From NCBI GenBank assembly GCA_944324795.1, contig CALUXR010000003.1, positions 1-64,000 on the forward strand: a stretch of DNA of 64,000 nt. Direction: 5' to 3'. Origin of the DNA: an uncultured Acholeplasmatales bacterium. Lineage in GTDB: Bacteria > Bacillota_I > Bacilli_A > Acholeplasmatales > Anaeroplasmataceae. The stretch's first letter is position 1. Each line of letters opens with the position of its first letter. Below the pieces are notes generated by a model that was not told the DNA's origin, did no database searches, and saw nothing but the letters and a program-made list of their open reading frames with translations. Positions 1-64,000 of this stretch are shown piece after piece. A program made the position numbers and the translations under genes.

Positions 1-79
1 GTTACACATAACTTGGTGTAATTCGTTACATATCTTAATCTTTTTATTTTGTCAAATGTCTTAAGTTAATGACATTGGG
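1..79. repeat. 79-bp IS-end-like repeat, copy 1
   Basis: This segment matches 7800-7878 at 78 of 79 positions (one G/A difference at base 15). It contains short inverted arms (TTACAC and GTGTAA, then TGTAA TTCG TTACA) and ends in GACATTGGG, where the two copies stop matching exactly. That sharp boundary is what the end of an insertion sequence looks like. It abuts the truncated ATPase gene at 80. The rest of the element, if any, lies left of the window. Confidence 0.7.
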
Positions 80-1025
80 ATATGCCGATAAAAGTTTTTT
101 ATTTCCTGTAGGTAAAATTAATAGATTAGTAATTTATCCCTTAACTTTTGATGAATTTGTTTTTAATTATAGAAAGAATATATATGATTATATTAAGAAT
201 TCTTTTATAAATAAATCTTTTATTAATGAAGAGATTCATAAAGAATTACTGGATGTTTTTAATGATTATTTATTTGTTGGTGGCATGCCTGAAGTTGTAA
301 ATACTTTTATTAAATATAAAGATAATAAAGTCAATGCTTATTTAAAATGTTATGATAGGCTTTCAGAGATTTATTCAGATTATTTAGCTGATATGGAATT
401 ATATCAAGCTAGTTCTGAATCGATTATGAAAAGTAGATTAATATTTAGAAATATTTATTCTCAATTAAATAAAGAAAATAAGAACTTTAAAGCTTCTCAA
501 ATTAATGAAAAGTATAAAAAACGTGATGTTTTAACTCCGATTGAATGGCTAATAACAGCTAATATTGTTAACAAGTCATGCTTGTTAAAAGAACATGTTA
601 CATCTCCTTTAATAGAAAGCAATGATTCGATGTATCGCTTATATTTATCTGATATGGGACTTTTTACATTTCAAAGCGGGATAAATGCTAAATCGTTTAT
701 ATTGGATAAAAATAATACACTTTCTGGTATTTTTTATGAAAATTATGTGTCTATTGAATTGGTTGCTAGAAAGTATGATTTATTTTATTGGAAAGGTAAG
801 AGAAATAGTGAATTAGAATTTTTAATCGATTTTTCAGGCACATTAATTCCAATAGATTGTAAAAAAAATAAAGGTTCATTAAATTCTGTAATTGAATATA
901 GAACAAATAATAGGAAAAGTACAGTTATTAAAGTGTCTAAAAATCATTACGGTTATGATGAAAACAACGATATTTTGACAATACCATATTATTATTTATC
1001 TTTTTATTTAGATTCATTAAAATAA
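69..1025 (+). pseudogene. DUF4143-type ATPase, N-terminal half lost
   Basis: The reading frame encodes the C-terminal part of a prokaryotic AAA ATPase of the AAA_14/DUF4143 type. The family signatures are the FPVGKINRLVIYPLTFDEF segment, the ADMELYQ linker region, and a C-terminal PD-(D/E)XK-like region (ELEFLIDF then IPIDCKK). The Walker A and Walker B domain that normally precedes these is missing. The ATG at 69 and the first residues come from the IS-end-like repeat at 1-79, so the gene was cut at base 79/80. No ribosome binding site precedes the ATG. A related, more complete gene lies at 35736-37079 and is also inactivated. Function of this family is not well established; some members sit beside mobile or defence genes. 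Confidence 0.75.
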
Positions 1026-1045
1026 TAATAAATATTTTAGTTTTA

Positions 1046-1054
1046 TGGTATAAT
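1046..1054 (+). promoter_or_regulatory. Extended -10 promoter of the cca gene
   Basis: TATAAT at 1049-1054 is preceded by TGG, giving a TGn extended -10 element, 20 bases upstream of the cca start codon. No clear -35 box is visible, which extended -10 promoters tolerate. Confidence 0.55.
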
Positions 1055-1073
1055 CAAAATAGAAGGTGTTATT

Positions 1074-2429
1074 ATGGTTATTAAAATTCCTATATATGTT
1101 AAAGAAATATTAAATATTATAAATAAATATGGTGAAGGCTATGTTGTTGGTGGTTGTGTTAGAGATAGTTTACTTGGGTTAACACCAAATGATTGGGATA
1201 TTACTACTGATAGAATGCCAGAAGAGATTAAAGAAATATTTAAAGATTATAAGATATTTAATAAAAATGGTGAAAAACATGGTACAGTGACTATTTTATA
1301 TAAAGGTAAGCAAATTGAAATAACAACATATAGAGAAGATAAAAATTATCTAGATGGTCGTCATCCTAGTGAGGTTAGTTTTACAAGAACCCTTAAAGAT
1401 GATTTAGCTAGAAGAGATTTTACTATTAATGCCTTAGCATATAATGAAATTACTGGTTTAGTTGATTTATATGGTGGTGTTTGTGATTTAAAAAATGGTT
1501 TAATTAAAACGGTAGGCGACCCATATAAAAGGTTTAGTGAAGACTATTTAAGAATTTTAAGAGGTGTTAGATTTGCTTCTAAATTAGGTTTTAAAATGGA
1601 AAAAGAAACCTTTGTAGCAAGCAACAATTTAGCAAATAAAATTTTGAATTATATTTCTGGTGAAAGAATAAGAGAAGAATTAAAAGGAATATTATTAGGT
1701 AATAATGTTTTAGATGCTTTAATAAGATTTCATAATATTATTTTTTCTATCATTCCTGAACTTAAAATATGTTATAAATTTAATCAAAATAACCCTTATC
1801 ATATACATGATGTTTATACACATTTATGTTATGTTACATCATATACAAAAAAAGATTTTACAACAAGACTTGCAGCACTACTTCATGATATTGGTAAACC
1901 AAACACTTATACTTATGAATATAAACAAGGTCGTATTTGGGGACATTTTTATGGTCACCCTGAAATGTCATATCAAATTGCTAAACCTATTTTAGATAGG
2001 TTGAAATTATCAACTTTAGAAAAAGAAGAAGTTATGTTTTTAATTAAAGAACATGATTCAGAAATAAATCCAAATAAACGTGTTATTAAGCGATTAATTA
2101 TGCGTACACCTAATGAAGATAAATTACTTATTTATAAACTTTTAGATCTAAAAACAGCTGATAGATTAGATCATATAAATATACCAAATTTAGACATTAT
2201 TAAAATAAATGAAATGATAAATACAATTTATCTGAATAAAGAAGCTTTAAAAATAACTGATTTAGATATTAATGGTAATGATTTAATAAAACTTGGTTAT
2301 CGAGGTAAAAAAATAGGAGATATGTTAAGTTGTTTATTAGAATTAGTAATAGATGATAAATTAGAAAATAAACATGATGTTTTAATAAAATATATTAACA
2401 AATTAAAAGATAAAAATAAATTATATTAA
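1074..2429 (+). CDS. cca: CCA tRNA nucleotidyltransferase
   Basis: This is a class II CCA-adding enzyme that builds or repairs the 3' CCA end of tRNAs from CTP and ATP without a template. The N-terminal nucleotidyltransferase head is clear: VGGCVRDSLLG followed by NDWDIT (the metal-binding DxD), then RRDFTINALAYN and LRGVRFASKLGF. A C-terminal HD domain follows with LAALLHDIGKP and a later GHPEMS histidine. The length (451 aa) fits Firmicutes enzymes. AAGGTG sits 6 bases before the ATG and an extended -10 promoter lies just upstream. It is the one intact housekeeping gene in an otherwise decayed stretch. Family assignment is secure; the exact nucleotide preference (full CCA or partial) is not readable from sequence. 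Confidence 0.95.
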   Translation: MVIKIPIYVKEILNIINKYGEGYVVGGCVRDSLLGLTPNDWDITTDRMPEEIKEIFKDYKIFNKNGEKHGTVTILYKGKQIEITTYREDKNYLDGRHPSEVSFTRTLKDDLARRDFTINALAYNEITGLVDLYGGVCDLKNGLIKTVGDPYKRFSEDYLRILRGVRFASKLGFKMEKETFVASNNLANKILNYISGERIREELKGILLGNNVLDALIRFHNIIFSIIPELKICYKFNQNNPYHIHDVYTHLCYVTSYTKKDFTTRLAALLHDIGKPNTYTYEYKQGRIWGHFYGHPEMSYQIAKPILDRLKLSTLEKEEVMFLIKEHDSEINPNKRVIKRLIMRTPNEDKLLIYKLLDLKTADRLDHINIPNLDIIKINEMINTIYLNKEALKITDLDINGNDLIKLGYRGKKIGDMLSCLLELVIDDKLENKHDVLIKYINKLKDKNKLY

Positions 2430-2531
2430 AATAATTATTTAAACAAATGGTAAAATAATACTATCTATATATTTGATTTATATGACGCAGATGGAAATGC
2501 AATAGATAGTAGAACAGAATATGAGTGTGAA

Positions 2532-3200
2532 TTGTTAAATGTGTATAATGAAGAAAATATGTCTAATGATAATTTAATAACTCTTGGCAATTCACTAAGC
2601 TTCTCATATATTAATGGATTTGAAGATCCAAAAACTATTAAAAGCAATAGTGGTGGGAAAATGCTTTTTAAAGTTCCAGATGATTGCTATATAAAATTAG
2701 TTGATACTAATGGACGAATTTTGTCATCTTCAATTTCACGTCATGGCCATTTAAAATATATTTTTATGACTTTAGAAGCAGGAAAACCATACTTTTTGGT
2801 TGGTGGAACCTATTCTAAAAATAATAAAACTTTCATTATAACAAAAGAAACAATTGGTAATCTTACATATCCTAACAACATGTCATACACATATAGTATA
2901 TCTAGTAACTCATCTAATAACAATTTAAAATGCATGAGCTTTAATAATTCTACATATTATGGAATTTATACGATTAACACATCATCATATTTTGATACTC
3001 AATTATATGTGTATAATGAAAAAGGAGCTTTATTAGCTTTTGCTGATGACGAATTATATAATTCTGATGATGATTCTGCAGATTATAATGCATCATTGTA
3101 TTCACCTATTGGTGATTATGAAACAATTTATATTATTTGTACAGCTATAAATATATATTCATCTGGGCAATTAACATTATCATTAAGTAGGTGGACATAA
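2532..3200 (+). CDS. PPC-like domain fragment of a surface protein
   Basis: The C-terminal 80 or so residues resemble a bacterial pre-peptidase C-terminal (PPC) beta-sandwich: the pattern STYYGIYTINTSSYFDTQLY, then YNEKGALLAFADDE, then acidic DDDSADYN, ending LTLSLSRW. PPC domains are found on secreted enzymes and adhesins. The only start in this frame is a TTG at 2532 without a ribosome binding site. The frame is open back to 2454 and that upstream part reads as protein-like (IFDLYDADGNAIDS), so this looks like the 3' remnant of a longer secreted protein whose 5' end, with its signal peptide, is lost. It lies directly before the lipoprotein paralogues. Whether it is expressed is doubtful. 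Confidence 0.5.
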   Translation: MLNVYNEENMSNDNLITLGNSLSFSYINGFEDPKTIKSNSGGKMLFKVPDDCYIKLVDTNGRILSSSISRHGHLKYIFMTLEAGKPYFLVGGTYSKNNKTFIITKETIGNLTYPNNMSYTYSISSNSSNNNLKCMSFNNSTYYGIYTINTSSYFDTQLYVYNEKGALLAFADDELYNSDDDSADYNASLYSPIGDYETIYIICTAINIYSSGQLTLSLSRWT

Positions 3201-3222
3201 TTGTTAAAGTGAGGTGATAAAT

Positions 3223-4635
3223 TTGTTTAAAAAAATTAATTTAATTTTATTTATATTATCTATAATATTTATTATTTCAGGTTGTCAGGATAAAGAAAAA
3301 ATATATAATGATGGAGATAGAGTTGTTATAGATGGTGTTGTTTATGAATATGATGTCCCTTTAAAAGATGAAATTAATACAAAGACATCTTACAATGGTC
3401 AAATTGAATTGAATTATTATGCTAATGAAAGACCATATTATGATTATACAACAGCTAATATTTATGCATCTTCTAAACCAATTTATCATTCATGTTATCC
3501 AACTGATTTAATTCATCCTGAAAATACACCTATTACTAGTGATCCTTTTTTAGGAAATTATGAAGAAACTCTTTATTCTAGAGGTTATTTATATAATCGT
3601 TATTATCATATAGAAGATGAGCTTGGAAATAAAAGTTCCCTAAAAATATTAAACACTATACCTTTTGAAATTTTAGATGAAGCAAATTCTTTACCAGGAA
3701 AACTATATAGAATAGAGATGTTATTTGCTTTTCCTGTTTTTTGGATTGTTGATTATGTAGGAGATGAAAAAGAAATTAATATACCAGATAATATAGATGG
3801 TATTTTCGTAGCTGGTATTGGTTATGGTGCTTTTCATGATCGGAATGTAGATAATACGTTAAAGCTAGTAGTAGATGAAATTGATGATTCTATGCTTGAT
3901 AAAGCAAAGTCTTATTTAATAAAGGGAGAAATTCCATTTAAAAAACAAGATTTCCCGTTCTTTATTATGCCTTTTGCCTTAAATTATATAGATGTTGATA
4001 TTACAATTAATAGAGATGCATATATTTATTCAAGAGGATTAAATAATGTAAATGGCAAATTTAGTGTAAATGAATGTGCTATGTTAACTGATGCTTGTAT
4101 TTATTCTGATAGTTATTATGATTCTTATTTAGATTTGAGCTTAAAAGAAATCTTAATTCCTTTTCAACTTGCAACCTATGGTATTATTAAATATTTACCT
4201 ATTGTTAATACTAAAATCATAAACTTTAGTAGTTTAAATGGTTATATGTTAAATGAACAAATATATTTTGATAGATATGATTTATATTCTCCTGTTTTAA
4301 TTAAGGGTTATACTGATACAAAAGTGATGTATGATAAACTACCTAAAGAAATTTATTTAAATCGTCCATTTGTTTATTGTTTTGACCTTACAAATAATCA
4401 ATTTGAAACATATTTGACAGATGATATATTAATGAATAAACTTGAAAAAATAATTATTGGTTTAGGAATAGGTGAAAAAATGGATATAAATGCTACAGGT
4501 ATGGGATTTTATATTGATAATAATATATTATATTTTAGACATAAAGATTTTTATACACAAAAATCTTGTGTAATTAAAATTTTTGATATCCCTAAAAATT
4601 GTAAAGTAGAAGTTGTAGATTATCCTATTTATTAA
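3223..4635 (+). CDS. Lipoprotein with BspA-like repeat motif, paralogue 1
   Basis: This is a predicted surface lipoprotein: a lysine-rich N-terminus, a hydrophobic stretch and the lipobox IISGC (Cys about residue 21). The mature part opens with YNDGDRVVIDGVVYEYDVPL, which recurs in the next two genes. A segment EINIPDNIDGIFVAGIGYGAF looks like a single BspA-type leucine-rich unit. I chose TTG at 3223 because GAGGTG lies 6 bases before it, aligned with the equivalent site of the third paralogue; the GTG at 3214 sits inside that Shine-Dalgarno. Paralogues lie at 4658-6049 (decayed) and 6069-7358, so the family expanded by tandem duplication. The role is unknown; binding at the cell surface is plausible. 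Confidence 0.7.
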   Translation: MFKKINLILFILSIIFIISGCQDKEKIYNDGDRVVIDGVVYEYDVPLKDEINTKTSYNGQIELNYYANERPYYDYTTANIYASSKPIYHSCYPTDLIHPENTPITSDPFLGNYEETLYSRGYLYNRYYHIEDELGNKSSLKILNTIPFEILDEANSLPGKLYRIEMLFAFPVFWIVDYVGDEKEINIPDNIDGIFVAGIGYGAFHDRNVDNTLKLVVDEIDDSMLDKAKSYLIKGEIPFKKQDFPFFIMPFALNYIDVDITINRDAYIYSRGLNNVNGKFSVNECAMLTDACIYSDSYYDSYLDLSLKEILIPFQLATYGIIKYLPIVNTKIINFSSLNGYMLNEQIYFDRYDLYSPVLIKGYTDTKVMYDKLPKEIYLNRPFVYCFDLTNNQFETYLTDDILMNKLEKIIIGLGIGEKMDINATGMGFYIDNNILYFRHKDFYTQKSCVIKIFDIPKNCKVEVVDYPIY

Positions 4636-4657
4636 GATTATAAATGAGATGATAAAT

Positions 4658-6049
4658 TTGTTTAAGAAAATTAGTTTAATTTTATTTATATTATCTATAA
4701 CATTTATTATTTCAGGTTGTCAGGATAAAGAAAAAATATATAATGATGGAGATAGAGTTGTTATAGATGGTGTTGTTTATGAATATGATGTTCCTTTAAA
4801 AGATGAAATTAATACAAAGACATCTTACATTGGTCAAATTGAATTGAATTATTATGCTCATGAAAGACCATATTATGATTATACAACAGCTAATATTTAT
4901 ATATCTTCTAAACCAATTTATCATTCATGTTATCCAACTGATTTAATTCATCCTGAAAATATGCCCATTACTAGTGATCTATTTTTAGGCGATTATGAAA
5001 AAATTTGTATATTAGAAGAGAAAATCATAACACTTACTCTTTTATAGAAGATGAATTAGGTAATATAAATACTCAAAAGATAGTAAATACAGTACCACAT
5101 GATTTTGATGATAGGTATGCTGATAAAACTTTTACTTCGTTTTTATATTTATTTAGTGTTCCTACATTTTGGATTGTTGATTATGTAGGAGATGAAAAAG
5201 AAATTAATATACCAGATAATATAGATGGTATTTTCGTAACTGGTATTGGTTATGGTGCTTTTCACGATCGAAATGTTAATAGTAAAATAACTTTAAATGT
5301 TAATGAAATTAGTTCAGAAATGATTAATAAAACATTTAATGAATTTAATGAAAATGTTGATTTAGAAAATATAATATGTTTTAGTGAAGAATCTTTTCCA
5401 TTCTTTATTATGCCTTTTGCCTTAAATTATATAGAGATTGACATTACAATTGATAGAGTCATATATATTTATTCAAGAGGATTAAATAATGTATATGGCA
5501 AATTTGGTGTAAATAATTGGACAATATTAAATGATGCTTGTATTTATTCTGATAGTTATTATGATTCTTATTTAGATTTAAATTTAAAATATATAGAATC
5601 TCCGATGTCTAGTTTTTATACAGGGGTTTTGAAATATTTACCTATTGTTAATACTAAAATCATAAACTTTAGTAGTTTAGATGGTTATATGTTAAATGAA
5701 CAAATTTATATTAATAAATATATAGAATTTCCACCATTTTTAATTAAAGGATATACAAATACTAGTGATGTGATAGATAAATTGCCAAAAAAAACTTATT
5801 TTAAATAAAAATATAGTTTATTGTTTATTTATTCAAAAAAATAAATATAAAGCTTATTTAAATGATGATTTATTATTAAATCAATTAGAAACTTTAATTA
5901 TAGGTAATGATCCATATAAAAACAATGAATTATATATTGAAAATGATATATTATATTTTCATTTTAATATTTATGATCTAGATAAAGCTCTTGAAGTGTT
6001 TAAAATACCTGAAAATTGTCAAGTTAGGGAGATAACATATCCTCTATAA
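4658..6049 (+). pseudogene. Lipoprotein paralogue 2, two frameshifts
   Basis: This copy is almost identical to the first paralogue over its first 110 codons, then breaks. The frame shifts near the A-run at about 4998-5005, continues in another frame to a TAA at 5806-5808, and the homologous 3' end (NDDLLLNQLETLIIG up to ITYPL) resumes in the first frame to a TAA at 6047-6049. The order of homologous blocks matches the intact copy throughout, so this is one gene with two indels and not two genes. The likely original start is TTG at 4658 behind GAGATG. A sequencing error is possible for either indel, but both lie at or near A-runs that also mutate in vivo. Confidence 0.75.
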
Positions 6050-6068
6050 GAATTAAGGACGTGATAAA

Positions 6069-7358
6069 ATGTTAAAAAAAGTCGGTTTATTTTTTAGTTT
6101 AATATTAATATTATTATCATTTTCTTCATGTAAAAAAGATGAAGTTATCTATAATGATGGTGATTTAATAAATATTGATGGTGTTATTTACAAATATAAT
6201 GTTCCATTAATTGATGAGGCAAACAACCAAGGTGGTTTTAATTTATATGCTTATGAAAAACCATTTAATTCTATTAGTAATTTTATTAAATATTCTCCTG
6301 AAGATAATCCTATTTATCACTTTGGTTATTTAAATGATCCTGATACTAGCTTACTTAAGCCATATGAATATGAAAAAAAGCTTTATGTTAGAGGAAATGA
6401 TATTGGTTTAATTAAGGAAGAGGACGGAACATTTAGTAGTCCTGTTGTAATGAATGTTGTTCCTAAAAATGATGAGAAAAATGGCATTAATTTTCAATAT
6501 GCTTTTACTTATCCATGTTTTTGGGTTGTCGGTTATGATGGAGCTTTGAATGAAACAATTACAATTCCTAGCGCAATTAATGATGTAATTGTAGCTGGCA
6601 TTGCTTATGGGGCAATTGCTGATTATAGTATAGATATAGAAATTTTAGATATTAGTGAAGATAAACAAGCTAAAGTAGATGAAAAACTTAATGGAAAATA
6701 TGGTAAAATTCCATTTTATATATTACCTTATGGTACTAATAATGCAACAACAATAAGTAGTAATAGGGTTACTTATTTATATTCAAGAGCTATTAATAAT
6801 TGTAATATTTTAGAATTTAATGATGATCTATATTTAAATGATAGTTCAATATATTTAGATAAACCTGATAACATTAGTATAGATGTAGAAAAGATTAATA
6901 TACCTTGTCCTAATTATTCTGGTTTAATGAATAATTTGCCATTTGTAAATTGCCGGTTTAGAGATTTTCATAGTGAATCTGGGTTTATGATGTTAAGTGA
7001 GATTTATTATTATGAATTAATGGGTAATATCCCACCAATATTATTAAATTCTTATAATGTCTTTACTGGTTATTTAAGATTTCCAAGTGTCTTATATCTT
7101 TCTGATGATTTAATTAAATCATTGATGATAAAAAATAATAAAGTTAAAAGTTATATTACTAGTGATGAAATAGTAAATAATTTAGATACTATTATAATTG
7201 ATAAAAATAATTCTTTTAATGTTGATAATAATAGTGATTTTTATATAGAAAATGACACTTTATATTATAATTATTTAAATGATAATGAATTAATAAAAAT
7301 AGAAGTATTAAAATTAAATGTTAATATAGAAATAAAACAAGAAAGTTTTTATTTATAA
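6069..7358 (+). CDS. Lipoprotein with BspA-like repeat motif, paralogue 3
   Basis: This is an intact third member of the tandem lipoprotein family. It has a signal peptide with lipobox SFSSC (Cys at residue 21), followed by the shared opening YNDGDLINIDGVIYKYNVPL. The centre carries ITIPSAINDVIVAGIAYGAI, equivalent to the single BspA-like unit of paralogue 1, and a shared TYLYSRAINN segment. AAGGAC precedes the ATG by 8 bases. It is more diverged from copies 1 and 2 than they are from each other, so it is the older duplicate. A strong terminator follows at 7367-7390. Surface exposure follows from the lipobox; ligand or partner is unknown. Confidence 0.75.
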   Translation: MLKKVGLFFSLILILLSFSSCKKDEVIYNDGDLINIDGVIYKYNVPLIDEANNQGGFNLYAYEKPFNSISNFIKYSPEDNPIYHFGYLNDPDTSLLKPYEYEKKLYVRGNDIGLIKEEDGTFSSPVVMNVVPKNDEKNGINFQYAFTYPCFWVVGYDGALNETITIPSAINDVIVAGIAYGAIADYSIDIEILDISEDKQAKVDEKLNGKYGKIPFYILPYGTNNATTISSNRVTYLYSRAINNCNILEFNDDLYLNDSSIYLDKPDNISIDVEKINIPCPNYSGLMNNLPFVNCRFRDFHSESGFMMLSEIYYYELMGNIPPILLNSYNVFTGYLRFPSVLYLSDDLIKSLMIKNNKVKSYITSDEIVNNLDTIIIDKNNSFNVDNNSDFYIENDTLYYNYLNDNELIKIEVLKLNVNIEIKQESFYL

Positions 7359-7366
7359 ATATAAAA

Positions 7367-7391
7367 AGCAGCTCAATTGAGCTGTTTTTTA
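7367..7391 (+). terminator. Intrinsic terminator of the lipoprotein genes
   Basis: CAGCTC (7369-7374), loop AATT, GAGCTG (7379-7384), followed by a run of six T. This closes the tandem lipoprotein set. Confidence 0.85.
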
Positions 7392-7523
7392 ATTGTTATT
7401 TATATATCATTATAAAACAATTTACCAGATATCTTTATTATTAATGATTTTTTTATCTATTATAACCTTAACTATAAATCTTGACTGTATTTAAAATTTA
7501 CAATTATTTTACAGCTTCTTTAC

Positions 7524-7878
7524 ATGATTATTGGTATTATAAAAACATATTTTATAAAATCTATTATTTTAGCTGGAACTGAAGAAGCTACTAAAGCTTT
7601 TAATCTTTATACTGAGCTCATAAATAAACATTTAGTTCCAATAAGACAAAACAGGCGTTATAAAAGAGGAAATGTTAAAAATAAATCTAGAATGTCATAT
7701 AGATATTCCTACTAATGTAGTGTGATAATATCAAAAATGACGTTTTTAAGTATGCCTTCATCTAGAATAAGCAAAAAAAGATTAAGAAAATTGTAGTGTG
7801 TTACACATAACTTAGTGTAATTCGTTACATATCTTAATCTTTTTATTTTGTCAAATGTCTTAAGTTAATGACATTGGG
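7524..7878 (+). mobile_element. Probable insertion-sequence remnant with its end
   Basis: A short frame (7524-7715, 63 codons from ATG, open some distance further upstream) ends in a highly basic tail with PIRQNRRYKRGNVKNKSRM, the kind of C-terminus seen in some transposases. I cannot name the family. About 85 bases after its stop comes the second copy of the 79-bp repeat (7800-7878) that also ends the sequence cutting the ATPase at base 80. Together they look like the 3' third of a degraded insertion sequence: C-terminal transposase piece plus the right end. No left end or target duplication was recognised. Confidence 0.45.
7800..7878. repeat. 79-bp IS-end-like repeat, copy 2
   Basis: This matches 1-79 at 78 of 79 positions and diverges from it exactly after GACATTGGG. 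Internal inverted arms TTACAC/GTGTAA, TGTAA/TTACA and AATGTC/GACATT could fold into hairpins. It lies between the basic ORF remnant and the 3' end of the M13 peptidase gene. Confidence 0.75.
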
Positions 7879-7900
7879 TTTTTTGACACCACTTTTTATT

Positions 7901-9790
7901 TTACCAAATTATTAATCTTTTTTCTGGTGCTAAATACATTGTATCTGATTCTTTAATATCAAAAGCTTGATAGAATTCACTAAAGTTTCTAACTTGCATA
8001 TTAGCTCTATAATAAGCAGGACCATGAACATCGATAGTTAATAGAAGTTTTGTATATTCTGGTCTTGCTTTAGTGCACCATATTTTAGCATAATTTAAGA
8101 AGAATGGTTTAAAATTACAATCTGATTTAACTCTTTTTAAAGAAATTATAGAAGAAGTAACACCACCATTATCAGCTATATTTTCTGAAACTGATAATTT
8201 ACCATTAACTTTAGCTCCTTCAAGTTCTAATCCATCAAATTGTTCAATCATTAAATTGGTTTTTGTTTGGAAGTTTTTATAATCTTCATCAGTCCACCAA
8301 TTTTTAATATTACCAAGTTCATCCATTTGGGCACCATTGTTATCAAAAGCATGTGATATTTCATGACCTATAACACAGCCAATACCACCATAATTAGCTT
8401 CTATGCTTTGTTCTTTTGAATAGAATGGAGCTTGAAGGATTGCGGCAGGGAAAGTAATATCATTAAATGATGGATTATAACATGCGTTAACAGTATTACC
8501 TGACATTACCCAAATTGTACGATCAACATTATTATATAATCTATTATCAGAATATTCATTTAGTATTTTATCTAAATCATTGATGATTTCAACAAGTGAT
8601 TTATTTTCACTAAATACTAAAGCGTAATATCTATCATTAATTTTATCAGGATAGCCAATCTTAATTTCCATCTTGTCTAATTTTAGGCAAGCTTTTTCAA
8701 TTGTTTCTTTAGATAGCCAATTATTTTTATGTAATAATTCTTTATAAGATATTATTAAATTTTTAACAATATTAATTACATCCGCTTTAGCTTCTTCACC
8801 AAAATATTTTTTACCATAATATACACCAAGAACTTCATCATAGTAATTATTAATTAAGCGATAAGCATATTTATCTAAACTTACCATTTTTTTAGTACCA
8901 TTAATTGTTCTATTAAAAGTACCTGCTAAATTACGATATTCTTCAGATAAATAACCAACATTTCCTAATATTAATTTAACTTTAGCCCAAGCTTTATATA
9001 AATTATAATTATTATTCATTAATGATTTATAATTATCTAAAAATTTAGGATCATAAATAATAATATTTTTAGGTGCTATACCATAGCGTGATATTAATAA
9101 AGATTTAAAATCAAAATCAACTAATTCACATACTTTATCTAATGGATAAGGATTATAACATTTAATATAATCAGCCCATTCCTCACTTGATTTTACAATT
9201 TTAGAAATTAATTTGTCAAAAGCTAATGTTTTATTTACTAAATCTTCGCCATCAGCTATTTCTAATTTATTTAAAATAGTTAAAACCATATTTTTATAAA
9301 CTTCAAGTAAAGCTTTAGCGTTAGGACTATTATACATAGTAGTATCAGGTAATATAGTACTAGGACCCATTAAACATAAAGAAAACTTAGTAGCGTCACC
9401 CATATCTTCTGATACTCCCATATTAAATGGTAAAGGATAATTATTATTATAAAGATAGAAAGTTGCTTGTGAAAAATCAGAAGCAGAATTAATATTATCT
9501 AAATAATTAGCTTTCTTTATTAAATAATCTTTACCTTTAATACGATCATTTTCATCTAATATTTTATTAAATAGCATAACAGCCCTATTTAATAATTCAT
9601 CTTTACTTGGTTTTTTGATAAATTTTTTTAAATCTTTTAACATTATTTTTTCTACATTATTACGTAAATCAATAAAACCACCAGTAGAAGATTGATCAGA
9701 AGGGATTTTAGCTTTACTAATCCATTTACCATTAACATAATTATATAAATCATCTTGTACTCTTACATTATCATTAAATTCATTTTGCAT
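7901..9790 (-). CDS. pepO: M13 family metallopeptidase (neprilysin-like)
   Basis: This is a zinc endopeptidase of the M13 family (PepO, neprilysin). The zinc site is VIGHEISHAFDNNGAQ with HEISH at about residues 476-480, and the third ligand lies in ENIADNGG about 55 residues later. The C-terminus PEKRLIIW is a close match to the family's conserved ending. At 629 aa it lacks the N-terminal membrane anchor of eukaryotic homologues and has no signal peptide, so like lactococcal PepO it probably acts in the cytoplasm on oligopeptides. GAGGTG lies before the ATG. It is transcribed alone on the minus strand, divergently from the surface-protein operon at 9913. A -10 candidate on the minus strand is at 9812-9817. 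Confidence 0.93.
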   Translation of the reverse strand: MQNEFNDNVRVQDDLYNYVNGKWISKAKIPSDQSSTGGFIDLRNNVEKIMLKDLKKFIKKPSKDELLNRAVMLFNKILDENDRIKGKDYLIKKANYLDNINSASDFSQATFYLYNNNYPLPFNMGVSEDMGDATKFSLCLMGPSTILPDTTMYNSPNAKALLEVYKNMVLTILNKLEIADGEDLVNKTLAFDKLISKIVKSSEEWADYIKCYNPYPLDKVCELVDFDFKSLLISRYGIAPKNIIIYDPKFLDNYKSLMNNNYNLYKAWAKVKLILGNVGYLSEEYRNLAGTFNRTINGTKKMVSLDKYAYRLINNYYDEVLGVYYGKKYFGEEAKADVINIVKNLIISYKELLHKNNWLSKETIEKACLKLDKMEIKIGYPDKINDRYYALVFSENKSLVEIINDLDKILNEYSDNRLYNNVDRTIWVMSGNTVNACYNPSFNDITFPAAILQAPFYSKEQSIEANYGGIGCVIGHEISHAFDNNGAQMDELGNIKNWWTDEDYKNFQTKTNLMIEQFDGLELEGAKVNGKLSVSENIADNGGVTSSIISLKRVKSDCNFKPFFLNYAKIWCTKARPEYTKLLLTIDVHGPAYYRANMQVRNFSEFYQAFDIKESDTMYLAPEKRLIIW

Positions 9791-9811
9791 AAATTATTCA
9801 CCTCAGACTAT

Positions 9812-9840
9812 ATTATAAACTAAAACATGAAAATATGAAA
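9812..9840 (-). promoter_or_regulatory. Candidate promoter of the M13 peptidase gene
   Basis: On the minus strand TATAAT is at 9817-9812, with TTCATA at 9840-9835 as a weak -35 box and a 17-base spacer. It lies 22 bases upstream of the ATG. Confidence 0.45.
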
Positions 9841-9852
9841 GAAAAATAAACA

Positions 9853-9881
9853 TTGACTAAAACTTGTGGGGGGTATACTAT
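9853..9881 (+). promoter_or_regulatory. Candidate promoter of the surface-protein operon
   Basis: TTGACT at 9853-9858 is followed after 17 bases by TACTAT at 9876-9881 (or TATACT at 9874-9879 after 15 bases). A G-run lies in the spacer. It lies 31 bases upstream of the first start codon. Confidence 0.5.
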
Positions 9882-9912
9882 AGATATATAAAAGTGAAAG
9901 GAAATTTAAATT

Positions 9913-10956
9913 GTGAAAAAGATATTTTTATTTATGAATTTTATATTCTTGTTAACATTAACAGCTTGTAATTTCTATAAAAATCCTAATATAGAAGTCC
10001 CTGATGCTAAAGAGGAAAAATTAACATCACCATTTATTAGAAATTTTAGTGATTATATTGTTTGGGATGAAGTTAAAAATGCAAATTCTTATGAAATTTA
10101 TTTAGATGATAAGTTGATTTTAGAAACCAATGAACTTAATTATACAATTGGGGAAATTAATAACGATAAAAAGGTCTATGTGATAGCTAAAAATGATAAT
10201 ATTAAATCGGAAAAATCTAATATCTTAAATATAGATAAAAATATTTCTTTTTCTACAAATGAAATATTAGATTTAAGTGGTAAAACATCATATAAGAAAG
10301 CTATAAGTAGTGAAATAAGAAAGATTGTTATAAGTAATAAAATAGAATTAGATTTAATGATATTAGAACGTAATATTGATTTAGTTATTGAATTAAATGA
10401 TGCTGATATAATTGGTTCAATTTATACAAAAGATTACATTTATAATAAAAGTGAAATGGATTATAGTGTAATTTTTGAACTTAATGGCGATTGTTATATT
10501 GAATCTTTAAATGGTAATAATGGTATGGATTATTCTATGAGTGAATATAACAATAGTGAAACTGATGGTGAAGATGGTAGAAATGGTTATGATAGTGTCG
10601 TTGTTCCGGCTCTTATAATTAATGGTGAAGGGAATTTAAATATAACTGCTGGTGATGGTGGTAATGGTGGTAAAGGTTCAGCTACTACAACATTTGAAGC
10701 TGTTAATGGCCCTGGTAAAGGTTCTAATGGAGGTAATGGTGGTAGTGCTATTAAAACTAGCACACTATTATTAGATTTTATTGGAGAGATCAATTATAAA
10801 AATGGCAATGGTGGAACTAAAGGAAAACCTGGTAATAATGGTAGTATTATTACAGGCCCTGTTGCTAGTATGATGTGGAACGATGTGTATGATATAGGAA
10901 AAGATGGAAATGTAGGCCAAAGTATCATAAATGAAACTATAGATTTGAGGATATAA
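9913..10956 (+). CDS. Lipoprotein with glycine-rich C-terminal region
   Basis: The N-terminus is a lipoprotein signal with lipobox LTAC (Cys 19). A fibronectin-like stretch follows (ISYI-type pattern SDYIVWDEVKNANSYEIYLD, typical of an Fn3 or carbohydrate-binding strand pair). The last 130 residues are rich in Gly-Asn-Gly turns (DGGNGGKG, GKGSNGGNGG, NGNGGTKGKPG), resembling collagen-like or polyglycine surface spacers. The start is a GTG 8 bases after GAAAGGA. The next gene starts one base after this stop region, so 9913, 10958 and 12319 form one operon of surface proteins. No enzyme motif was found. Surface location is inferred from the lipobox. Confidence 0.7.
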   Translation: MKKIFLFMNFIFLLTLTACNFYKNPNIEVPDAKEEKLTSPFIRNFSDYIVWDEVKNANSYEIYLDDKLILETNELNYTIGEINNDKKVYVIAKNDNIKSEKSNILNIDKNISFSTNEILDLSGKTSYKKAISSEIRKIVISNKIELDLMILERNIDLVIELNDADIIGSIYTKDYIYNKSEMDYSVIFELNGDCYIESLNGNNGMDYSMSEYNNSETDGEDGRNGYDSVVVPALIINGEGNLNITAGDGGNGGKGSATTTFEAVNGPGKGSNGGNGGSAIKTSTLLLDFIGEINYKNGNGGTKGKPGNNGSIITGPVASMMWNDVYDIGKDGNVGQSIINETIDLRI

Positions 10957-10957
10957 A

Positions 10958-12313
10958 ATGAAAAAGAGCTTAATAATAATTTTATTTATATATATTATGA
11001 TGATTTTATCATCATGTAGTACAAAAACTTTATCTATTACTTCAATTGAAGAATTATATAATATGGATGCTAAAAAGAGTTATGTATTAGAGACTGATTT
11101 AGATTTAGAAGGCAGAGAATGGGTACCGCTCGCAGTTAAAAATTTTGATGGTCAAGAACATGTTATTAAAAATTTTAGTATTAATAACTCTATTTTATAT
11201 GATCTTAATGAATATTTAGGTTTTTTTAGTTTTGCTGATAATATTAAAAATTTAAAAATTGAAAATGTAAATATTAACGCTATTTTAGATAATACATGTT
11301 ATATTGGCACTTTAGTTGGTAGAGTTTATGAAAATGTAGAAAATGTTGAAATTGATAACTGTAATGTTCAAATTAAAGTAGGAGATTGTCAATCAAATTC
11401 ATATGGTTCTATTGCAGGGGATGTAGAAGGAAAAAGTAATAATATTAGTGTAAACAATAGTAAATCAGTTATTATTAGTGAGGCAGAATTTGATAATATT
11501 GGTGGTGTGATAGGTAATGCTAGTAGTATTGTTGATGTATATGGTAATAATATTATTTTAGATGCTAATATAAATAGTGAATGGTCGTATCTAGGATTAA
11601 TTGTTGGTAAAACAATTGATAAGATAAATAATGTAAATATTTGCGATTCAAAATTAAATGTAGATAGTTCAAAAACTTATAGTGAACTTAATATAGGGGG
11701 AATAGCTGGAAAAATTGGTTCTAGTGATACATTAAATGTGTCATCTGAAAATAATAATATCGATATTGAGGCTATGGCAGAAAATGCATATATTGGTGGT
11801 TGTTTTGGTTATTCTGCTGGCAATATTAAAAATGCACTAGCTAATTCTAATGAAATTAAAGTTTGGCATTCTAAGAATTTATTAGATGAAGAAAACTATT
11901 ATGTTGGTGGTCTTATTGGCTATCAAGATAAATCAGTATATTTAGATTTACAAAATATAAGTTATTCAGTTTCAGAGAATAATTTAATCTCAGTATCTAG
12001 TGGGCAAGACATTATAAATAATGTTTATAATGCAGGATTTTCAGGCTATACAAAAGTCTCTATTTATCACTCATTAGTGAATAATAATAATCTTGGCGGG
12101 TGGAAAGAAAATGAAATATTTACTAATATGACTACAGGGGCAAATTTAGTAAATGAATGTTATGTATCTTCAAGTCCGAACAATTATTTATTTTCAAATA
12201 ATTGTAATATAGAAATAATTGATGACATTGAATGGCAAAATATTTTAAAAAATTTAGATTTTGATTTAAATATTTGGTCAATGAAAGATAACAATATTAT
12301 ATTAAGGTGGTAA
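10958..12313 (+). CDS. Lipoprotein with GLUG-type repeats
   Basis: This protein has a signal peptide with lipobox ILSSC (Cys 20), then a region beginning ITSIEELYNMDAKKSYVLET that is typical of the segment preceding GLUG repeats. Several degenerate GLUG units follow (IGTLVGRV, GSIAGDV, IGGVIGN, IGGIAGKI, VGGLIGY), a repeated beta-solenoid motif of adhesins and surface proteins of gut Firmicutes. The Shine-Dalgarno lies in the end of the preceding gene. It is a close relative of the downstream membrane-anchored GLUG protein. The role may be adhesion or surface display; no catalytic motif was seen. Confidence 0.75.
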   Translation: MKKSLIIILFIYIMMILSSCSTKTLSITSIEELYNMDAKKSYVLETDLDLEGREWVPLAVKNFDGQEHVIKNFSINNSILYDLNEYLGFFSFADNIKNLKIENVNINAILDNTCYIGTLVGRVYENVENVEIDNCNVQIKVGDCQSNSYGSIAGDVEGKSNNISVNNSKSVIISEAEFDNIGGVIGNASSIVDVYGNNIILDANINSEWSYLGLIVGKTIDKINNVNICDSKLNVDSSKTYSELNIGGIAGKIGSSDTLNVSSENNNIDIEAMAENAYIGGCFGYSAGNIKNALANSNEIKVWHSKNLLDEENYYVGGLIGYQDKSVYLDLQNISYSVSENNLISVSSGQDIINNVYNAGFSGYTKVSIYHSLVNNNNLGGWKENEIFTNMTTGANLVNECYVSSSPNNYLFSNNCNIEIIDDIEWQNILKNLDFDLNIWSMKDNNIILRW

Positions 12314-12318
12314 TTTTA

Positions 12319-14004
12319 ATGGGGAGTAATAAAGATAAAATAGATTGGAAATATGATTTGGACACTTCAAATATTAAGAAAAATCCAAATTATGGTAGAA
12401 AGAAAAATAAGGATGAAATAGATTGGGAGTATGATTTAGACACTTCAAATATTAAGAAAAGTAATTCTTATAAAAAAGTTGAAAATAGTAATTATACTTA
12501 TAATAAAAATATAACATATAAACCTAAGAAAAAAATAAAAATAAAGGCTATTATTTTAATTGTTCTTATTTTAATTGTAATTGGTGGAATAGCTGTTGGA
12601 GTTATAGAAATATCTAAATCAATAAAAGAAAATGCTAAACCAATTGAAGTTAAAAGTGCTGAAGAATTAATTGCAGCAAAAGGGAAAGATATTGAATTGA
12701 TGGCTGATTTAGATTTTATGTTTCAAACTATATCACCAATAAATTGTAAAAATTTTAATGGTAATGGACATACTATTAAAAACGTTATAATTAGTAATGA
12801 TTCTATTCGTGGTACTACATCTTTATTTAGTTCGGCAGATAGTATTAATGATTTATATTTAGATAATATTTCTGTTAGTGCTACAAGTTCTTTTGGGGCT
12901 GCAATATTATGTCAAATTAGTTGTCGTAATATTAATAATGTTCATATTAAAAATTCAAAAGTTACTACAAGTATGCCTACTTATGGTAGTGGACTTGGTA
13001 AGTCAGATCGTAGCGTTTATGTAGGTGGAATATATAGCGGTTCTTATTTAGGTGAGCATAAAGAGGAAGTTTCTAGTATTTGTAATATAAGTAATTGTAG
13101 TGTTGTAGATTCAACACTAGAAATTGTAAAAGAAGAAGAAACTAGTATTCATTATACTAAACTTGTAATTGGTGGTATTGCTGGTACTGCTTCTAATATT
13201 AATAATTGTTATACTAGTGGACTTAATATTATTTGTACAAGTAGTGGAATTTATAATGACCCTATAGTTGGTGGCGTTGTTGGTTATTTAGATGGTAAAT
13301 TAGAAAATAGTTATGCTATAAATAATAAAATTAATGTTAAAGCTAATTATTATTCAAATAATATTTTAAATAGGGCTTCAACATCAGAAGCTACATGTGG
13401 TGGTTTAGTTGGTAGTGTATTAGAAGGTTCAAATATTAAATATTGTTATACAAATGCTAATCAAATCGATGTATCTTGTTCAGGTGATATTTATGTTGGT
13501 GGTATTGCTGGTACAAGTAATGGTTCAACAATTGATAACTCTTATACTTACAATAATAAAATGGTTATGCTTGGATTTTTTGAAGAAAATGAAGAAAAGG
13601 TATCAAGAACCCTAGGTGGTTTTATTGGTTCAACTAAAAATGATTTAATATCTTCTTCATTTAGTTATAATGAAACTAAATTAGTAGAATCAAATAATAC
13701 AAAAGAAAAAGATAGTACAATTGGGGGTTTTGCTGGGCTAATAGATAATAGTACAATACTTAATGTTGCTTCATATATGAATAATGCTAGTGGCATTAAT
13801 ATTGATAGTTTTTCTAATAGTGTAGGAGAATGTGAAAATTGTTATATCAATAATTATAATTATGGTAATATGAATAGTTGTGAAATAATAGATGATAGCT
13901 ATTTTATAAATGCGAATTGGATGGAAAATAATTTAAATTTAATAGGTTTAAATTGGAATTTTGTTTCTGGAAAATTACCATATTTAAACTTTAATAATGA
14001 TTAA
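12319..14004 (+). CDS. Membrane-anchored GLUG-repeat protein with duplicated N-terminal motif
   Basis: The predicted layout is a cytoplasmic tail, one membrane helix (about residues 73-97, AIILIVLILIVIGGIAVGV) and an external region with GLUG units (GGIYSGS, GGIAGTA, GGVVGYL, GGLVGSV, GGIAGTS, GGFIGST, GGFAGLI). The tail holds two copies of a 16-residue motif, at residues 6-21 and 32-47, sharing the core IDWxYDLDTSNIKK. It is preserved at the DNA level too (12334-12382 and 12412-12460). I chose ATG 12319 because AAGGTGG is 8 bases before it; a GTG at 12307 overlaps the Shine-Dalgarno. Paralogous in its external part to the lipoprotein just upstream. The duplicated tail may bind a cytosolic partner (inference). 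Confidence 0.75.
   Translation: MGSNKDKIDWKYDLDTSNIKKNPNYGRKKNKDEIDWEYDLDTSNIKKSNSYKKVENSNYTYNKNITYKPKKKIKIKAIILIVLILIVIGGIAVGVIEISKSIKENAKPIEVKSAEELIAAKGKDIELMADLDFMFQTISPINCKNFNGNGHTIKNVIISNDSIRGTTSLFSSADSINDLYLDNISVSATSSFGAAILCQISCRNINNVHIKNSKVTTSMPTYGSGLGKSDRSVYVGGIYSGSYLGEHKEEVSSICNISNCSVVDSTLEIVKEEETSIHYTKLVIGGIAGTASNINNCYTSGLNIICTSSGIYNDPIVGGVVGYLDGKLENSYAINNKINVKANYYSNNILNRASTSEATCGGLVGSVLEGSNIKYCYTNANQIDVSCSGDIYVGGIAGTSNGSTIDNSYTYNNKMVMLGFFEENEEKVSRTLGGFIGSTKNDLISSSFSYNETKLVESNNTKEKDSTIGGFAGLIDNSTILNVASYMNNASGINIDSFSNSVGECENCYINNYNYGNMNSCEIIDDSYFINANWMENNLNLIGLNWNFVSGKLPYLNFNND
12334..12460 (+). repeat. 49-bp direct repeat encoding a duplicated cytosolic motif
   Basis: 12334-12382 and 12412-12460 are near-identical and in frame, giving two copies of a DxIDWxYDLDTSNIKK motif in the N-terminal tail of the GLUG membrane protein. 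They differ at only a few bases. Confidence 0.85.
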
Positions 14005-14037
14005 GGATCAAGAATTTCTTGACCCTTTTACTATTTT
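14005..14037 (+). terminator. Intrinsic terminator of the surface-protein operon
   Basis: GGATCAAG (14005-14012), loop AATTT, CTTGACCC (14018-14025) with one A/C mismatch, followed by T-rich sequence. It separates the surface-protein operon from the ten-gene unit downstream. Confidence 0.8.
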
Positions 14038-14121
14038 TGAAGGTAAAAATAAATATAAATTTTTAAAATTTATAAAATATAATTTTATTATATATTTTGT
14101 CAAATTTATTATAAAAAAGAA

Positions 14122-14150
14122 TTAATTTTTGATTACTAAAATGATATAAT
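14122..14150 (+). promoter_or_regulatory. Promoter of the ten-gene unit
   Basis: TTAATT (14122-14127), 17-base spacer, TATAAT (14145-14150) preceded by TGA, so also an extended -10. It sits 27 bases before the first ATG and is the only strong promoter I see before 35624. Confidence 0.7.
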
Positions 14151-14177
14151 TAAGAAGTATGTAAGGAGAGAAAAAAT

Positions 14178-16094
14178 ATGGGTTTAAGTTTAGGGATTGA
14201 TTTAGGAAATGATAGTTTGAAATTAACATATATTAGTGATAAAGCAGGTTCAAAATTTAAAGATTTAACTAATGATGGTGAATCATATAGAAGTTTAGTT
14301 AGATTTGATCAAAAAAAGAATATTTGGTATTTTGCAAATGAAATAAATAAAGATAAAAGTGGTAATTATACAACTGTTGTTAAGATTACTAGTTTATTAG
14401 ATTTATTAAATATAAATAATAAAAATTATAAAATTAATAAAGATTATTTTTATAATAAAAAACATTTTCCTAAATTTTATTTTCCATATGATGAAATAGG
14501 GAAAAATTTTAGTTTTAATGATTTAGTTAATAAAGAAATGACATTTACATCACCTTTAACTCCTAGTGAAGTTGTTAGAGATTATTTTATTCATATCGCT
14601 AAAAAATTATTTAATACTATTTATGATAAAGTTAGTAGTATTACGCTTATTGTTGATAAAACATATGGTGATGAATATATTAATTTTTTAACTTCTGTTG
14701 TGGAAAATGCCTTTAATGCTAAAGTTAATTATCAAATAAGTGGAGTTAAAGCAATTTCAATGTTTGCTTATAAGAATGGTTATATAAAAAATGATGAAGC
14801 TATTTTAATTTTTGAAATGTCAGATACTAAAATAGAAGTTACAAAAACAGAAATACTTGATGGTGAAGTAGTAGTTGATGGTAATGCTGGTCACATCAAA
14901 CCATTAGATTTAGGTGGAGAAGATATTGATAAAGCTTTATATGAATATTTATATAATTTAACTTTAAATAGTGAGACCTTAGGGTTCCCATCAAGTGACC
15001 AAGGTGGCCATTTATTTGAGAAAATTTTATTTAGTAAGCAATATCTTTTAATGGAAGATATTAAACTTGTTAAACATTTATTAAGTTTACCACTTGATGG
15101 AAATAGTTTATTTAAAAATGGAGTTCCTATTGAAATTATAAAAGATGTTTATATTCAAAGAAAAATTACTAAACAAGAATTTTTAGATGTTGTTAAAGAT
15201 GAAATTTATAATAAAATTAAAAAATATATGGTTAAAGAAATTACTAGTAAAATTAATTTTGATGTTAAAAATGTTTTTGTTACTGGTGGAATGTCGAAAT
15301 CATATGGTCTTTTAGATTATTTAAAAAAAGAAATAGAAGGAAATTGTAATGTAAAAATAAATATTTTTAAAGAAAATAATATAACATCTAGTGGTGCATG
15401 TTATATTGCTTATAATAATATAAATATTCCAACAACATTGTCTTTATCTTATGGTACATCTGGATATTTAATTAATGAAAATAATCCTAAAGACCCACAT
15501 TATTTAGAATTAGCTATAAAGGGAACTAAATTAAAGAAAGGAAAAAATAAATTTTTAAAAGGATATTCTTTAACTTTTGATAATTTAAATGTTCTTAGCT
15601 CTGCAGGTCATATTGAATATTTTTCAACTCCATTTTCAATTAATGACAAGAATAAAAAAAGAGCTGAAAAAACAAGAACTTTATTAAAATATAATGGTTT
15701 ATATGATGAAGGTAAAGGTTATATTTTTATTGGTGATAAAAATACAAGCAATCCTATAACTAAAAAATATCGTAATAATGCGGTTGAAGCGATGGATTTA
15801 AAAAATGTTACTAAAAAAGAAATTATAAGCTATAGATTTAAATATAATAATAGAGAAATTGTTTTAATGAGGCCAAATTACAATATAGTAATAATTTATA
15901 ATCGTGGTTTTGTTATCGATGAAGATGGTAATGCAGAAATATATATTGAAAATAATAGAGAAGCAAATCACAACAAATTGCTTTTTGTTTACTATAGAGA
16001 TGATAATAGTAAACCATTTGTTATTGATGCAAGTCAAATTGAGTTTTATTTTCCAAAAGAATTTAAAACTGAACTTGATATTAAAAGTAATTAG
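14178..16094 (+). CDS. Hsp70/DnaK-like ATPase, divergent
   Basis: The N-terminus LSLGIDLGNDSLKLTYI is the phosphate-1 loop of the actin/Hsp70 fold. Further family marks are PLDLGGEDIDKALYEYL (compare LGGEDFDN in DnaK), an EDIKLVKHLLS segment at the helix carrying the CE-AK signature, and VFVTGGMSKSYGLLDYL, the adenosine motif. The phosphate-2 site, normally DLGGGT, reads FEMSDTKIEVT, so nucleotide hydrolysis may be weak or absent. The nucleotide-binding domain spans about residues 1-400. The last 230 residues do not resemble a DnaK substrate-binding domain. This is the first gene of the ten-gene unit, 27 bases after an extended -10 promoter, with AAGGAGAG as ribosome binding site. It is not a housekeeping dnaK. 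It may sense or assemble the products of the following genes (inference). Confidence 0.75.
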   Translation: MGLSLGIDLGNDSLKLTYISDKAGSKFKDLTNDGESYRSLVRFDQKKNIWYFANEINKDKSGNYTTVVKITSLLDLLNINNKNYKINKDYFYNKKHFPKFYFPYDEIGKNFSFNDLVNKEMTFTSPLTPSEVVRDYFIHIAKKLFNTIYDKVSSITLIVDKTYGDEYINFLTSVVENAFNAKVNYQISGVKAISMFAYKNGYIKNDEAILIFEMSDTKIEVTKTEILDGEVVVDGNAGHIKPLDLGGEDIDKALYEYLYNLTLNSETLGFPSSDQGGHLFEKILFSKQYLLMEDIKLVKHLLSLPLDGNSLFKNGVPIEIIKDVYIQRKITKQEFLDVVKDEIYNKIKKYMVKEITSKINFDVKNVFVTGGMSKSYGLLDYLKKEIEGNCNVKINIFKENNITSSGACYIAYNNINIPTTLSLSYGTSGYLINENNPKDPHYLELAIKGTKLKKGKNKFLKGYSLTFDNLNVLSSAGHIEYFSTPFSINDKNKKRAEKTRTLLKYNGLYDEGKGYIFIGDKNTSNPITKKYRNNAVEAMDLKNVTKKEIISYRFKYNNREIVLMRPNYNIVIIYNRGFVIDEDGNAEIYIENNREANHNKLLFVYYRDDNSKPFVIDASQIEFYFPKEFKTELDIKSN

Positions 16095-16108
16095 GGAGGT
16101 ATATTGAT

Positions 16109-18976
16109 ATGGCAGAGAAAAAATATCATTTTGAATTTAATACTTTTGCTAAAAGTATAGAAGATCAATATAGTCAAATTGAAAAAGATAAGAAAATATA
16201 TGATAAAGAAATGAAAGAAATGAATGAAGCTGTTTTAGCTTTAGATAGATATGATGACTTTTCAAATAATAAAATTGATTATTTAAAATATAAAAAGACA
16301 ATTTATACTAACGGCTATGGTATTGAAGAAAAAGAAAATATAAATCAAAATGAAATAATTTTAGAACATCAAAGAAAAGCATCACAAGCTTTCTTAAGTG
16401 AACTTAGAGGTTTTGGAATCTTAGCTGATGTTGTTGGTAGTGGTAAAACTTATGAAGCTGGTGTTGTTTTAAGTGAACTTGCTATTAGAGGTAAGGTAGA
16501 ATCTTTGCTTATAATTGTCCCTAATCAAATTATTTTAACATGGAAAAAAGTTTTAGAAGAAGAATTTGGCCTTGGTATAGGAGCACTTACAATAATAAAA
16601 AAACAAACAGAACTAGCAAGTATTTCTACAACTTCTGAAATTAGTGGCATATTTAGAGCTACTAGACCTATTTTAATAACAACAGAAGATTTTGCTAACT
16701 TTGATGATGCTATAGCTAAGTATTTGTTTGATGTAATTGTTGTTGATGAGGCACATCATTTATGTCAAGAAGAAGGAGAATATGCTAATGCGATGTATTT
16801 ACTTAGTCTTTTAATGGATACTAAGAAGAAAGCTCAAAAAACATATTGTCTGCTTTTAACAGCTACACCTCACCAAGGTAATTTAGAAGCTATGTTTAGA
16901 TTGTGGTATTTTGTTCGTTGTAAAGGTGGTAACCCAGCTGATTTTAAATCTACAACAAAACATACTCAAGATTTTTTAAAAGAAAGGGAATATTATAAAA
17001 ACCATGTTTGTCTTGGAGCTACTAATGTAATGGAATTTATTAAAAAAGCTAAAAAAGAAGCATTAGTTTATGGTAATTATAGACAAAAATTTACTGATTT
17101 TTTAAAAAATGAATGTAAAAATAATGAATCAAATTTAGAAATAATATTATCTAGTTTAAGTGAATATAACATTAATCAATATGTAGATGAATTCTTAAAT
17201 TTAGATATAAATGAAAATATAAAAGAAGATATTATGGCAAAAGTAGCTAGTAAATATCATAATGGGCTACTTCGTTCTATAATGATTCGCCAAGCTAATA
17301 AAAGTAACAGTAGATGGCAAACTAAAAAGAAAAATATTGTAAATTATCTTTTTGTTAAAGCAAATATTAGTGGTAATGTTCCTGTTAAAGGCTTAAGAGA
17401 AGATGAAGAAATATTATATGATTATGATTCAACAATGCCAAATATTGATCAAATTATAACTATGCCTGGTGGCAGAAAACTTACGATGAGACAATATTTA
17501 TATGATCGTAAGGGTGAGAGAAGATATAATGATATTTATTCTATTTTTATGTTTGAAAATGTTTATGGTGAAGATGTATTAAAATCTAATATATTTAATA
17601 AAGTAGGGAGTAGAAGATTTTATCAAGAAGAAATTAAAAGATCTCCTGATGCATGTCAAACTTCATTTATACCGATAAAAAACAATATTTTAGAATCAAA
17701 ATTAGAAGTCACAAATAGAATTATCGATTTTGTAAGTCAAGATATTACAAATAGTAGAATTATTATTTTCTTTGATTATGAATATAATAAGATCTTAGAA
17801 AATGAAGGAAAAGAAACTACATATGATTATTTAGAGAAAAATCTAAGAATGAAATATGATAATAGATTAATAATAGCTAAAAGTGGTTCAAAAGATGAAA
17901 TAAGTGAGGCTTTTAATAATAAAGAAGATGCCATATTGATAGTTAAAGATGCTTCTTATACAGAAGGTACAAATCTTCAATCTTGTAGTGTAATTATTAA
18001 TTTCGATGTTACTCCAGATCCTTTAGCTATGGAACAAAGAGTGGGGCGTATTTTTAGGCTTGGTCAAACAAATGACGTTACAATTTATTCACTTGCTGAT
18101 GCGAAAGAATTAGAAGGATATACTTTAATGTATTTTTCAAGAATTGGACTTATGAATAGCGATGATGGTGATGCAGCTATTATAGCTGGATGTAATAGTG
18201 ATAGAATGGTTACTGTTGTTTGTCCTAGTTGTGGTAGTGTTAGATTATATTCAGAAGATGAATACAATGATGCTAAAAAAAGAGGCGAATTATATTGTAC
18301 TAATACGCGTGAATGTATGATTAAAGATAAAAGGGGAACAGAAATGACCGAGATTAGTACATATACATTTAAATGTGATAATGATGATTGTGGTGCTATT
18401 TTAGATCGAAATGGTGAAGCGACAAGTTATATGTGTGCCGCTGTTACAAGTTCAGGTAGAGGTTATTTACGTAATGGCTCTGGTGAAAAAGGAAATAGAA
18501 TATTTTATTGTTCTAAAATATGTGTAATAAGTCATTGTAAGAGATTTACAGAAGGAGCTTTAAAAGACAAATGCCCGGCTTTAAAACTTTATAATGAAAA
18601 TAAAGACATTGGTATTACTGCTTTACAAAAAGAATGCAATACTTGCGCATTAAGAGGTAATTTATGTTTTGAAAAGTGCCATATTGATACAGGTCCTGAA
18701 GCAATTAAAGATTGTATAAATTGCACACAAAATCCAAAGATAAGTAGAGAATGTAACCCAAGTATTATCAATTTTGATGAAAAGTGGCATACTAAATGCC
18801 CTTCTTGTAATAAAGGCACTTTAAAACCTGTTATAGCTAAAACATTTGTTACATATATTAGAAATTTATGGTCTTATAATAAAGATGGTGGGGCAAGTTT
18901 TTGTTCACGTTTATTAAATGAAGCAGAAAAAGTTGCCCAAATTGAAGAAATCTTGAATCTAGATGGGGTGAAGTAG
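16109..18976 (+). CDS. SNF2-family helicase with C-terminal Cys clusters
   Basis: This is a superfamily 2 ATPase of the SNF2/RapA group, which translocate on double-stranded nucleic acid. Seen in order: Walker A DVVGSGKT (107-114), IVPNQIILTWKKVL (motif Ia region), DEAH (213-216), LLTATPHQGN (motif III), and late in the core EGTNLQSCSVIINFD and QRVGRIFRLGQ (motifs V-VI, about 620-652). From about residue 695 there are many CxxC pairs (CPSCGS, CDNDDCG, CNTCALRGNLC, CINC, CPSCNKG) that should hold several zinc ions. The fusion of a SNF2 motor to a long Cys-rich tail is unusual; DrmD of DISARM is another SNF2 defence helicase but lacks this layout as far as I recall. GGGAGG precedes the ATG. The next gene carries a similar Cys arrangement. 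Confidence 0.85.
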   Translation: MAEKKYHFEFNTFAKSIEDQYSQIEKDKKIYDKEMKEMNEAVLALDRYDDFSNNKIDYLKYKKTIYTNGYGIEEKENINQNEIILEHQRKASQAFLSELRGFGILADVVGSGKTYEAGVVLSELAIRGKVESLLIIVPNQIILTWKKVLEEEFGLGIGALTIIKKQTELASISTTSEISGIFRATRPILITTEDFANFDDAIAKYLFDVIVVDEAHHLCQEEGEYANAMYLLSLLMDTKKKAQKTYCLLLTATPHQGNLEAMFRLWYFVRCKGGNPADFKSTTKHTQDFLKEREYYKNHVCLGATNVMEFIKKAKKEALVYGNYRQKFTDFLKNECKNNESNLEIILSSLSEYNINQYVDEFLNLDINENIKEDIMAKVASKYHNGLLRSIMIRQANKSNSRWQTKKKNIVNYLFVKANISGNVPVKGLREDEEILYDYDSTMPNIDQIITMPGGRKLTMRQYLYDRKGERRYNDIYSIFMFENVYGEDVLKSNIFNKVGSRRFYQEEIKRSPDACQTSFIPIKNNILESKLEVTNRIIDFVSQDITNSRIIIFFDYEYNKILENEGKETTYDYLEKNLRMKYDNRLIIAKSGSKDEISEAFNNKEDAILIVKDASYTEGTNLQSCSVIINFDVTPDPLAMEQRVGRIFRLGQTNDVTIYSLADAKELEGYTLMYFSRIGLMNSDDGDAAIIAGCNSDRMVTVVCPSCGSVRLYSEDEYNDAKKRGELYCTNTRECMIKDKRGTEMTEISTYTFKCDNDDCGAILDRNGEATSYMCAAVTSSGRGYLRNGSGEKGNRIFYCSKICVISHCKRFTEGALKDKCPALKLYNENKDIGITALQKECNTCALRGNLCFEKCHIDTGPEAIKDCINCTQNPKISRECNPSIINFDEKWHTKCPSCNKGTLKPVIAKTFVTYIRNLWSYNKDGGASFCSRLLNEAEKVAQIEEILNLDGVK

Positions 18977-18979
18977 ACT

Positions 18980-20650
18980 ATGAAAAATGAAATTATAATC
19001 GGTAAAGAATTTGAAGCACAATTTAATAGTCTTAAAACCTTAATACCTTTTCTAGCGAAAAACGGCTTATTAAAAGGAGAATTAGCTGGTGTATATTATG
19101 ATAGTTCAACTGATGTAATAGATACATTATCAACCTCATTTAGATTTGACAGTTCGATTTCTTCCGTTTCTTATGATGAAGCTAAAATAGGACCTGATGG
19201 GGCTAACTGGTTTTCTAATCTACGTAATAAAGAAGAATCTACTGCAAATTATATTGCTAGGTGGCGTGATTTGATTGAACAAGTTAGTAATGTTTATCAT
19301 AAAAATTATGCATTATTTGAGTTTGATCAAAAAGACAATAGATTAAATCAAGCAACTGAATATAATAATATAATTAAAAATGTAATGATAAATTTATTCA
19401 AGGGCAATTATTCATCAGAAATGCTTAATGGTGAGAATGCTACATCTGATATTTATGCTTTAAGCATAAGGATGGAAGTTACAGGTGGTAGTGGTGAAGC
19501 TATACCTATTATTGGGTCTATTTATTTAAAGAAAAATCAATTTGGCTCATTTAATCCCATTTCAAGTAATGATGCTAAATTGATTGATGAATCTTTTAAA
19601 AATGCTGATTTAAGTCAAGCAAAGAAAATTGATAATAGTGATTCATCACAAATAATTAGAGAATCATCAAGTGCTTTAGAAAGCTTAATTAGAGAAAATA
19701 AACATGATAAGAAAGGATTATCTTTTGAAGACTGCTTGCTTTATGCATCTAAAGAAGATGATGAAGAAAACATTAAAAAATTAGTTGAACGTGGGGCAGA
19801 ACAAGATGTTACGTTAACTGTTAATAATCTTAAAATTTTAAGTATTTCTCATTTTAAATGGATTGATGCAATCTATATTATTAAATATATTGGTAAATCA
19901 GTATTAAGTTTTACATTTGGTCTTAATAATAGTATTACTGTTAAATGTTTAGGATGCGGAGAAACATTAATATCAAATAATCAAATTGTCTATAATGGTT
20001 TAAATATCGATCCGACTAAATCAGATTTATGTCCTGAAAGTCATAATAATAAAGATTTTGAAAAGGATCTTTTTAAAGTGGCTACAAAATTTAATTCTGA
20101 ACATTTGATTAATAAAAGATGTGAATATTATTTTCTTAATGGAATGTGTGAAAGATTTGTTTGTAAAACAAATTTAATTGTTGATAATGATTATTCAGTA
20201 TGTAAAAACTGTCCTTATCCTGAAATGATTCAAAATGTTGATGGAGAAAGAGTATTAACTAAAAATTTAATTTTTGCAAAGGATAGATTAAATTTAATTA
20301 AATATGTTAAAGAAGATGGAAACCCTTCAACTTTTATTTGCCCTTGTTGTGGCCAAACCTATAGTTTAAGCTATAAAGAAAATGATATGAATGTTTGTAA
20401 AGATTGTTCATTTATTTTTGAACTTAATTTAATTCAAGAAGAAGAAAAGAAAAAATATAAGAAATTATATCGTAAATATCATAAATGCTTACCTTTAGGA
20501 GTTAGATTCTTAAATTTATTTAATAAAAAATATTGTTTTGAAAAAGATAATTTAGTTTGGTTTAAATTGAAAAATACTATATATACATTAGATGTATTAA
20601 ATGTTAATAATCATGGATATATTGTAAAACCAAGAAAATATAAAATTTAA
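18980..20650 (+). CDS. Zinc-ribbon protein, partner of the SNF2 helicase
   Basis: I do not recognise the first 330 residues. A short segment (FEDCLLYASKEDDEENIKKLVERGAEQDVTLTVNN, partly) suggests an ankyrin-like helix pair around residues 255-285. The C-terminal part holds three Cys groups: CLGCGE, then a cluster of the form C-x8-C-x4-C-x12-C-x2-C (CEYYFLNGMC onward), and CPCCGQ with CKDC. The middle cluster has nearly the same spacing as one in the tail of the SNF2 helicase, which suggests a shared fold or common ancestry. The gene starts 4 bases after the helicase stop with GGGGTG as ribosome binding site. The last 70 residues are basic and hydrophobic. Likely cytoplasmic. Function unknown. 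Confidence 0.65.
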   Translation: MKNEIIIGKEFEAQFNSLKTLIPFLAKNGLLKGELAGVYYDSSTDVIDTLSTSFRFDSSISSVSYDEAKIGPDGANWFSNLRNKEESTANYIARWRDLIEQVSNVYHKNYALFEFDQKDNRLNQATEYNNIIKNVMINLFKGNYSSEMLNGENATSDIYALSIRMEVTGGSGEAIPIIGSIYLKKNQFGSFNPISSNDAKLIDESFKNADLSQAKKIDNSDSSQIIRESSSALESLIRENKHDKKGLSFEDCLLYASKEDDEENIKKLVERGAEQDVTLTVNNLKILSISHFKWIDAIYIIKYIGKSVLSFTFGLNNSITVKCLGCGETLISNNQIVYNGLNIDPTKSDLCPESHNNKDFEKDLFKVATKFNSEHLINKRCEYYFLNGMCERFVCKTNLIVDNDYSVCKNCPYPEMIQNVDGERVLTKNLIFAKDRLNLIKYVKEDGNPSTFICPCCGQTYSLSYKENDMNVCKDCSFIFELNLIQEEEKKKYKKLYRKYHKCLPLGVRFLNLFNKKYCFEKDNLVWFKLKNTIYTLDVLNVNNHGYIVKPRKYKI

Positions 20651-20663
20651 GGAGGTGTTATAA

Positions 20664-23600
20664 GTGAGTCGTAATAAAGTTAAAATTAATTTTTCTAGTA
20701 ATAAATTTTTCTTATTATTAACATGTTTATTTGCTGTTGTAGTAGATACATATATGGTTTATACATTAGTTATTAGAAACTTATATAATAATTATTTATA
20801 TGCTTTTTTAGGATTGGATTTAATATTTATTATTACAGTTTTGATATCTAATTATAGATTTAAATATACTAGAATACATGTTTTATTATTTAGCATAATA
20901 GAAGTGTTATTAGTAGGTTCTTTAATTTATTTTGCTATGTTTTATAGTGAAAAAATTATATTCACCAAAGGAAGTGTTTTATGGTTTTCGGTAACACATT
21001 TAATGATGATGGTCTCAGTTATATTTTCATCATTATTTGCGGCTAAAGTTAGAAAGATTGCTTTCATTACTATTTTAGCATTTCTATTTTGTGGTGCATT
21101 TAGTGGTGCTTATATCGATTTTGTTCATCGTTTAGGTATTTTTGGACAACATAATGATATAAATTATGGAACATTAGTTTATGAATATGATGAAGATAGT
21201 AATGGTTATATGGCTGTTGATATTTTAGAAAAAGATGCAAATGCTGTATATGTGCCTGCTGTGTTTAATGATAAACTTGTTACTTCATTTGATGCCACAT
21301 TATTTGAAACATATGATTTAGTTGAATTTAAAATAGATGATTATAGATTAAGATTTACAAATTTAAATGATAATATTCAAATAAATAAAGAATTAAAATT
21401 TCTATTTGAAGGTAATATTTTAGACATTAATGATTTTAGAAAGTATTTATATGATTTAGATAGTGATAATAGTTTCTTTCTTGCAAACAGAATTGAACCA
21501 ATATTATATGATGAAGGAAATAATTATATTACAATTAAATATACTAAAGAAGAATATGATACTTTAGATGGTGAAATAATTCCTATTTTAGAAGCAAAAA
21601 AAGGTACACCTATTGATGAAGTTTATAATAGCATAGAGAGGGATTTTGACTATGTCTTAAATCGATTTGATGATACTCAATATTCTTTAGAATATGCATT
21701 TAATAATGAAAAATTAGATGGTAAAATATTTGTAGGTTTAAAAGATGAAGATGGTAATTTAATTGAAAACTTCGATAAATCTATAAATGGAGCTACAATG
21801 GAATTGTTAGAGGTCAAAAAAATTAATTTTTTAGATAGCAATGATACTGTTTATAAATTACCTAATGATTTTGATGATGTTTATTATACAACAATTGATA
21901 AAGCTAATGAATTAATTGAAAACTATCCTACAAGAGAAGGATTTTCTTTAAGTTTTAGTTATGCAGCAGATAATTCAAAAACATATGTTAGTTTTACTGA
22001 TTTAACTGAAGTTATAAATAATACTAATGCTAAAACATATAATATAAAGCCAACTTGGAAATTAAATGCTCCAACTAATTTAAATATAAATGTGCCAAAT
22101 AAAACTCTATATTATGGTGATAGTGTTAATATTAGAGCAAATGCTACAAGTCCAAATTCTAATTTTAATTTATCTTATAGCTATAGTGGTAATGTTACAA
22201 GCAACAGTAACATCTTAAATATTAACAAAGTTAAACCAGAAAATAGTGGGGAATATACATTAATAGTTACTGCTTATAATGGTAATATTTCCTCATTATC
22301 TAGTACTTTAACTTATAAATTTAATTTAAATATAAATAAAAAACCATTACATTTTAATTTAGAAAATAATTTAAATTTAACATATAATGCCTATGATCAA
22401 TATATTTCAATTAGTCCTAATGAAGAAGACATAATAGATGGTGATGTTATTGATTTTACAGCTAAAGTAATTAAAGGTTCAACTAACCAATTATTTACAA
22501 ACTCTGACATTAAGATTAAAAATGCTGGTGAATATGAGGTTGAAGTATCTTTAAATGAATTATCTGAATATTATTTTGTTATAAATGATTTAGATAATAT
22601 AATTATTGATAAAGCTGAAATTAATTTAACTTGGGAAGATAAAGAATACATTTATGATGGTTTAAAACAAAGTCCAACTGCTAGTATTAATGGTAATCTT
22701 GCAAGTGATGTAATAAATTTAAATTATATTACAAATGATAGTTCTATTAATGCCGGAAAGCATAGCGTTACAGCTTCATTAGATAACAATAGTGCTATTA
22801 ATTATTTAATAACAAATCCTAATAAAGATTATGAAATAGAAAAAAGAGAAATAAGTATTAATTATGATACTACAAGTTCATTTATTTATAATAGTGAACT
22901 TCAAAAACCTAATATAAGTAGTATAAATAATATTGTTGAAAAAGATAATGAAGATATTTTAAATGAAATATATTTCAATTATAATAATCAACCTATTAAT
23001 GTTGGTAATTATACAATTAATGCTAATTTAAATAATAATAATTATAGCCTTGTTGGTGATAATTCTAAAGAATTTACAATTACTCCATATATTATTAATG
23101 ATGCTACATTTGCAGATGAAACATTTATTTATAATGGTGAAGAACAATACCCTAAAATTATAACATTTGCTGCTGGTTATCCCGATGAAGAAAGTACTTT
23201 ATTAAATGATCTTATATATGATTATGATGATGCAATAAATGTAGGTAGTAAGATTGTTAAAGCTAGATTTAGTGATGATTCAAACTATAAATTTAATAAT
23301 GAAGAAGTTAGTAAGTCATATGAAATAGGAAAAAGAGAAATTACATTAGCCTTATATCAAGATGAAATTTATAATTCTAATCCTATGAAGCCTGAAATTA
23401 GTGGAATTGCTAATGTTGTTTCAAAAGATTATGATTTAGTTTATAACAATTTAAATGATCAAATTATTTCAACTTATACAAATGTAGGTAATTATAAATA
23501 TGAATTTAATTTAAATGAATTAACAAATTATTGTTTTAATTTTGGAAGCAATACAATTCAATTAGATTTTAATATTTTACAAAAAACGTTATATATCGAT

Positions 23601-25043
23601 TTGTTAGATATTACTAAAGATTATGATAAAAAATTATATCAATTTAGCGATAAAGATTATGAAGTTACAGGTCTTTGTGAAAATGATAATATTAATGAAG
23701 TCTTAACTAATATTCAATTTAGTGGTGATGGTACTACAAATTATAATTATGGTAATTATACATATAATATAGAATATGAAACTAATCCTTTAAAAGGTAA
23801 TAATTATAATATTGTAGAAATAGAAGATGCTTCATTAAATATTAATAAAGCTAAATTAGAAATAATATTTAATAATATTTCTAAGACTTATGATGGTAAA
23901 CCTTATTCATTTGATGAAAGTTTATATGAATTAAATAATTATTATGAAGACACCACACCTTTAAGTTATTTAGTTGAAGAAATATTCTATACAGCTAAAG
24001 ATGTAGGTAGATATTCTATAGGTCTACGTTATGATAGTGATTTATTAAATAATTATGATTATAGTCCTGTTTATCCTAAATTAACAATAAATAAGAAAAC
24101 AATTGATTTAAATTTAGGACAACTTAGTAAAATATATGATGGTCAAGAATTTGTTTTTGATTTAGATTTTTCTAATGTTGGTTTTGTAGAAGATATAGAA
24201 GGTCATTATGAATTTGAATATGAACATAATCCAAATGTTGGAACTTATAATTATATATTTTTAATTAGTAATGATATTGCTAAAAACTATGAAATTTTAA
24301 ATAATAGTTCAACATTTGAAATTAAACCATTAGATTTAACATTATCATTAGAAAATAATAATTTAGTATATAATGGTCAAATTCAAGAAGTAAAACTTGT
24401 ATCATCAACACCTTTATTTGATCCTAATAATGCTACTATTAGTTATGATAAAGAAGTTAAAAATGTTGATAATTATAATATATTTATTACTATTAATGAT
24501 AATAATTTTAATTTATTAACAAAATCTTTAACATTTAATGTTATAAAAGCTACAGTTAATATTGTTATTGATGATTATGATTACACTTATAATGGTTTAG
24601 AATTTGATGATTATGAAAACATTGAAATAGATTTAAGTGAAATCTATGAAGAATTAACATATGGAATTGATTATGAATTAAATGTTGATGATATGGCTGT
24701 AGATGTTAATAGTTATAAATTAAATTTAAATATAATAAATCAAAATATTTTAAATAATTATGATATCAATATTAATGATGCATATTTAAATATAAAACCT
24801 AAAGAAATAGAAATAACAATAGAAAATGATGAATTAATATATAATAATGAAGTTCAAATTCCAAATTATATAATTGCTGAAGAATTATATTTAACGTATG
24901 AATTGTATCAAAATAATATTAAAATTGATGAGGCTAAAGAGATTGGTGAATATCAAATTAAATTTATTTTAAATGATAAAAATTATAAATTAATTAATGA
25001 TACATTTACTTTTAAGATAATAGATATGGAGGTAGTAAAATGA
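20664..25043 (+). CDS. Five-TM surface protein with MBG-type repeats
   Basis: The first 150 residues form about five membrane helices. The remainder (about 1300 residues) is predicted external. It opens with a BspA-like unit (VYVPAVFNDKLVTSF), then an InlB B-repeat-like segment near residue 420 (NYPTREGFSLSF to PTWKL), one Ig-like segment (YYGDSVNIRANAT ... NSGEYTLIV) and about eleven MBG/YDG-type repeats marked by Y(N/D)G cores (YDGLKQSP, YNGEEQYP, YDGKPYSF, YDGQEFVF, YNGQIQEV and others). No LPXTG or C-terminal anchor: the membrane domain is at the N-terminus. The start is GTG with AAGGAGGTG 6 bases ahead. The stop overlaps the next ATG (ATGA). Its place amid helicases is striking: it could be the membrane sensor or outlet of the system (inference). 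Confidence 0.8.
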   Translation: MSRNKVKINFSSNKFFLLLTCLFAVVVDTYMVYTLVIRNLYNNYLYAFLGLDLIFIITVLISNYRFKYTRIHVLLFSIIEVLLVGSLIYFAMFYSEKIIFTKGSVLWFSVTHLMMMVSVIFSSLFAAKVRKIAFITILAFLFCGAFSGAYIDFVHRLGIFGQHNDINYGTLVYEYDEDSNGYMAVDILEKDANAVYVPAVFNDKLVTSFDATLFETYDLVEFKIDDYRLRFTNLNDNIQINKELKFLFEGNILDINDFRKYLYDLDSDNSFFLANRIEPILYDEGNNYITIKYTKEEYDTLDGEIIPILEAKKGTPIDEVYNSIERDFDYVLNRFDDTQYSLEYAFNNEKLDGKIFVGLKDEDGNLIENFDKSINGATMELLEVKKINFLDSNDTVYKLPNDFDDVYYTTIDKANELIENYPTREGFSLSFSYAADNSKTYVSFTDLTEVINNTNAKTYNIKPTWKLNAPTNLNINVPNKTLYYGDSVNIRANATSPNSNFNLSYSYSGNVTSNSNILNINKVKPENSGEYTLIVTAYNGNISSLSSTLTYKFNLNINKKPLHFNLENNLNLTYNAYDQYISISPNEEDIIDGDVIDFTAKVIKGSTNQLFTNSDIKIKNAGEYEVEVSLNELSEYYFVINDLDNIIIDKAEINLTWEDKEYIYDGLKQSPTASINGNLASDVINLNYITNDSSINAGKHSVTASLDNNSAINYLITNPNKDYEIEKREISINYDTTSSFIYNSELQKPNISSINNIVEKDNEDILNEIYFNYNNQPINVGNYTINANLNNNNYSLVGDNSKEFTITPYIINDATFADETFIYNGEEQYPKIITFAAGYPDEESTLLNDLIYDYDDAINVGSKIVKARFSDDSNYKFNNEEVSKSYEIGKREITLALYQDEIYNSNPMKPEISGIANVVSKDYDLVYNNLNDQIISTYTNVGNYKYEFNLNELTNYCFNFGSNTIQLDFNILQKTLYIDLLDITKDYDKKLYQFSDKDYEVTGLCENDNINEVLTNIQFSGDGTTNYNYGNYTYNIEYETNPLKGNNYNIVEIEDASLNINKAKLEIIFNNISKTYDGKPYSFDESLYELNNYYEDTTPLSYLVEEIFYTAKDVGRYSIGLRYDSDLLNNYDYSPVYPKLTINKKTIDLNLGQLSKIYDGQEFVFDLDFSNVGFVEDIEGHYEFEYEHNPNVGTYNYIFLISNDIAKNYEILNNSSTFEIKPLDLTLSLENNNLVYNGQIQEVKLVSSTPLFDPNNATISYDKEVKNVDNYNIFITINDNNFNLLTKSLTFNVIKATVNIVIDDYDYTYNGLEFDDYENIEIDLSEIYEELTYGIDYELNVDDMAVDVNSYKLNLNIINQNILNNYDININDAYLNIKPKEIEITIENDELIYNNEVQIPNYIIAEELYLTYELYQNNIKIDEAKEIGEYQIKFILNDKNYKLINDTFTFKIIDMEVVK

Positions 25044-26137
25044 AATGTAGTGAATGCAATAAAAATATTATAGAACCTCTATATACTTATGATGGTAGAT
25101 GTTATTGCCCATATTGTAAAAAAGAAATAAGGCTATTTAAAGGTGAATTTATTTATACAGAAGAAAATATAAAATGGGCTAATATAGCTAAAATTTATTA
25201 TTATAAAAGTTTTAATCCACAACTATTACAAGAAGCAAAAAAAAGAATAAGAAAAGAATATTTAACAAAGGCTATATCTTATGTTAATTATGCTAGTGAA
25301 TTAATGAATGTTGATGCTACTTATTTGCTTGCCGTAATGTATTATTATAATTATTTAGGAAAAGAACTTACAAAGGATGTTCGTTTAAGACAATCTTTAG
25401 GATATTTAGCTAATATATTTTGTTATACTAAAGATAGTATTTTAAATAGAGATACAAAAACACAAATAGATATTAAAAATATTAAAATTGATGCTGCTAA
25501 ACTTGGTTTTAATATAATTGAAAATTTAAGTCCAAGTATTAGAAATAGCGATTATGTTAAAAGACTTCTTTCATATATTAGTATTAATTATAGAGATTAT
25601 ATTAATTATAATGTTAAAATTAATGTTGATAGTTTTGAGACAAATATTAATAATTTATTAAATAATAAACAATTTTTATTATCTTTTAATAAATATAATG
25701 GTCAAGAATTAGCTAACTTATATGATAATTTAAAAAATAATAAAGAATTTAACACTAAAAAAATATCTGTTTTCTTTATAAATGAAGATAATTTAAAATC
25801 TATTTCTAGAAGTAATGATATTAATTCATTAAAAGGATTTGCTTATTTATTTTCAACACATAATAAATGGGAAGAGATAAATGATGTAAGTAAAAATTAT
25901 TATGTTTATATGATAAATTTAGTTAAATCTAATTTAATTAAAAATGGTGGTAAATATTTAGATGAATTTATTAGAAGCTTAGAAGGAAATGAAATATCTA
26001 AAAAATTATCAATCTATGATAAAAACTATGTTTTTACAGCTAGTGATTTATATATTAGAATTGATAAAACAAGTAAAAGAGAAGTTATTAAAGCTTATAA
26101 AAAATTAGTTGAAAGCGTAGGTAATAATGATGATTGA
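25040..26137 (+). CDS. Protein with N-terminal zinc ribbon and helical repeats
   Basis: The N-terminus carries a two-CxxC zinc ribbon (Cys 3, 6, 25, 28; CSEC and CPYC). The rest is predicted helical, beginning with a segment that resembles TPR or Sel1-type helices (ISYVNYASELMNVDATYLLAVMYYY). The C-terminus ends in SKREVIKAYKKLV. I do not recognise a named family. Start and preceding stop overlap as ATGA with GGAGG ahead, so it is translationally coupled to the surface protein gene; it also shows that TGA is read as stop here. Its own end overlaps the next start by 11 bases. A scaffold or adaptor role is possible but not shown. Confidence 0.6.
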   Translation: MKCSECNKNIIEPLYTYDGRCYCPYCKKEIRLFKGEFIYTEENIKWANIAKIYYYKSFNPQLLQEAKKRIRKEYLTKAISYVNYASELMNVDATYLLAVMYYYNYLGKELTKDVRLRQSLGYLANIFCYTKDSILNRDTKTQIDIKNIKIDAAKLGFNIIENLSPSIRNSDYVKRLLSYISINYRDYINYNVKINVDSFETNINNLLNNKQFLLSFNKYNGQELANLYDNLKNNKEFNTKKISVFFINEDNLKSISRSNDINSLKGFAYLFSTHNKWEEINDVSKNYYVYMINLVKSNLIKNGGKYLDEFIRSLEGNEISKKLSIYDKNYVFTASDLYIRIDKTSKREVIKAYKKLVESVGNNDD

Positions 26138-27548
26138 TAAGAATAGGTTTGAACAAATTTATAATATAATAACTAGTAATGAAGTTAAAGCTTTAAAAAA
26201 TGAGAAAGAAAAATTTAAATTTTTAAATATTTATGAACAAACTGTTGATGAAACAAACTTACAAATTATTGATTTAGGCTTTGAAAATTTAAGTAAAATG
26301 ATTGTAGAAGTTGTTAATTATAATTATAAATCTAGATTTGTAGATGATATTAGAGATACAGTTAAATTAATATTAGAATTACAAAATGCTAATTCTAAGA
26401 AAGCTTTAAAAATTAAGGACATATTTGAAAAAGAAAGTGGGGATATTATGAAACTAGATTTTGATATTGTAGTACCTTTAAAAGAATATTTAAATTTAAT
26501 TATTATAAATATTGAAGGATTAAATAATAATCAAAATGTTGTTATTGTTGATGGTTTAAAAGAAATTAAAGCTAATTTAGATAATATATTAGATCGCCAA
26601 TCTGAACAAGCTAAGAAATATGCTGAACATATTAGAGATGAAGTTTTTAATGTTTATAAAATGTTAAGTGCTGGTTATCTTTCTAAAAAAGATATCAATT
26701 TAATTGATGTTTTAAAAGAAGAAGTTAATAATTGGGTAAATATTAATAAAATCAACAAACCATTTAAATTTAAGAATTATGAATTAATAACTAAAGAATA
26801 TTTAGAACCAATTGTAAATAAGAGTAAAGCTGATAATGTTAGAGATTTATTAAATCAATTCTTTAAAATGACAGAGAAGTTTATTAGTAAAGATTTAAAT
26901 GGTAATTTATATGATGAAATTGAACAAGTTTCAAGAGACATAGCAAATTTAATGAGTCAAGGTAAAATGATTCATCGACAAATTAAAAATAAAGAAATTG
27001 GTGCAGAAAATACATTCCGTTTAGATTCAATACAAGCTCAAATCCTTATTAAAGAAACTAAATTAAATGAATTAAAAAGTACACTTAAATTTAATGCTAA
27101 TGAACAAAAGTTTTATGCTGAATTAAATTCTAAATTAAGTTATATTAAAACTGCTTATAATATATATCAAAATAGTGATGAAGCCTTAGCGATCGTTTTT
27201 GGTGATAATATAAGCAATACAGTTATAAATCTTACAAATTTCTTTAAAGGTGATAGTGTTGATAAGATGGAAATATTAACTATCATTACTAGAGCACAAA
27301 AAGCTGTAAATATTAAGATAGAACAAAATGATGAGTTATTAAAATCTTTAATGATCGCTAATACAAAAATTAATCAAGATTCTGAAGATAATGAAATTAA
27401 AGAAGAAGAAAAAAATAAAGATAAAAATCCTCTTAGTGGCTATGAAATGTTTGATTCTGATGAAGATGAAGAAATAAAAATTGAAGAAACAAAAGTTGAA
27501 GATGTCAATGATGTTAATACTTTAATTTTACATAAAGAAGATAGATAA
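26127..27548 (+). CDS. Coiled-coil protein of unknown function
   Basis: This protein of 473 aa is predicted almost wholly helical with long amphipathic stretches and no enzyme motif. There are no membrane segments or Cys clusters. The last 65 residues are strongly acidic and low in complexity (EEEKNKDKNP, SDEDEEIKIEETKVED). A centre segment VSRDIANLMSQGKMIHRQI and a later one with LDSIQAQILIKETKLNEL look like coiled coils. The start overlaps the end of the preceding gene and only a weak AGGT lies upstream, so coupling of translation is likely. The acidic tail may be a docking site for another operon member (inference). Confidence 0.6.
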   Translation: MMIDKNRFEQIYNIITSNEVKALKNEKEKFKFLNIYEQTVDETNLQIIDLGFENLSKMIVEVVNYNYKSRFVDDIRDTVKLILELQNANSKKALKIKDIFEKESGDIMKLDFDIVVPLKEYLNLIIINIEGLNNNQNVVIVDGLKEIKANLDNILDRQSEQAKKYAEHIRDEVFNVYKMLSAGYLSKKDINLIDVLKEEVNNWVNINKINKPFKFKNYELITKEYLEPIVNKSKADNVRDLLNQFFKMTEKFISKDLNGNLYDEIEQVSRDIANLMSQGKMIHRQIKNKEIGAENTFRLDSIQAQILIKETKLNELKSTLKFNANEQKFYAELNSKLSYIKTAYNIYQNSDEALAIVFGDNISNTVINLTNFFKGDSVDKMEILTIITRAQKAVNIKIEQNDELLKSLMIANTKINQDSEDNEIKEEEKNKDKNPLSGYEMFDSDEDEEIKIEETKVEDVNDVNTLILHKEDR

Positions 27549-27549
27549 G

Positions 27550-29475
27550 ATGTTAGTTGTTGATAAATTAAATTTAATTAATACTAAATATATTAAGATT
27601 TGTGATGTTGAAGTATTAAAAAAATATTATGATGAATTAACTAAAAATATAACTTCTCAAGGAATTAGTGGTTTAATTGATGAAAATTTAAAAGCTGATG
27701 CTTATGCTTTATCTTATAGACTTGGTTTAAAGATTTTATCAATTGATTATTTTGAAACTTTTAAAGAATCTTATTATAATGATTTAATTAATTTTATTGA
27801 TGAAGTTATTAAAAGAAGTAAAGATTATCCAAATACATTAATAATAGCTAATAATTTATTAAATATAAGTAATAAAGTTTATAATATTATTAAAGATATT
27901 AATCATTTATTAGATAAAGTAATAAAAGATAATGTTGTTACTACAAATAATGAAGATGATTTAATTAAAGTTAAAAATGAATTATTAAAAATTAATAGTG
28001 ATTTTAATATAACTAATCCTTTTATTAATATAGAATATATCAATATTAATGATAATATTAATAATTATTTAAAAAAGAATATTGATTTAGTAGATGAAAG
28101 CATTATTAAATTAAGTAAAGAATTAGAAAATAATTTAATTAAAAAATATTTAATCCCTTTAGATAAAACTTATCTTAAATATGAATATTATCAAGGTGAA
28201 GTTATTAAAAATAATACTGATTATTATAATTATGTTATATATACACCTTTTAAAGATGAATTAGATTTATTTTTAACTCATTATGAAAAAACAATTAATT
28301 TAGTTAATTATCTTGATTTAAATCAAATTAAAAAAGAAGATTTAAAAGATTTATTTAATGTAATAATTAAAAGGAGATTAAGCTTTTGTTATTTAAATTT
28401 AGATTTAATAAATGATAATAATTCATTAGATATTATTTATAATTCATTAAATGAATTAGCATTAAATAAAGTAATATCATATATTTATAGTTCTACAAGC
28501 AATAGAAATATATATGATAATTTTAGTGATTATATTAATAAAAATAATTTAAATAATAGTTTAAGTTATGCATATTTAAGTATGCCAAATTATGAAAATT
28601 TTTGTCAAATTTTAAATAGTAATAATTTAGAAAACGAAAAAATTAAAGACTTGGCTTTTTGTGGATTTATTGGTTTAAATAGGATTTTAATTGATGCTTC
28701 TATTGGTGAAAATTGGTTTAATAACGCCCTTATTTTGTCTAAAAAAAGAACTGAAGCTGCTAAAAGTTTTTTAGAAAATATTGCTTTTCAAGATTTATTA
28801 ATTGATAGTAAATGGGGAGATTTTAAAAAGAATAGTTTTGATATTTTTGATGATAATCCTAATTATGATGATTTTGATTATGATAAACTACATGACTTAA
28901 ATCCTAAAAATATTAAAAAAATATTTAATTCTAATATTAATATATTTGAAAAATGTCATTTAGCCGTATCTTATGCTTTACTTCATCGCGATGATAAGTC
29001 AACTTGGTCATTAATTTCAAAAGAAGAAAAATTTGAGCGAGTAATAGATGCGACATATCTTGTTTATCAATTGTTAAATTTAAAATTTTTACCTAAAGTA
29101 GAATTTAAAGAAATTGTTGATAATAGTCCTACAACACTTGGTTGTTGTTATGATGGTGGAAAAAGAATAGTTTATAAAAATAAATATGTTGAAGAAGATG
29201 TACTTGGTATATTTGGGACAATTTGTCATGAATCATATCACGCCTTACAACATTTATTAAAAGATAATTTACAAAATAATAGATTTAATTCTTGGTACTT
29301 TCATAATTTAGGTATAACAGAAGGTCAAGTTAAAGAATATATTGAAATTGATAAATATTATACTACATCAGATTTTAATCTTTATTATTCACACGCTACT
29401 GAATGGGGTGCTAGAGCTTTTGCTAATGATTGTTTAAAGGCTATTGATAGGTCAAATAATATTGATTTTGAATAG
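27550..29475 (+). CDS. Large protein with C-terminal HExxH metallopeptidase-like domain
   Basis: Most of the 641 residues are helical and unfamiliar. The C-terminal 120 residues form a zincin-like site: GTICHESYHALQHLL, with HESYH at residues 560-564, and about 54 residues on YYSHATEWGARAFAN, where Glu 618 is placed to be the third zinc ligand. The HExxHAxQ and HxxEWxAR pair is reminiscent of metallopeptidase domains found in phage-borne and polymorphic toxins. There is no signal peptide, so it should be cytoplasmic. It follows the coiled-coil gene by one base. A protease effector or a processing peptidase for the surface protein are both conceivable; neither is shown. Confidence 0.65.
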   Translation: MLVVDKLNLINTKYIKICDVEVLKKYYDELTKNITSQGISGLIDENLKADAYALSYRLGLKILSIDYFETFKESYYNDLINFIDEVIKRSKDYPNTLIIANNLLNISNKVYNIIKDINHLLDKVIKDNVVTTNNEDDLIKVKNELLKINSDFNITNPFINIEYININDNINNYLKKNIDLVDESIIKLSKELENNLIKKYLIPLDKTYLKYEYYQGEVIKNNTDYYNYVIYTPFKDELDLFLTHYEKTINLVNYLDLNQIKKEDLKDLFNVIIKRRLSFCYLNLDLINDNNSLDIIYNSLNELALNKVISYIYSSTSNRNIYDNFSDYINKNNLNNSLSYAYLSMPNYENFCQILNSNNLENEKIKDLAFCGFIGLNRILIDASIGENWFNNALILSKKRTEAAKSFLENIAFQDLLIDSKWGDFKKNSFDIFDDNPNYDDFDYDKLHDLNPKNIKKIFNSNINIFEKCHLAVSYALLHRDDKSTWSLISKEEKFERVIDATYLVYQLLNLKFLPKVEFKEIVDNSPTTLGCCYDGGKRIVYKNKYVEEDVLGIFGTICHESYHALQHLLKDNLQNNRFNSWYFHNLGITEGQVKEYIEIDKYYTTSDFNLYYSHATEWGARAFANDCLKAIDRSNNIDFE

Positions 29476-29487
29476 GAGGGATGCAAA

Positions 29488-32400
29488 ATGGAATTTGAGA
29501 AATTGATTGATAAGGAAATAAATTCTTTATTACATATTGATGATATTGAAAAAAATGTATTAATAGATATTAATGCTAATATTTCATTACCATATTTAAA
29601 TATAAAATCAGTTAATGATTATCCACTTATTAATTTTATATTCGATGTGATTAAACAAAGATATGGGAAAATAGCTAATACTATTTTGCTTGGTAGTGCG
29701 ACAAACCCACAAGAACAAATAGTTGGTAATGACCTACAAACCTTTGATTGGGATATTAATGGTGAAAAGAATACAACAGTTTTAAATAAATTTATTAATG
29801 ATATATATAAAACTATATTAAATAGAGGACACAATCCGTTATTTTTAAGTATTGGTTCGTTAAAATGGAAAGTGTCAGCAGGAGATAAAGTTAAAGATGT
29901 TAGAACACCATTTTTAATAGTTCCTGTAAAATTAGTCCGTGGATTATCACAAATAAACCCAATAAGTATTGAGTTTGTCCCAGATGATATCTATATTAAT
30001 CCTTGTCTTTTGTTAAAATTAGAGAACACTTATGGAAGAGGAATAGTTGATGATTTACTATTAAAGCTAGGTTTAAATAATTTAGGTGAAGTTAATCTTA
30101 ATGATTTAAATTTTGATTTAATTGATAAAGCTAATAATTATTTTAATAATTTAGATTCTAGTGCTAATACTTTATTTAAATTTGATATGAATAAAATATA
30201 TATAGCTGCCTTTAAATCTAGTGATATTTGTATGTATCAAGATTTAAAAAGAAATAGAATAAAAATACTAAATAATAGATTAGTTAAAAATGTATATGGT
30301 CAAGAAAAATATATTCCTAATTTAATAGATAAATTTAATTATTTACCAATTTTACCAAATGATTTAACTCAACAAAACATTATGATTAATGCATTAGAAG
30401 GTGAATCTTTAATTATTAAAGGTCCTCCTGGAACAGGTAAAACATTAACGATTGCTAATTTAATTGCTAATCTTATTGCTAATAAGAAAAAGGTTTTATT
30501 TTCTTCAACAAAAGTAGCGGCCTTAAATGAAGTTTATAAAAAATTACCACCTGAATTAAGAATGTTTGTTTTATTATTAGAATTTGAAAAAGAAGAAGAA
30601 GCTGCTAATCAAAATCCTAATAAAATTAAAAAAGATTTAAAATTAATATTAGATAATAAAGATAAATATGTAGCTAAAACCAATCTTATAGGTGAATTAA
30701 ATTCTTTAAGAATTAGTAATAATAAAGAAGTAAATAAAATAAAAGAGTATGAAGATTTCATGTTTAATAATAAAAAAATATTTTCTAATAATTTATATGA
30801 AGCTCTATTAATTTTAGGTAAAACTAATATATATATTCCTTTAAATTATGAAAATGTTTTAAGTATTGATTTATTAAAATATAATGAATTATTTAATAAA
30901 ATTAAAGATTTAAAAACTAAGGCTTTAAGATTAATTATTAATGGAAGTATTAAAAAATCATTATTTTATAATGCCTCTTTAAAAGAAGATTTAAATGTTA
31001 CATTTAAAATTATTAATAATATTATTTCTATTTTAGAAAAATATAATAATTTAAATAATTTAAGAATCCCTGAATTTATCTATTTAGCAAAAAATTTAGA
31101 AGAAATAAAGAAGTTGAAAAGTTTAATTAAAAATGAATTATTTAATAAATTAGAAAACTTCAATTATGAATTTAAATATTTAGATATAATAAAAGAAAAT
31201 ACACCTAAAATCGATTATATAACATTAGATATTACGATTAAAGACTTTATATTAATTAAAGAATATCGTTCTTTATTTAAAATTAAATATGATAATGACA
31301 CAATTTTAAGAGTTAATTATTTAAATAAAAAGATTAAAAATTTAAAAGAAGTAATTGATTTATTATTTAATCAAATTTATGGTTTTTATGGCACTAATTT
31401 AAAAACTGAATTCCTTGATAATTTAAATAAACAATATATGTATTTATTAGATTATAAAGAGGATGATAGTCTTAAATTATTCGATTTTAAAGCTAAAAAA
31501 GCTTATAATATGTTAAAAAATAGTGATTTAATTGGTGAACTTAAATTTGGTGATGTGATTAAAGTAGTTAATATTTATGATAGATTAGTAAAATCACAAA
31601 ATGAATTAAATGTTGAAATTATTAATTTAAATAAAGAGTTAGGTCAAAAAGTAGTCGATAAAGAAGGAAATTTAGATTTAAAATATATTAATATTATTGA
31701 TAATGTTAGTAATTTAAATATTGATGTTTTAGTTTATAGTGATCAAGTTTTAAAATATTATGATGAAGTATATAATTTTGTTAATTATTTAAAATTAGAT
31801 GAAAATATTAAAATTAGTGATTTATTTGATATTTATAATGATTATTTAAAACATCAAGAATTAGTTGATATCGTTAAAGAATATATTAATATAGATGAAT
31901 TTAATAAAGAAACATTAGATAAAAATATTATGTTCTTAGTAAGACATCAATCAATAAATCTTGATTTAAATGTTAATGATAAAGAAATTGATGATTTGAT
32001 TAATTGTTATAATGAATTACCTAAACTTGGTATAAATGATTATTATTTAAATTCAACTATTAAAGAATTTATTAATTTAAAATCATATGATAAATCTTTA
32101 ATTAACGATTATAAAGAATATGAAAAATATAAATTAGAATTAGCTAATTTCTTAATTCAATTTGAAGATGGTATTTATGATTTTAATGATTTAGATTTAA
32201 TATATGAACATAGTATTTATTATGAAGCTGTTAATGAATATCTTAAAGATTATGATGAATATAAATTAGGCGTAAGAAATATTATTGAAGATTCTTTAAA
32301 TATTGTTTCTAATAATGAAAAGAAAGAATTAGCATTAAATAATTTAATAATTGAATCTTTATTATATCAAGATATTAATAAAGAAGAAGAAATATATCGT

Positions 32401-33753
32401 TTCCTAGAAGGTAAAGGCAGTGTTGCAAATTTAAGATTATTATTTAAAGAACATAGTGAAGCAATATTAAAATTAAAGAAAACGATTATTGCTAGTCCAT
32501 CTACTATTTCTTTATTATTTAGAGATGAACATTATGATGACTTTGATGTTTTAATTATTGATGAAGCAAGCCAAGTTGAAATGGTTGAATTATTGCCAGG
32601 TTTATTTAGGTCAAAACAAGTTATAATTGTTGGCGATGAATATCAATTGCCGCCAATTAAACAATTAGTTGTTACTCAAGATGTTGAATCAGTAATTAGT
32701 TTAGCTTTAAAAAAATCTTTATTTAAGATTTATAGTTTAAAATGTCATTACAGAAGTGAAACAGAATCATTAATTGCTTATTCTAGAGATAGATATTATA
32801 CAGAAATGTTAACTTTCCCATCACCTGAACCTTTTGGCAATCATTTAGGATTAAAGGATGTATATTTAGAAGAAGCCAATTTAGATGGTGGAGAAAATAT
32901 TTCTGAAGCTAAAACGGTAGTATCATTAATAAAGAAACATTTTGATGATTTTTATGATGAAACAAAAAGATGTTTAGACGAAGAACATTCACTTGGTATT
33001 ATCACATTTGGTGAAGCACAATCTAAATTAATAGAAAAATTGATTTATCAAGATGAAGAATTAAAAACAAAAATTACAGAAACGTTAGCAAATTATAAAG
33101 ATGTATCAGAAAAAATCTTCTTTATTAAAACAATAAGAAATGTTCAAGGTTTTGAAATAGCTCACTTAATTATTTCTTTTACATATGGTAGAAGTAAGAG
33201 TGGGGAAATTAACAATAAATTCTATAATTTAGGAACTAAAAAGTTGGGTGAATGTATGTTTAATGTTGCGGTAACTAGAGCTCAAAAAGAAGTTATTGCC
33301 GTACATTCAATTAGATCATATGAATTAAAGACTGAAAATTCGCAAAATATTGCCGATTATTTAGAATCATGTGAACGTTTTGAAAAATTTAAAGTTATAG
33401 ATACAAACATTTATGGTTATGAAGCTAATAATGGCTTTGAATATAATATTTTAAATGAACTTATAAAAGCTGGTGTTTCTAAACAAAATGTATTATTTAA
33501 TTATGGTGCTACAGGTGGTTCTATTCGTATTCCTCTTGTTATATTAGATAGAACTCATAGTAAAGTTAAATGTGGTTTATGGTTAGAAAAACAAACAAAT
33601 ATCTATTATTTAGATTATAATATGCATTATTATGATATCTTAGTTGATAGAGGATTTAAATTATATAAAGTTTATTTAGAAGATTATATGTTTAATAAAG
33701 AAGCAACATTAGCTAAAATATTATCATTCATTAAAGAAAGTGGAGGTTTATAA
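29488..33753 (+). CDS. Superfamily 1 helicase with DUF4011-like N-terminus and long insertion
   Basis: The N-terminal region (FLSIGSLKWKV ... RTPFLIVPVKLVRG ... IYINPCLLLKLENTYG) matches the pattern of DUF4011 domains on large Upf1/Dna2-like helicases. The motor follows: Walker A GPPGTGKT (312-319) with KVLFSSTKVAALNEV, then some 700 residues of coiled-coil-rich insertion, Walker B IIDEASQVE (D1025), GDEYQLPPIK (motif III), NVQGFEIAHLIISFTYG (motif V) and FNVAVTRAQKEV (motif VI). The last 110 residues resemble a Vsr/MTES_1575-type nuclease fold (GFEYNILNELI ... KCGLWLEKQTNIYYLD ... GFKLYKVYLEDY), but the usual acidic residues are only partly kept. AGGAGGG lies 9 bases before the ATG. Such helicases occur in several defence systems. 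Confidence 0.8.
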   Translation: MEFEKLIDKEINSLLHIDDIEKNVLIDINANISLPYLNIKSVNDYPLINFIFDVIKQRYGKIANTILLGSATNPQEQIVGNDLQTFDWDINGEKNTTVLNKFINDIYKTILNRGHNPLFLSIGSLKWKVSAGDKVKDVRTPFLIVPVKLVRGLSQINPISIEFVPDDIYINPCLLLKLENTYGRGIVDDLLLKLGLNNLGEVNLNDLNFDLIDKANNYFNNLDSSANTLFKFDMNKIYIAAFKSSDICMYQDLKRNRIKILNNRLVKNVYGQEKYIPNLIDKFNYLPILPNDLTQQNIMINALEGESLIIKGPPGTGKTLTIANLIANLIANKKKVLFSSTKVAALNEVYKKLPPELRMFVLLLEFEKEEEAANQNPNKIKKDLKLILDNKDKYVAKTNLIGELNSLRISNNKEVNKIKEYEDFMFNNKKIFSNNLYEALLILGKTNIYIPLNYENVLSIDLLKYNELFNKIKDLKTKALRLIINGSIKKSLFYNASLKEDLNVTFKIINNIISILEKYNNLNNLRIPEFIYLAKNLEEIKKLKSLIKNELFNKLENFNYEFKYLDIIKENTPKIDYITLDITIKDFILIKEYRSLFKIKYDNDTILRVNYLNKKIKNLKEVIDLLFNQIYGFYGTNLKTEFLDNLNKQYMYLLDYKEDDSLKLFDFKAKKAYNMLKNSDLIGELKFGDVIKVVNIYDRLVKSQNELNVEIINLNKELGQKVVDKEGNLDLKYINIIDNVSNLNIDVLVYSDQVLKYYDEVYNFVNYLKLDENIKISDLFDIYNDYLKHQELVDIVKEYINIDEFNKETLDKNIMFLVRHQSINLDLNVNDKEIDDLINCYNELPKLGINDYYLNSTIKEFINLKSYDKSLINDYKEYEKYKLELANFLIQFEDGIYDFNDLDLIYEHSIYYEAVNEYLKDYDEYKLGVRNIIEDSLNIVSNNEKKELALNNLIIESLLYQDINKEEEIYRFLEGKGSVANLRLLFKEHSEAILKLKKTIIASPSTISLLFRDEHYDDFDVLIIDEASQVEMVELLPGLFRSKQVIIVGDEYQLPPIKQLVVTQDVESVISLALKKSLFKIYSLKCHYRSETESLIAYSRDRYYTEMLTFPSPEPFGNHLGLKDVYLEEANLDGGENISEAKTVVSLIKKHFDDFYDETKRCLDEEHSLGIITFGEAQSKLIEKLIYQDEELKTKITETLANYKDVSEKIFFIKTIRNVQGFEIAHLIISFTYGRSKSGEINNKFYNLGTKKLGECMFNVAVTRAQKEVIAVHSIRSYELKTENSQNIADYLESCERFEKFKVIDTNIYGYEANNGFEYNILNELIKAGVSKQNVLFNYGATGGSIRIPLVILDRTHSKVKCGLWLEKQTNIYYLDYNMHYYDILVDRGFKLYKVYLEDYMFNKEATLAKILSFIKESGGL

Positions 33754-33756
33754 AAA

Positions 33757-34434
33757 ATGCCTGATTTAAAAGATTTAGATACAGAAGTTAAAACAAAAAT
33801 GGCAGAAATTGAAGAGGAATTAGCAAGAGTAAAACAAGAAGAAGCTATTAAAAAATTTCGATTAAATTATAATAAGAAATTAGAAAAAATAGCTGATAAA
33901 GGCGCTAGCTATTTAGAAAAATACGGTGAAGAAGATTATAGAACACAAATATATGTTGAGTTATATGATGCAATCACAAGTTATGGGGAAATGATCGATA
34001 TATTAGAAGGTTCTAATGATTTAATGAGCTGTATGGATGATATCATTAAATTTATGGATCAAGCCTTAAATTTCAATTTAAATACATTACAAAGTTGGAA
34101 TAGAGAAAAATATGGTTTCTTTAAAAAGTGGAAAATTAGAAGAGAATTTAGAAAGAGTTTAAAAAATAATAGAAATAGAATGCAAGTTTCTTTACAATTT
34201 ATGACTAATAATATGGTAATGTTAAAGAGTTTTGTTAAAGAAATGAAAAAACAATTAACTAAATTTAAATTAAAACAAAATAAAGGTAAAAAAGGTGGGA
34301 CTCAAGCATCAAATACCACTCTTGATATCTTTAGAAATAGATTAGCAGCTAAAAGTGGCGAAAATATAGCTGATGGTAGTATAGCCGCATCAGGAACATC
34401 AGGTGGCTCTAATAATATAGATGATATATTATAG
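33757..34434 (+). CDS. Charged helical protein paired with the AAA ATPase
   Basis: At 225 aa this protein is nearly all helix: an acidic N-terminal coiled coil (KMAEIEEELARVKQEEAIKK), a middle strongly basic part (FFKKWKIRREFRKSLKNNRN) and a flexible C-terminal tail rich in Gly, Ser and Ala. A short predicted helix, TLDIFRNRLAAKSG, stands out in the tail. Size, the all-helical make-up, the tail helix and its place directly before a Vps4-like ATPase recall ESCRT-III/CdvB proteins, whose tail motifs bind the MIT domain of Vps4. I see no clear sequence match to Snf7, PspA or Vipp1, so this is only a hypothesis. GGAGG precedes the ATG. Confidence 0.55.
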   Translation: MPDLKDLDTEVKTKMAEIEEELARVKQEEAIKKFRLNYNKKLEKIADKGASYLEKYGEEDYRTQIYVELYDAITSYGEMIDILEGSNDLMSCMDDIIKFMDQALNFNLNTLQSWNREKYGFFKKWKIRREFRKSLKNNRNRMQVSLQFMTNNMVMLKSFVKEMKKQLTKFKLKQNKGKKGGTQASNTTLDIFRNRLAAKSGENIADGSIAASGTSGGSNNIDDIL

Positions 34435-34442
34435 GTAATTTT

Positions 34443-35624
34443 ATGGCTAAAATTGAAAAAGCAAATAATAGTTTAATTGCTGATGATAATTTATCTCTTG
34501 AAGATTTAAAAAAAGAATATTTAAGAGTATTTCAAGAAATTAAACAACTTTTAGTTAAAAATCCAGATATGGATAAAATGAGTAATGAGACTAAAAGTAA
34601 ATTAAAAGTTAAATATATTGAAATAGCTAATTATGCTAGAAAAATATCATTAAGGACTTCTGATTTAAATGAAAAAGAAGAATATCAAAAAAATTATACA
34701 AAATTAATAGCTAGAGCCCAAGATTTTGGTTCTACTATTAAAGGTCGTATTCCAAAGACTACCTTAGATGATGTTAAAGGGCTGGATAATGTAAAAAAGA
34801 TAGTTAAAAGTTTTATTTATTTATTACAAAATCCGCAAATTAGAGAATATTATCATATTGATGGTGGTCTTGGGATGATGCTATACGGCGCACCTGGTAC
34901 TGGTAAATCAATGTTTGCTGAAGCTGTAGCTAATGCCTTACAACTCCCTTTATTTACAGTTACACCAGCTGATATTTTTAAATCATATGTTGGTGAATCT
35001 GAACAAGCTGTAAGACAATTATTTGCCGAAATTGATGCAAATCAAGACGGGGCTATATTATTTGTTGATGAATGTGAATCAATATTTAGTAAAAGAACAA
35101 ACGAAACTAAAGACTATAAAGCTGCAGTAACAAGTGAATTTTTACAAAGATTAAATGGTGAAGGGGTTGATGGTTCTAAAAGAATTCTTATAGCAGCTAC
35201 TAATAGGCCATCAATTATTGATGCTGCATATCTTCGCTATAAAAGATTTTCTCATATCGTCCATGTTGGACCACCAGATGCTGAAGCTAAAAAAGCTATT
35301 ATAACAAGCAAATTAAAGAATATACCTTTAAGTGGTATAACAATAGACGATATAGTAGCTATGTCAGAAATTAATAGTTTAAATGGTGGATTATATAATT
35401 TAAAAGGAAATAATAAACCAAATTATTATAGTGGGGCGGATATAAGTGGAATAGTAGAAGAAGCTTGTAGATATGCTTGTGAAATACTTGAAGCTAAAAG
35501 AGAAACAAATCCAATACCATTAACAAGAGAAATGTTTGAAAAAGCATTTGCTAAAATTAAACCAAGTATAAGTCAAGATGTTCTTGATGAATATGAAAAC
35601 TTTAAAACTAAAATTGAAGTATAG
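34443..35624 (+). CDS. Vps4/katanin-like AAA ATPase
   Basis: This is a single-ring AAA ATPase. The core begins TTLDDVKGLDNVKKIVKSF, like the start of meiotic-clade AAA domains. Walker A is GAPGTGKS (149-156), the pore loop is near KSYVGESEQAV, Walker B is ILFVDECES (D209, E210), sensor 1 is AATNRP and the arginine-finger region follows. Before it lies a helical bundle of about 80 residues (LEDLKKEYLRVFQEIKQLL onward) in the position of the MIT domain of Vps4, spastin and katanin. These enzymes unfold or disassemble polymers. It is the last gene of the unit: the terminator stem begins within its stop codon. FtsH and proteasomal ATPases share the core but lack this N-terminus; FtsH would carry a protease domain, absent here. 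Confidence 0.8.
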   Translation: MAKIEKANNSLIADDNLSLEDLKKEYLRVFQEIKQLLVKNPDMDKMSNETKSKLKVKYIEIANYARKISLRTSDLNEKEEYQKNYTKLIARAQDFGSTIKGRIPKTTLDDVKGLDNVKKIVKSFIYLLQNPQIREYYHIDGGLGMMLYGAPGTGKSMFAEAVANALQLPLFTVTPADIFKSYVGESEQAVRQLFAEIDANQDGAILFVDECESIFSKRTNETKDYKAAVTSEFLQRLNGEGVDGSKRILIAATNRPSIIDAAYLRYKRFSHIVHVGPPDAEAKKAIITSKLKNIPLSGITIDDIVAMSEINSLNGGLYNLKGNNKPNYYSGADISGIVEEACRYACEILEAKRETNPIPLTREMFEKAFAKIKPSISQDVLDEYENFKTKIEV

Positions 35625-35645
35625 AGGCTTAGGCCTCTTTTCTTA
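35623..35645 (+). terminator. Terminator closing the ten-gene unit
   Basis: AGAGGC (35623-35628), loop TTAG, GCCTCT (35633-35638) followed by a T-rich run. The stem starts inside the TAG stop codon of the AAA ATPase gene. Confidence 0.85.
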
Positions 35646-35653
35646 TATACTTT

Positions 35654-35713
35654 GAAATATCTTTAATATTTCAATATAAATACTATGAAATATCTCTAAT
35701 TTTATAATATAAT
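35654..35713 (+). promoter_or_regulatory. Promoter and inverted repeat before the second ATPase gene
   Basis: GAAATAT (35654-35660), 5-base gap, ATATTTC (35666-35672) form an inverted repeat, and GAAATAT recurs at 35687-35693. TATAAT occurs at 35703-35708 and again at 35708-35713. The repeated heptamer next to the -10 could be an operator (inference). Confidence 0.4.
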
Positions 35714-35735
35714 TCTTATAGACGGTGGCGTTAAT

Positions 35736-37079
35736 ATGTTATTTAAAAGAAAAGTTTATAAGAAAATTAAAGACCGGAAAGATAAATATGCTCCTAATTA
35801 TGCTTGCTTGTTAGAAGGGGCACGTCGTGTTGGTAAAACGACATTAGCTATAAATTTTGCCAAAAATGAATATAAAAGTTATATATTAATTGATTTTTCT
35901 ATTGTAAAAAAAGAAATTTTGAATTTATTTGCTGATATTAGTGATTTAAATTATTTTTTCATGCAGTTGCAACTCTTTACAGATGTTAAATTATATGAAA
36001 GAGAATCTGTAATAATATTTGATGAAATACAATTATTCCCAAAAGCTAGACAAGCTATTAAACATTTAGTAAAAGATGGCAGATATGATTATATTGAAAC
36101 TGGTTCTTTAATTAGTATTAAAAAGAATGTAAAAGACATATTAATTCCTAGTGAATAACTTAAAATAGAAGTTTATCCATTAGATTATGAAGAATTTTTA
36201 TTAGCTATGGGTAAAGATCCTAGTTTAATAGAAGAAGCATATCAAAATAACATACCATTAGGTAATATCGTTAATAGAAAATTAATGCGTGATTTTAGGC
36301 TATATATGGCAATTGGTGGAATGCCTCAAGCTGTAGATACATATTTAAAAACTAATAATTTAATCGATCTTGATAAGGTAAAAAATGGTATTATAAAGCT
36401 ATATAAAGATAATCTTATGAAAATTGATTCATCAAATTCTTTGGCGGTTTTATATGAAAATATCCCTAGTCAATTAGCTTTAAATAAAAAAAGATTTGTA
36501 ATATCAAGAGCATTAAATAAACAAACAACCAATAGAGATCTAGAACGTGTTTATGAACTTATAGATTCTAAAATAGTACTACCATGTTATAATGTGACAG
36601 ATCCTAGTGTATCTTTATCATTAACTAAAGATATATCTACTTTTAAATTATATTTAGCAGATACTGGTTTATTTACAACATTGTTATTTAATAATAAAGA
36701 AAATCCTGATAAAGATATTTATAATAAGTTATTAAGTGATAAACTTAATATTAATTTAGGATACTTATATGAAAATGTATCGGCTAAAATCATTAATTCT
36801 AGTGAAAATGATTTATATTATTGTTCGTGGCGAAAGAAAAATAGTACCCATAGTTATGAAATAGATTTTTTATTAACTAATAAAGGAAAAGTATTACCAT
36901 TTGAAATTAAATCAAGTAATATAATAAGTCATGATTCAATCAATGAATTTATAAATAAATATCATAGTGTTGTAGGGCAAAGTTATTTAATATGTAAAAA
37001 AGATGTTAATAAAGATGGCTCATTATTAATTAAACCATTTTATATGTTACCTTTTATTTTAAAGAATTTAAAATATTAA
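35736..37079 (+). pseudogene. DUF4143-type ATPase interrupted by one stop codon
   Basis: The 5' part (35736-36158) has Walker A GARRVGKTT, the Walker B segment VIIFDEIQLFPKARQ and sensor-like YIETGSLISI. It stops at TAA (36156-36158) within the conserved linker, where relatives have acidic residues (IPSE, then normally more Glu). The same frame continues without a shift: LKIEVYPLDYEEFLLAMGK through a DUF4143 region to YEIDFLLTN and LPFEIKSSN, a PD-(D/E)XK-like end. A single GAA to TAA change would explain the break. Family function is unknown. A relative, truncated at its 5' end, opens this window. A reinitiation start at 36207 exists but has no good ribosome binding site. Confidence 0.8.
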
Positions 37080-37160
37080 GAAACAAGTATAAAATTAAAA
37101 TGATACTAGAGGAAAGTACAGTAAGTTGACAGTTGTAAATAAGTAAATATTTAATAAGTT

Positions 37161-37190
37161 AAGGAGGAAGCCAGCTTTCTCCTTATTATT
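37161..37190 (+). terminator. Strong hairpin after the ATPase pseudogene
   Basis: AAGGAGGAAG (37161-37170), loop CCAG, CTTTCTCCTT (37175-37184) pairs over ten bases with one G-U. The following ATTATTGTT is only moderately T-rich, so it may be a weak terminator. Its left arm contains a Shine-Dalgarno-like AAGGAGG that would be hidden in the stem. Confidence 0.5.
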
Positions 37191-37343
37191 GTTATAGTAA
37201 CATCTTTAAGAATATGTTTTAAAAATCTTGAAAAATATAAATTAATTAAAAAAGATTTAAAAAGAAAAGGTATAATAGAAAAAAATATATTTGGAACTAT
37301 TAAAAAGATATCATTTGAAATTAATAAAATTGATAATAAATAA
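37188..37343 (+). pseudogene. Short gene fragment, unrecognised
   Basis: An open frame of 51 codons without a standard start codon (it opens with ATT) reads as lysine-rich, protein-like sequence (FKNLEKYKLIKKDLKRKG, then SFEINKIDNK) and ends in TAA at 37341-37343. It may be the 3' remnant of a lost gene. Together with the hairpin before it, it fills the 340-base gap between the ATPase pseudogene and the esterase gene. Confidence 0.3.
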
Positions 37344-37375
37344 ATTTTTATAAATTAATTATTTGGTATATTATT

Positions 37376-37417
37376 ATATAAAAAAGGCCTTATTAAAACA
37401 TTATTTAATAAAGCCTT
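37376..37417 (-). terminator. Terminator of the SGNH esterase gene
   Basis: AAGGCCTTATTAAA and TTTAATAAAGCCTT (37384-37417) form a stem of fourteen pairs with one mismatch. On the minus strand it is followed by a T-run (37385-37380), directly after the esterase stop. The other strand also has a T-run, so it may work in both directions. Confidence 0.8.
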
Positions 37418-37421
37418 ATTT

Positions 37422-38870
37422 TTATGCACCTTGAGATTTACCAAGGTAAATATATTCTAGATTATTAAATTCACATAATAAGCCACATGTTGCATATAGA
37501 CCAACATACATATATTTATTATCTATAGCTAAGAAATCGAAATCAGTATAGGTTTTAGTATATGTTTTATTTTTATATATAACTTTAATGTTTACTACTT
37601 GACCTATTCTTTCTAATTCTAAATGAGCTGTATCATCAATATTAAAATAAGAAGAATTATAATTTGTGTTAATTAATTTTTTATTTTCTCTTGAATAGAT
37701 GATATTAGTTTTTTCATTATCATTATAAAGGCCTGCAGCCACATAATTAGATAATATAGTATTATCTGATATAGATTGATCTGTATAGACATCATCTCTT
37801 AACATTAAACCAAATCCTGCCATATCATCAACTTTTTTCTTTATAACTTTAACATCTACATTAACTTTAAAATTATCATCTTTATTAATTTGTTTAAATA
37901 AGAAAGGGATACCTTCAGTGTTTGCAATTTTACCCTTTAAATATTGACCATCTTGACCAATAATAAATTTATTATTTTCTTCTTTAATAATATAACCTGT
38001 ATTTAAATCAAGAGGATTACTACCTGTATCGCCAAAGGCTGTTCCGTACCAACCTTCAAGTTCAATATGACTGAAGTTTGTTGTTGGTTTGTATTTATCT
38101 TTATTAAATGGAACATATGGTAAATCTATATATTCTTTATTTGGTATTAAATCTTTAATTGTTGGTTTTACTAAATCTTTTAATAAATAGTTTTTAAGAT
38201 TACAATCAGTCTTTTTTAATTCTTCAGCAAATAAATAGGCTACCATTTTAGCCCCATAAATATTTAGGTGTGTAGTATCTACAGTTTCTTTTTTATTTTT
38301 TGGCCATGCATGGAATAAAATAGCTTTATCATAACCTATTTTAATATATAATTCTTTTGTTCTTTCTGTTAAATCTATAACGGTTGTATTAGTTTCAATG
38401 CCTAAATTGATAACTGCTTTTCTATAATCACCATTTCTAGTAATATGAGCTGAATTAGCATTGTAACATTCATTTATATCAGCTCTACAAATTGGTGTAC
38501 ATAATATTGGTGTAGCACCTTTATTTTTAGCTATTTCAACATAATAATGATTTAAATAATAAGGATAAGATGATGTATCATTTAAATCTTTATTCGCAGT
38601 AGTAAAGCGATTAGGATCTTCATCTTTTTCATCATTATGACCAAAACCAATTATTAAATAATCCCCATTAGTAATATTATTAATTAAAGTTTTATAATTA
38701 TCTTCAATTAAAAATGATTTAGAACTACGTCCTGATAATGCTAAATTAATAACTTCAACCTCATCATTAAAATAATTTTTAATTTGGGTTCCATATCCAT
38801 ATCTAGGATAATAATAAGGGTCTTTAAAGTATGATAAGGTTGAATCACCTACAATATATATTTTATTCAT
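37422..38870 (-). CDS. SGNH hydrolase, rhamnogalacturonan acetylesterase-like
   Basis: The N-terminal 230 residues form an SGNH/GDSL esterase: YIVGDSTLSYF (block I, nucleophile Ser), NLALSGRSSKSF (block II Gly), IIGFGHNDEKDE (block III Asn) and DTTHLNIYGAKMVA (block V Asp-His). This arrangement with GDST and THLN is that of rhamnogalacturonan acetylesterases (CE12), which remove acetyl groups from pectin. The C-terminal 240 residues look like a beta-sandwich (GFGLMLRDDVYTDQS; DUF1349-like) that may bind glycan. No signal peptide is visible, so it would act on imported oligosaccharides. GGAGG lies before the ATG. Divergent from the LacI gene, with a LacI-type site between them, which fits the uronate genes that follow. 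Confidence 0.82.
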   Translation of the reverse strand: MNKIYIVGDSTLSYFKDPYYYPRYGYGTQIKNYFNDEVEVINLALSGRSSKSFLIEDNYKTLINNITNGDYLIIGFGHNDEKDEDPNRFTTANKDLNDTSSYPYYLNHYYVEIAKNKGATPILCTPICRADINECYNANSAHITRNGDYRKAVINLGIETNTTVIDLTERTKELYIKIGYDKAILFHAWPKNKKETVDTTHLNIYGAKMVAYLFAEELKKTDCNLKNYLLKDLVKPTIKDLIPNKEYIDLPYVPFNKDKYKPTTNFSHIELEGWYGTAFGDTGSNPLDLNTGYIIKEENNKFIIGQDGQYLKGKIANTEGIPFLFKQINKDDNFKVNVDVKVIKKKVDDMAGFGLMLRDDVYTDQSISDNTILSNYVAAGLYNDNEKTNIIYSRENKKLINTNYNSSYFNIDDTAHLELERIGQVVNIKVIYKNKTYTKTYTDFDFLAIDNKYMYVGLYATCGLLCEFNNLEYIYLGKSQGA

Positions 38871-38970
38871 TTTTATGCCTCCATTTAGCTTATTATAAAC
38901 TATTTTATTTATAAATTAAATATTATAAAATATAAAGCATTATATATTTTAACTTTTTGATTTGATTGTA

Positions 38971-38999
38971 TTTAAAACGATTTCATTTTATTGTATAAT
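38971..38999 (+). promoter_or_regulatory. lacI-family gene promoter with LacI-type operator
   Basis: TATAAT at 38994-38999 with TTTAAA at 38971-38976, spacer 17. TTTAAAACGATTTCA (38971-38985) resembles the AAAACGnTTTCA half-palindrome bound by LacI-family regulators. It sits between the -35 and -10 boxes, so autoregulation is likely and the divergent esterase gene may share it. Confidence 0.5.
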
Positions 39000-39034
39000 T
39001 TTAACATATTTACATAAACTAGGTGAGAGATGAA

Positions 39035-40009
39035 ATGAATATATATGATATAGCTAAAGAAGCTGGTGTTTCTATTTCAACAGTTTCTAAATATTTAAAT
39101 AACAAAACTATAAGACCAGAATTAAAAACAAGGATTGAAGAAGTAGTTGCGAAATATGATTATGTACCAAGCGCTATAGCTCAAGGTTTAGTTTCTAAAT
39201 CGATGAAATTAGTTGCTGTTATGGTTGTTGATATTCAAATATCACATTACGCGGCTGCGGCCTATGCAGCTGATAAAACTTTATCAGCCTTAGGTTATCG
39301 AGTTATTATTTGTAATACACTTGGTGATGAAGAAAATAGTATAAAATATCTTGATTCATTACTTAAAATAAATGTTGATGGTATAATTTTTGTAGGTTCC
39401 ATTTTCAATTTTTTAAATAAATATGAGAAAGTCTTAGAAAAGCTAAATAATATTCCTATTATTTCTAATAATGGTCATATAAATACTAAAAATTCTTACT
39501 CTATTTATGTTGATGATAAACAAGGTGTTTATGATGCTACTAAATATTTAATAAATAAAGGTCGTAAAAAAATTATTTATTTTCAATATTTATCTACAAC
39601 ATCTTCAAATTTAAAATTACAAGGATATAAAGATGCTTTAAAAGAAGCGAATTTAGAACCTATTGTTTTCCATACTGATGAATTAATGAGCGGTGGTTTT
39701 GAACTTGTAAAACAATTAAATCAAAGTCAAGTTGAAGTAGATGCTATAATGTGTGGTGAAGATATTATAGCATTAGGAGCTATTTCTGACTTATCTGCCC
39801 AAGGTTATAAAATTGGTAAAGATATTGACATAATTGGTTTTAATGCTAGTTTATTTACTAATTTAGCAAATCCTAAAATGACATCTGTCAATAATAAAAT
39901 AGAAGAAACGTCAGTAAGAAGTGCGGAAATGCTACTTGATATAATAGATGGCAAGGAAGTTCATGATGAAATTTTACCATGTTCTCTTGTTATAAAAGAA
40001 TCTGCTTAA
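39035..40009 (+). CDS. LacI-family transcriptional regulator
   Basis: The N-terminal helix-turn-helix is MNIYDIAKEAGVSISTVSKY followed by the hinge (IAQGLVSKSMKLVAVMV), then a periplasmic-binding-protein-like sensor domain typical of LacI proteins (DGIIFVGS, ISNNGHINT, KGRKKIIYFQY, DAIMCGEDIIALGAI, DIIGFN). The start chosen is ATG 39035: AGGTGAGAG lies 7 bases upstream, whereas the in-frame GTG at 39023 is inside that site and would add four residues before the usual start of the family. It lies between the esterase and the mannonate dehydratase gene, with matching operators in both control regions. The inducer is likely a uronate or its breakdown product (inference from neighbours). Confidence 0.92.
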   Translation: MNIYDIAKEAGVSISTVSKYLNNKTIRPELKTRIEEVVAKYDYVPSAIAQGLVSKSMKLVAVMVVDIQISHYAAAAYAADKTLSALGYRVIICNTLGDEENSIKYLDSLLKINVDGIIFVGSIFNFLNKYEKVLEKLNNIPIISNNGHINTKNSYSIYVDDKQGVYDATKYLINKGRKKIIYFQYLSTTSSNLKLQGYKDALKEANLEPIVFHTDELMSGGFELVKQLNQSQVEVDAIMCGEDIIALGAISDLSAQGYKIGKDIDIIGFNASLFTNLANPKMTSVNNKIEETSVRSAEMLLDIIDGKEVHDEILPCSLVIKESA

Positions 40010-40043
40010 GATAAAGTTTAGTTTTAAATTTTATCTTTTTTTT
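40008..40043 (+). terminator. Terminator of the lacI-family gene
   Basis: AAGATAAAGTTT (40008-40019), loop AGTTTT, AAATTTTATCTT (40026-40037), twelve pairs with one G-U, then T-run to 40043. It begins inside the TAA stop codon. Confidence 0.85.
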
Positions 40044-40074
40044 ATTTTTTATAAAAAAATTAAATATATTTTTA

Positions 40075-40089
40075 AGAAAACGCTTGCTA
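40075..40089 (+). promoter_or_regulatory. LacI/CcpA-type operator overlapping the -35 box
   Basis: AAGAAAACGCTTGCT around 40075-40089 resembles cre or LacI-family sites (pattern GAAAACGCTTnC). It overlaps the -35 box TTGCTA of the uxuA promoter. Confidence 0.55.
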
Positions 40090-40112
40090 AACTTTACAAA
40101 AGGTATTATAAT
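40084..40112 (+). promoter_or_regulatory. uxuA promoter
   Basis: TTGCTA (40084-40089), exactly 17 bases, TATAAT (40107-40112). Flanked by LacI-type sites on both sides. The leader to the uxuA ATG is about 110 bases. Confidence 0.75.
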
Positions 40113-40121
40113 ACAAAATGT

Positions 40122-40139
40122 GCAAAAAGCGCTTTTTGC
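40122..40139. promoter_or_regulatory. Perfect 18-bp LacI-type palindrome
   Basis: GCAAAAAGCGCTTTTTGC is a perfect palindrome centred on the CG step typical of LacI-family operators. It covers the expected transcription start about 7-10 bases after the -10 box, where bound repressor would block initiation. A related imperfect site, GAAAAAGCGGTTTTTT, is near 40184-40200. Confidence 0.75.
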
Positions 40140-40183
40140 TTTATTAATAAATTTAAAAAGTAAAATTTCGAATAAAGAATACT

Positions 40184-40200
40184 AGAAAAAGCGGTTTTTT
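40184..40200. promoter_or_regulatory. Third LacI-type site in the uxuA leader
   Basis: GAAAAAGCGGTTTTTT is an imperfect palindrome matching the 40122-40139 site around its centre. It lies within the transcribed leader about 30 bases before the uxuA start. Confidence 0.45.
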
Positions 40201-40228
40201 AAAACAAAAAATTAAGGAGGTACATTGT

Positions 40229-41299
40229 ATGGAAATGACATTACGTTGGTTTGGTACTGGTTATGACAGTGTTACATTACAACAAATTAGACAAATTCCT
40301 GGTGTAACAGGTGTTATAACTACTCTATATAATACTAAACCAGGGGAAGAATGGTCTAGAGAAGACATTCACAAATTGAAGGCTGAAGTTGAAGCGGCTG
40401 GTTTGAAAATTTCAGGGATTGAAAGTGTTAATGTTTGTGATGCGATTAAAGTTGGTTCACCTGATCGTGATAAATATATCGATAATTACATTAAAACATT
40501 AGAACATTTAGGACAAGAAGACATTCACCTAGTTGTTTATAATTTTATGCCTATTTTTGATTGGACTAGAACAGAATTAGCTCGTGTAAGACCAGATGGT
40601 TCGACAGTTTTAGCTTACAATCAAGATACTGTTGATAATATTGATCCTAATAATATGTTCGATAGTATTAACGATAATTCAAATGGTTTTGTTATGCCAG
40701 GTTGGGAACCTGAACGTTTAGCAAAATTACAAGAACTTTTTGAAATGTATAAAGATGTAACAGAAGAGAAGTTATTTGATAATTTAGTATATTTCTTAAA
40801 GAAATTAGGTCCTGTTTGTAAAAAATATGGCATCAAGATGGCAATTCATCCAGATGATCCAGCATGGTCTGTATTTGGATTACCAAGAATAATTACAGGA
40901 AAAGAAAAAATATTAAAATTATTAAAAGCTGTAGATGAACCTTATAATTGTCTAAATTTATGTACAGGTTCACTTGGAACAAATCCTAATAATGATATCG
41001 TAGACATTATATATGCATGTAAAGGTAGAATTCCTTTCGCTCATATTAGAAATTTAAAATATAACACACCACGCGATTTTGAAGAAGCTGCTCATTTGTC
41101 AAGTGATGGCTCTATGGATATGTTTAAAATCGTTCAAGCTTTATATAAAACTGGCTTTGATGGTGTTATTCGCCCTGATCATGGTCGTATGATTTGGGGA
41201 GAGGTTGCAATGCCTGGTTATGGTTTATATGACAGAGCTTTAGGTGCTTGTTATTTAAATGGTTTATGGGAAGCAATCTCTAAAGAAGAAAAAAGATAA
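40229..41299 (+). CDS. uxuA: Mannonate dehydratase
   Basis: UxuA converts D-mannonate to 2-keto-3-deoxygluconate in hexuronate breakdown. The sequence from MTLRWFGTGYDSVTLQQIRQ through GIESVNVCDAIK and YNFMPIFDWTRTEL is typical of the family. Expected metal-binding positions are present: AIHPDDP (His), NLCTGSLG (Cys), FAHIRN (His) and IRPDHGRM (Asp/His). The length of 356 aa is usual. AAGGAGG lies 9 bases before the ATG. It is the first gene of the probable uronate operon, behind a promoter with several LacI-type operators. Its product would feed a KDG kinase/aldolase route not found in this window. Confidence 0.95.
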   Translation: MEMTLRWFGTGYDSVTLQQIRQIPGVTGVITTLYNTKPGEEWSREDIHKLKAEVEAAGLKISGIESVNVCDAIKVGSPDRDKYIDNYIKTLEHLGQEDIHLVVYNFMPIFDWTRTELARVRPDGSTVLAYNQDTVDNIDPNNMFDSINDNSNGFVMPGWEPERLAKLQELFEMYKDVTEEKLFDNLVYFLKKLGPVCKKYGIKMAIHPDDPAWSVFGLPRIITGKEKILKLLKAVDEPYNCLNLCTGSLGTNPNNDIVDIIYACKGRIPFAHIRNLKYNTPRDFEEAAHLSSDGSMDMFKIVQALYKTGFDGVIRPDHGRMIWGEVAMPGYGLYDRALGACYLNGLWEAISKEEKR

Positions 41300-41338
41300 T
41301 TTGGCTTAGTTTAAGCATTTATTAATATTAATTTGTGT

Positions 41339-41394
41339 ACAAAGGTAAGCCTTTGTCTATATAAGAATAAATTTAACGCCACATAAATTTATTC
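41339..41394 (+). other. Paired hairpins between uxuA and the permease gene
   Basis: ACAAAGG/CCTTTGT (41339-41356, loop TAAG) and GAATAAATTT/AAATTTATTC (41365-41394, 10-base loop) are perfect stems. Neither is followed by a T-run, so they look like mRNA processing or stability structures in a 192-base gap more than terminators. A further imperfect stem involves 41408-41434. Confidence 0.45.
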
Positions 41395-41491
41395 AAAATA
41401 TAAATTTTTAAATTTAATAGTGCTACATTAAATTTAAAGGTTTATTAAATGTTAGTTTAAAAAGATAAAAAAATTAAAGGGGTAAAAAAAT

Positions 41492-42922
41492 ATGTTTTTA
41501 ATGACAGGTCTTGGAGTTTATTGTATTATAGCTTCAATATTATTGTTACTTGCACTAGTTGCATTCGTTTATTACTGTATGAAGGGTGGAAACCTTATCA
41601 TTGGTTTAATCATCACTACAACAGTTTGGGTACTTATTGGTATCGTTTATGTATTATGGAACGCTGGTCAAGCTGGCGAAATAAATGGTGGTAAAGAAGT
41701 TTGGAATTTAATTGTTGGTACTTTAAATAAAGTATATAGTGACGGACCTATTAATTATGGCCAAACTACAACAATTATTATCTTTGCTAGCTGGTTTGGT
41801 CGTGTAATTGTTGATACAGGTATTGCTAAAGCTTTAATTAGAAAAGTAGTTGAATTATCTGGTAACAAACAATTAATTACTGTATTAGCTGTATCAATCG
41901 TTTCTGCTTTAATATTTACATCTGTATTTGGTCCTGGTAGTGTTATGGCTATCGGTGCTATTATTCTTCCTATCTTATTATCAATTGGTGTTAGCAAGAA
42001 AATAGCTGTTGGTTCATTCCTATTCAGTGTTGCTGCTGGTATGTATGTAAATAGTGGTTATTATACTCAATTTAGTGGTCATGATTTATTTAAGACATTA
42101 TGGACAGCTAATCCAGATAACTTCACAAATAATTTCTTATTATTTAGTTGGTTAGCATTCTTAGTACATGTTGTAATTATGGTTGGTTTCATTTTATTCA
42201 ACTATTGGATGGCTAAAGGTAAAGTTAAAGCTTGGGCTATGGAAGATGATGGTGAAGAACAACATGTTTCTAACTGGTCATTCATTGTTCCATTCATTCC
42301 AATTGTATTTGCTTTAATTATTGCTTTAATTAATTTATTCAGCGATTTAAATTTAACTACATTCGCACCTATTTTCTTATTTGTTGTTGCTATATTCTTC
42401 GGTTTATTATTAACAGGCAACTTAAAAACATATAAGAAAGCATTAGAAACAACACAAAAGACATTATTCAATGGTATTTCTGACGTTGCTCTATTAATTG
42501 GTATGTTATTAGTTATGAATATGTTCTCAACAGCTGCATCTAATTTAGCTGCACCTATCTTCCAAACTGCACTTGGTGGAGCTTTAGATTGGGTAAATGA
42601 TAAAGCATGGATCGTTGTTGTAGCGGCAATCATATTAGCACCTTTAGCATTATTCCGTGGACCATTCATGATTTGGGGTTCTGGTATTGCTTTAGCTTCA
42701 GTATTATCAGCAGTTATTCCTGCAACTAGTCCTTTATTATTAGTATTATTCTATGTTCAACCAGTTGCTATTACAGCTGATTCTTGTCCTACTCAATCTT
42801 GGGGTATGTGGGCACTATCATATGCTAAATATGAACCAAATGTATATATTAAAACAGACCTACCTTGGGGCTGGTTATGTTGTGCTATAAATATTTTATT
42901 AGCATTCTTAATCTTAATATAA
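41492..42922 (+). CDS. Ion-transporter-superfamily permease, probable uronate or sugar-acid transporter
   Basis: This is an integral membrane protein of 476 aa with about twelve helices. The pattern of paired half-repeats with re-entrant-like segments (TSVFGPGSVMAIGAIILPILLSIGV in part, then IILAPLALFRGPFMIWGSG) resembles the ion transporter superfamily (CitM, GntP and DctM relatives) that import organic acids with protons or sodium. Which subfamily is not clear. AAAGGGG precedes the ATG. The position after uxuA suggests uptake of a hexuronate or an aldonate. No ABC or PTS parts are nearby. Genes 41492 to 46685 follow each other with gaps of at most 40 bases. Confidence 0.7.
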   Translation: MFLMTGLGVYCIIASILLLLALVAFVYYCMKGGNLIIGLIITTTVWVLIGIVYVLWNAGQAGEINGGKEVWNLIVGTLNKVYSDGPINYGQTTTIIIFASWFGRVIVDTGIAKALIRKVVELSGNKQLITVLAVSIVSALIFTSVFGPGSVMAIGAIILPILLSIGVSKKIAVGSFLFSVAAGMYVNSGYYTQFSGHDLFKTLWTANPDNFTNNFLLFSWLAFLVHVVIMVGFILFNYWMAKGKVKAWAMEDDGEEQHVSNWSFIVPFIPIVFALIIALINLFSDLNLTTFAPIFLFVVAIFFGLLLTGNLKTYKKALETTQKTLFNGISDVALLIGMLLVMNMFSTAASNLAAPIFQTALGGALDWVNDKAWIVVVAAIILAPLALFRGPFMIWGSGIALASVLSAVIPATSPLLLVLFYVQPVAITADSCPTQSWGMWALSYAKYEPNVYIKTDLPWGWLCCAINILLAFLILI

Positions 42923-42962
42923 TAGAAGGTATTAAAATATAAACTCAAAAAGGAGTGTAAAA

Positions 42963-45086
42963 ATGAGAAATATAAGAATTGGTATCGACGTTGGTGGTAC
43001 ACATACTAAAGCTGTAGCTATCGACAACGCTACTAATCAAATAGTTGGTAAAGGTTCATGTAAAACTACTCATGATGATAAACAAGGTGTTGCTGCTGGT
43101 GTAGTTAAAGCCTTCCAAAAATGTGTAGCCGATAATAATATAAAACCAGAAGAAGTTGTTTTCGTAGCACACTCAACAACTCAAGCTACTAATGCCTTAA
43201 TTGAAGGTGACGTTGCTAAAGTCGGTGTTATTGGTCTAGGTGGTGGCGGCCTAGGTGGATGGGTAGTTAAAAAACAAACATCTATCAACAGTATAGATTT
43301 AGGTAATGGTAAAAAGATTGAAGTTATTAGTGCCTATATTAAATTAAAAGAATTCAACGAAAAGAAAGCTGAAGAAGTTATTGATGATTTATTAAAACAA
43401 GGCGCACAAGTAATTGTTGCTAGTAAAGCTTTCGGTGTTGATAATATGACTGAAGAAAAAGTTATTTCTGATATATGTGCTAAAAAAGGTATTTTAAGTA
43501 CAGCTGCTTCAGAAATCACTAAACTTTATGGTTTAGCAATTAGAACACAAACTGCAGTTATCAATGCTAGTATCTTACCTAAGATGCTTGAAACTGCAAA
43601 TAGTACTGAACAAAGTGTTCGTCAAGCAGGTATCACTGTTCCACTTATGATTATGCGTGGTGATGGTGGTGTTATGGAAGTTACAGAAATGAAGAAACGT
43701 CCTATTTTAACAATGTTATCAGGACCTGCGGCTTCTGTTATCGGTGCTTTGATGTATTTACGTGCTTCAAATGGTATTTATTTTGAAGTTGGTGGTACAA
43801 CTACTAATATTGGTGTTATTAAAAATGGTCGTCCTGCCGTTGACTATACAATTTTAGGTGGACATCGTACTTATGTAAATTCACTTGATGTTCGTGTACT
43901 TGGTGTTGCTGGTGGTTCTATGGTTAGAGCGAATAAAGAAGGAATCGTTGATGTTGGTCCTCGTTCTGCTCATATTGCGGATTTAGAATATGCTGCCTTT
44001 ACTGATCCGAAAGAATTAGATGGTGCAGAATTATATTTCGTTCAACCTAAACCAAACGATCCATCTGACTATGTAGCAATTAGATGTAAGAGTGGTAAAT
44101 GTATTACTATTACTAATACTTGTGCCGCTAATGCTTTAAAATTACTTGCTGATGATGACTTTGCGAAAGGTAGTTATGAAGCAAGTTATAAAGCTGTTAA
44201 ATTGTTAGCTGATTATATTGGTAAATCTGTTGAAGATACAGCAAATCAAATATTGAAAACATCTTGCGATAAGATTGCAATCGTTATTGAAGAATTAATA
44301 GCTAAATATAAAGTTGAACGCGATCAAATCGTTTTAGTTGGTGCTGGTGGTGGTGCAGGTACTTTACTTGCATATACTGGTAATATGATGCATTTTAAAT
44401 ATCAAATTCCTGAGAATGCTGAAGTTATTTCTTCAATCGGTGTTGCTTTAGCGATGGTTCGTGAAATGGTTGAAAGAACTATTCCTAACCCAACAGTTGA
44501 AGATATTGCTAAAATTAAGAGAGAAGCAAAAGATAGAGCTGTTAGAAGTGGTGCAGTACCTGATACAGTTGAAGTATTCCTTGAAATTGATGAAACAACA
44601 CAAAAAGTTACAGCAATCGCGATGGGTTCAACAGAAGTTAAAACAACTGATTTATCTAAGAAAGTTGATGATAAAGAAGCTTTAGAAATAGCTAAAGAAA
44701 CATTCAGCCCAGATACTACTGATATTAGAATTGGTTATTCTAATGGTAATACTTTCGTTGTTCTTGGTACAAATAAAGGTAAAGATGGCGTACGTATTGT
44801 TGATAGCAAAGGTTTCGTTAAAGTTCAAAGAACTGAAGGTAAAGTTGCTACAACAACATTTGCTGAAATTGAACCTATTCTAAAGAAATTATGGCATGAT
44901 ACATCTAATTATTCTAGTGAAGTTAGAATTAATCCTGATATGTATATAATTATCGGTGGTAGAGTAATCGATTATTCTGGCTTAAGTACAGTAGAACAAG
45001 TTATCGGTTTAGCTAAGACTGAATTAATTGACTTAGACCCAACAGCTGAAGTAGCAATAGTTGCTGTTAGAAATGGTATGTATTAA
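42963..45086 (+). CDS. Hydantoinase/oxoprolinase (HyuA) family protein
   Basis: The protein has the actin/ASKHA-fold opening IGIDVGGTHTKAVAID, then VFVAHSTTQATNALIEG, GGVMEVTEMKKRPILTMLSGPAAS, FEVGGTTTNIGVIKNG and LVGAGGGAGTLLAYT, all standard for the HyuA half of hydantoinase/5-oxoprolinase enzymes. Those use ATP to open cyclic amides or, in acetone carboxylase, to activate a ketone. A HyuB partner is normally adjacent and is absent here; 707 aa is within the range for HyuA. The gene lies in the uronate operon (AAAGGAG before the ATG), where no such enzyme is expected. It may act on a lactone or keto-sugar (inference), or belong to a side pathway. Confidence 0.82.
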   Translation: MRNIRIGIDVGGTHTKAVAIDNATNQIVGKGSCKTTHDDKQGVAAGVVKAFQKCVADNNIKPEEVVFVAHSTTQATNALIEGDVAKVGVIGLGGGGLGGWVVKKQTSINSIDLGNGKKIEVISAYIKLKEFNEKKAEEVIDDLLKQGAQVIVASKAFGVDNMTEEKVISDICAKKGILSTAASEITKLYGLAIRTQTAVINASILPKMLETANSTEQSVRQAGITVPLMIMRGDGGVMEVTEMKKRPILTMLSGPAASVIGALMYLRASNGIYFEVGGTTTNIGVIKNGRPAVDYTILGGHRTYVNSLDVRVLGVAGGSMVRANKEGIVDVGPRSAHIADLEYAAFTDPKELDGAELYFVQPKPNDPSDYVAIRCKSGKCITITNTCAANALKLLADDDFAKGSYEASYKAVKLLADYIGKSVEDTANQILKTSCDKIAIVIEELIAKYKVERDQIVLVGAGGGAGTLLAYTGNMMHFKYQIPENAEVISSIGVALAMVREMVERTIPNPTVEDIAKIKREAKDRAVRSGAVPDTVEVFLEIDETTQKVTAIAMGSTEVKTTDLSKKVDDKEALEIAKETFSPDTTDIRIGYSNGNTFVVLGTNKGKDGVRIVDSKGFVKVQRTEGKVATTTFAEIEPILKKLWHDTSNYSSEVRINPDMYIIIGGRVIDYSGLSTVEQVIGLAKTELIDLDPTAEVAIVAVRNGMY

Positions 45087-45096
45087 TAAGAGGTAA

Positions 45097-45720
45097 ATGA
45101 TGGAAAATATTCGTGATGCATTAAATAAAATTCTTAATAAATCTGATTTTACTATTTATATGGGAAAATTAGATAAAGATATTACAGCTTATAAATTACC
45201 AACTTCTAAAAAAGAAGAAATAGTGAATAAAGCTATAGAAGAAGCCACATGGTGCTATAATGAATTAATAAATAAATATGGTGAATTATCACCTATAAAA
45301 TATGCAATTAGAATGCAAATTCCGGTTGTTTATGTTAGGGAAAAGCCAACTAAGTATTATGCATATTTAGGTTTATTTACAGAAAAAAATCAAACTATTA
45401 CATTAAATATAGAAACTATAGATTTTGTTAAAAAGTTGATTAACGAATATAATTTATCAGATTTAGTTGATATAGACCGTTTAAAAGATACTGTTTTTGC
45501 TCACGAATTATTCCATTATTTCGAATTAATATATCCTGATTTATACTCTAATCAAAAAATATTGGATGCAAAGATATTTGGCTTGTTTAAGACAAAATCT
45601 CAACTATTAGTAGTTGGTGAAATTGCTGCTATGCATTTTGCTAAATTATTAACTAAATTAAAACATTCACCACTTGTATATGATAAAGTATTTTCTTTAG
45701 GAAAGAAGCAATTATTATAA
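45097..45720 (+). CDS. Small protein with HExxH motif, unknown function
   Basis: At 207 aa this protein carries FAHELFHYFELIYPD (residues about 132-146), an HExxH zinc-binding signature within a predicted helix, as in ImmA/IrrE-type and other small metallopeptidases. A possible third ligand is Glu in VVGEIAAMHFAKLL some 40 residues later, which has the form ExxAxxFA found in ImmA/IrrE-like zincins. There is no signal peptide. AAGAGG lies just upstream of the start (ATG 45097 or 45100). Its stop overlaps the manA start by one base, so the two are coupled. Function in a sugar-acid operon is unclear. Confidence 0.6.
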   Translation: MMENIRDALNKILNKSDFTIYMGKLDKDITAYKLPTSKKEEIVNKAIEEATWCYNELINKYGELSPIKYAIRMQIPVVYVREKPTKYYAYLGLFTEKNQTITLNIETIDFVKKLINEYNLSDLVDIDRLKDTVFAHELFHYFELIYPDLYSNQKILDAKIFGLFKTKSQLLVVGEIAAMHFAKLLTKLKHSPLVYDKVFSLGKKQLL

Positions 45721-46685
45721 TGGAAATAGTAAAATTAAAATCTGCCTTGATGGGCCTACCTTATTGGCCCCTTGGAGGCACTAAATTAAAAGATGAATTC
45801 CATAAAGAATTAGATTCAGAAACTATAGCTCAAAGTTGGGAATTATCAGCTCATGAATTTGGCGAGTCGACTATCGATAGTGGGCCTGATAAAGGCCTTA
45901 GTTTAGGTGATTATGTTAAAAAGCATGGAAAAGATATTTTAGGGACTGCTGCACAAAAATATAATTATTTTCCATTATTAATTAAATTTTTAGATAATAA
46001 GAAAAATTTATTTATTCAAGTTCATCCTGATGATGAATATGCATTTAGAGTTGAACATGAACCAGGTAAAATGGAAATGTATTATTTTTTTGAAGCTGAT
46101 GACGATTCATACATTTATGTAGGATTTAATAAAGATACAAATGAAGAAGAATTTTTAAATAAATTAGTAGCTGGTGAAGTTCTAGATTTAGTAAATAAAG
46201 TTAAAGTTCATAAAGGTGATGCAGTACTTGTGCCATCCGGGACAATACATGCTCTAGCTGCTGGTACTTTTTGTATCGAGATTCAACAAAATTCTAATAC
46301 AACTTATAATATTTGGAACTTTGGAGAAAAGCCAGGTCATCGTGGTTTTCAAATAAAAAAAGCTTTAGATGTTTTAAATTATAATAAAATGACTGATATT
46401 TTCGTTAAAGAAGGTCCGATTATAGAATATGCTAATTATAAAATTCAACATATTATAACTACACAATATTTTGCGGTTGATAGGATAGATGTAACAAAAT
46501 CAGTTATTTTAAAAGCCACTAAAGAAAGTTTTTGTCATCTGTTATGTTATGATGGGGAAGGCGAAATAATTTTCGATGGTGAAAAAATTAACTATCGTAA
46601 AGGTGATAGTATATTTATTCCTGCTGATTCTTTTGAATATGAAATTAAAGGTACATTTAGTGGTTTAATAACTAAAGCTCAATAA
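45720..46685 (+). CDS. manA: Mannose-6-phosphate isomerase, class I
   Basis: ManA interconverts mannose 6-phosphate and fructose 6-phosphate using zinc. The sequence matches the short Firmicutes class: PYWPLGGTKLKDEF, WELSAHEFGESTI, the metal-site segment FIQVHPDDEYAFRVE, VPSGTIHALAAGTFCIEIQQNS and a C-terminal cupin strand region. The length of 321 aa is typical. TAATG overlap with the preceding gene indicates coupled translation. It ends the operon and is followed by a terminator at 46693-46720. It links the island to glycolysis, or supports mannose use or nucleotide-sugar supply. Confidence 0.92.
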   Translation: MEIVKLKSALMGLPYWPLGGTKLKDEFHKELDSETIAQSWELSAHEFGESTIDSGPDKGLSLGDYVKKHGKDILGTAAQKYNYFPLLIKFLDNKKNLFIQVHPDDEYAFRVEHEPGKMEMYYFFEADDDSYIYVGFNKDTNEEEFLNKLVAGEVLDLVNKVKVHKGDAVLVPSGTIHALAAGTFCIEIQQNSNTTYNIWNFGEKPGHRGFQIKKALDVLNYNKMTDIFVKEGPIIEYANYKIQHIITTQYFAVDRIDVTKSVILKATKESFCHLLCYDGEGEIIFDGEKINYRKGDSIFIPADSFEYEIKGTFSGLITKAQ

Positions 46686-46692
46686 ATATTAG

Positions 46693-46720
46693 AGGTCTAC
46701 TTTAAAAAGTAGGCCTTTTT
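46693..46720 (+). terminator. Terminator of the uronate/manA operon
   Basis: AGGTCTACTT (46693-46702), loop TAAA, AAGTAGGCCT (46707-46716), ten pairs with one G-U, then T-run. Confidence 0.85.
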
Positions 46721-46957
46721 AAATGCAATAATACAATAAATATAATACAAATTATTGACATAAAAAAGTTAAAAATATATAACTAAATTAGTTAAATATT
46801 CTAAATTATGATAATATAATCAACAAAATCAAATGAATCCTAAATTATATTTAACAGTAATTGTTAAAAAGAACCCATCAATAAATCGGCTTAAGCTTTC
46901 TTAATTTAAAGTTTAATAGATTTTTATTATTATCTTAATTTATTTTATACTTAACAA

Positions 46958-47340
46958 ATGAAATATATTCTAGGGAGCGTAAAAAATATAACTATTATTA
47001 ATGAAACTAGATATGGTTGGTATTCATATAATAGAAATATAGTTGAACGCATTGTTAATTGAGGGTCTGCTAAGGAAATGGTGAATATATAAGGATAATT
47101 TGTTCTAATTTTAAAGTTCATTATGAATTTAGAGGCCATTATAATGGCGATATTGGAACCTTTTTTAATACTCTAGCTACTTATGATCATTCACAGATTA
47201 ATTTTAACTTTTCACCTGAAATAAGCATATCTCTTGATAGTGGTAATTTTGGGATTGGTTTAGCAAATTCTTGGTTAACAAGGAAGCATGTTAAATATAA
47301 CGCAGAATTTGCGACAGACATAGAGTTTAAATATATTTAG
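46958..47340 (+). pseudogene. Decayed secreted-protein gene
   Basis: Protein-like sequence runs from ATG 46958 (KYILGSVKNITIINETRYGW) to a TGA at 47060-47062, then continues in another frame from 47074 (FKVHYEFRGHYNGDIGTFF ... SWLTRKHVKYNAEFATDIEF) to TAG at 47338-47340. The frame change and stop mark a pseudogene. I do not recognise the family. The 46721-46957 stretch before it is AT-rich with no gene that I can see. Confidence 0.5.
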
Positions 47341-47356
47341 TTTGGAGATGGTTTGA

Positions 47357-47601
47357 ATGATTTTTATAATTATTATTCCAATTATTATTATTTTACTTAG
47401 TATGTTAATGATTATGGAACACCTATTACAATATATGGGGTTATATCAATTGTAATATTTTCTATATGTGCCTTAACAATTATAGGTTTTTCATTTTTAG
47501 ATGGCTCTAATGAAGAATATGGAGTTAATTTTATTTCTTTTTTGTAATTATAGGTTATGTTCCGTTAATAATAGCTAGCAAGAAAAAAGGTAGGAAAGAA
47601 G
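47357..47601 (+). pseudogene. Decayed small membrane-protein gene
   Basis: GGAGATGG precedes an ATG at 47357 that opens a very hydrophobic segment (IFIIIIPIIIILLSMLMI) ending at TAA 47453-47455. Hydrophobic sequence continues in another frame (SIVIFSICALTIIGFSFLDG) to about 47550 and then reads VPLIIASKKKGRKE. This looks like one multi-helix membrane protein with at least two breaks. Confidence 0.45.
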
Positions 47602-47871
47602 TTGATAGAAATGGTTTATAATGTAGATATTGTTAATATAGTATTTTTCATTTTAATAATTTTTTCTATTTTATATGCTTTAATTCTTGCTTATATTGCA
47701 TTTAGTAATAGAACATTAGGAAAAATATGGGCTTTAATAATTTATATTATGAATTTAATAATTTTGTTTTTAACTGAAGGAGCTATTTTGTATACTAGTA
47801 TTTTATTAAATGTTACGCTATCACTTATTTTAGTAATATTTAGTGATCATAAAAAGAAAATTAATGACTAG
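47602..47871 (+). CDS. Small three-TM membrane protein
   Basis: At about 89 aa (TTG 47602) or 86 aa (ATG 47611), this protein is predicted to have three membrane helices (IVFFILIIFSILYALILAYI, IWALIIYIMNLIILFLT and TSILLNVTLSLILVIFS) and a basic C-terminus. AGGAAAG lies 4 bases before the TTG and 13 before the ATG, so TTG fits better. It follows a decayed membrane-protein gene and is closed by a good terminator, so it may still be expressed. No family is recognised. Confidence 0.5.
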   Translation: MIEMVYNVDIVNIVFFILIIFSILYALILAYIAFSNRTLGKIWALIIYIMNLIILFLTEGAILYTSILLNVTLSLILVIFSDHKKKIND

Positions 47872-47890
47872 GGAAACTTAGTCTTTTTTT
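47866..47890 (+). terminator. Terminator before the ribosomal cluster
   Basis: GACTAGG (47866-47872), loop GAAA, CTTAGTC (47877-47883), then seven T. It isolates the S10 operon promoter from upstream transcription. Confidence 0.85.
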
Positions 47891-47940
47891 CTCTATATAT
47901 AATAAGGTTAGAAAATATTAAAAAATACTAAAAAAAGATA

Positions 47941-47969
47941 TTGCATTAAAGTGAATAATAGTATATAAT
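47941..47969 (+). promoter_or_regulatory. S10-spc-alpha operon promoter
   Basis: TTGCAT (47941-47946), exactly 17 bases, TATAAT (47964-47969). It is the only strong promoter seen before the 14-kb ribosomal cluster. Confidence 0.85.
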
Positions 47970-47975
47970 TTAAAA

Positions 47976-48106
47976 GCTTTCGGGCAAAAATACAGGCTTT
48001 GAAGTGGGAGGTTGTTGATACGCTGACGGGCGTTGTCATACAGCGTGTTGAGTTTTCCCATGGAGCTAGTCTATGCTTGATTATAGGCGAAAGGAGAAAA
48101 TTAAAA
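47976..48106 (+). ncRNA. Structured GC-rich leader of the S10 operon
   Basis: The 130-base leader is far richer in G and C than its surroundings. GTGGGA (48004-48009) can pair with TCCCAT (48056-48061), enclosing CGCTG (48021-48025) with CAGCG (48041-48045) and an inner TGAC/GTCA. The stretch after it includes GGAGCTAGTCTATGC and ends in AAAGGAG before rpsJ. A cis-regulatory r-protein leader is likely, since S10 operons are often controlled by L4 or another product. I cannot assign it to a named leader family by eye. Confidence 0.6.
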
Positions 48107-48415
48107 ATGGCAAAAGAAAAAATTAAAATTAGATTAAAATCTTATGATCACAGATTATTAGATGCATCAGCAAAGAAAATTGTTGAAACAGTTAAAAAGA
48201 CTGGTGCTGAAGTTAATGGACCTATTCCATTACCTACTGAAAGAGAAATCTTCACTATCTTACGTTCTCCACACGTAAATAAAGATTCACGTGAACAATT
48301 TGAACGTAGAACTCATAAGAGATTAATTGAGATTGTTAACCCAAAATCTCAAACTATTGATGCCTTAATGCATGTTAATTTACCTTCTGGTATTGACATC
48401 GTATTAAAGAAGTAA
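48107..48415 (+). CDS. rpsJ: 30S ribosomal protein S10
   Basis: S10 (102 aa) opens [20 protein letters not shown] and has [19 protein letters not shown] and [13 protein letters not shown]-type segments (here [15 protein letters not shown]), which place it in the 30S head; it is also NusE in antitermination. AAAGGAG is 8 bases before ATG 48107. The reading frame is open upstream to 47999, but that part is the untranslated leader. First gene of the cluster. Confidence 0.97.
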
Positions 48416-48544
48416 AAATTATTAGACCATCTCCAATGTCTTTAAACTTATGGTGTGCGAACGGGAAGCATTAAAAAACCCCTAATAGGTATTGCTTTCC
48501 ATTAGATTGTAATAATAAATAAATTAAGAAAGAGGTAAAACAAA
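48416..48544 (+). other. 129-base gap between rpsJ and rplC with possible structure
   Basis: This gap is far longer than the other intergenic gaps of the cluster. GGGAAGCA near 48460 can pair with TTGCTTTCC near 48492-48500 around an AT-rich loop containing ACCCCTAATAGGT. No promoter box of quality and no T-run terminator were seen. A processing or regulatory site is possible. Confidence 0.35.
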
Positions 48545-49186
48545 ATGGCTAAGGGAATCTTAGGCAGAAAATTGGGCATGACTCAAATTTTCGATGCAGC
48601 TGGAAATCTTATTCCAGTAACAATTATTGATGCAACTCCAAACATTGTTTTACAACAAAAAACTGTTGAAAATGATGGTTACGAAGCTGTTCAATTAGGT
48701 TACGAAGATAAACGTGAATCTTTAAGTAACAAACCAGAAAAAGGTCACGTTAAGAAAGCTAACACTGCTCCTAAGCGCTTCATAAGAGAAATTCGTTTCT
48801 CAAATGATCGCGGGAACGAATTAACATCTTATAACGTTGGTCAAGAAGTTAAATGTGATATATTTGCGGCTGGTGAAGTCGTTGATGTAACAGGTACATC
48901 TAAAGGTAAAGGATTTGCTGGTACAATCAAACGTTATAATCATCACCGTCTACCTATGAGTCACGGTACATCTGCATGTCATCGTATCGTTGGTTCTATG
49001 GGACCTATTAAAGGTAACATGAAAGGCAAAAAGATGCCTGGACATATGGGTAATGTTCGTGTAACATTACAAAATTTAGTTATTGCTGCTGTAGATACAG
49101 AACGTAACTTAATTTTAGTTCGTGGTAATGTACCAGGACCTAAAAAAGGTTTAGTTATGATTAAGACAGCCGTAAAATCTAATTAA
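48545..49186 (+). CDS. rplC: 50S ribosomal protein L3
   Basis: L3 is an early assembly protein near the peptidyl transferase centre. Recognised by [14 protein letters not shown] at the start, the loop with [20 protein letters not shown] and [13 protein letters not shown]. The length of 213 aa is usual. AAAGAGG lies upstream. It follows a 129-base gap after rpsJ and precedes rplD by 19 bases. Confidence 0.97.
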
Positions 49187-49205
49187 TTAGGAAAGGAGAT
49201 TTATT

Positions 49206-49835
49206 ATGCCTACAATTGCATTATTAAATCAAGCTGGAGATAAAGTAAAAGATTTAGTATTAAATGATGGTATCTTTGGTATTGAACCTAATCAACAAGT
49301 AGTTTACGATGTTGTTAATTGTCAACGCGCTGCTATGCGTCAAGGTACTCATGACGTTAAAAACCGTTCTGAAGTCAGAGGTGGCGGTAAGAAACCATGG
49401 AGACAAAAAGGAACAGGACGTGCACGTCAAGGTTCTACACGTGCTCCACAATGGCGTGGCGGTGGTGTTGTATTTGGTCCTACACCAAGAAGTTATGCTT
49501 TTAAATTAAATAAAAAGGTAAAACAATTAGGTATGAAATCTGTTTTATCTTATAAAGTTAAAAATGAAAAATTAGTAGCTGTTGATACAATTGTATTTGA
49601 AGCTAGAAAAACTAAAGATTTCGTAAAATTCTTAGATAATGTTAAAGCTAATGGTAAAACATTAGTTGTTTGTACAAAAGAAGAATTAACAGAAAATGCT
49701 ATAAGTTCTGCAAGAAACATTGCTAATGTATTCTTAACAAGTTGTGATAACTGTTCAGTTTATGAAATTTTATGTTTTGATAAATTAGTTATTACTGAAA
49801 AAGCAGTAGCTTATTTTGAGGAGGTTTTGAAGTAA
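49206..49835 (+). CDS. rplD: 50S ribosomal protein L4
   Basis: L4 (209 aa) lines the exit tunnel and in several bacteria represses its own S10 operon. The tunnel loop [20 protein letters not shown] with [16 protein letters not shown] is clear. AGGAGATTTATT precedes the ATG. It is the best candidate for a factor acting at the structured leader at 47976-48106 (inference). Confidence 0.97.
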
Positions 49836-49836
49836 T

Positions 49837-50121
49837 ATGGAAGCTAGAGATATTATCAAAGGACCTATTGTCACTGAAAAATCAATGAAATTAAAAGAAG
49901 ATTTCAATAAATATACTTTTAAAGTTGCTAAAGCAGCTAACAAAATTCAAATTAAACAAGCTGTAGAAGAAATCTTCAAAGTAAAAGTAGAAAGTGTTGC
50001 TACTATTAATGTTCTTCCAAAACGTAAAAGAGTTGGTCAACATGTAGGTTTCAAACCAGCATATAAGAAAGCAATTTGTAAAGTTGCTGAAGGACAAAAA
50101 ATAGAAGCGTTTGAAATATAG
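49837..50121 (+). CDS. rplW: 50S ribosomal protein L23
   Basis: L23 (94 aa) lies at the tunnel exit and is the docking site for signal recognition particle and trigger factor. Marks: [19 protein letters not shown] and the basic loop [19 protein letters not shown]. The start lies one base after the rplD stop, with GAGGAGG within the end of rplD. Confidence 0.96.
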
Positions 50122-50132
50122 GAGGATAAATT

Positions 50133-50966
50133 ATGGCAATTAGAATTTATAAGCCAACGTCTAATGGTAGACGTAATATGAGTGTTTCTACATTTGAAGA
50201 AATCACTTGTACAACTCCTGAAAAATCACTATTAGCTCCTCATAAAAAGAATGCAGGACGTAACAATTCAGGAAAAATCACTGTTCGTCATCAAGGCGGC
50301 GGTGTTAAACAAAAATATCGTATTATAGATTTTAAAAGAAACAAATTTGGCATTCCTTGTAAAGTTACTACTATTGAATATGATCCAAATCGTAGTGCTA
50401 ATATTGCTTTAGTAGTTTATAAAGATGGTGAAAAGAGATATATCTTAGCACCTAAAGGATTACAAGTTGGTGACATTTTAATGTCTGGTAAAGATGCTGA
50501 AATTAAAGTTGGTAATGCTTTACCTCTTGGTGTTATTCCTGTTGGTTCATTAGTTCATAACATTGAATTACACCCTGGTAGAGGCGGTCAAATGATTCGT
50601 TCTGCTGGTACTTCAGCACAAATCTTAGGCCGTGAAGAAAATTATGTATTATTACGTTTAATGTCTGGTGAAGTTAGAAAAGTATTATCTACTTGTTTAG
50701 CTACAATCGGTGAAGTTGGTAACGAAACTCATGAATTAGTACGTATCGGTAAAGCTGGTCGTGCTCGTCATATGGGAAAACGTCCTGAAGTTCGTGGTTC
50801 TGTTATGAACCCTAATGATCACCCTCATGGTGGTGGTGAAGGTAAATCACCAGTTGGTCGTCCTTCTCCTGTTACTCCTTGGGGTAAACCAGCTTTAGGC
50901 TTAAAGACACGTAAACATAAAAAATCTTCTAATCGTCTAATTGTACGTAGAAGAAATGACAAATAA
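50133..50966 (+). CDS. rplB: 50S ribosomal protein L2
   Basis: L2 (277 aa) is required for subunit joining and peptidyl transfer. Recognised by [20 protein letters not shown], an RNA-binding OB/SH3-like core and the highly conserved C-terminal [18 protein letters not shown] with the essential His. AGGAGG upstream. Confidence 0.98.
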
Positions 50967-50986
50967 TGTAAGGAGGAAATGAAATA

Positions 50987-51262
50987 ATGGCTCGTTCAAT
51001 TAAAAAAGGTCCTTTCTGTGATGATTATTTATTAAAGAAAGTAGAAGCTCAAAATGCTTCAGGAGACAAAAAAGTAATTCAAACTTGGTCACGTAGATCA
51101 ACTATTTTCCCTGCATTTGTTGGTCATACAATTGCCGTTTATAATGGTCGTGAACATACTCCAGTATATATTACTGAAGATATGGTTGGTCACAAATTAG
51201 GTGAGTTCGCTCCAACTAGAACATATCATGGTCATGGTGACGATAAGAAGGCAGCTAAATAA
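50987..51262 (+). CDS. rpsS: 30S ribosomal protein S19
   Basis: S19 (91 aa) sits in the 30S head with S13. [17 protein letters not shown] at the start, [20 protein letters not shown] and [16 protein letters not shown] are standard. AAGGAGG upstream. Confidence 0.97.
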
Positions 51263-51273
51263 GGAGGATAATT

Positions 51274-51609
51274 ATGGAAGTAAAAGCAGTAGCAAAAAAT
51301 GTTGGTATTACTCCTCGTAAAGCTCGTTTAGTTGTTGACTTAATTCGTAACAAAAGTGTTATGGAAGCTAATGCTATATTAAGATTAACTAATAAGCTAG
51401 CTTGTGAAGCAGTAATCAAAGTATTAAATTCTGCTGTAGCAAATGCAGAAAATAATCATAGTCTAAATAAAGATAATTTATATGTTAAGACTTGCTATGT
51501 TAATGATGGCATGCGCTTAAAAAGAATGTTCCCTCGTGCTAAAGGTAGAGGCGACGTTATTTTAAAGAGATATTGCAACATTACTATTATTGTTGCTGAA
51601 AAAGAGTAA
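51274..51609 (+). CDS. rplV: 50S ribosomal protein L22
   Basis: L22 (111 aa) lines the exit tunnel; its loop is the macrolide-related site, here around [20 protein letters not shown]. The start region [19 protein letters not shown] is typical. AAGGAGG upstream of ATG. Confidence 0.97.
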
Positions 51610-51620
51610 GGAGGAGTATC

Positions 51621-52412
51621 ATGGGTCAAAAAGTAAGTCCAGTCGGATTACGTGTTGGTATTATTCGTGATTGGGATGCCACATGGTATGCTGATAAAAC
51701 AAAAGTAGCTGATTTATTATTAGAAGATATTAAAATCAGACAATATCTAGATAAAGAATACAAAAAAGCTCAAGTTTCTCGTGTTATTATCGAACGTTCT
51801 AAAGGTGCTGGTAATAATCATAAAGATAGAGTTAAAATTACTCTTTATACAGCAAGACCAGGTTCAGTAATTGGTAAAGATGCTGAAACTAAAAATAAAG
51901 TTATTAAAGATTTATGTTATTACACTAAAAAAGATGTTGTAATGAATGTTGTTGAAATTAAAAAACCTGAATTAGATGCTACATTAGTAGCTAGATCTAT
52001 GGCTGAACAATTAGAAAACCGTGCTTCTTTCCGTAGAGTACAAAAGATGGCAATCCAACGTGCTCGTAAAGCAGGAGCTAAAGGTGTTAAAACATCAATT
52101 TCTGGTCGTTTAGCAGGAGCTGAAATTGCCCGTAGCGAAGGTTATATTGAAGGTCAAGTACCTCTACATACTCTTCGTGCCGATATCGATTATGCAGTTG
52201 CTGAAGCTTTAACTACTTATGGTAAACTTGGTGTTAAAGTTTGGATTTATAAAGGTGATGTATTAGAAGTTAAACCACGTCAATTAGAAGAACGTGCTCC
52301 TAAAAAGGCTCGTCCTCAAAATAAAGCTTCTAAAGATAATAAATCTAAAGAAAACAAACCTGCTAAAAAAGAAGCGGCTCCTAAAAAAAATGACTCTAAG
52401 GGAGGTAAATAA
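51621..52412 (+). CDS. rpsC: 30S ribosomal protein S3 with extended tail
   Basis: S3 lines the mRNA entry channel. [20 protein letters not shown] starts it; a KH domain follows ([16 protein letters not shown]) and the C-domain [20 protein letters not shown]. The length of 263 aa exceeds the usual 215-230 because of a Lys/Ala/Asn-rich tail from about residue 228 ([15 protein letters not shown] onward), a low-complexity extension seen in some low-GC lineages. The end contains the GGGAGG that serves rplP. Confidence 0.96.
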
Positions 52413-52414
52413 TT

Positions 52415-52840
52415 ATGTTAATGCCTAAAAGAGTTAAGTATCGTCGTCCACACCGTGTTTATTATAGAGACAGAGTTGCTAAAGGCGGTACTGAATTAGC
52501 ATTTGGTAGTTATGGTTTAAAAGCAACTGAAGGTTGTTGGTTAACAAATAAACAAATTGAAGCTGCCCGTGTTGCTATTACACGTTATATGAATCGTCAA
52601 GGTAAAGTATGGATTAAAGTATTCCCACACTTAGCTAAAACTCATAAACCTCTAGAAGTTCGTATGGGTTCTGGTAAAGGTGCGCCTGAATCTTGGGTTG
52701 CTGTCGTTAAAACTGGTTTAATTTTATTTGAAGTTGACGGTGTTAGCGAAGAAGTAGCTCGTGAAGCTTTAAGACTTGCTTCTCATAAGTTACCTTGTAA
52801 AACAAAATTTGTTAAAAAAGTAGGTGACGAGCAATGTTAA
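52415..52840 (+). CDS. rplP: 50S ribosomal protein L16
   Basis: L16 (141 aa) contacts the A-site tRNA elbow region. [19 protein letters not shown] and [20 protein letters not shown] are diagnostic. The Shine-Dalgarno is inside the end of rpsC, and the stop overlaps the start of rpmC by seven bases, so the three genes are translationally coupled. Confidence 0.97.
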
Positions 52841-53037
52841 AAGCTAAAGAAATTCGTGAATTAAGTGTTGAACAAATCACTAAAAGAATAGCTGATTTAA
52901 AAGAAGAATTATTCAATCTTCGTTTCCAAGCTGCTCTTGGTACAGCTGAAAACCCATCAAAGATGAATGAAATTAAAAGAACAATTGCCCGCATGTTAAC
53001 TGTTTTAACAGAAAAACAAAATGCGGAAAAGAAGTAG
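52834..53037 (+). CDS. rpmC: 50S ribosomal protein L29
   Basis: L29 (67 aa) is a two-helix protein at the tunnel exit next to L23. [20 protein letters not shown] and [11 protein letters not shown] are typical. It overlaps rplP by seven bases. Confidence 0.95.
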
Positions 53038-53049
53038 GAGGAGGACAAC

Positions 53050-53310
53050 ATGGAACGTAATAGTCGTAAAGTTTTTCAAGGAACTGTAGTTTCTGATAAA
53101 ATGGACAAAACTGTTGTTGTTGCAGTAGATACATTTAAAACTGATCGTATTTATAAGAAACGTTTTAAGAAAACAACAAAATTTCATGTTCATGATGAAA
53201 ACAATAGTGCTAAAGTTGGCGATGTTGTTCGCTTCATGGAAACTAGACCACTTTCTAAAACTAAATTTTATCGTTTAATCGAAGTGGTTAAGAATAATGA
53301 ATCAATTTAG
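53050..53310 (+). CDS. rpsQ: 30S ribosomal protein S17
   Basis: S17 (86 aa), a primary binder of 16S r[22 protein letters not shown], an OB-fold, and [20 protein letters not shown] are diagnostic. AGGAGGAGG lies upstream. Confidence 0.97.
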
Positions 53311-53331
53311 TTTCTGAAAGGAGTAACAATT

Positions 53332-53700
53332 ATGGTACAACAAGAAACAAGACTTGCTGTAGCTGATAATTCAGGTGCACGTGAGTTATTAATTATAAAA
53401 GTATTAGGTGGTGCCTTACACCGTTATGCTAATGTAGGCGACATCGTTGTTTGCAGTGTTAAAGATGCTGCTCCTAATGGTGCTGTTAAAAAAGGCGATG
53501 TAGTTAAAGCAGTTATCGTTCGTAGTAAAAAAGGTTTAAGACGTAATGATGGCTCTTATATTAAATTTGATGAAAATGCAGCTGTTATTGTTCGTGAAGA
53601 TGGTACTCCACGTGGCAGTCGTATTTTCGGTCCTGTTGCAAGAGAATTACGTGATAAAAACTTCATGAAAATTGTTTCTCTAGCTCCAGAAGTACTTTAA
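53332..53700 (+). CDS. rplN: 50S ribosomal protein L14
   Basis: L14 (122 aa) forms part of the subunit bridge B8 and binds Rsf[21 protein letters not shown] is the standard opening, and the C-terminus [18 protein letters not shown] is typical. GAAAGGAG upstream. First gene of the spc-type part. Confidence 0.98.
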
Positions 53701-53715
53701 GGAGGAGGCTTAGGT

Positions 53716-54066
53716 ATGAATATTAAAGTTAACGATACAGTTGTTGTTATCGCTGGTAAAGATAGATTCACTACTGATAAAAAAGGTAATAAAGTTCCTA
53801 AGACTGGTAAAGTTCTTAAAGTTTTCCCTAAAGAAAATAGAGTAATAGTTGAAGGCGTAAACATTGTTAAGAAACATCAAAAACCAACTCAACAAAACCA
53901 AAGCGGTCAAATCATTGAAATGGAAGCTCCTATTGCGGCATCTAATGTTATGTTATTAGATCCTAAAAAGAATGTTCCTACAAGAGTTAGTATGGTTAAA
54001 AAAGAAGTTAAAGGTAAAGTTGTAAAGGTTAGAGTTTCTAAAAAATCTGGTTATGAATTCAAGTAA
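53716..54066 (+). CDS. rplX: 50S ribosomal protein L24
   Basis: L24 (116 aa) starts 50S assembly. A KOW motif ([19 protein letters not shown] region with [20 protein letters not shown]) and [10 protein letters not shown]-type segment identify it. GGAGGAGG upstream. Confidence 0.96.
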
Positions 54067-54086
54067 TAGGAAGAGGAGGAAACTAT

Positions 54087-54626
54087 ATGAATCGTTTACA
54101 AGAAGCTTATCAAACTTCTATTAGAAAAGAATTAGCTAATAAATTTAACTATAAATCTTCTATGGAAATTCCAAAGCTTGAAAAAATAGTTATTAATATG
54201 GGTGTTGGTGATGCTGTTGCTAATGCTAAAGTATTAGATGATGCAGTAGATGAATTAACCCAAATTGCTGGTCAAAAACCAGTTGTTACAAAAGCAAAAA
54301 AATCAATTGCAAACTTCAAATTAAGAGAAGGAATGCCTATTGGTTGTAAAGTTACTCTAAGAGGCGAAAGAATGTATGAATTCTTAGACAAACTTGTTTC
54401 AATTGCTTTACCACGTGTTCGTGATTTCCGTGGTGTTAATGGTAATGCTTTCGATGGTCGTGGCAATTATACATTAGGTGTAAAAGAACAATTAATATTC
54501 CCAGAAATCAATTTCGATAAAGTAAAGAAAATTAGAGGTATGGACATCGTAATTGTTACTACAGCTAAGAGCGATGAAGAAGGTCGTACTTTATTACAAT
54601 TATTAGGTATGCCTTTTAGAAAGTAG
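54087..54626 (+). CDS. rplE: 50S ribosomal protein L5
   Basis: L5 (179 aa) binds 5S rRNA and the P-site t[42 protein letters not shown] and the P-site loop [20 protein letters not shown] are standard. GAGGAGG upstream. Confidence 0.98.
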
Positions 54627-54638
54627 AGAGGAATAATT

Positions 54639-54824
54639 ATGGCAAAAACATCATTAATTGTTAAAAATCATAGAAAACCAAAATATAGCGCTCGCAAATA
54701 TACACGTTGTGAACGTTGTGGTCGTCCTCATGCTGTTATGGGAGATTTCAAACTATGTCGTTTATGCTTCCGTGAATTAGCTTATAAAGGACAAATTCCT
54801 GGCGTTAAAAAAGCCAGCTGGTAA
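54639..54824 (+). CDS. rpsN: 30S ribosomal protein S14, zinc-binding type
   Basis: This is the short S14 (61 aa) with two CxxC pairs ([10 protein letters not shown] and CRLCFREL) that hold zinc, the form used under zinc-replete conditions. It is in its usual place between rplE and rpsH, with AGAGG before the ATG. Confidence 0.97.
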
Positions 54825-54848
54825 TATCATCGAAGGAGGAAATTAAAA

Positions 54849-55238
54849 ATGATGACAGATCCAATTGCAGATATGCTTACACGTATTCGCAATGCAAAAG
54901 CAATGCGTCATCAAACAGTAGAAATGCCTAATTCTAAATTAAAACAAGCAATTCTTGAAGTTATGAAGAATGAAGGCTATATTGAATCTTATAAAGCTAC
55001 TGAAGATGTAAAAAGCATACTAACGGTTACATTAAAATACACTAATAATCAAAGTGTAATCACAGGTCTAAAGATTGTTTCTAAACCAGGTTTAAAAGTA
55101 TATGCAAAAGCAGATGAATTACCTAAGGTTTTAAACGGTCTAGGTATTGCTATCATTTCTACCTCTCAAGGAGTTATGACTGATAAGCAAGCACGTAAGT
55201 TAAATATCGGTGGCGAAGTTTTAGCTTACGTTTGGTAA
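54849..55238 (+). CDS. rpsH: 30S ribosomal protein S8
   Basis: S8 (129 aa) is a central-domain assembly protein and a known autoregulator of spc operons in other bacteria. [16 protein letters not shown] starts it (the second ATG, 54852, is equally possible) and [19 protein letters not shown] is the RNA-binding signature. GAAGGAGG upstream. Confidence 0.97.
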
Positions 55239-55259
55239 TATTTTAGGAGGAAAATTAAA

Positions 55260-55799
55260 ATGTCACGTATTGGAAATAAGCCAATTTTACTTCCTGCAGA
55301 TGTTAATATTGATATTAAAGATAGTCATATCAATGTTAAAGGTCCTAAGGGAGAGTTAAGTTTTGATTTCGACAATAACTTAAATGTAGTTGTTGAAGGA
55401 AACGAACTACATGTTAAACGTCCAAATGATTCAAAATGGATGAAAACAATTCACGGTACTACTCGTGCTTTAATCCATAATATGGTTGAAGGTGTTTCTA
55501 AAGGTTTCACAAAAACATTAGAAATAAACGGTGTAGGTTATCGTGCTGCTTTACAAGGAAATAAAGTAGTTTTAACTGTAGGTTATTCACACAATGTTGA
55601 ACTTGAAATCCCAGCTGGATTAAAAGTTGAATTACCAAAAAATACGCAAATCAATATCTCTGGTATTGATAAACAATTAGTTGGTCAATTTGCAGCTGAA
55701 ATTAGAGAAGTTCGTAAACCTGAACCATATAAAGGTAAAGGTATTAAATATAGCGATGAACATATTCGTCGTAAGGAAGGAAAAACTGCTAAGAAGTAG
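55260..55799 (+). CDS. rplF: 50S ribosomal protein L6
   Basis: L6 (179 aa) has two repeated domains near the sarcin-ricin loop. [38 protein letters not shown] and the C-terminal [20 protein letters not shown] are diagnostic. TAGGAGG upstream. Confidence 0.98.
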
Positions 55800-55818
55800 T
55801 TAGAAAGGGGTACTTTAT

Positions 55819-56178
55819 ATGATTAATAAAATTTCAAGTAATGTAAGTAGACAAAAACGTCATATGCGTATTCGTCAAACAGTTAAAGGTACTGCTTTAC
55901 AACCTCGTCTTTGTGTTTTCCGTTCTAATAAACAAATTTATGCACAAATTATTGATGATGAAGCAGGTAAAACATTATGCCAAGCATCAAGTTTAGAATT
56001 AAAAGATCTAAAAAATGGCTCAAATGTAGATGCTGCTAGTGAAGTTGGTACTTTAGTTGCTAAAAGAGCTTTAGAATTAAAAATTTCTAAAGTAGTATTT
56101 GATCGTGGTGGTTATTTATATCATGGTCGTGTTAAAGCCTTAGCTGATGCTGCTAGAGCAGCCGGCTTAGAATTCTAA
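55819..56178 (+). CDS. rplR: 50S ribosomal protein L18
   Basis: L18 (119 aa) binds 5S rRNA with L5. RRHMRIRQ-type basic N-terminus (here [15 protein letters not shown]), [19 protein letters not shown] and [20 protein letters not shown] are typical. GAAAGGGG upstream. Confidence 0.97.
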
Positions 56179-56188
56179 GGAGGTTATC

Positions 56189-56698
56189 ATGCGTTCTGAT
56201 AAAGAAGTTAAAGACGTACAACCTGAATTTGAAGAAAGAGTTGTTGCAATTAATCGTGTAACAAAGGTTGTAAAAGGTGGTAGAACTTTACGTTTTGCTG
56301 CTTTAGTAGTTGTTGGTGATCGTAAGGGCAATGTTGGCTTTGGTACAGGTAAAGCTTCTGAAGTACCTGACGCTATTAAAAAAGCGGTAGAAAATGCTAA
56401 AAAGAACATTTTCCAAGTTACAGTTGTAAATACAACTATTCCTCATGAAGTTGTAGGTCATTATGGTGCTGGTCATGTTTTATTAAAACCTGCTGCTCCT
56501 GGTACTGGTGTTATTGCCGGTGGTCCAGTTCGTGCTGTAGTAGAACTTGCTGGTATATCTAATATTTTATCAAAATCATTAGGTTCAAAAACACCTATCA
56601 ACGTTATTAGAGCTACTGTTGATGGTTTAAAACAATTATATTCTGTTGAAGCTGTTGCTGCTAAACGTGGTAAAACAGTTGAAGAAATTTTGAGGTAA
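56189..56698 (+). CDS. rpsE: 30S ribosomal protein S5
   Basis: S5 (169 aa) is a fidelity protein near the mRNA entry. [38 protein letters not shown] and [20 protein letters not shown] identify it. AAGGAGG upstream. Confidence 0.98.
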
Positions 56699-56703
56699 CA
56701 AAT

Positions 56704-56880
56704 ATGTATAAAATTACATTAGTTAAAAGTTTAATAGGTCGTAAACCAAATCAAGTTAAAACAGCTAAAGCTCTAGGCTTAACTAAGATTGGTCAATGCG
56801 TAGAAAAAGAGGAAAACGAAGCCATTAAAGGGATGATTGTTACCATCGCTCATATGGTAAAAGTTGAAATCATAAAATAA
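56704..56880 (+). CDS. rpmD: 50S ribosomal protein L30
   Basis: A short gene of 58 codons between rpsE and rpl[21 protein letters not shown] and the following [12 protein letters not shown] segment match L30, and the end MVKVEIIK is typical. The Shine-Dalgarno (TGAGG) lies in the end of rpsE. Confidence 0.95.
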
Positions 56881-56894
56881 GGAGGTGCCTCGAA

Positions 56895-57332
56895 ATGTTA
56901 AATGAATTAAAACCTGTCCAAGGTGCAAGACACGCAAGAAAGAGAATTGGTCGCGGTATCGGTTCTGGTAATGGTAAAACAGCTGGTAAAGGTAATAAAG
57001 GCCAAAATGCTCGTTCTGGCGGTGGTGTAAGACCTGGTTTTGAAGGTGGACAATTACCTTTATTCCAACGTCTTCCTAAAAGAGGTTTCCATAATGTTAA
57101 CCGTGTAGAATATAGCGTTGTTAATGTGGAAGACTTAAATATATTCGAAGAAAATGCTGTTGTTGATATCGAAGCTTTAAAAGAAGCTGGCTTAGTAAAG
57201 AAATTAAATGACGGTGTTAAAATTTTAGGGGATGGCGAACTTACAAAAAAACTAACAGTAAAGGCTAATAAATTCTCAGCTAAAGCAAAAGAAGTTATTG
57301 AAAAAGCTGGTGGAACTGTTGAGGTGATGTAA
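56895..57332 (+). CDS. rplO: 50S ribosomal protein L15
   Basis: L15 (145 aa). The Gly/Arg-rich N-terminus ([20 protein letters not shown], then [20 protein letters not shown]) is diagnostic. AAGGAGGTG upstream. Its end carries the GAGGTG used by secY. Confidence 0.97.
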
Positions 57333-57333
57333 G

Positions 57334-58638
57334 TTGTTAGTAAAATTAAAAAAGATTTTAAGTAATCGTGAAATATTAAGAAAATTAATTTTCACATTCC
57401 TAATTCTTTTGGTATTTAAAATTGGAACTTACATCCCTATCCCAATGGTAGATACTTTAGCTATTAGATCAGAAATTGCTAATAATAATTTCTTAACCAT
57501 TTTAAATGCCTTCTCAGGTGGTGGTTTATCTAATTTCTCTATTTTAGCTTTAGGTATTTCTCCATATATTACTTCATCTATTATCATTCAAATGTTACAA
57601 GTTGTAATTCCTAAATGGAAAGAATGGTCAGAACAAGGTGAAGTTGGTAAACAAAAATTAAACCGCATCACTAGATGGGTATCAATAATTATAGCTATAA
57701 TTCAAGGCTTAGCCTTATTATATGGATTAGGTGCTAGACCAGAAAACATTTTAGTGCCTGATGCTTTACAAAATCATAACTTATTTTGGCTATATTATAT
57801 TTATATGGCAATTGTAATTACAGCTGGTTCATGTTTTACAATGTGGTTAGCTGATTTAATTACTCGTCATGGTGTTGGTAATGGTTCTTCAATGATCATT
57901 GCTGCTGGTATTATTACAACTGTTCCTTCAATGTTTACTACATTATGGAATAAATATATTACTAGTGGGGCAACTGCTGCTAATATTACATGCTTTATTG
58001 CAATCATTGTTTTATATATCTTAATGATTTTAGCAGTAGTTTTCTTTGAAGGAGCAAAAAGAATTATCCCATTACAATATGCAAATAGAACTCAAGGTGG
58101 TAAAAGTGAATTACCTATTAAATTGAATAGTGGTAGTGTTATTCCGGTAATCTTTGCATCTACAATTTTATCAATTCCTTTGACAGTTGTTGGTATGCTT
58201 GGACAAAACTCTACTACGGCAGGTATTTGGGTAGAAAACATATTCTCTAGTTCAAAACCTATTGGTATGACACTTTATATCTTATTAATTTTCTTCTTCT
58301 CATTCTTCTATGCATTTATGGTTGTTGACCCTGAAAAGATTAGTGATAATCTTGATAAACAAGGTGCTTACATTCCTGGTTATAGAAGAGGAGAAGATAC
58401 AAAAAATCAATTAGCTAGAATATTATTTAGAACTACATTACTTGGTGCTACTTATCTAGCAATTGTTGCATTAGTACCTATTATTGTATCTCTATCATTT
58501 GGATTTACAAGTTCTGAAGCTTCAATAATCACTGTTGGTGGTACTTCATTAATCATCGTTGTCGGTGTAGCTATTGAAACTGCAAATCAACTTGAAACAG
58601 CTTCAGAAACTAAAGACTATAGAGGCTTTTTGGAGTAG
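57334..58638 (+). CDS. secY: Protein translocase subunit SecY
   Basis: SecY is the channel of the Sec translocon. At 434 aa with ten predicted helices it is full length: VFKIGTYIPIPMVDT in helix 1, plug region FSGGGLSNFSILALGISPYI, QMLQVVIPKWKEWSEQGEVG, TWLADLITRHGVGNG-type loop (MWLADLITRHGVGNGSSMII) and the cytosolic loop YANRTQGGKSELPIKLNSGS. The start is TTG behind GAGGTG, one base after the rplO stop region; no ATG is suitably placed. Confidence 0.97.
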   Translation: MLVKLKKILSNREILRKLIFTFLILLVFKIGTYIPIPMVDTLAIRSEIANNNFLTILNAFSGGGLSNFSILALGISPYITSSIIIQMLQVVIPKWKEWSEQGEVGKQKLNRITRWVSIIIAIIQGLALLYGLGARPENILVPDALQNHNLFWLYYIYMAIVITAGSCFTMWLADLITRHGVGNGSSMIIAAGIITTVPSMFTTLWNKYITSGATAANITCFIAIIVLYILMILAVVFFEGAKRIIPLQYANRTQGGKSELPIKLNSGSVIPVIFASTILSIPLTVVGMLGQNSTTAGIWVENIFSSSKPIGMTLYILLIFFFSFFYAFMVVDPEKISDNLDKQGAYIPGYRRGEDTKNQLARILFRTTLLGATYLAIVALVPIIVSLSFGFTSSEASIITVGGTSLIIVVGVAIETANQLETASETKDYRGFLE

Positions 58639-58641
58639 AAT

Positions 58642-59286
58642 ATGAAATTATTGATTATGGGACGTCCTGGGGCTGGTAAAGGAACTCAGGCAGTAAATAT
58701 TAGAGAATTCTATAATATTCCTCATATTTCAACGGGGGATATCTTTAGAGCAAATTTAAAAGGTCAAACTAAACTTGGTTTACTTGCAAAAAAATATATG
58801 GACCAAGGTTTACTTGTACCAGATTCTGTTACAATTGATTTAGTTAAAGATAGACTTAATGAATCTGATTGTAAAGATGGTTTCTTACTTGATGGTTTTC
58901 CAAGAAATCTAGAACAAGCAAAAGCTTTAGATGAATATTTAAAATCTAAAGACGATAAATTAGATGCTGTTTTAGATATTGATGTTAAACCAGAAGTTTT
59001 AATTGATAGAATTGTTGGTAGAAGAGTTTGTCCTACATGTGGGGCTACATTCCATATTAAGAATAACCCACCAAAAGTTGAAGGTGTTTGTGATAAATGT
59101 GGTAATAAGTTGATTCAAAGAAATGATGATACTTATGAAACTGCTGAAAATAGACTTAAAGTTTATGATAATCAAACTGCACCGCTATTAGATTATTACA
59201 AGAATCAACATTTATTAAAAACAGTAAATGGTGATCAAGATTTTGCAAAAGTATTTGAAGATATCAAAAAAGTTTTAACTAAGTAA
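58642..59286 (+). CDS. adk: Adenylate kinase, zinc-binding type
   Basis: Adk equilibrates ATP, AMP and ADP. GRPGAGKGTQA is the P-loop, then STGDIFRANL (AMP site), DGFPRNLEQAKALD, and the long LID with four Cys (CPTCGATFH and CDKCGN) for structural zinc, as in Gram-positive enzymes. 214 aa. It follows secY by 3 bases. The usual next gene, map, is missing. Confidence 0.97.
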   Translation: MKLLIMGRPGAGKGTQAVNIREFYNIPHISTGDIFRANLKGQTKLGLLAKKYMDQGLLVPDSVTIDLVKDRLNESDCKDGFLLDGFPRNLEQAKALDEYLKSKDDKLDAVLDIDVKPEVLIDRIVGRRVCPTCGATFHIKNNPPKVEGVCDKCGNKLIQRNDDTYETAENRLKVYDNQTAPLLDYYKNQHLLKTVNGDQDFAKVFEDIKKVLTK

Positions 59287-59384
59287 TATAATACTATTAT
59301 TTAGCACATTGTTTTAGTATTATATGTCCGCCCTTAATTGGGCGGATAGATAAAACTTTTGCTTTCAACTTCATTTGAAGTTGA
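59286..59384 (+). other. Three consecutive perfect hairpins between adk and infA
   Basis: Stem 1: ATATAATACTA (59286-59296) with TAGTATTATAT (59315-59325), eleven pairs. Stem 2: TCCGCCC (59327-59333), loop TTAATT, GGGCGGA (59340-59346). Stem 3: TCAACTTC (59365-59372), loop ATTT, GAAGTTGA (59377-59384). None is followed by a T-run and they stack almost without gaps. They fill the place of map and end 15 bases before the infA ribosome binding site. A leader or processing structure for the infA-rpoA part is likely. Confidence 0.65.
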
Positions 59385-59406
59385 CCATTAAACTTAGGAG
59401 GAAGCA

Positions 59407-59628
59407 ATGGCAAAAAAAGATGATGTTATTGAGTTAGAAGGAAAAGTAATAGATGTTTTACCTAATACTCAATTTATTGTAAAATTAGAAAATGATCATC
59501 AAGTTTTAGCCCACGTTTCTGGTAAAATCCGCATGAATAACATACGCATTTTACCAGGTGACAAAGTAACAGTTGAATTATCAACATACGATTTAACACG
59601 TGGAAGAATCACTTATAGACATAAGTAA
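59407..59628 (+). CDS. infA: Translation initiation factor IF-1
   Basis: IF-1 (73 aa), an OB-fold that binds the ribosomal A site at initiation. [39 protein letters not shown] and [10 protein letters not shown] are diagnostic. TAGGAGG upstream. Preceded by the triple-hairpin region. Confidence 0.97.
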
Positions 59629-59647
59629 AATAACGGAGGTAAATAAG

Positions 59648-59761
59648 ATGAAAGTTAGACCATCAGTTAAACCAATGTGCGATAAATGCAAGGTAATCAA
59701 ACGTAAAGGAAGAGTAATGGTTATCTGCGAAAATCCAAAACATAAACAAAGACAAGGATAA
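59648..59761 (+). CDS. rpmJ: 50S ribosomal protein L36
   Basis: A 37-codon gene between infA and rps[21 protein letters not shown] and [13 protein letters not shown] show the zinc-binding C-x2-C-x12-C-x4-H form. CGGAGG lies 8 bases before the ATG. Confidence 0.96.
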
Positions 59762-59781
59762 AATTATAGGAGGATTAAATT

Positions 59782-60147
59782 ATGGCACGTATTGCAGGTG
59801 TAGATATTCCAAATGAAAAACGCGTTGTAATATCATTACAATATATTTATGGTATTGGTCCTACAATTGCGAAAAATATCTTAAAAGATGCAAATGTATC
59901 AGAAGATACAAGAGTTAAAAATTTATCAGAAGAAGAATTAACTCGTATTAGAGCAGAAATTTCAAAATATAAAATTGAAGGTGAACTTCGTAGAGAAGTA
60001 GCTCTTAACATTAAGAGATTAATGGAAATTGGTTGTTACCGCGGATTAAGACATCGTAAAGGTCTTCCTGTTCGTGGTCAAAATACACGTAATAATGCTC
60101 GTACTCGTAAGGGTCCAGCACGTACTATCGCAAATAAGAAGAAATAA
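59782..60147 (+). CDS. rpsM: 30S ribosomal protein S13
   Basis: S13 (121 aa) contacts the P-site tRNA and bridges the subunits. [33 protein letters not shown] and the C-terminal [19 protein letters not shown] are standard. TAGGAGG upstream. Confidence 0.98.
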
Positions 60148-60160
60148 GGAGGATTAAATT

Positions 60161-60544
60161 ATGGCACGTAAAGTTACAAAACGTCGTGTTAAGAGAAACT
60201 GCCCTGTGGGTGTTGCTCATATTCACGCAAGTTTTAATAATACAATAGTTACAATTACTGATCCTGCTGGTAATGTTATTGCATGGAGCAGTGCTGGTGC
60301 ATTAGGTTTTAAAGGTAGCCGTAAATCTACAGCTTTTGCTGCCCAATCAGCAAGTGAAGCAGCTGCTAGATCAGCTAAAGATCAAGGTGTTGCAAAAGTA
60401 GAAGTTTCAGTTAAAGGTCCTGGTCAAGGTCGTGATGCTGCTATTCGTTCTCTTGAAGTAGCTGGCTTAGAAATTTTATCAATTAGAGATTGTACACCAG
60501 TTCCACACAATGGATGTCGTCCACCAAAACGTCCTCGTGGTTAA
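60161..60544 (+). CDS. rpsK: 30S ribosomal protein S11
   Basis: S11 (127 aa) of the 30S platform. [40 protein letters not shown] and the end [16 protein letters not shown] are diagnostic. AAGGAGG upstream. Confidence 0.98.
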
Positions 60545-60575
60545 TAAATTTTAATAGATACGAGGAGGTCCCAAT

Positions 60576-61532
60576 ATGAAAGACTTAAAATTTGAAAAAC
60601 CAAAAGCTATAGTTAAGTATCTATCAGAGGATAAATCTAAAGGTACATTTGAAGTAGCGCCATTAGAAAGAGGCTTCGGTCTTACTATTGGTAATGCCTT
60701 AAGAAGAATTATGTTATCTTCTTTACCAGGTACAGCTTTTGTTAGTGCGAAAATTGAAGGCATTCAACATGAGTTTGAAAATTTATCTGGCGTGATTGAG
60801 GATGTCATCACTATTATTTTAAATTTAAAAAGAGTTGTTTTAAAAACTGAATCACAAGATCCTGAATTTGAAACAATTTTAGAAATTAATAAAGGTGAAG
60901 GAGAAGTTACAGCTGGTGATATAATTCACGATTTAGATGTAACAGTAGTTAATCCTGAACAACACATATGTACAGTAGCTGCTGGCGGCAGTGTTAATAT
61001 GTTCTTAAAAGTACGCCGTGGTGTAGGTTATGTAAGTGCTGATAAGAATAAACAATATGTATCAGATGAATCAACTATCGCTATTGATTCTATCTATACA
61101 CCAGTTACTAATGTTTCATATGATATTGATAAAGATATTGTTGATAATGATGCTTCATTCGATAAATTAACTATAAATGTAACTACTAATGGTTCAATTG
61201 CCGCAACAGATGCGATTGGCATTGCTGCTAAAATGATGATTGAACATTTAGAAGTTATTGTTGATGAAATATCTGAACAAGCTAAACTTAATAGTTATAT
61301 GACAGAAACTGAAACAGAAAATAAGAATTCTAAAATGGAAAAAACTATTGAAGATTTGGATTTATCTGTTCGTTCATACAATTGTTTAAGAAGAGCTGGT
61401 ATCAACACTGTTGCTGATTTAATTGCTAAATCAGAAGAAGATATGATTAAGGTTCGTAATTTAGGCCGTAAATCATTAAAAGAAATTAAGGAAAAATTAG
61501 AACAATTAAACTTAGGTTTCCGTAAAGACTAA
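60576..61532 (+). CDS. rpoA: DNA-directed RNA polymerase alpha subunit
   Basis: The alpha subunit dimerises to start RNA polymerase assembly. The N-terminal domain shows FEVAPLERGFGLTIGNALRR and LSSLPGTAFVSAKIEGIQHE; the C-terminal domain shows LDLSVRSYNCLRRAGINTV and VRNLGRKSLKEIKEKL, which bind UP elements and activators. 318 aa, normal. GAGGAGG upstream. Confidence 0.98.
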   Translation: MKDLKFEKPKAIVKYLSEDKSKGTFEVAPLERGFGLTIGNALRRIMLSSLPGTAFVSAKIEGIQHEFENLSGVIEDVITIILNLKRVVLKTESQDPEFETILEINKGEGEVTAGDIIHDLDVTVVNPEQHICTVAAGGSVNMFLKVRRGVGYVSADKNKQYVSDESTIAIDSIYTPVTNVSYDIDKDIVDNDASFDKLTINVTTNGSIAATDAIGIAAKMMIEHLEVIVDEISEQAKLNSYMTETETENKNSKMEKTIEDLDLSVRSYNCLRRAGINTVADLIAKSEEDMIKVRNLGRKSLKEIKEKLEQLNLGFRKD

Positions 61533-61548
61533 TTAAGGAGGATACAAC

Positions 61549-61908
61549 ATGTCTTATTCTAGACTACGTCGTAGCAGCTCACAAAGAAAAGCTTTACTTC
61601 GTGATTTAATTACAGATTTAATTTTAAATGGTAAAATTGAAACTACTGAAACAAAAGCTAAAGAATTAAAAAGATTAGCTGATAAAATGGTTACATTAGG
61701 TAAAACTAATACATTGCATTCACGTAGACAAGCTGCTACTTTAATTCGTTTCGAAAAAGATGGTGAAGGTAAATTCGCTATCCAAAAATTATTCGATGAA
61801 ATAGCACCTAAATTTGCTAGTCGTAATGGTGGTTATACAAGAGTTATCAAGACTGGTTTCCGTCGTGGTGACGCTGCTCCTATGGCTATTATTGAATGGG
61901 TTGAATAA
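61549..61908 (+). CDS. rplQ: 50S ribosomal protein L17
   Basis: L17 (119 aa), last gene of the cluster. [40 protein letters not shown] and the end [11 protein letters not shown] are typical. AAGGAGG upstream, double terminator downstream. The ecf transporter genes common after rplQ in other Firmicutes are not here. Confidence 0.97.
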
Positions 61909-61917
61909 TATAAATTG

Positions 61918-61943
61918 CTACAAGATTCGTCTTGTAGTTTTTT
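61918..61943 (+). terminator. Terminator 1 of the ribosomal cluster
   Basis: CTACAAGA, TTCG tetraloop, TCTTGTAG (61918-61937), then six T. Perfect stem with the stable UUCG loop. Confidence 0.95.
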
Positions 61944-61948
61944 ATAAG

Positions 61949-61980
61949 TAGAAAGCTAAATCTAAGCTTTCTATTTTTTT
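61949..61980 (+). terminator. Terminator 2 of the ribosomal cluster
   Basis: TAGAAAGCT (61949-61957) and AGCTTTCTA (61965-61973) form a perfect nine-base stem followed by at least seven T. Tandem with the first terminator. Confidence 0.9.
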
Positions 61981-61996
61981 TATTTTTAAATTATAG

Positions 61997-62002
61997 TATA
62001 AT
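61997..62002 (+). promoter_or_regulatory. -10 box of the pseudouridine synthase gene
   Basis: TATAAT lies 25 bases before the ATG, directly after the ribosomal terminators. The -35 region is T-rich and unclear. Confidence 0.5.
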
Positions 62003-62027
62003 TAAAAGGCCCAAATATAGGAGGATA

Positions 62028-62930
62028 ATGATGAATAAAGAAAGTAAAATTATAATTACACAGAAATTTAAAGTTAAAAGAAGCACTGAATTAATGACTT
62101 TTTTACTTGAAAAATTAAATACATCAAGAAATAATGTTAAACATTTATTATCTAATAAACAAGTATTAGTTAATGGAAATCAAGTTAGTCAATTTAATTT
62201 TCCTTTAGCTAATGAAGATGAGGTTTCATTAAGTAAATTTCCTATAATAACAACTAATAATTATAAAGAAGTAAGGAAAGAAAAAAGGCTTCCTTTAGAT
62301 ATTATTTATGAAGATGAAGATTTTATAGCTATTAATAAAGAAGCTGGAATGCTTGCTGTAGCGAGTGATAAAGAACTAACTAATACTGCTTATAATATGG
62401 TTTTTGAATATTTAAAAAAGAAAAATAAAAGGCCTTATGTTATACATAGAATAGATAAAGAAACATCAGGAGTTTTAGTATTTACAACTAATGTAAAACT
62501 TCAATCAAGACTTAGACTTGATTGGAATAAATATGTTAAATATCGTGGATATATTGCAATATGTGAAGGTCATTTAGGAGAAAAAGAAGGTACTTTAAAA
62601 AATTATCTAGCTAATAATGAATATAATTTAGTTTATGTTTCTAATAATAAAAATGATCAATTAGCTATTACAAATTATAAAGTTTTAAAAGAAAATAAAA
62701 CTATGTCTTTACTTGATATAGCAATTGATACAGGAAGGAAAAATCAAATAAGAGTACAATTTGCTAACATCGCTCATCCTCTATTAGGTGATGAAAAATA
62801 TGGTCATAAAGAAACATGTAAAAGACTTGCTTTACATGCTTCAAGACTTACTTTTATTAACCCTTATAATCATAAGGAAATTGATATTGTAGCTAAAATA
62901 CCTTCTTTATTTTATAATTTATTTAAATAG
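62028..62930 (+). CDS. RluA/RluD-family pseudouridine synthase
   Basis: The protein has an N-terminal S4 RNA-binding domain (SRNNVKHLLSNKQVLVNGNQ) and a pseudouridine synthase domain with the catalytic motif HRIDKETSGVLVF (Asp 143), LDIIYEDEDFIAINKEAGML and the KNQIRVQFANIAHPLLGDEKYG signature. It modifies uridines in 23S rRNA or another RNA; the exact site is not readable, so I give no gene symbol. ATG 62028 follows AGGAGGATA; the adjacent ATG 62031 is equally possible. 300 aa, normal for the family. Confidence 0.93.
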   Translation: MMNKESKIIITQKFKVKRSTELMTFLLEKLNTSRNNVKHLLSNKQVLVNGNQVSQFNFPLANEDEVSLSKFPIITTNNYKEVRKEKRLPLDIIYEDEDFIAINKEAGMLAVASDKELTNTAYNMVFEYLKKKNKRPYVIHRIDKETSGVLVFTTNVKLQSRLRLDWNKYVKYRGYIAICEGHLGEKEGTLKNYLANNEYNLVYVSNNKNDQLAITNYKVLKENKTMSLLDIAIDTGRKNQIRVQFANIAHPLLGDEKYGHKETCKRLALHASRLTFINPYNHKEIDIVAKIPSLFYNLFK

Positions 62931-63119
62931 TTTTGTAAATATTATGTTGTTGATATAAAGATTTATTTAAGCAAGCGGTATACTAGCACATCTTATTATT
63001 AATTAAATCCTAGAATCTAATTTTCTTTTTTAATATAATCAAAGTAAATAATATCTAGAATTTTTAGTAATGTAAGAGTAATTAATTCTTATATTTATTA
63101 TTTTACAAGGATGATAAAA

Positions 63120-63570
63120 ATGAAAAAGTAATTACTATTTTTATTTTATTACTATTTTTTTAAGCGGTTGTTATAGAAAAATTGAAACTATTTATGATGG
63201 AACAACTTTGACTGAGTTAGATGAATTAACAGAATATCATTTTTTAGGGACTGTTATAGAAAAGGTCGATTCTGAGTTTGAGTTTAAAAATTTCTTAAAT
63301 TATGATTATTATAAAGTAAAAATTGATGAAAAAATAAAAGGTGATATTGATAAGGATTATATTTATATAAAATTTAGCACGCATATCTCTGATTTTTCCA
63401 AATTAATAATCGATGAAAAATATCATTTTTATTGCAATAAAACGACAAATGTTAATACTGATGTAACTGATAAAGAAAATGTATTTTTAATCTCTTCTTC
63501 AAAAGCCCAATGTTTTACGTTAGAAGAATATGAAGAAAGATTAATCTTAGAACAAGAAAATTTAAATTAA
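63120..63570 (+). pseudogene. Lipoprotein gene broken by an early frameshift
   Basis: AAGGATGATAAAA leads into ATG AAA AAG TAA at 63120, a stop after three codons. In the +1 frame the sequence continues as a signal peptide and lipobox (ITIFLSGC) and then a mature part (YRKIETIYDGTTLTEL ... EKVDSEFEF ... KVKIDEKIKGDIDKDYIYIK) to TAA at 63568-63570. One indel just after the start codon separates the start from the gene. An internal TTG (63208) has no ribosome binding site. The mature part resembles small secreted beta-sheet lipoproteins of unknown role. Confidence 0.65.
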
Positions 63571-63668
63571 ATAATAATTGTTTTAATTTCATATTATTAA
63601 GTTATTTCTTTAAAAATTGTTTAAATTGTGCTAATATATTTATGTTATTTTAAAAATGGAGGTACATC

Positions 63669-64000
63669 ATGACAGATTTAGAAATTGCTCAAAGTGTTAA
63701 AGCTTTAAATATTAAAGATATTGCAAGCAAATTAAATATTAATGAAGATAAGCTTACAATGTATGGTAATGATAAAGCTAAATTAAGTTTAGATTTATTA
63801 AAAAATGAAGAAAAAGGCAAACTTATTTTAGTTACTGCTATATCTCCTACACCAGCTGGAGAAGGCAAATCTACTACAACTATTGGTTTAGCTGATGCCT
63901 TAAGTTCTTTAGGAAAGAAAACTTGTGTTTGTTTAAGAGAACCAAGTTTAGGTCCTGTATTTGGGGTTAAAGGTGGAGCTTGTGGTGGTGGTTATGCTCA
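63669..64000 (+). CDS. fhs: Formate-tetrahydrofolate ligase, 5' part
   Basis: The gene runs off the window after 110 codons. It encodes the start of FTHFS, which makes 10-formyl-tetrahydrofolate from formate and [23 protein letters not shown], then [20 protein letters not shown] (P-loop) and [17 protein letters not shown] are highly conserved in the family. TGGAGG lies 6 bases before the ATG. Confidence 0.96.

Follow-up and report, generated by a model that had tools for sequence, protein, structure and literature searches.

A co-inherited ten-gene operon with an eight-gene core and an optional two-gene module in gut Bacillota

A conserved core of eight genes (g1–g6, g9 and g10) and an optional g7–g8 module form one co-inherited machine, carried as an accessory cassette by gut Bacillota. 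We describe it from a window, the whole stretch of 64,000 nucleotides analysed here, which lies on a 103-kb contig of a 1.70 Mb, AT-rich genome. Ten intact ORFs on the + strand (14178–35624) encode, from g1 to g10, proteins of 638, 955, 556, 1459, 365, 473, 641, 1421, 225 and 393 aa. They are separated by 14, 3, 13, −4, −11, 1, 12, 3 and 8 bases, and most junctions carry Shine–Dalgarno-like sequences. The features of the operon are as follows.

14142–14150, + strand: promoter before g1, an extended −10 TGATATAAT with a poor −35 (from the sequence and its recurrence in homologous loci)
14178–16094, + strand: g1, Hsp70/actin-like ATPase of 638 aa (weak HSP70/DnaK matches; homologues in 61 loci)
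16109–18976, + strand: g2, SNF2-family ATPase with a Cys-rich C-terminal domain (Pfam SNF2 and Helicase_C)
18980–20650, + strand: g3, zinc-ribbon protein with about a dozen invariant Cys (family alignment)
20664–25043, + strand: g4, surface protein with five N-terminal TM helices, then MBG/Ig-like repeats (MBG_3, E=2.8e-6)
25040–26137, + strand: g5, N-terminal CxxC...CxxC zinc finger and Sel1/TPR-like helical repeats (family alignment, Sel1 matches)
26127–27548, + strand: g6, coiled-coil helical protein without a family (from the sequence)
27550–29475, + strand: g7, optional, helical protein with a C-terminal HExxH metallopeptidase-like motif (27-member alignment)
29488–33753, + strand: g8, optional, giant SF1 helicase of the DUF4011/DUF3320 (Hhe, ProA) superfamily with a degenerate REase_MTES_1575 domain (profile matches, alignment)
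33757–34434, + strand: g9, charged helical bundle (alignment; AF2 model, pLDDT 71)
34443–35624, + strand: g10, AAA ATPase of the classic type, Vps4_C present, N-terminal domain helical (AAA, 1.1e-31; Vps4_C, 23.3 bits against a cut-off of 21.3)
35623–35645, + strand: intrinsic terminator after g10, a 6-bp GC-rich hairpin (35623–35638) followed by TTTCTT

An earlier note on this DNA had described one promoter and one terminator around ten same-strand genes, with start/stop overlaps. We confirmed this layout: the extended −10 (14142–14150) and the hairpin (35623–35638) bound the genes, no gap exceeds 14 bases, and two junctions overlap, by 4 and by 11 bases. The TGATATAAT element was not among the full sigma-70 sites of a consensus scan; a TGnTATAAT-type extended −10 upstream of g1 was common to many homologous loci. 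Within the operon, no internal + strand terminator-like sites were found above chance expectation. The domain calls of the note were also upheld for g1 (Hsp70/actin-like, weakly), g2 (SNF2), g4 (MBG repeats and five TM helices), g8 (SF1 helicase) and g10 (AAA with Vps4_C).

We ran a g2 profile on a collection of GTDB-species contigs, annotated the resulting loci with the family profiles, and found the gene set, identically ordered, in 58 loci from named MAGs. The hosts were nearly all gut MAGs of Clostridia (Borkfalkia, Christensenellaceae, Alloclostridium, Limadaptatus), mainly of Christensenellales type, with a few Bacilli. In total, about 65 independent loci were obtained from two classes, mostly from uncultured gut bacteria. 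Where the next family gene was visible, g2 came after g1 in 59 loci, g3 after g2 in 58 and g4 after g3 in 58 (median gaps of 12, 3 and 10 bases); for later gene pairs, second stretches of loci already counted enter the tally. The sole deviating successor of g1 was due to one g1 split into two ORFs. The g10 gene was present in 29 of 30 genomes chosen for g2. A search with g1 through the taxonomic order to which the window belongs gave matches in 3 of 160 genomes; one of them belongs to another genus and has g1-g2-g3-g4 in order at 26–42% identity. Divergent relatives of g2 still kept the order g1-g2-g3-g4-g5. The exact order kept in about 65 loci argues for one functional unit, as the earlier note had supposed; the set was neither absent elsewhere nor dispersed among unrelated neighbours.

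Two forms of the operon were distinguished. The full form (~26 loci, window included) carries g7 and g8 between g6 and g9, the compact form (~15 loci) lacks both, and no locus with a complete g6–g9 interval had only one of them; MAG incompleteness may affect these presence/absence counts. A Bacilli genome (L016) has g8 upstream of g1 instead. The compact loci fall into separate clades of the g2 tree, in which long branches make it unsure where precisely the window's g2 belongs, and this scatter indicates that the g7–g8 pair behaves as an exchangeable module. In L067 and L153–L154, g1 to g5 are present and the later genes are not recognisable; these are perhaps decaying loci or a further variant.

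The g1 family retains the DLGxxxxK motif, a FDMGEEDISV-type phosphate-2 segment and the SGG motifs. All SNF2 motifs of g2 are intact, and its C-terminal domain holds many conserved Cys (median identity 43%, 59 members). Its nearest named families are DrmD, BrxH, DpdE and RapA, with scores far below the family cut-offs. The best conserved protein of the set is g10 (median identity 58%), with intact Walker and sensor motifs. Together, the nearest named relatives of g2, g8 and g10 include DrmD/BrxH, Hhe/ProA and IetA.

For the restriction-like domain of g8, we compared 25 members in an alignment with Hhe and three proteins annotated as DUF4011/DUF3320. In all 25, R(I/M)P stands in place of RID and a WCE-type motif in place of ECDG. 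Since the D and E of the REase_MTES_1575 motif are lost in every aligned member, g8 is predicted not to cut, and the domain looks catalytically dead. Active restriction by g8 was therefore rejected for the canonical motif, whose D and E are replaced.

Several of the operon families are covered by no Pfam, NCBIfam or PADLOC model. The g3 protein has similarity to a TFS4-like zinc ribbon, and its AF2 model (pLDDT 79) gave no significant match in a PDB fold search. The Sel1 matches came from 3 members in a mixed g1/g3/g5/g6/g7 set. In g7, the HExxH...E residues H560, E561, H564 and E618 are conserved (27-member alignment); the gene is doubled in tandem in L105, L106 and L128. For g9, AF2 predicts a helical hairpin of 52+54 residues, a basic third helix, a short helix, a disordered linker and a C-terminal tail, which carries a conserved IDDI(L/V) motif. 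None of 41 g9 members matched Snf7 or PspA in sequence, and all fold matches were insignificant, the best being BAR-type membrane-bending proteins; homology of g9 to ESCRT-III was thus not supported. Nor did profile similarity support a common origin of the Cys regions of g2 and g3, or of g6 and g9.

The only membrane protein among g1–g10 is g4, for which five TM helices were found in 44 of 54 complete homologues. The positive-inside pattern of the window sequence puts its repeat region (~1300 residues) outside the cell. It is also the fastest evolving of the ten genes, and within the protein the residues after the last TM helix mostly diverge more quickly than the TM segment itself. Two variant loci have a multi-helix membrane protein, CvpA-like by eye, directly before g1 (L016:15998–16717 and L073:5394–6221), which is a possible extra membrane part.

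Purifying selection acts on all ten genes. For close pairs, we obtained dN/dS values of 0.02–0.10, and up to 0.16, for most core genes, 0.14–0.21 for g7 and g8, and 0.16–0.31 for g4. These low values bear out the selection at which the earlier note had hinted.

The operon is flanked by genes for an M13 peptidase (7901–9790) and a GDSL lipase (37422–38870). In two congeners that lack the operon, these genes adjoin each other: the distance is 68 bp in G119 and 0.6 kb in G121, where one small ORF lies between them. Because of this adjacency, we consider the operon to be part of an insertion.

9791–37421, no strand: 27.6-kb insertion relative to two congeners (flank genes neighbours in G121 and G119)

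Besides the operon, the insertion contains three lipoprotein/GLUG genes and a broken AAA_14/DUF4143 gene. The former are tightly spaced and lie directly upstream (9913–14004); the latter lies downstream (35736–37079) and has an in-frame stop at 36156–36158. Further left, a lipoprotein-like gene (4649–5808) is split over two frames and is probably decayed, and 6069–7358 encodes a 429-aa protein with a weak Phage_Tail_Tip match (E=1e-4). The decay of neighbours on both sides, as formerly described, thus stood for the downstream ATPase gene and for the broken gene near 4649–5808; the genes directly upstream look intact.

The distribution of the operon is patchy. It was present in 15 of 46 genomes of one Clostridia family, in 18 of 248 of one order, in 2 of 391 of a class sample and in 2 of 395 of a sample of the window's own class. 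Identity of the window's g2 is higher with a Clostridia homologue (49%) than with one from its own family (39%), which suggests horizontal transfer. No g1 match was found in plasmids or phages, and no g2 orthologue in viral contigs, where a single match had 24% identity over 223 residues; a mobile-element, phage or plasmid origin was rejected on these grounds. We looked for a defence-island context among 134 flanking genes at 49 loci. It was not found: the flanks are mostly housekeeping and only a handful of genes are defence-like, so that the earlier note's question about defence islands was answered in the negative.

Our preferred reading, put forward tentatively, is that the operon encodes a conflict machine (anti-phage or anti-mobile-element), anchored in the membrane and driven by ATP, with g7–g8 as an optional add-on. 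The fast-evolving g4 would be a receptor displayed outside and the anchor of the assembly, and the Hsp70-like g1 and the Vps4-type g10 would act as assembly and disassembly motors. We infer from adjacency and the conserved tail only that g9 is a client of g10, which would pull on the C-terminal IDDI tail of this helical protein. The scaffold and zinc adaptors may be g6, g5 and g3. The SNF2 ATPase g2, the module that g1, g10 and g9 would serve, might strip incoming nucleic acid or translocate along it. Where present, g7–g8 could supply a protease and a DNA-binding helicase with a non-cutting nuclease fold, and may widen the range.

Since few flanking genes are defence-like and the REase domain of g8 looks dead, we infer defence from what g2, g8 and g10 are related to and from a distribution that is patchy and inserted; both fit defence against mobile elements. 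No nuclease or toxin besides the degenerate g8 domain was found among g1–g10. Our confidence in defence stays somewhat below an even chance because there is no island context, no nuclease and no fast turnover. The strong purifying selection, unlike the fast turnover of many defence genes, counts against it, and so does RapA, which is not a defence protein, among the SNF2 similarities of g2. The lack of g1 matches in plasmids and phages, and of a g2 orthologue in viral contigs, weighs on the same side. Of the membrane-linked defence or conflict reading in the earlier note, the membrane link stood (g4, five TM helices); the defence part was weakened by the housekeeping flanks and the degenerate REase-like domain.

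The absence of a nuclease and the strong purifying selection would also suit the main rival, a cell-envelope machine that builds, displays or recycles the adhesin g4, or remodels membranes in an ESCRT-like manner via g9 and g10, in gut colonisation or vesicle formation. With its 5 TM anchor, g4 is a typical gut surface protein, and g9 is a long helical hairpin with a tail motif, encoded beside a Vps4_C AAA ATPase, its weak best fold matches being the BAR-type proteins. However, neither the 41 g9 members nor g10 gave a Snf7, PspA or MIT match, g9 had no significant fold match, and the SNF2 translocase, the DUF4011 helicase and the two zinc-ribbon proteins are left unexplained. We regard this reading as rather unlikely.

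More doubtful still is a regulated cytoplasmic proteostasis or transcription-stress complex, in which g2 would act like RapA on RNA polymerase, g1 and g10 as chaperones and g4 as an envelope-stress sensor. The similarity of g2 to RapA-type SNF2 proteins (E=6.9e-28), the TFS4-like zinc ribbon of g3 and the presence of Hsp70-like and CDC48-like ATPases are consistent with it. A patchy presence and an inserted site would, however, be odd for a general housekeeping role, g4 evolves fast, and the optional DUF4011 helicase is unexplained.

It is also improbable, slightly more so than the stress complex, that a Vps4-type membrane-remodelling module of g9 and g10 is coupled physically to the nucleic-acid translocases and the surface receptor. 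The result would be an envelope organelle by which DNA or RNA is moved, blocked or packaged at the membrane, say to close off sites of phage entry or to fill vesicles. That the genes are unrelated and lie together by chance, or only as a regional cluster in one low-GC genome, has a negligible probability: nothing is left for this view after the neighbourhood search, the composition is merely AT-rich, and the exact gene order in about 65 loci of two classes refutes it.

Many gut bacteria keep this 21.5-kb operon gene for gene, a machine that is large, unexplored and at home in a common habitat. With compact and full forms, an empty site in congeners and a defined core, its function is directly testable. 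If the conflict reading is correct, the operon adds a membrane-anchored, chaperone-driven type of defence; if it belongs to envelope biology, it adds a partner system of a Vps4-type ATPase in bacteria.

The earlier note had matched the operon to no known system, and we found no match in the libraries searched and no corresponding gene set in a search of open-licence papers. DISARM is alike in the DrmD-type SNF2 of g2 (127.9 bits against a cut-off of 610), but is defined by DrmA, DrmB, DrmC and a methyltransferase, and no other Drm protein or methyltransferase occurs in g1–g10. The likeness to BREX is confined to the BrxH-like similarity of g2, the defining PglZ, BrxC and PglX being missing. 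DpdE of Dpd is among the SNF2 families nearest to g2; the other Dpd components are absent here. Compared with the SNF2 helicases of these three systems, the Cys-rich C-terminus is peculiar to g2. Zorya, defined by the ZorA/ZorB motor pair together with a ZorD or ZorE effector, gave a weak ZorD match to g2 (1.2e-7) and none for ZorA or ZorB.

Hhe and ProA share with g8 a DUF4011-like N-terminus, an SF1 helicase and the REase_MTES_1575 fold. However, g8 stays below their full-length cut-offs (219 bits against 2000 and 320 against 1500), lacks the catalytic RID ... ECDG residues and the long C-terminal part, and belongs to a ten-gene operon, whereas Hhe/ProA is a single gene. The g10 protein resembles the AAA protein IetA (92 bits against a cut-off of 510). 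IetS of IetAS is subtilisin-like; here there is no subtilase, and the metallopeptidase-like g7 and eight further genes are found instead. The pairing of an AAA protein with a protease (here g7) could be common to both.

Of the ESCRT-III/Vps4 (Cdv) systems, g10 has the Vps4_C oligomerisation domain (23.3 bits against a gathering score of 21.3) and matches the CdvC model (E=1.6e-37); its N-terminal domain looks helical and fits the MIT domain in length, without an MIT match. Cdv and bacterial Vps4-like operons (PMC11237479) likewise place a Vps4_C AAA ATPase beside a charged helical protein that has a motif at its C-terminus. No Snf7/PspA partner was found here (41 g9 members), and the partners are helicases and an Hsp70 instead.

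Hsp70 GTPase-centric conflict systems (GAP1-N2; Kaur et al. 2020, PMC7159879), found in Firmicutes operons (PMC7159879), likewise combine Hsp70-family proteins, extracellular-type beta-sandwich repeats, TPR and zinc ribbons. Their defining components are DO-GTPase and GAP1, whereas no GTPase family was matched by the ten proteins; there is no GrpE and no variable effector, and SNF2, SF1 helicase and Vps4-type AAA proteins are encoded instead. CoCoNuTs (PMC11090510), which target nucleic acids, also have Hsp70-like, coiled-coil and zinc-ribbon proteins encoded in one operon; their McrB GTPase and McrC nuclease had no match in g1–g10. Because the operon lacks at least one tested defining feature of each known system considered (among them DISARM, BREX, Zorya, Hhe/ProA, IetAS, Cdv and Hsp70-GTPase), we conclude that it is a new system built of parts from known superfamilies.
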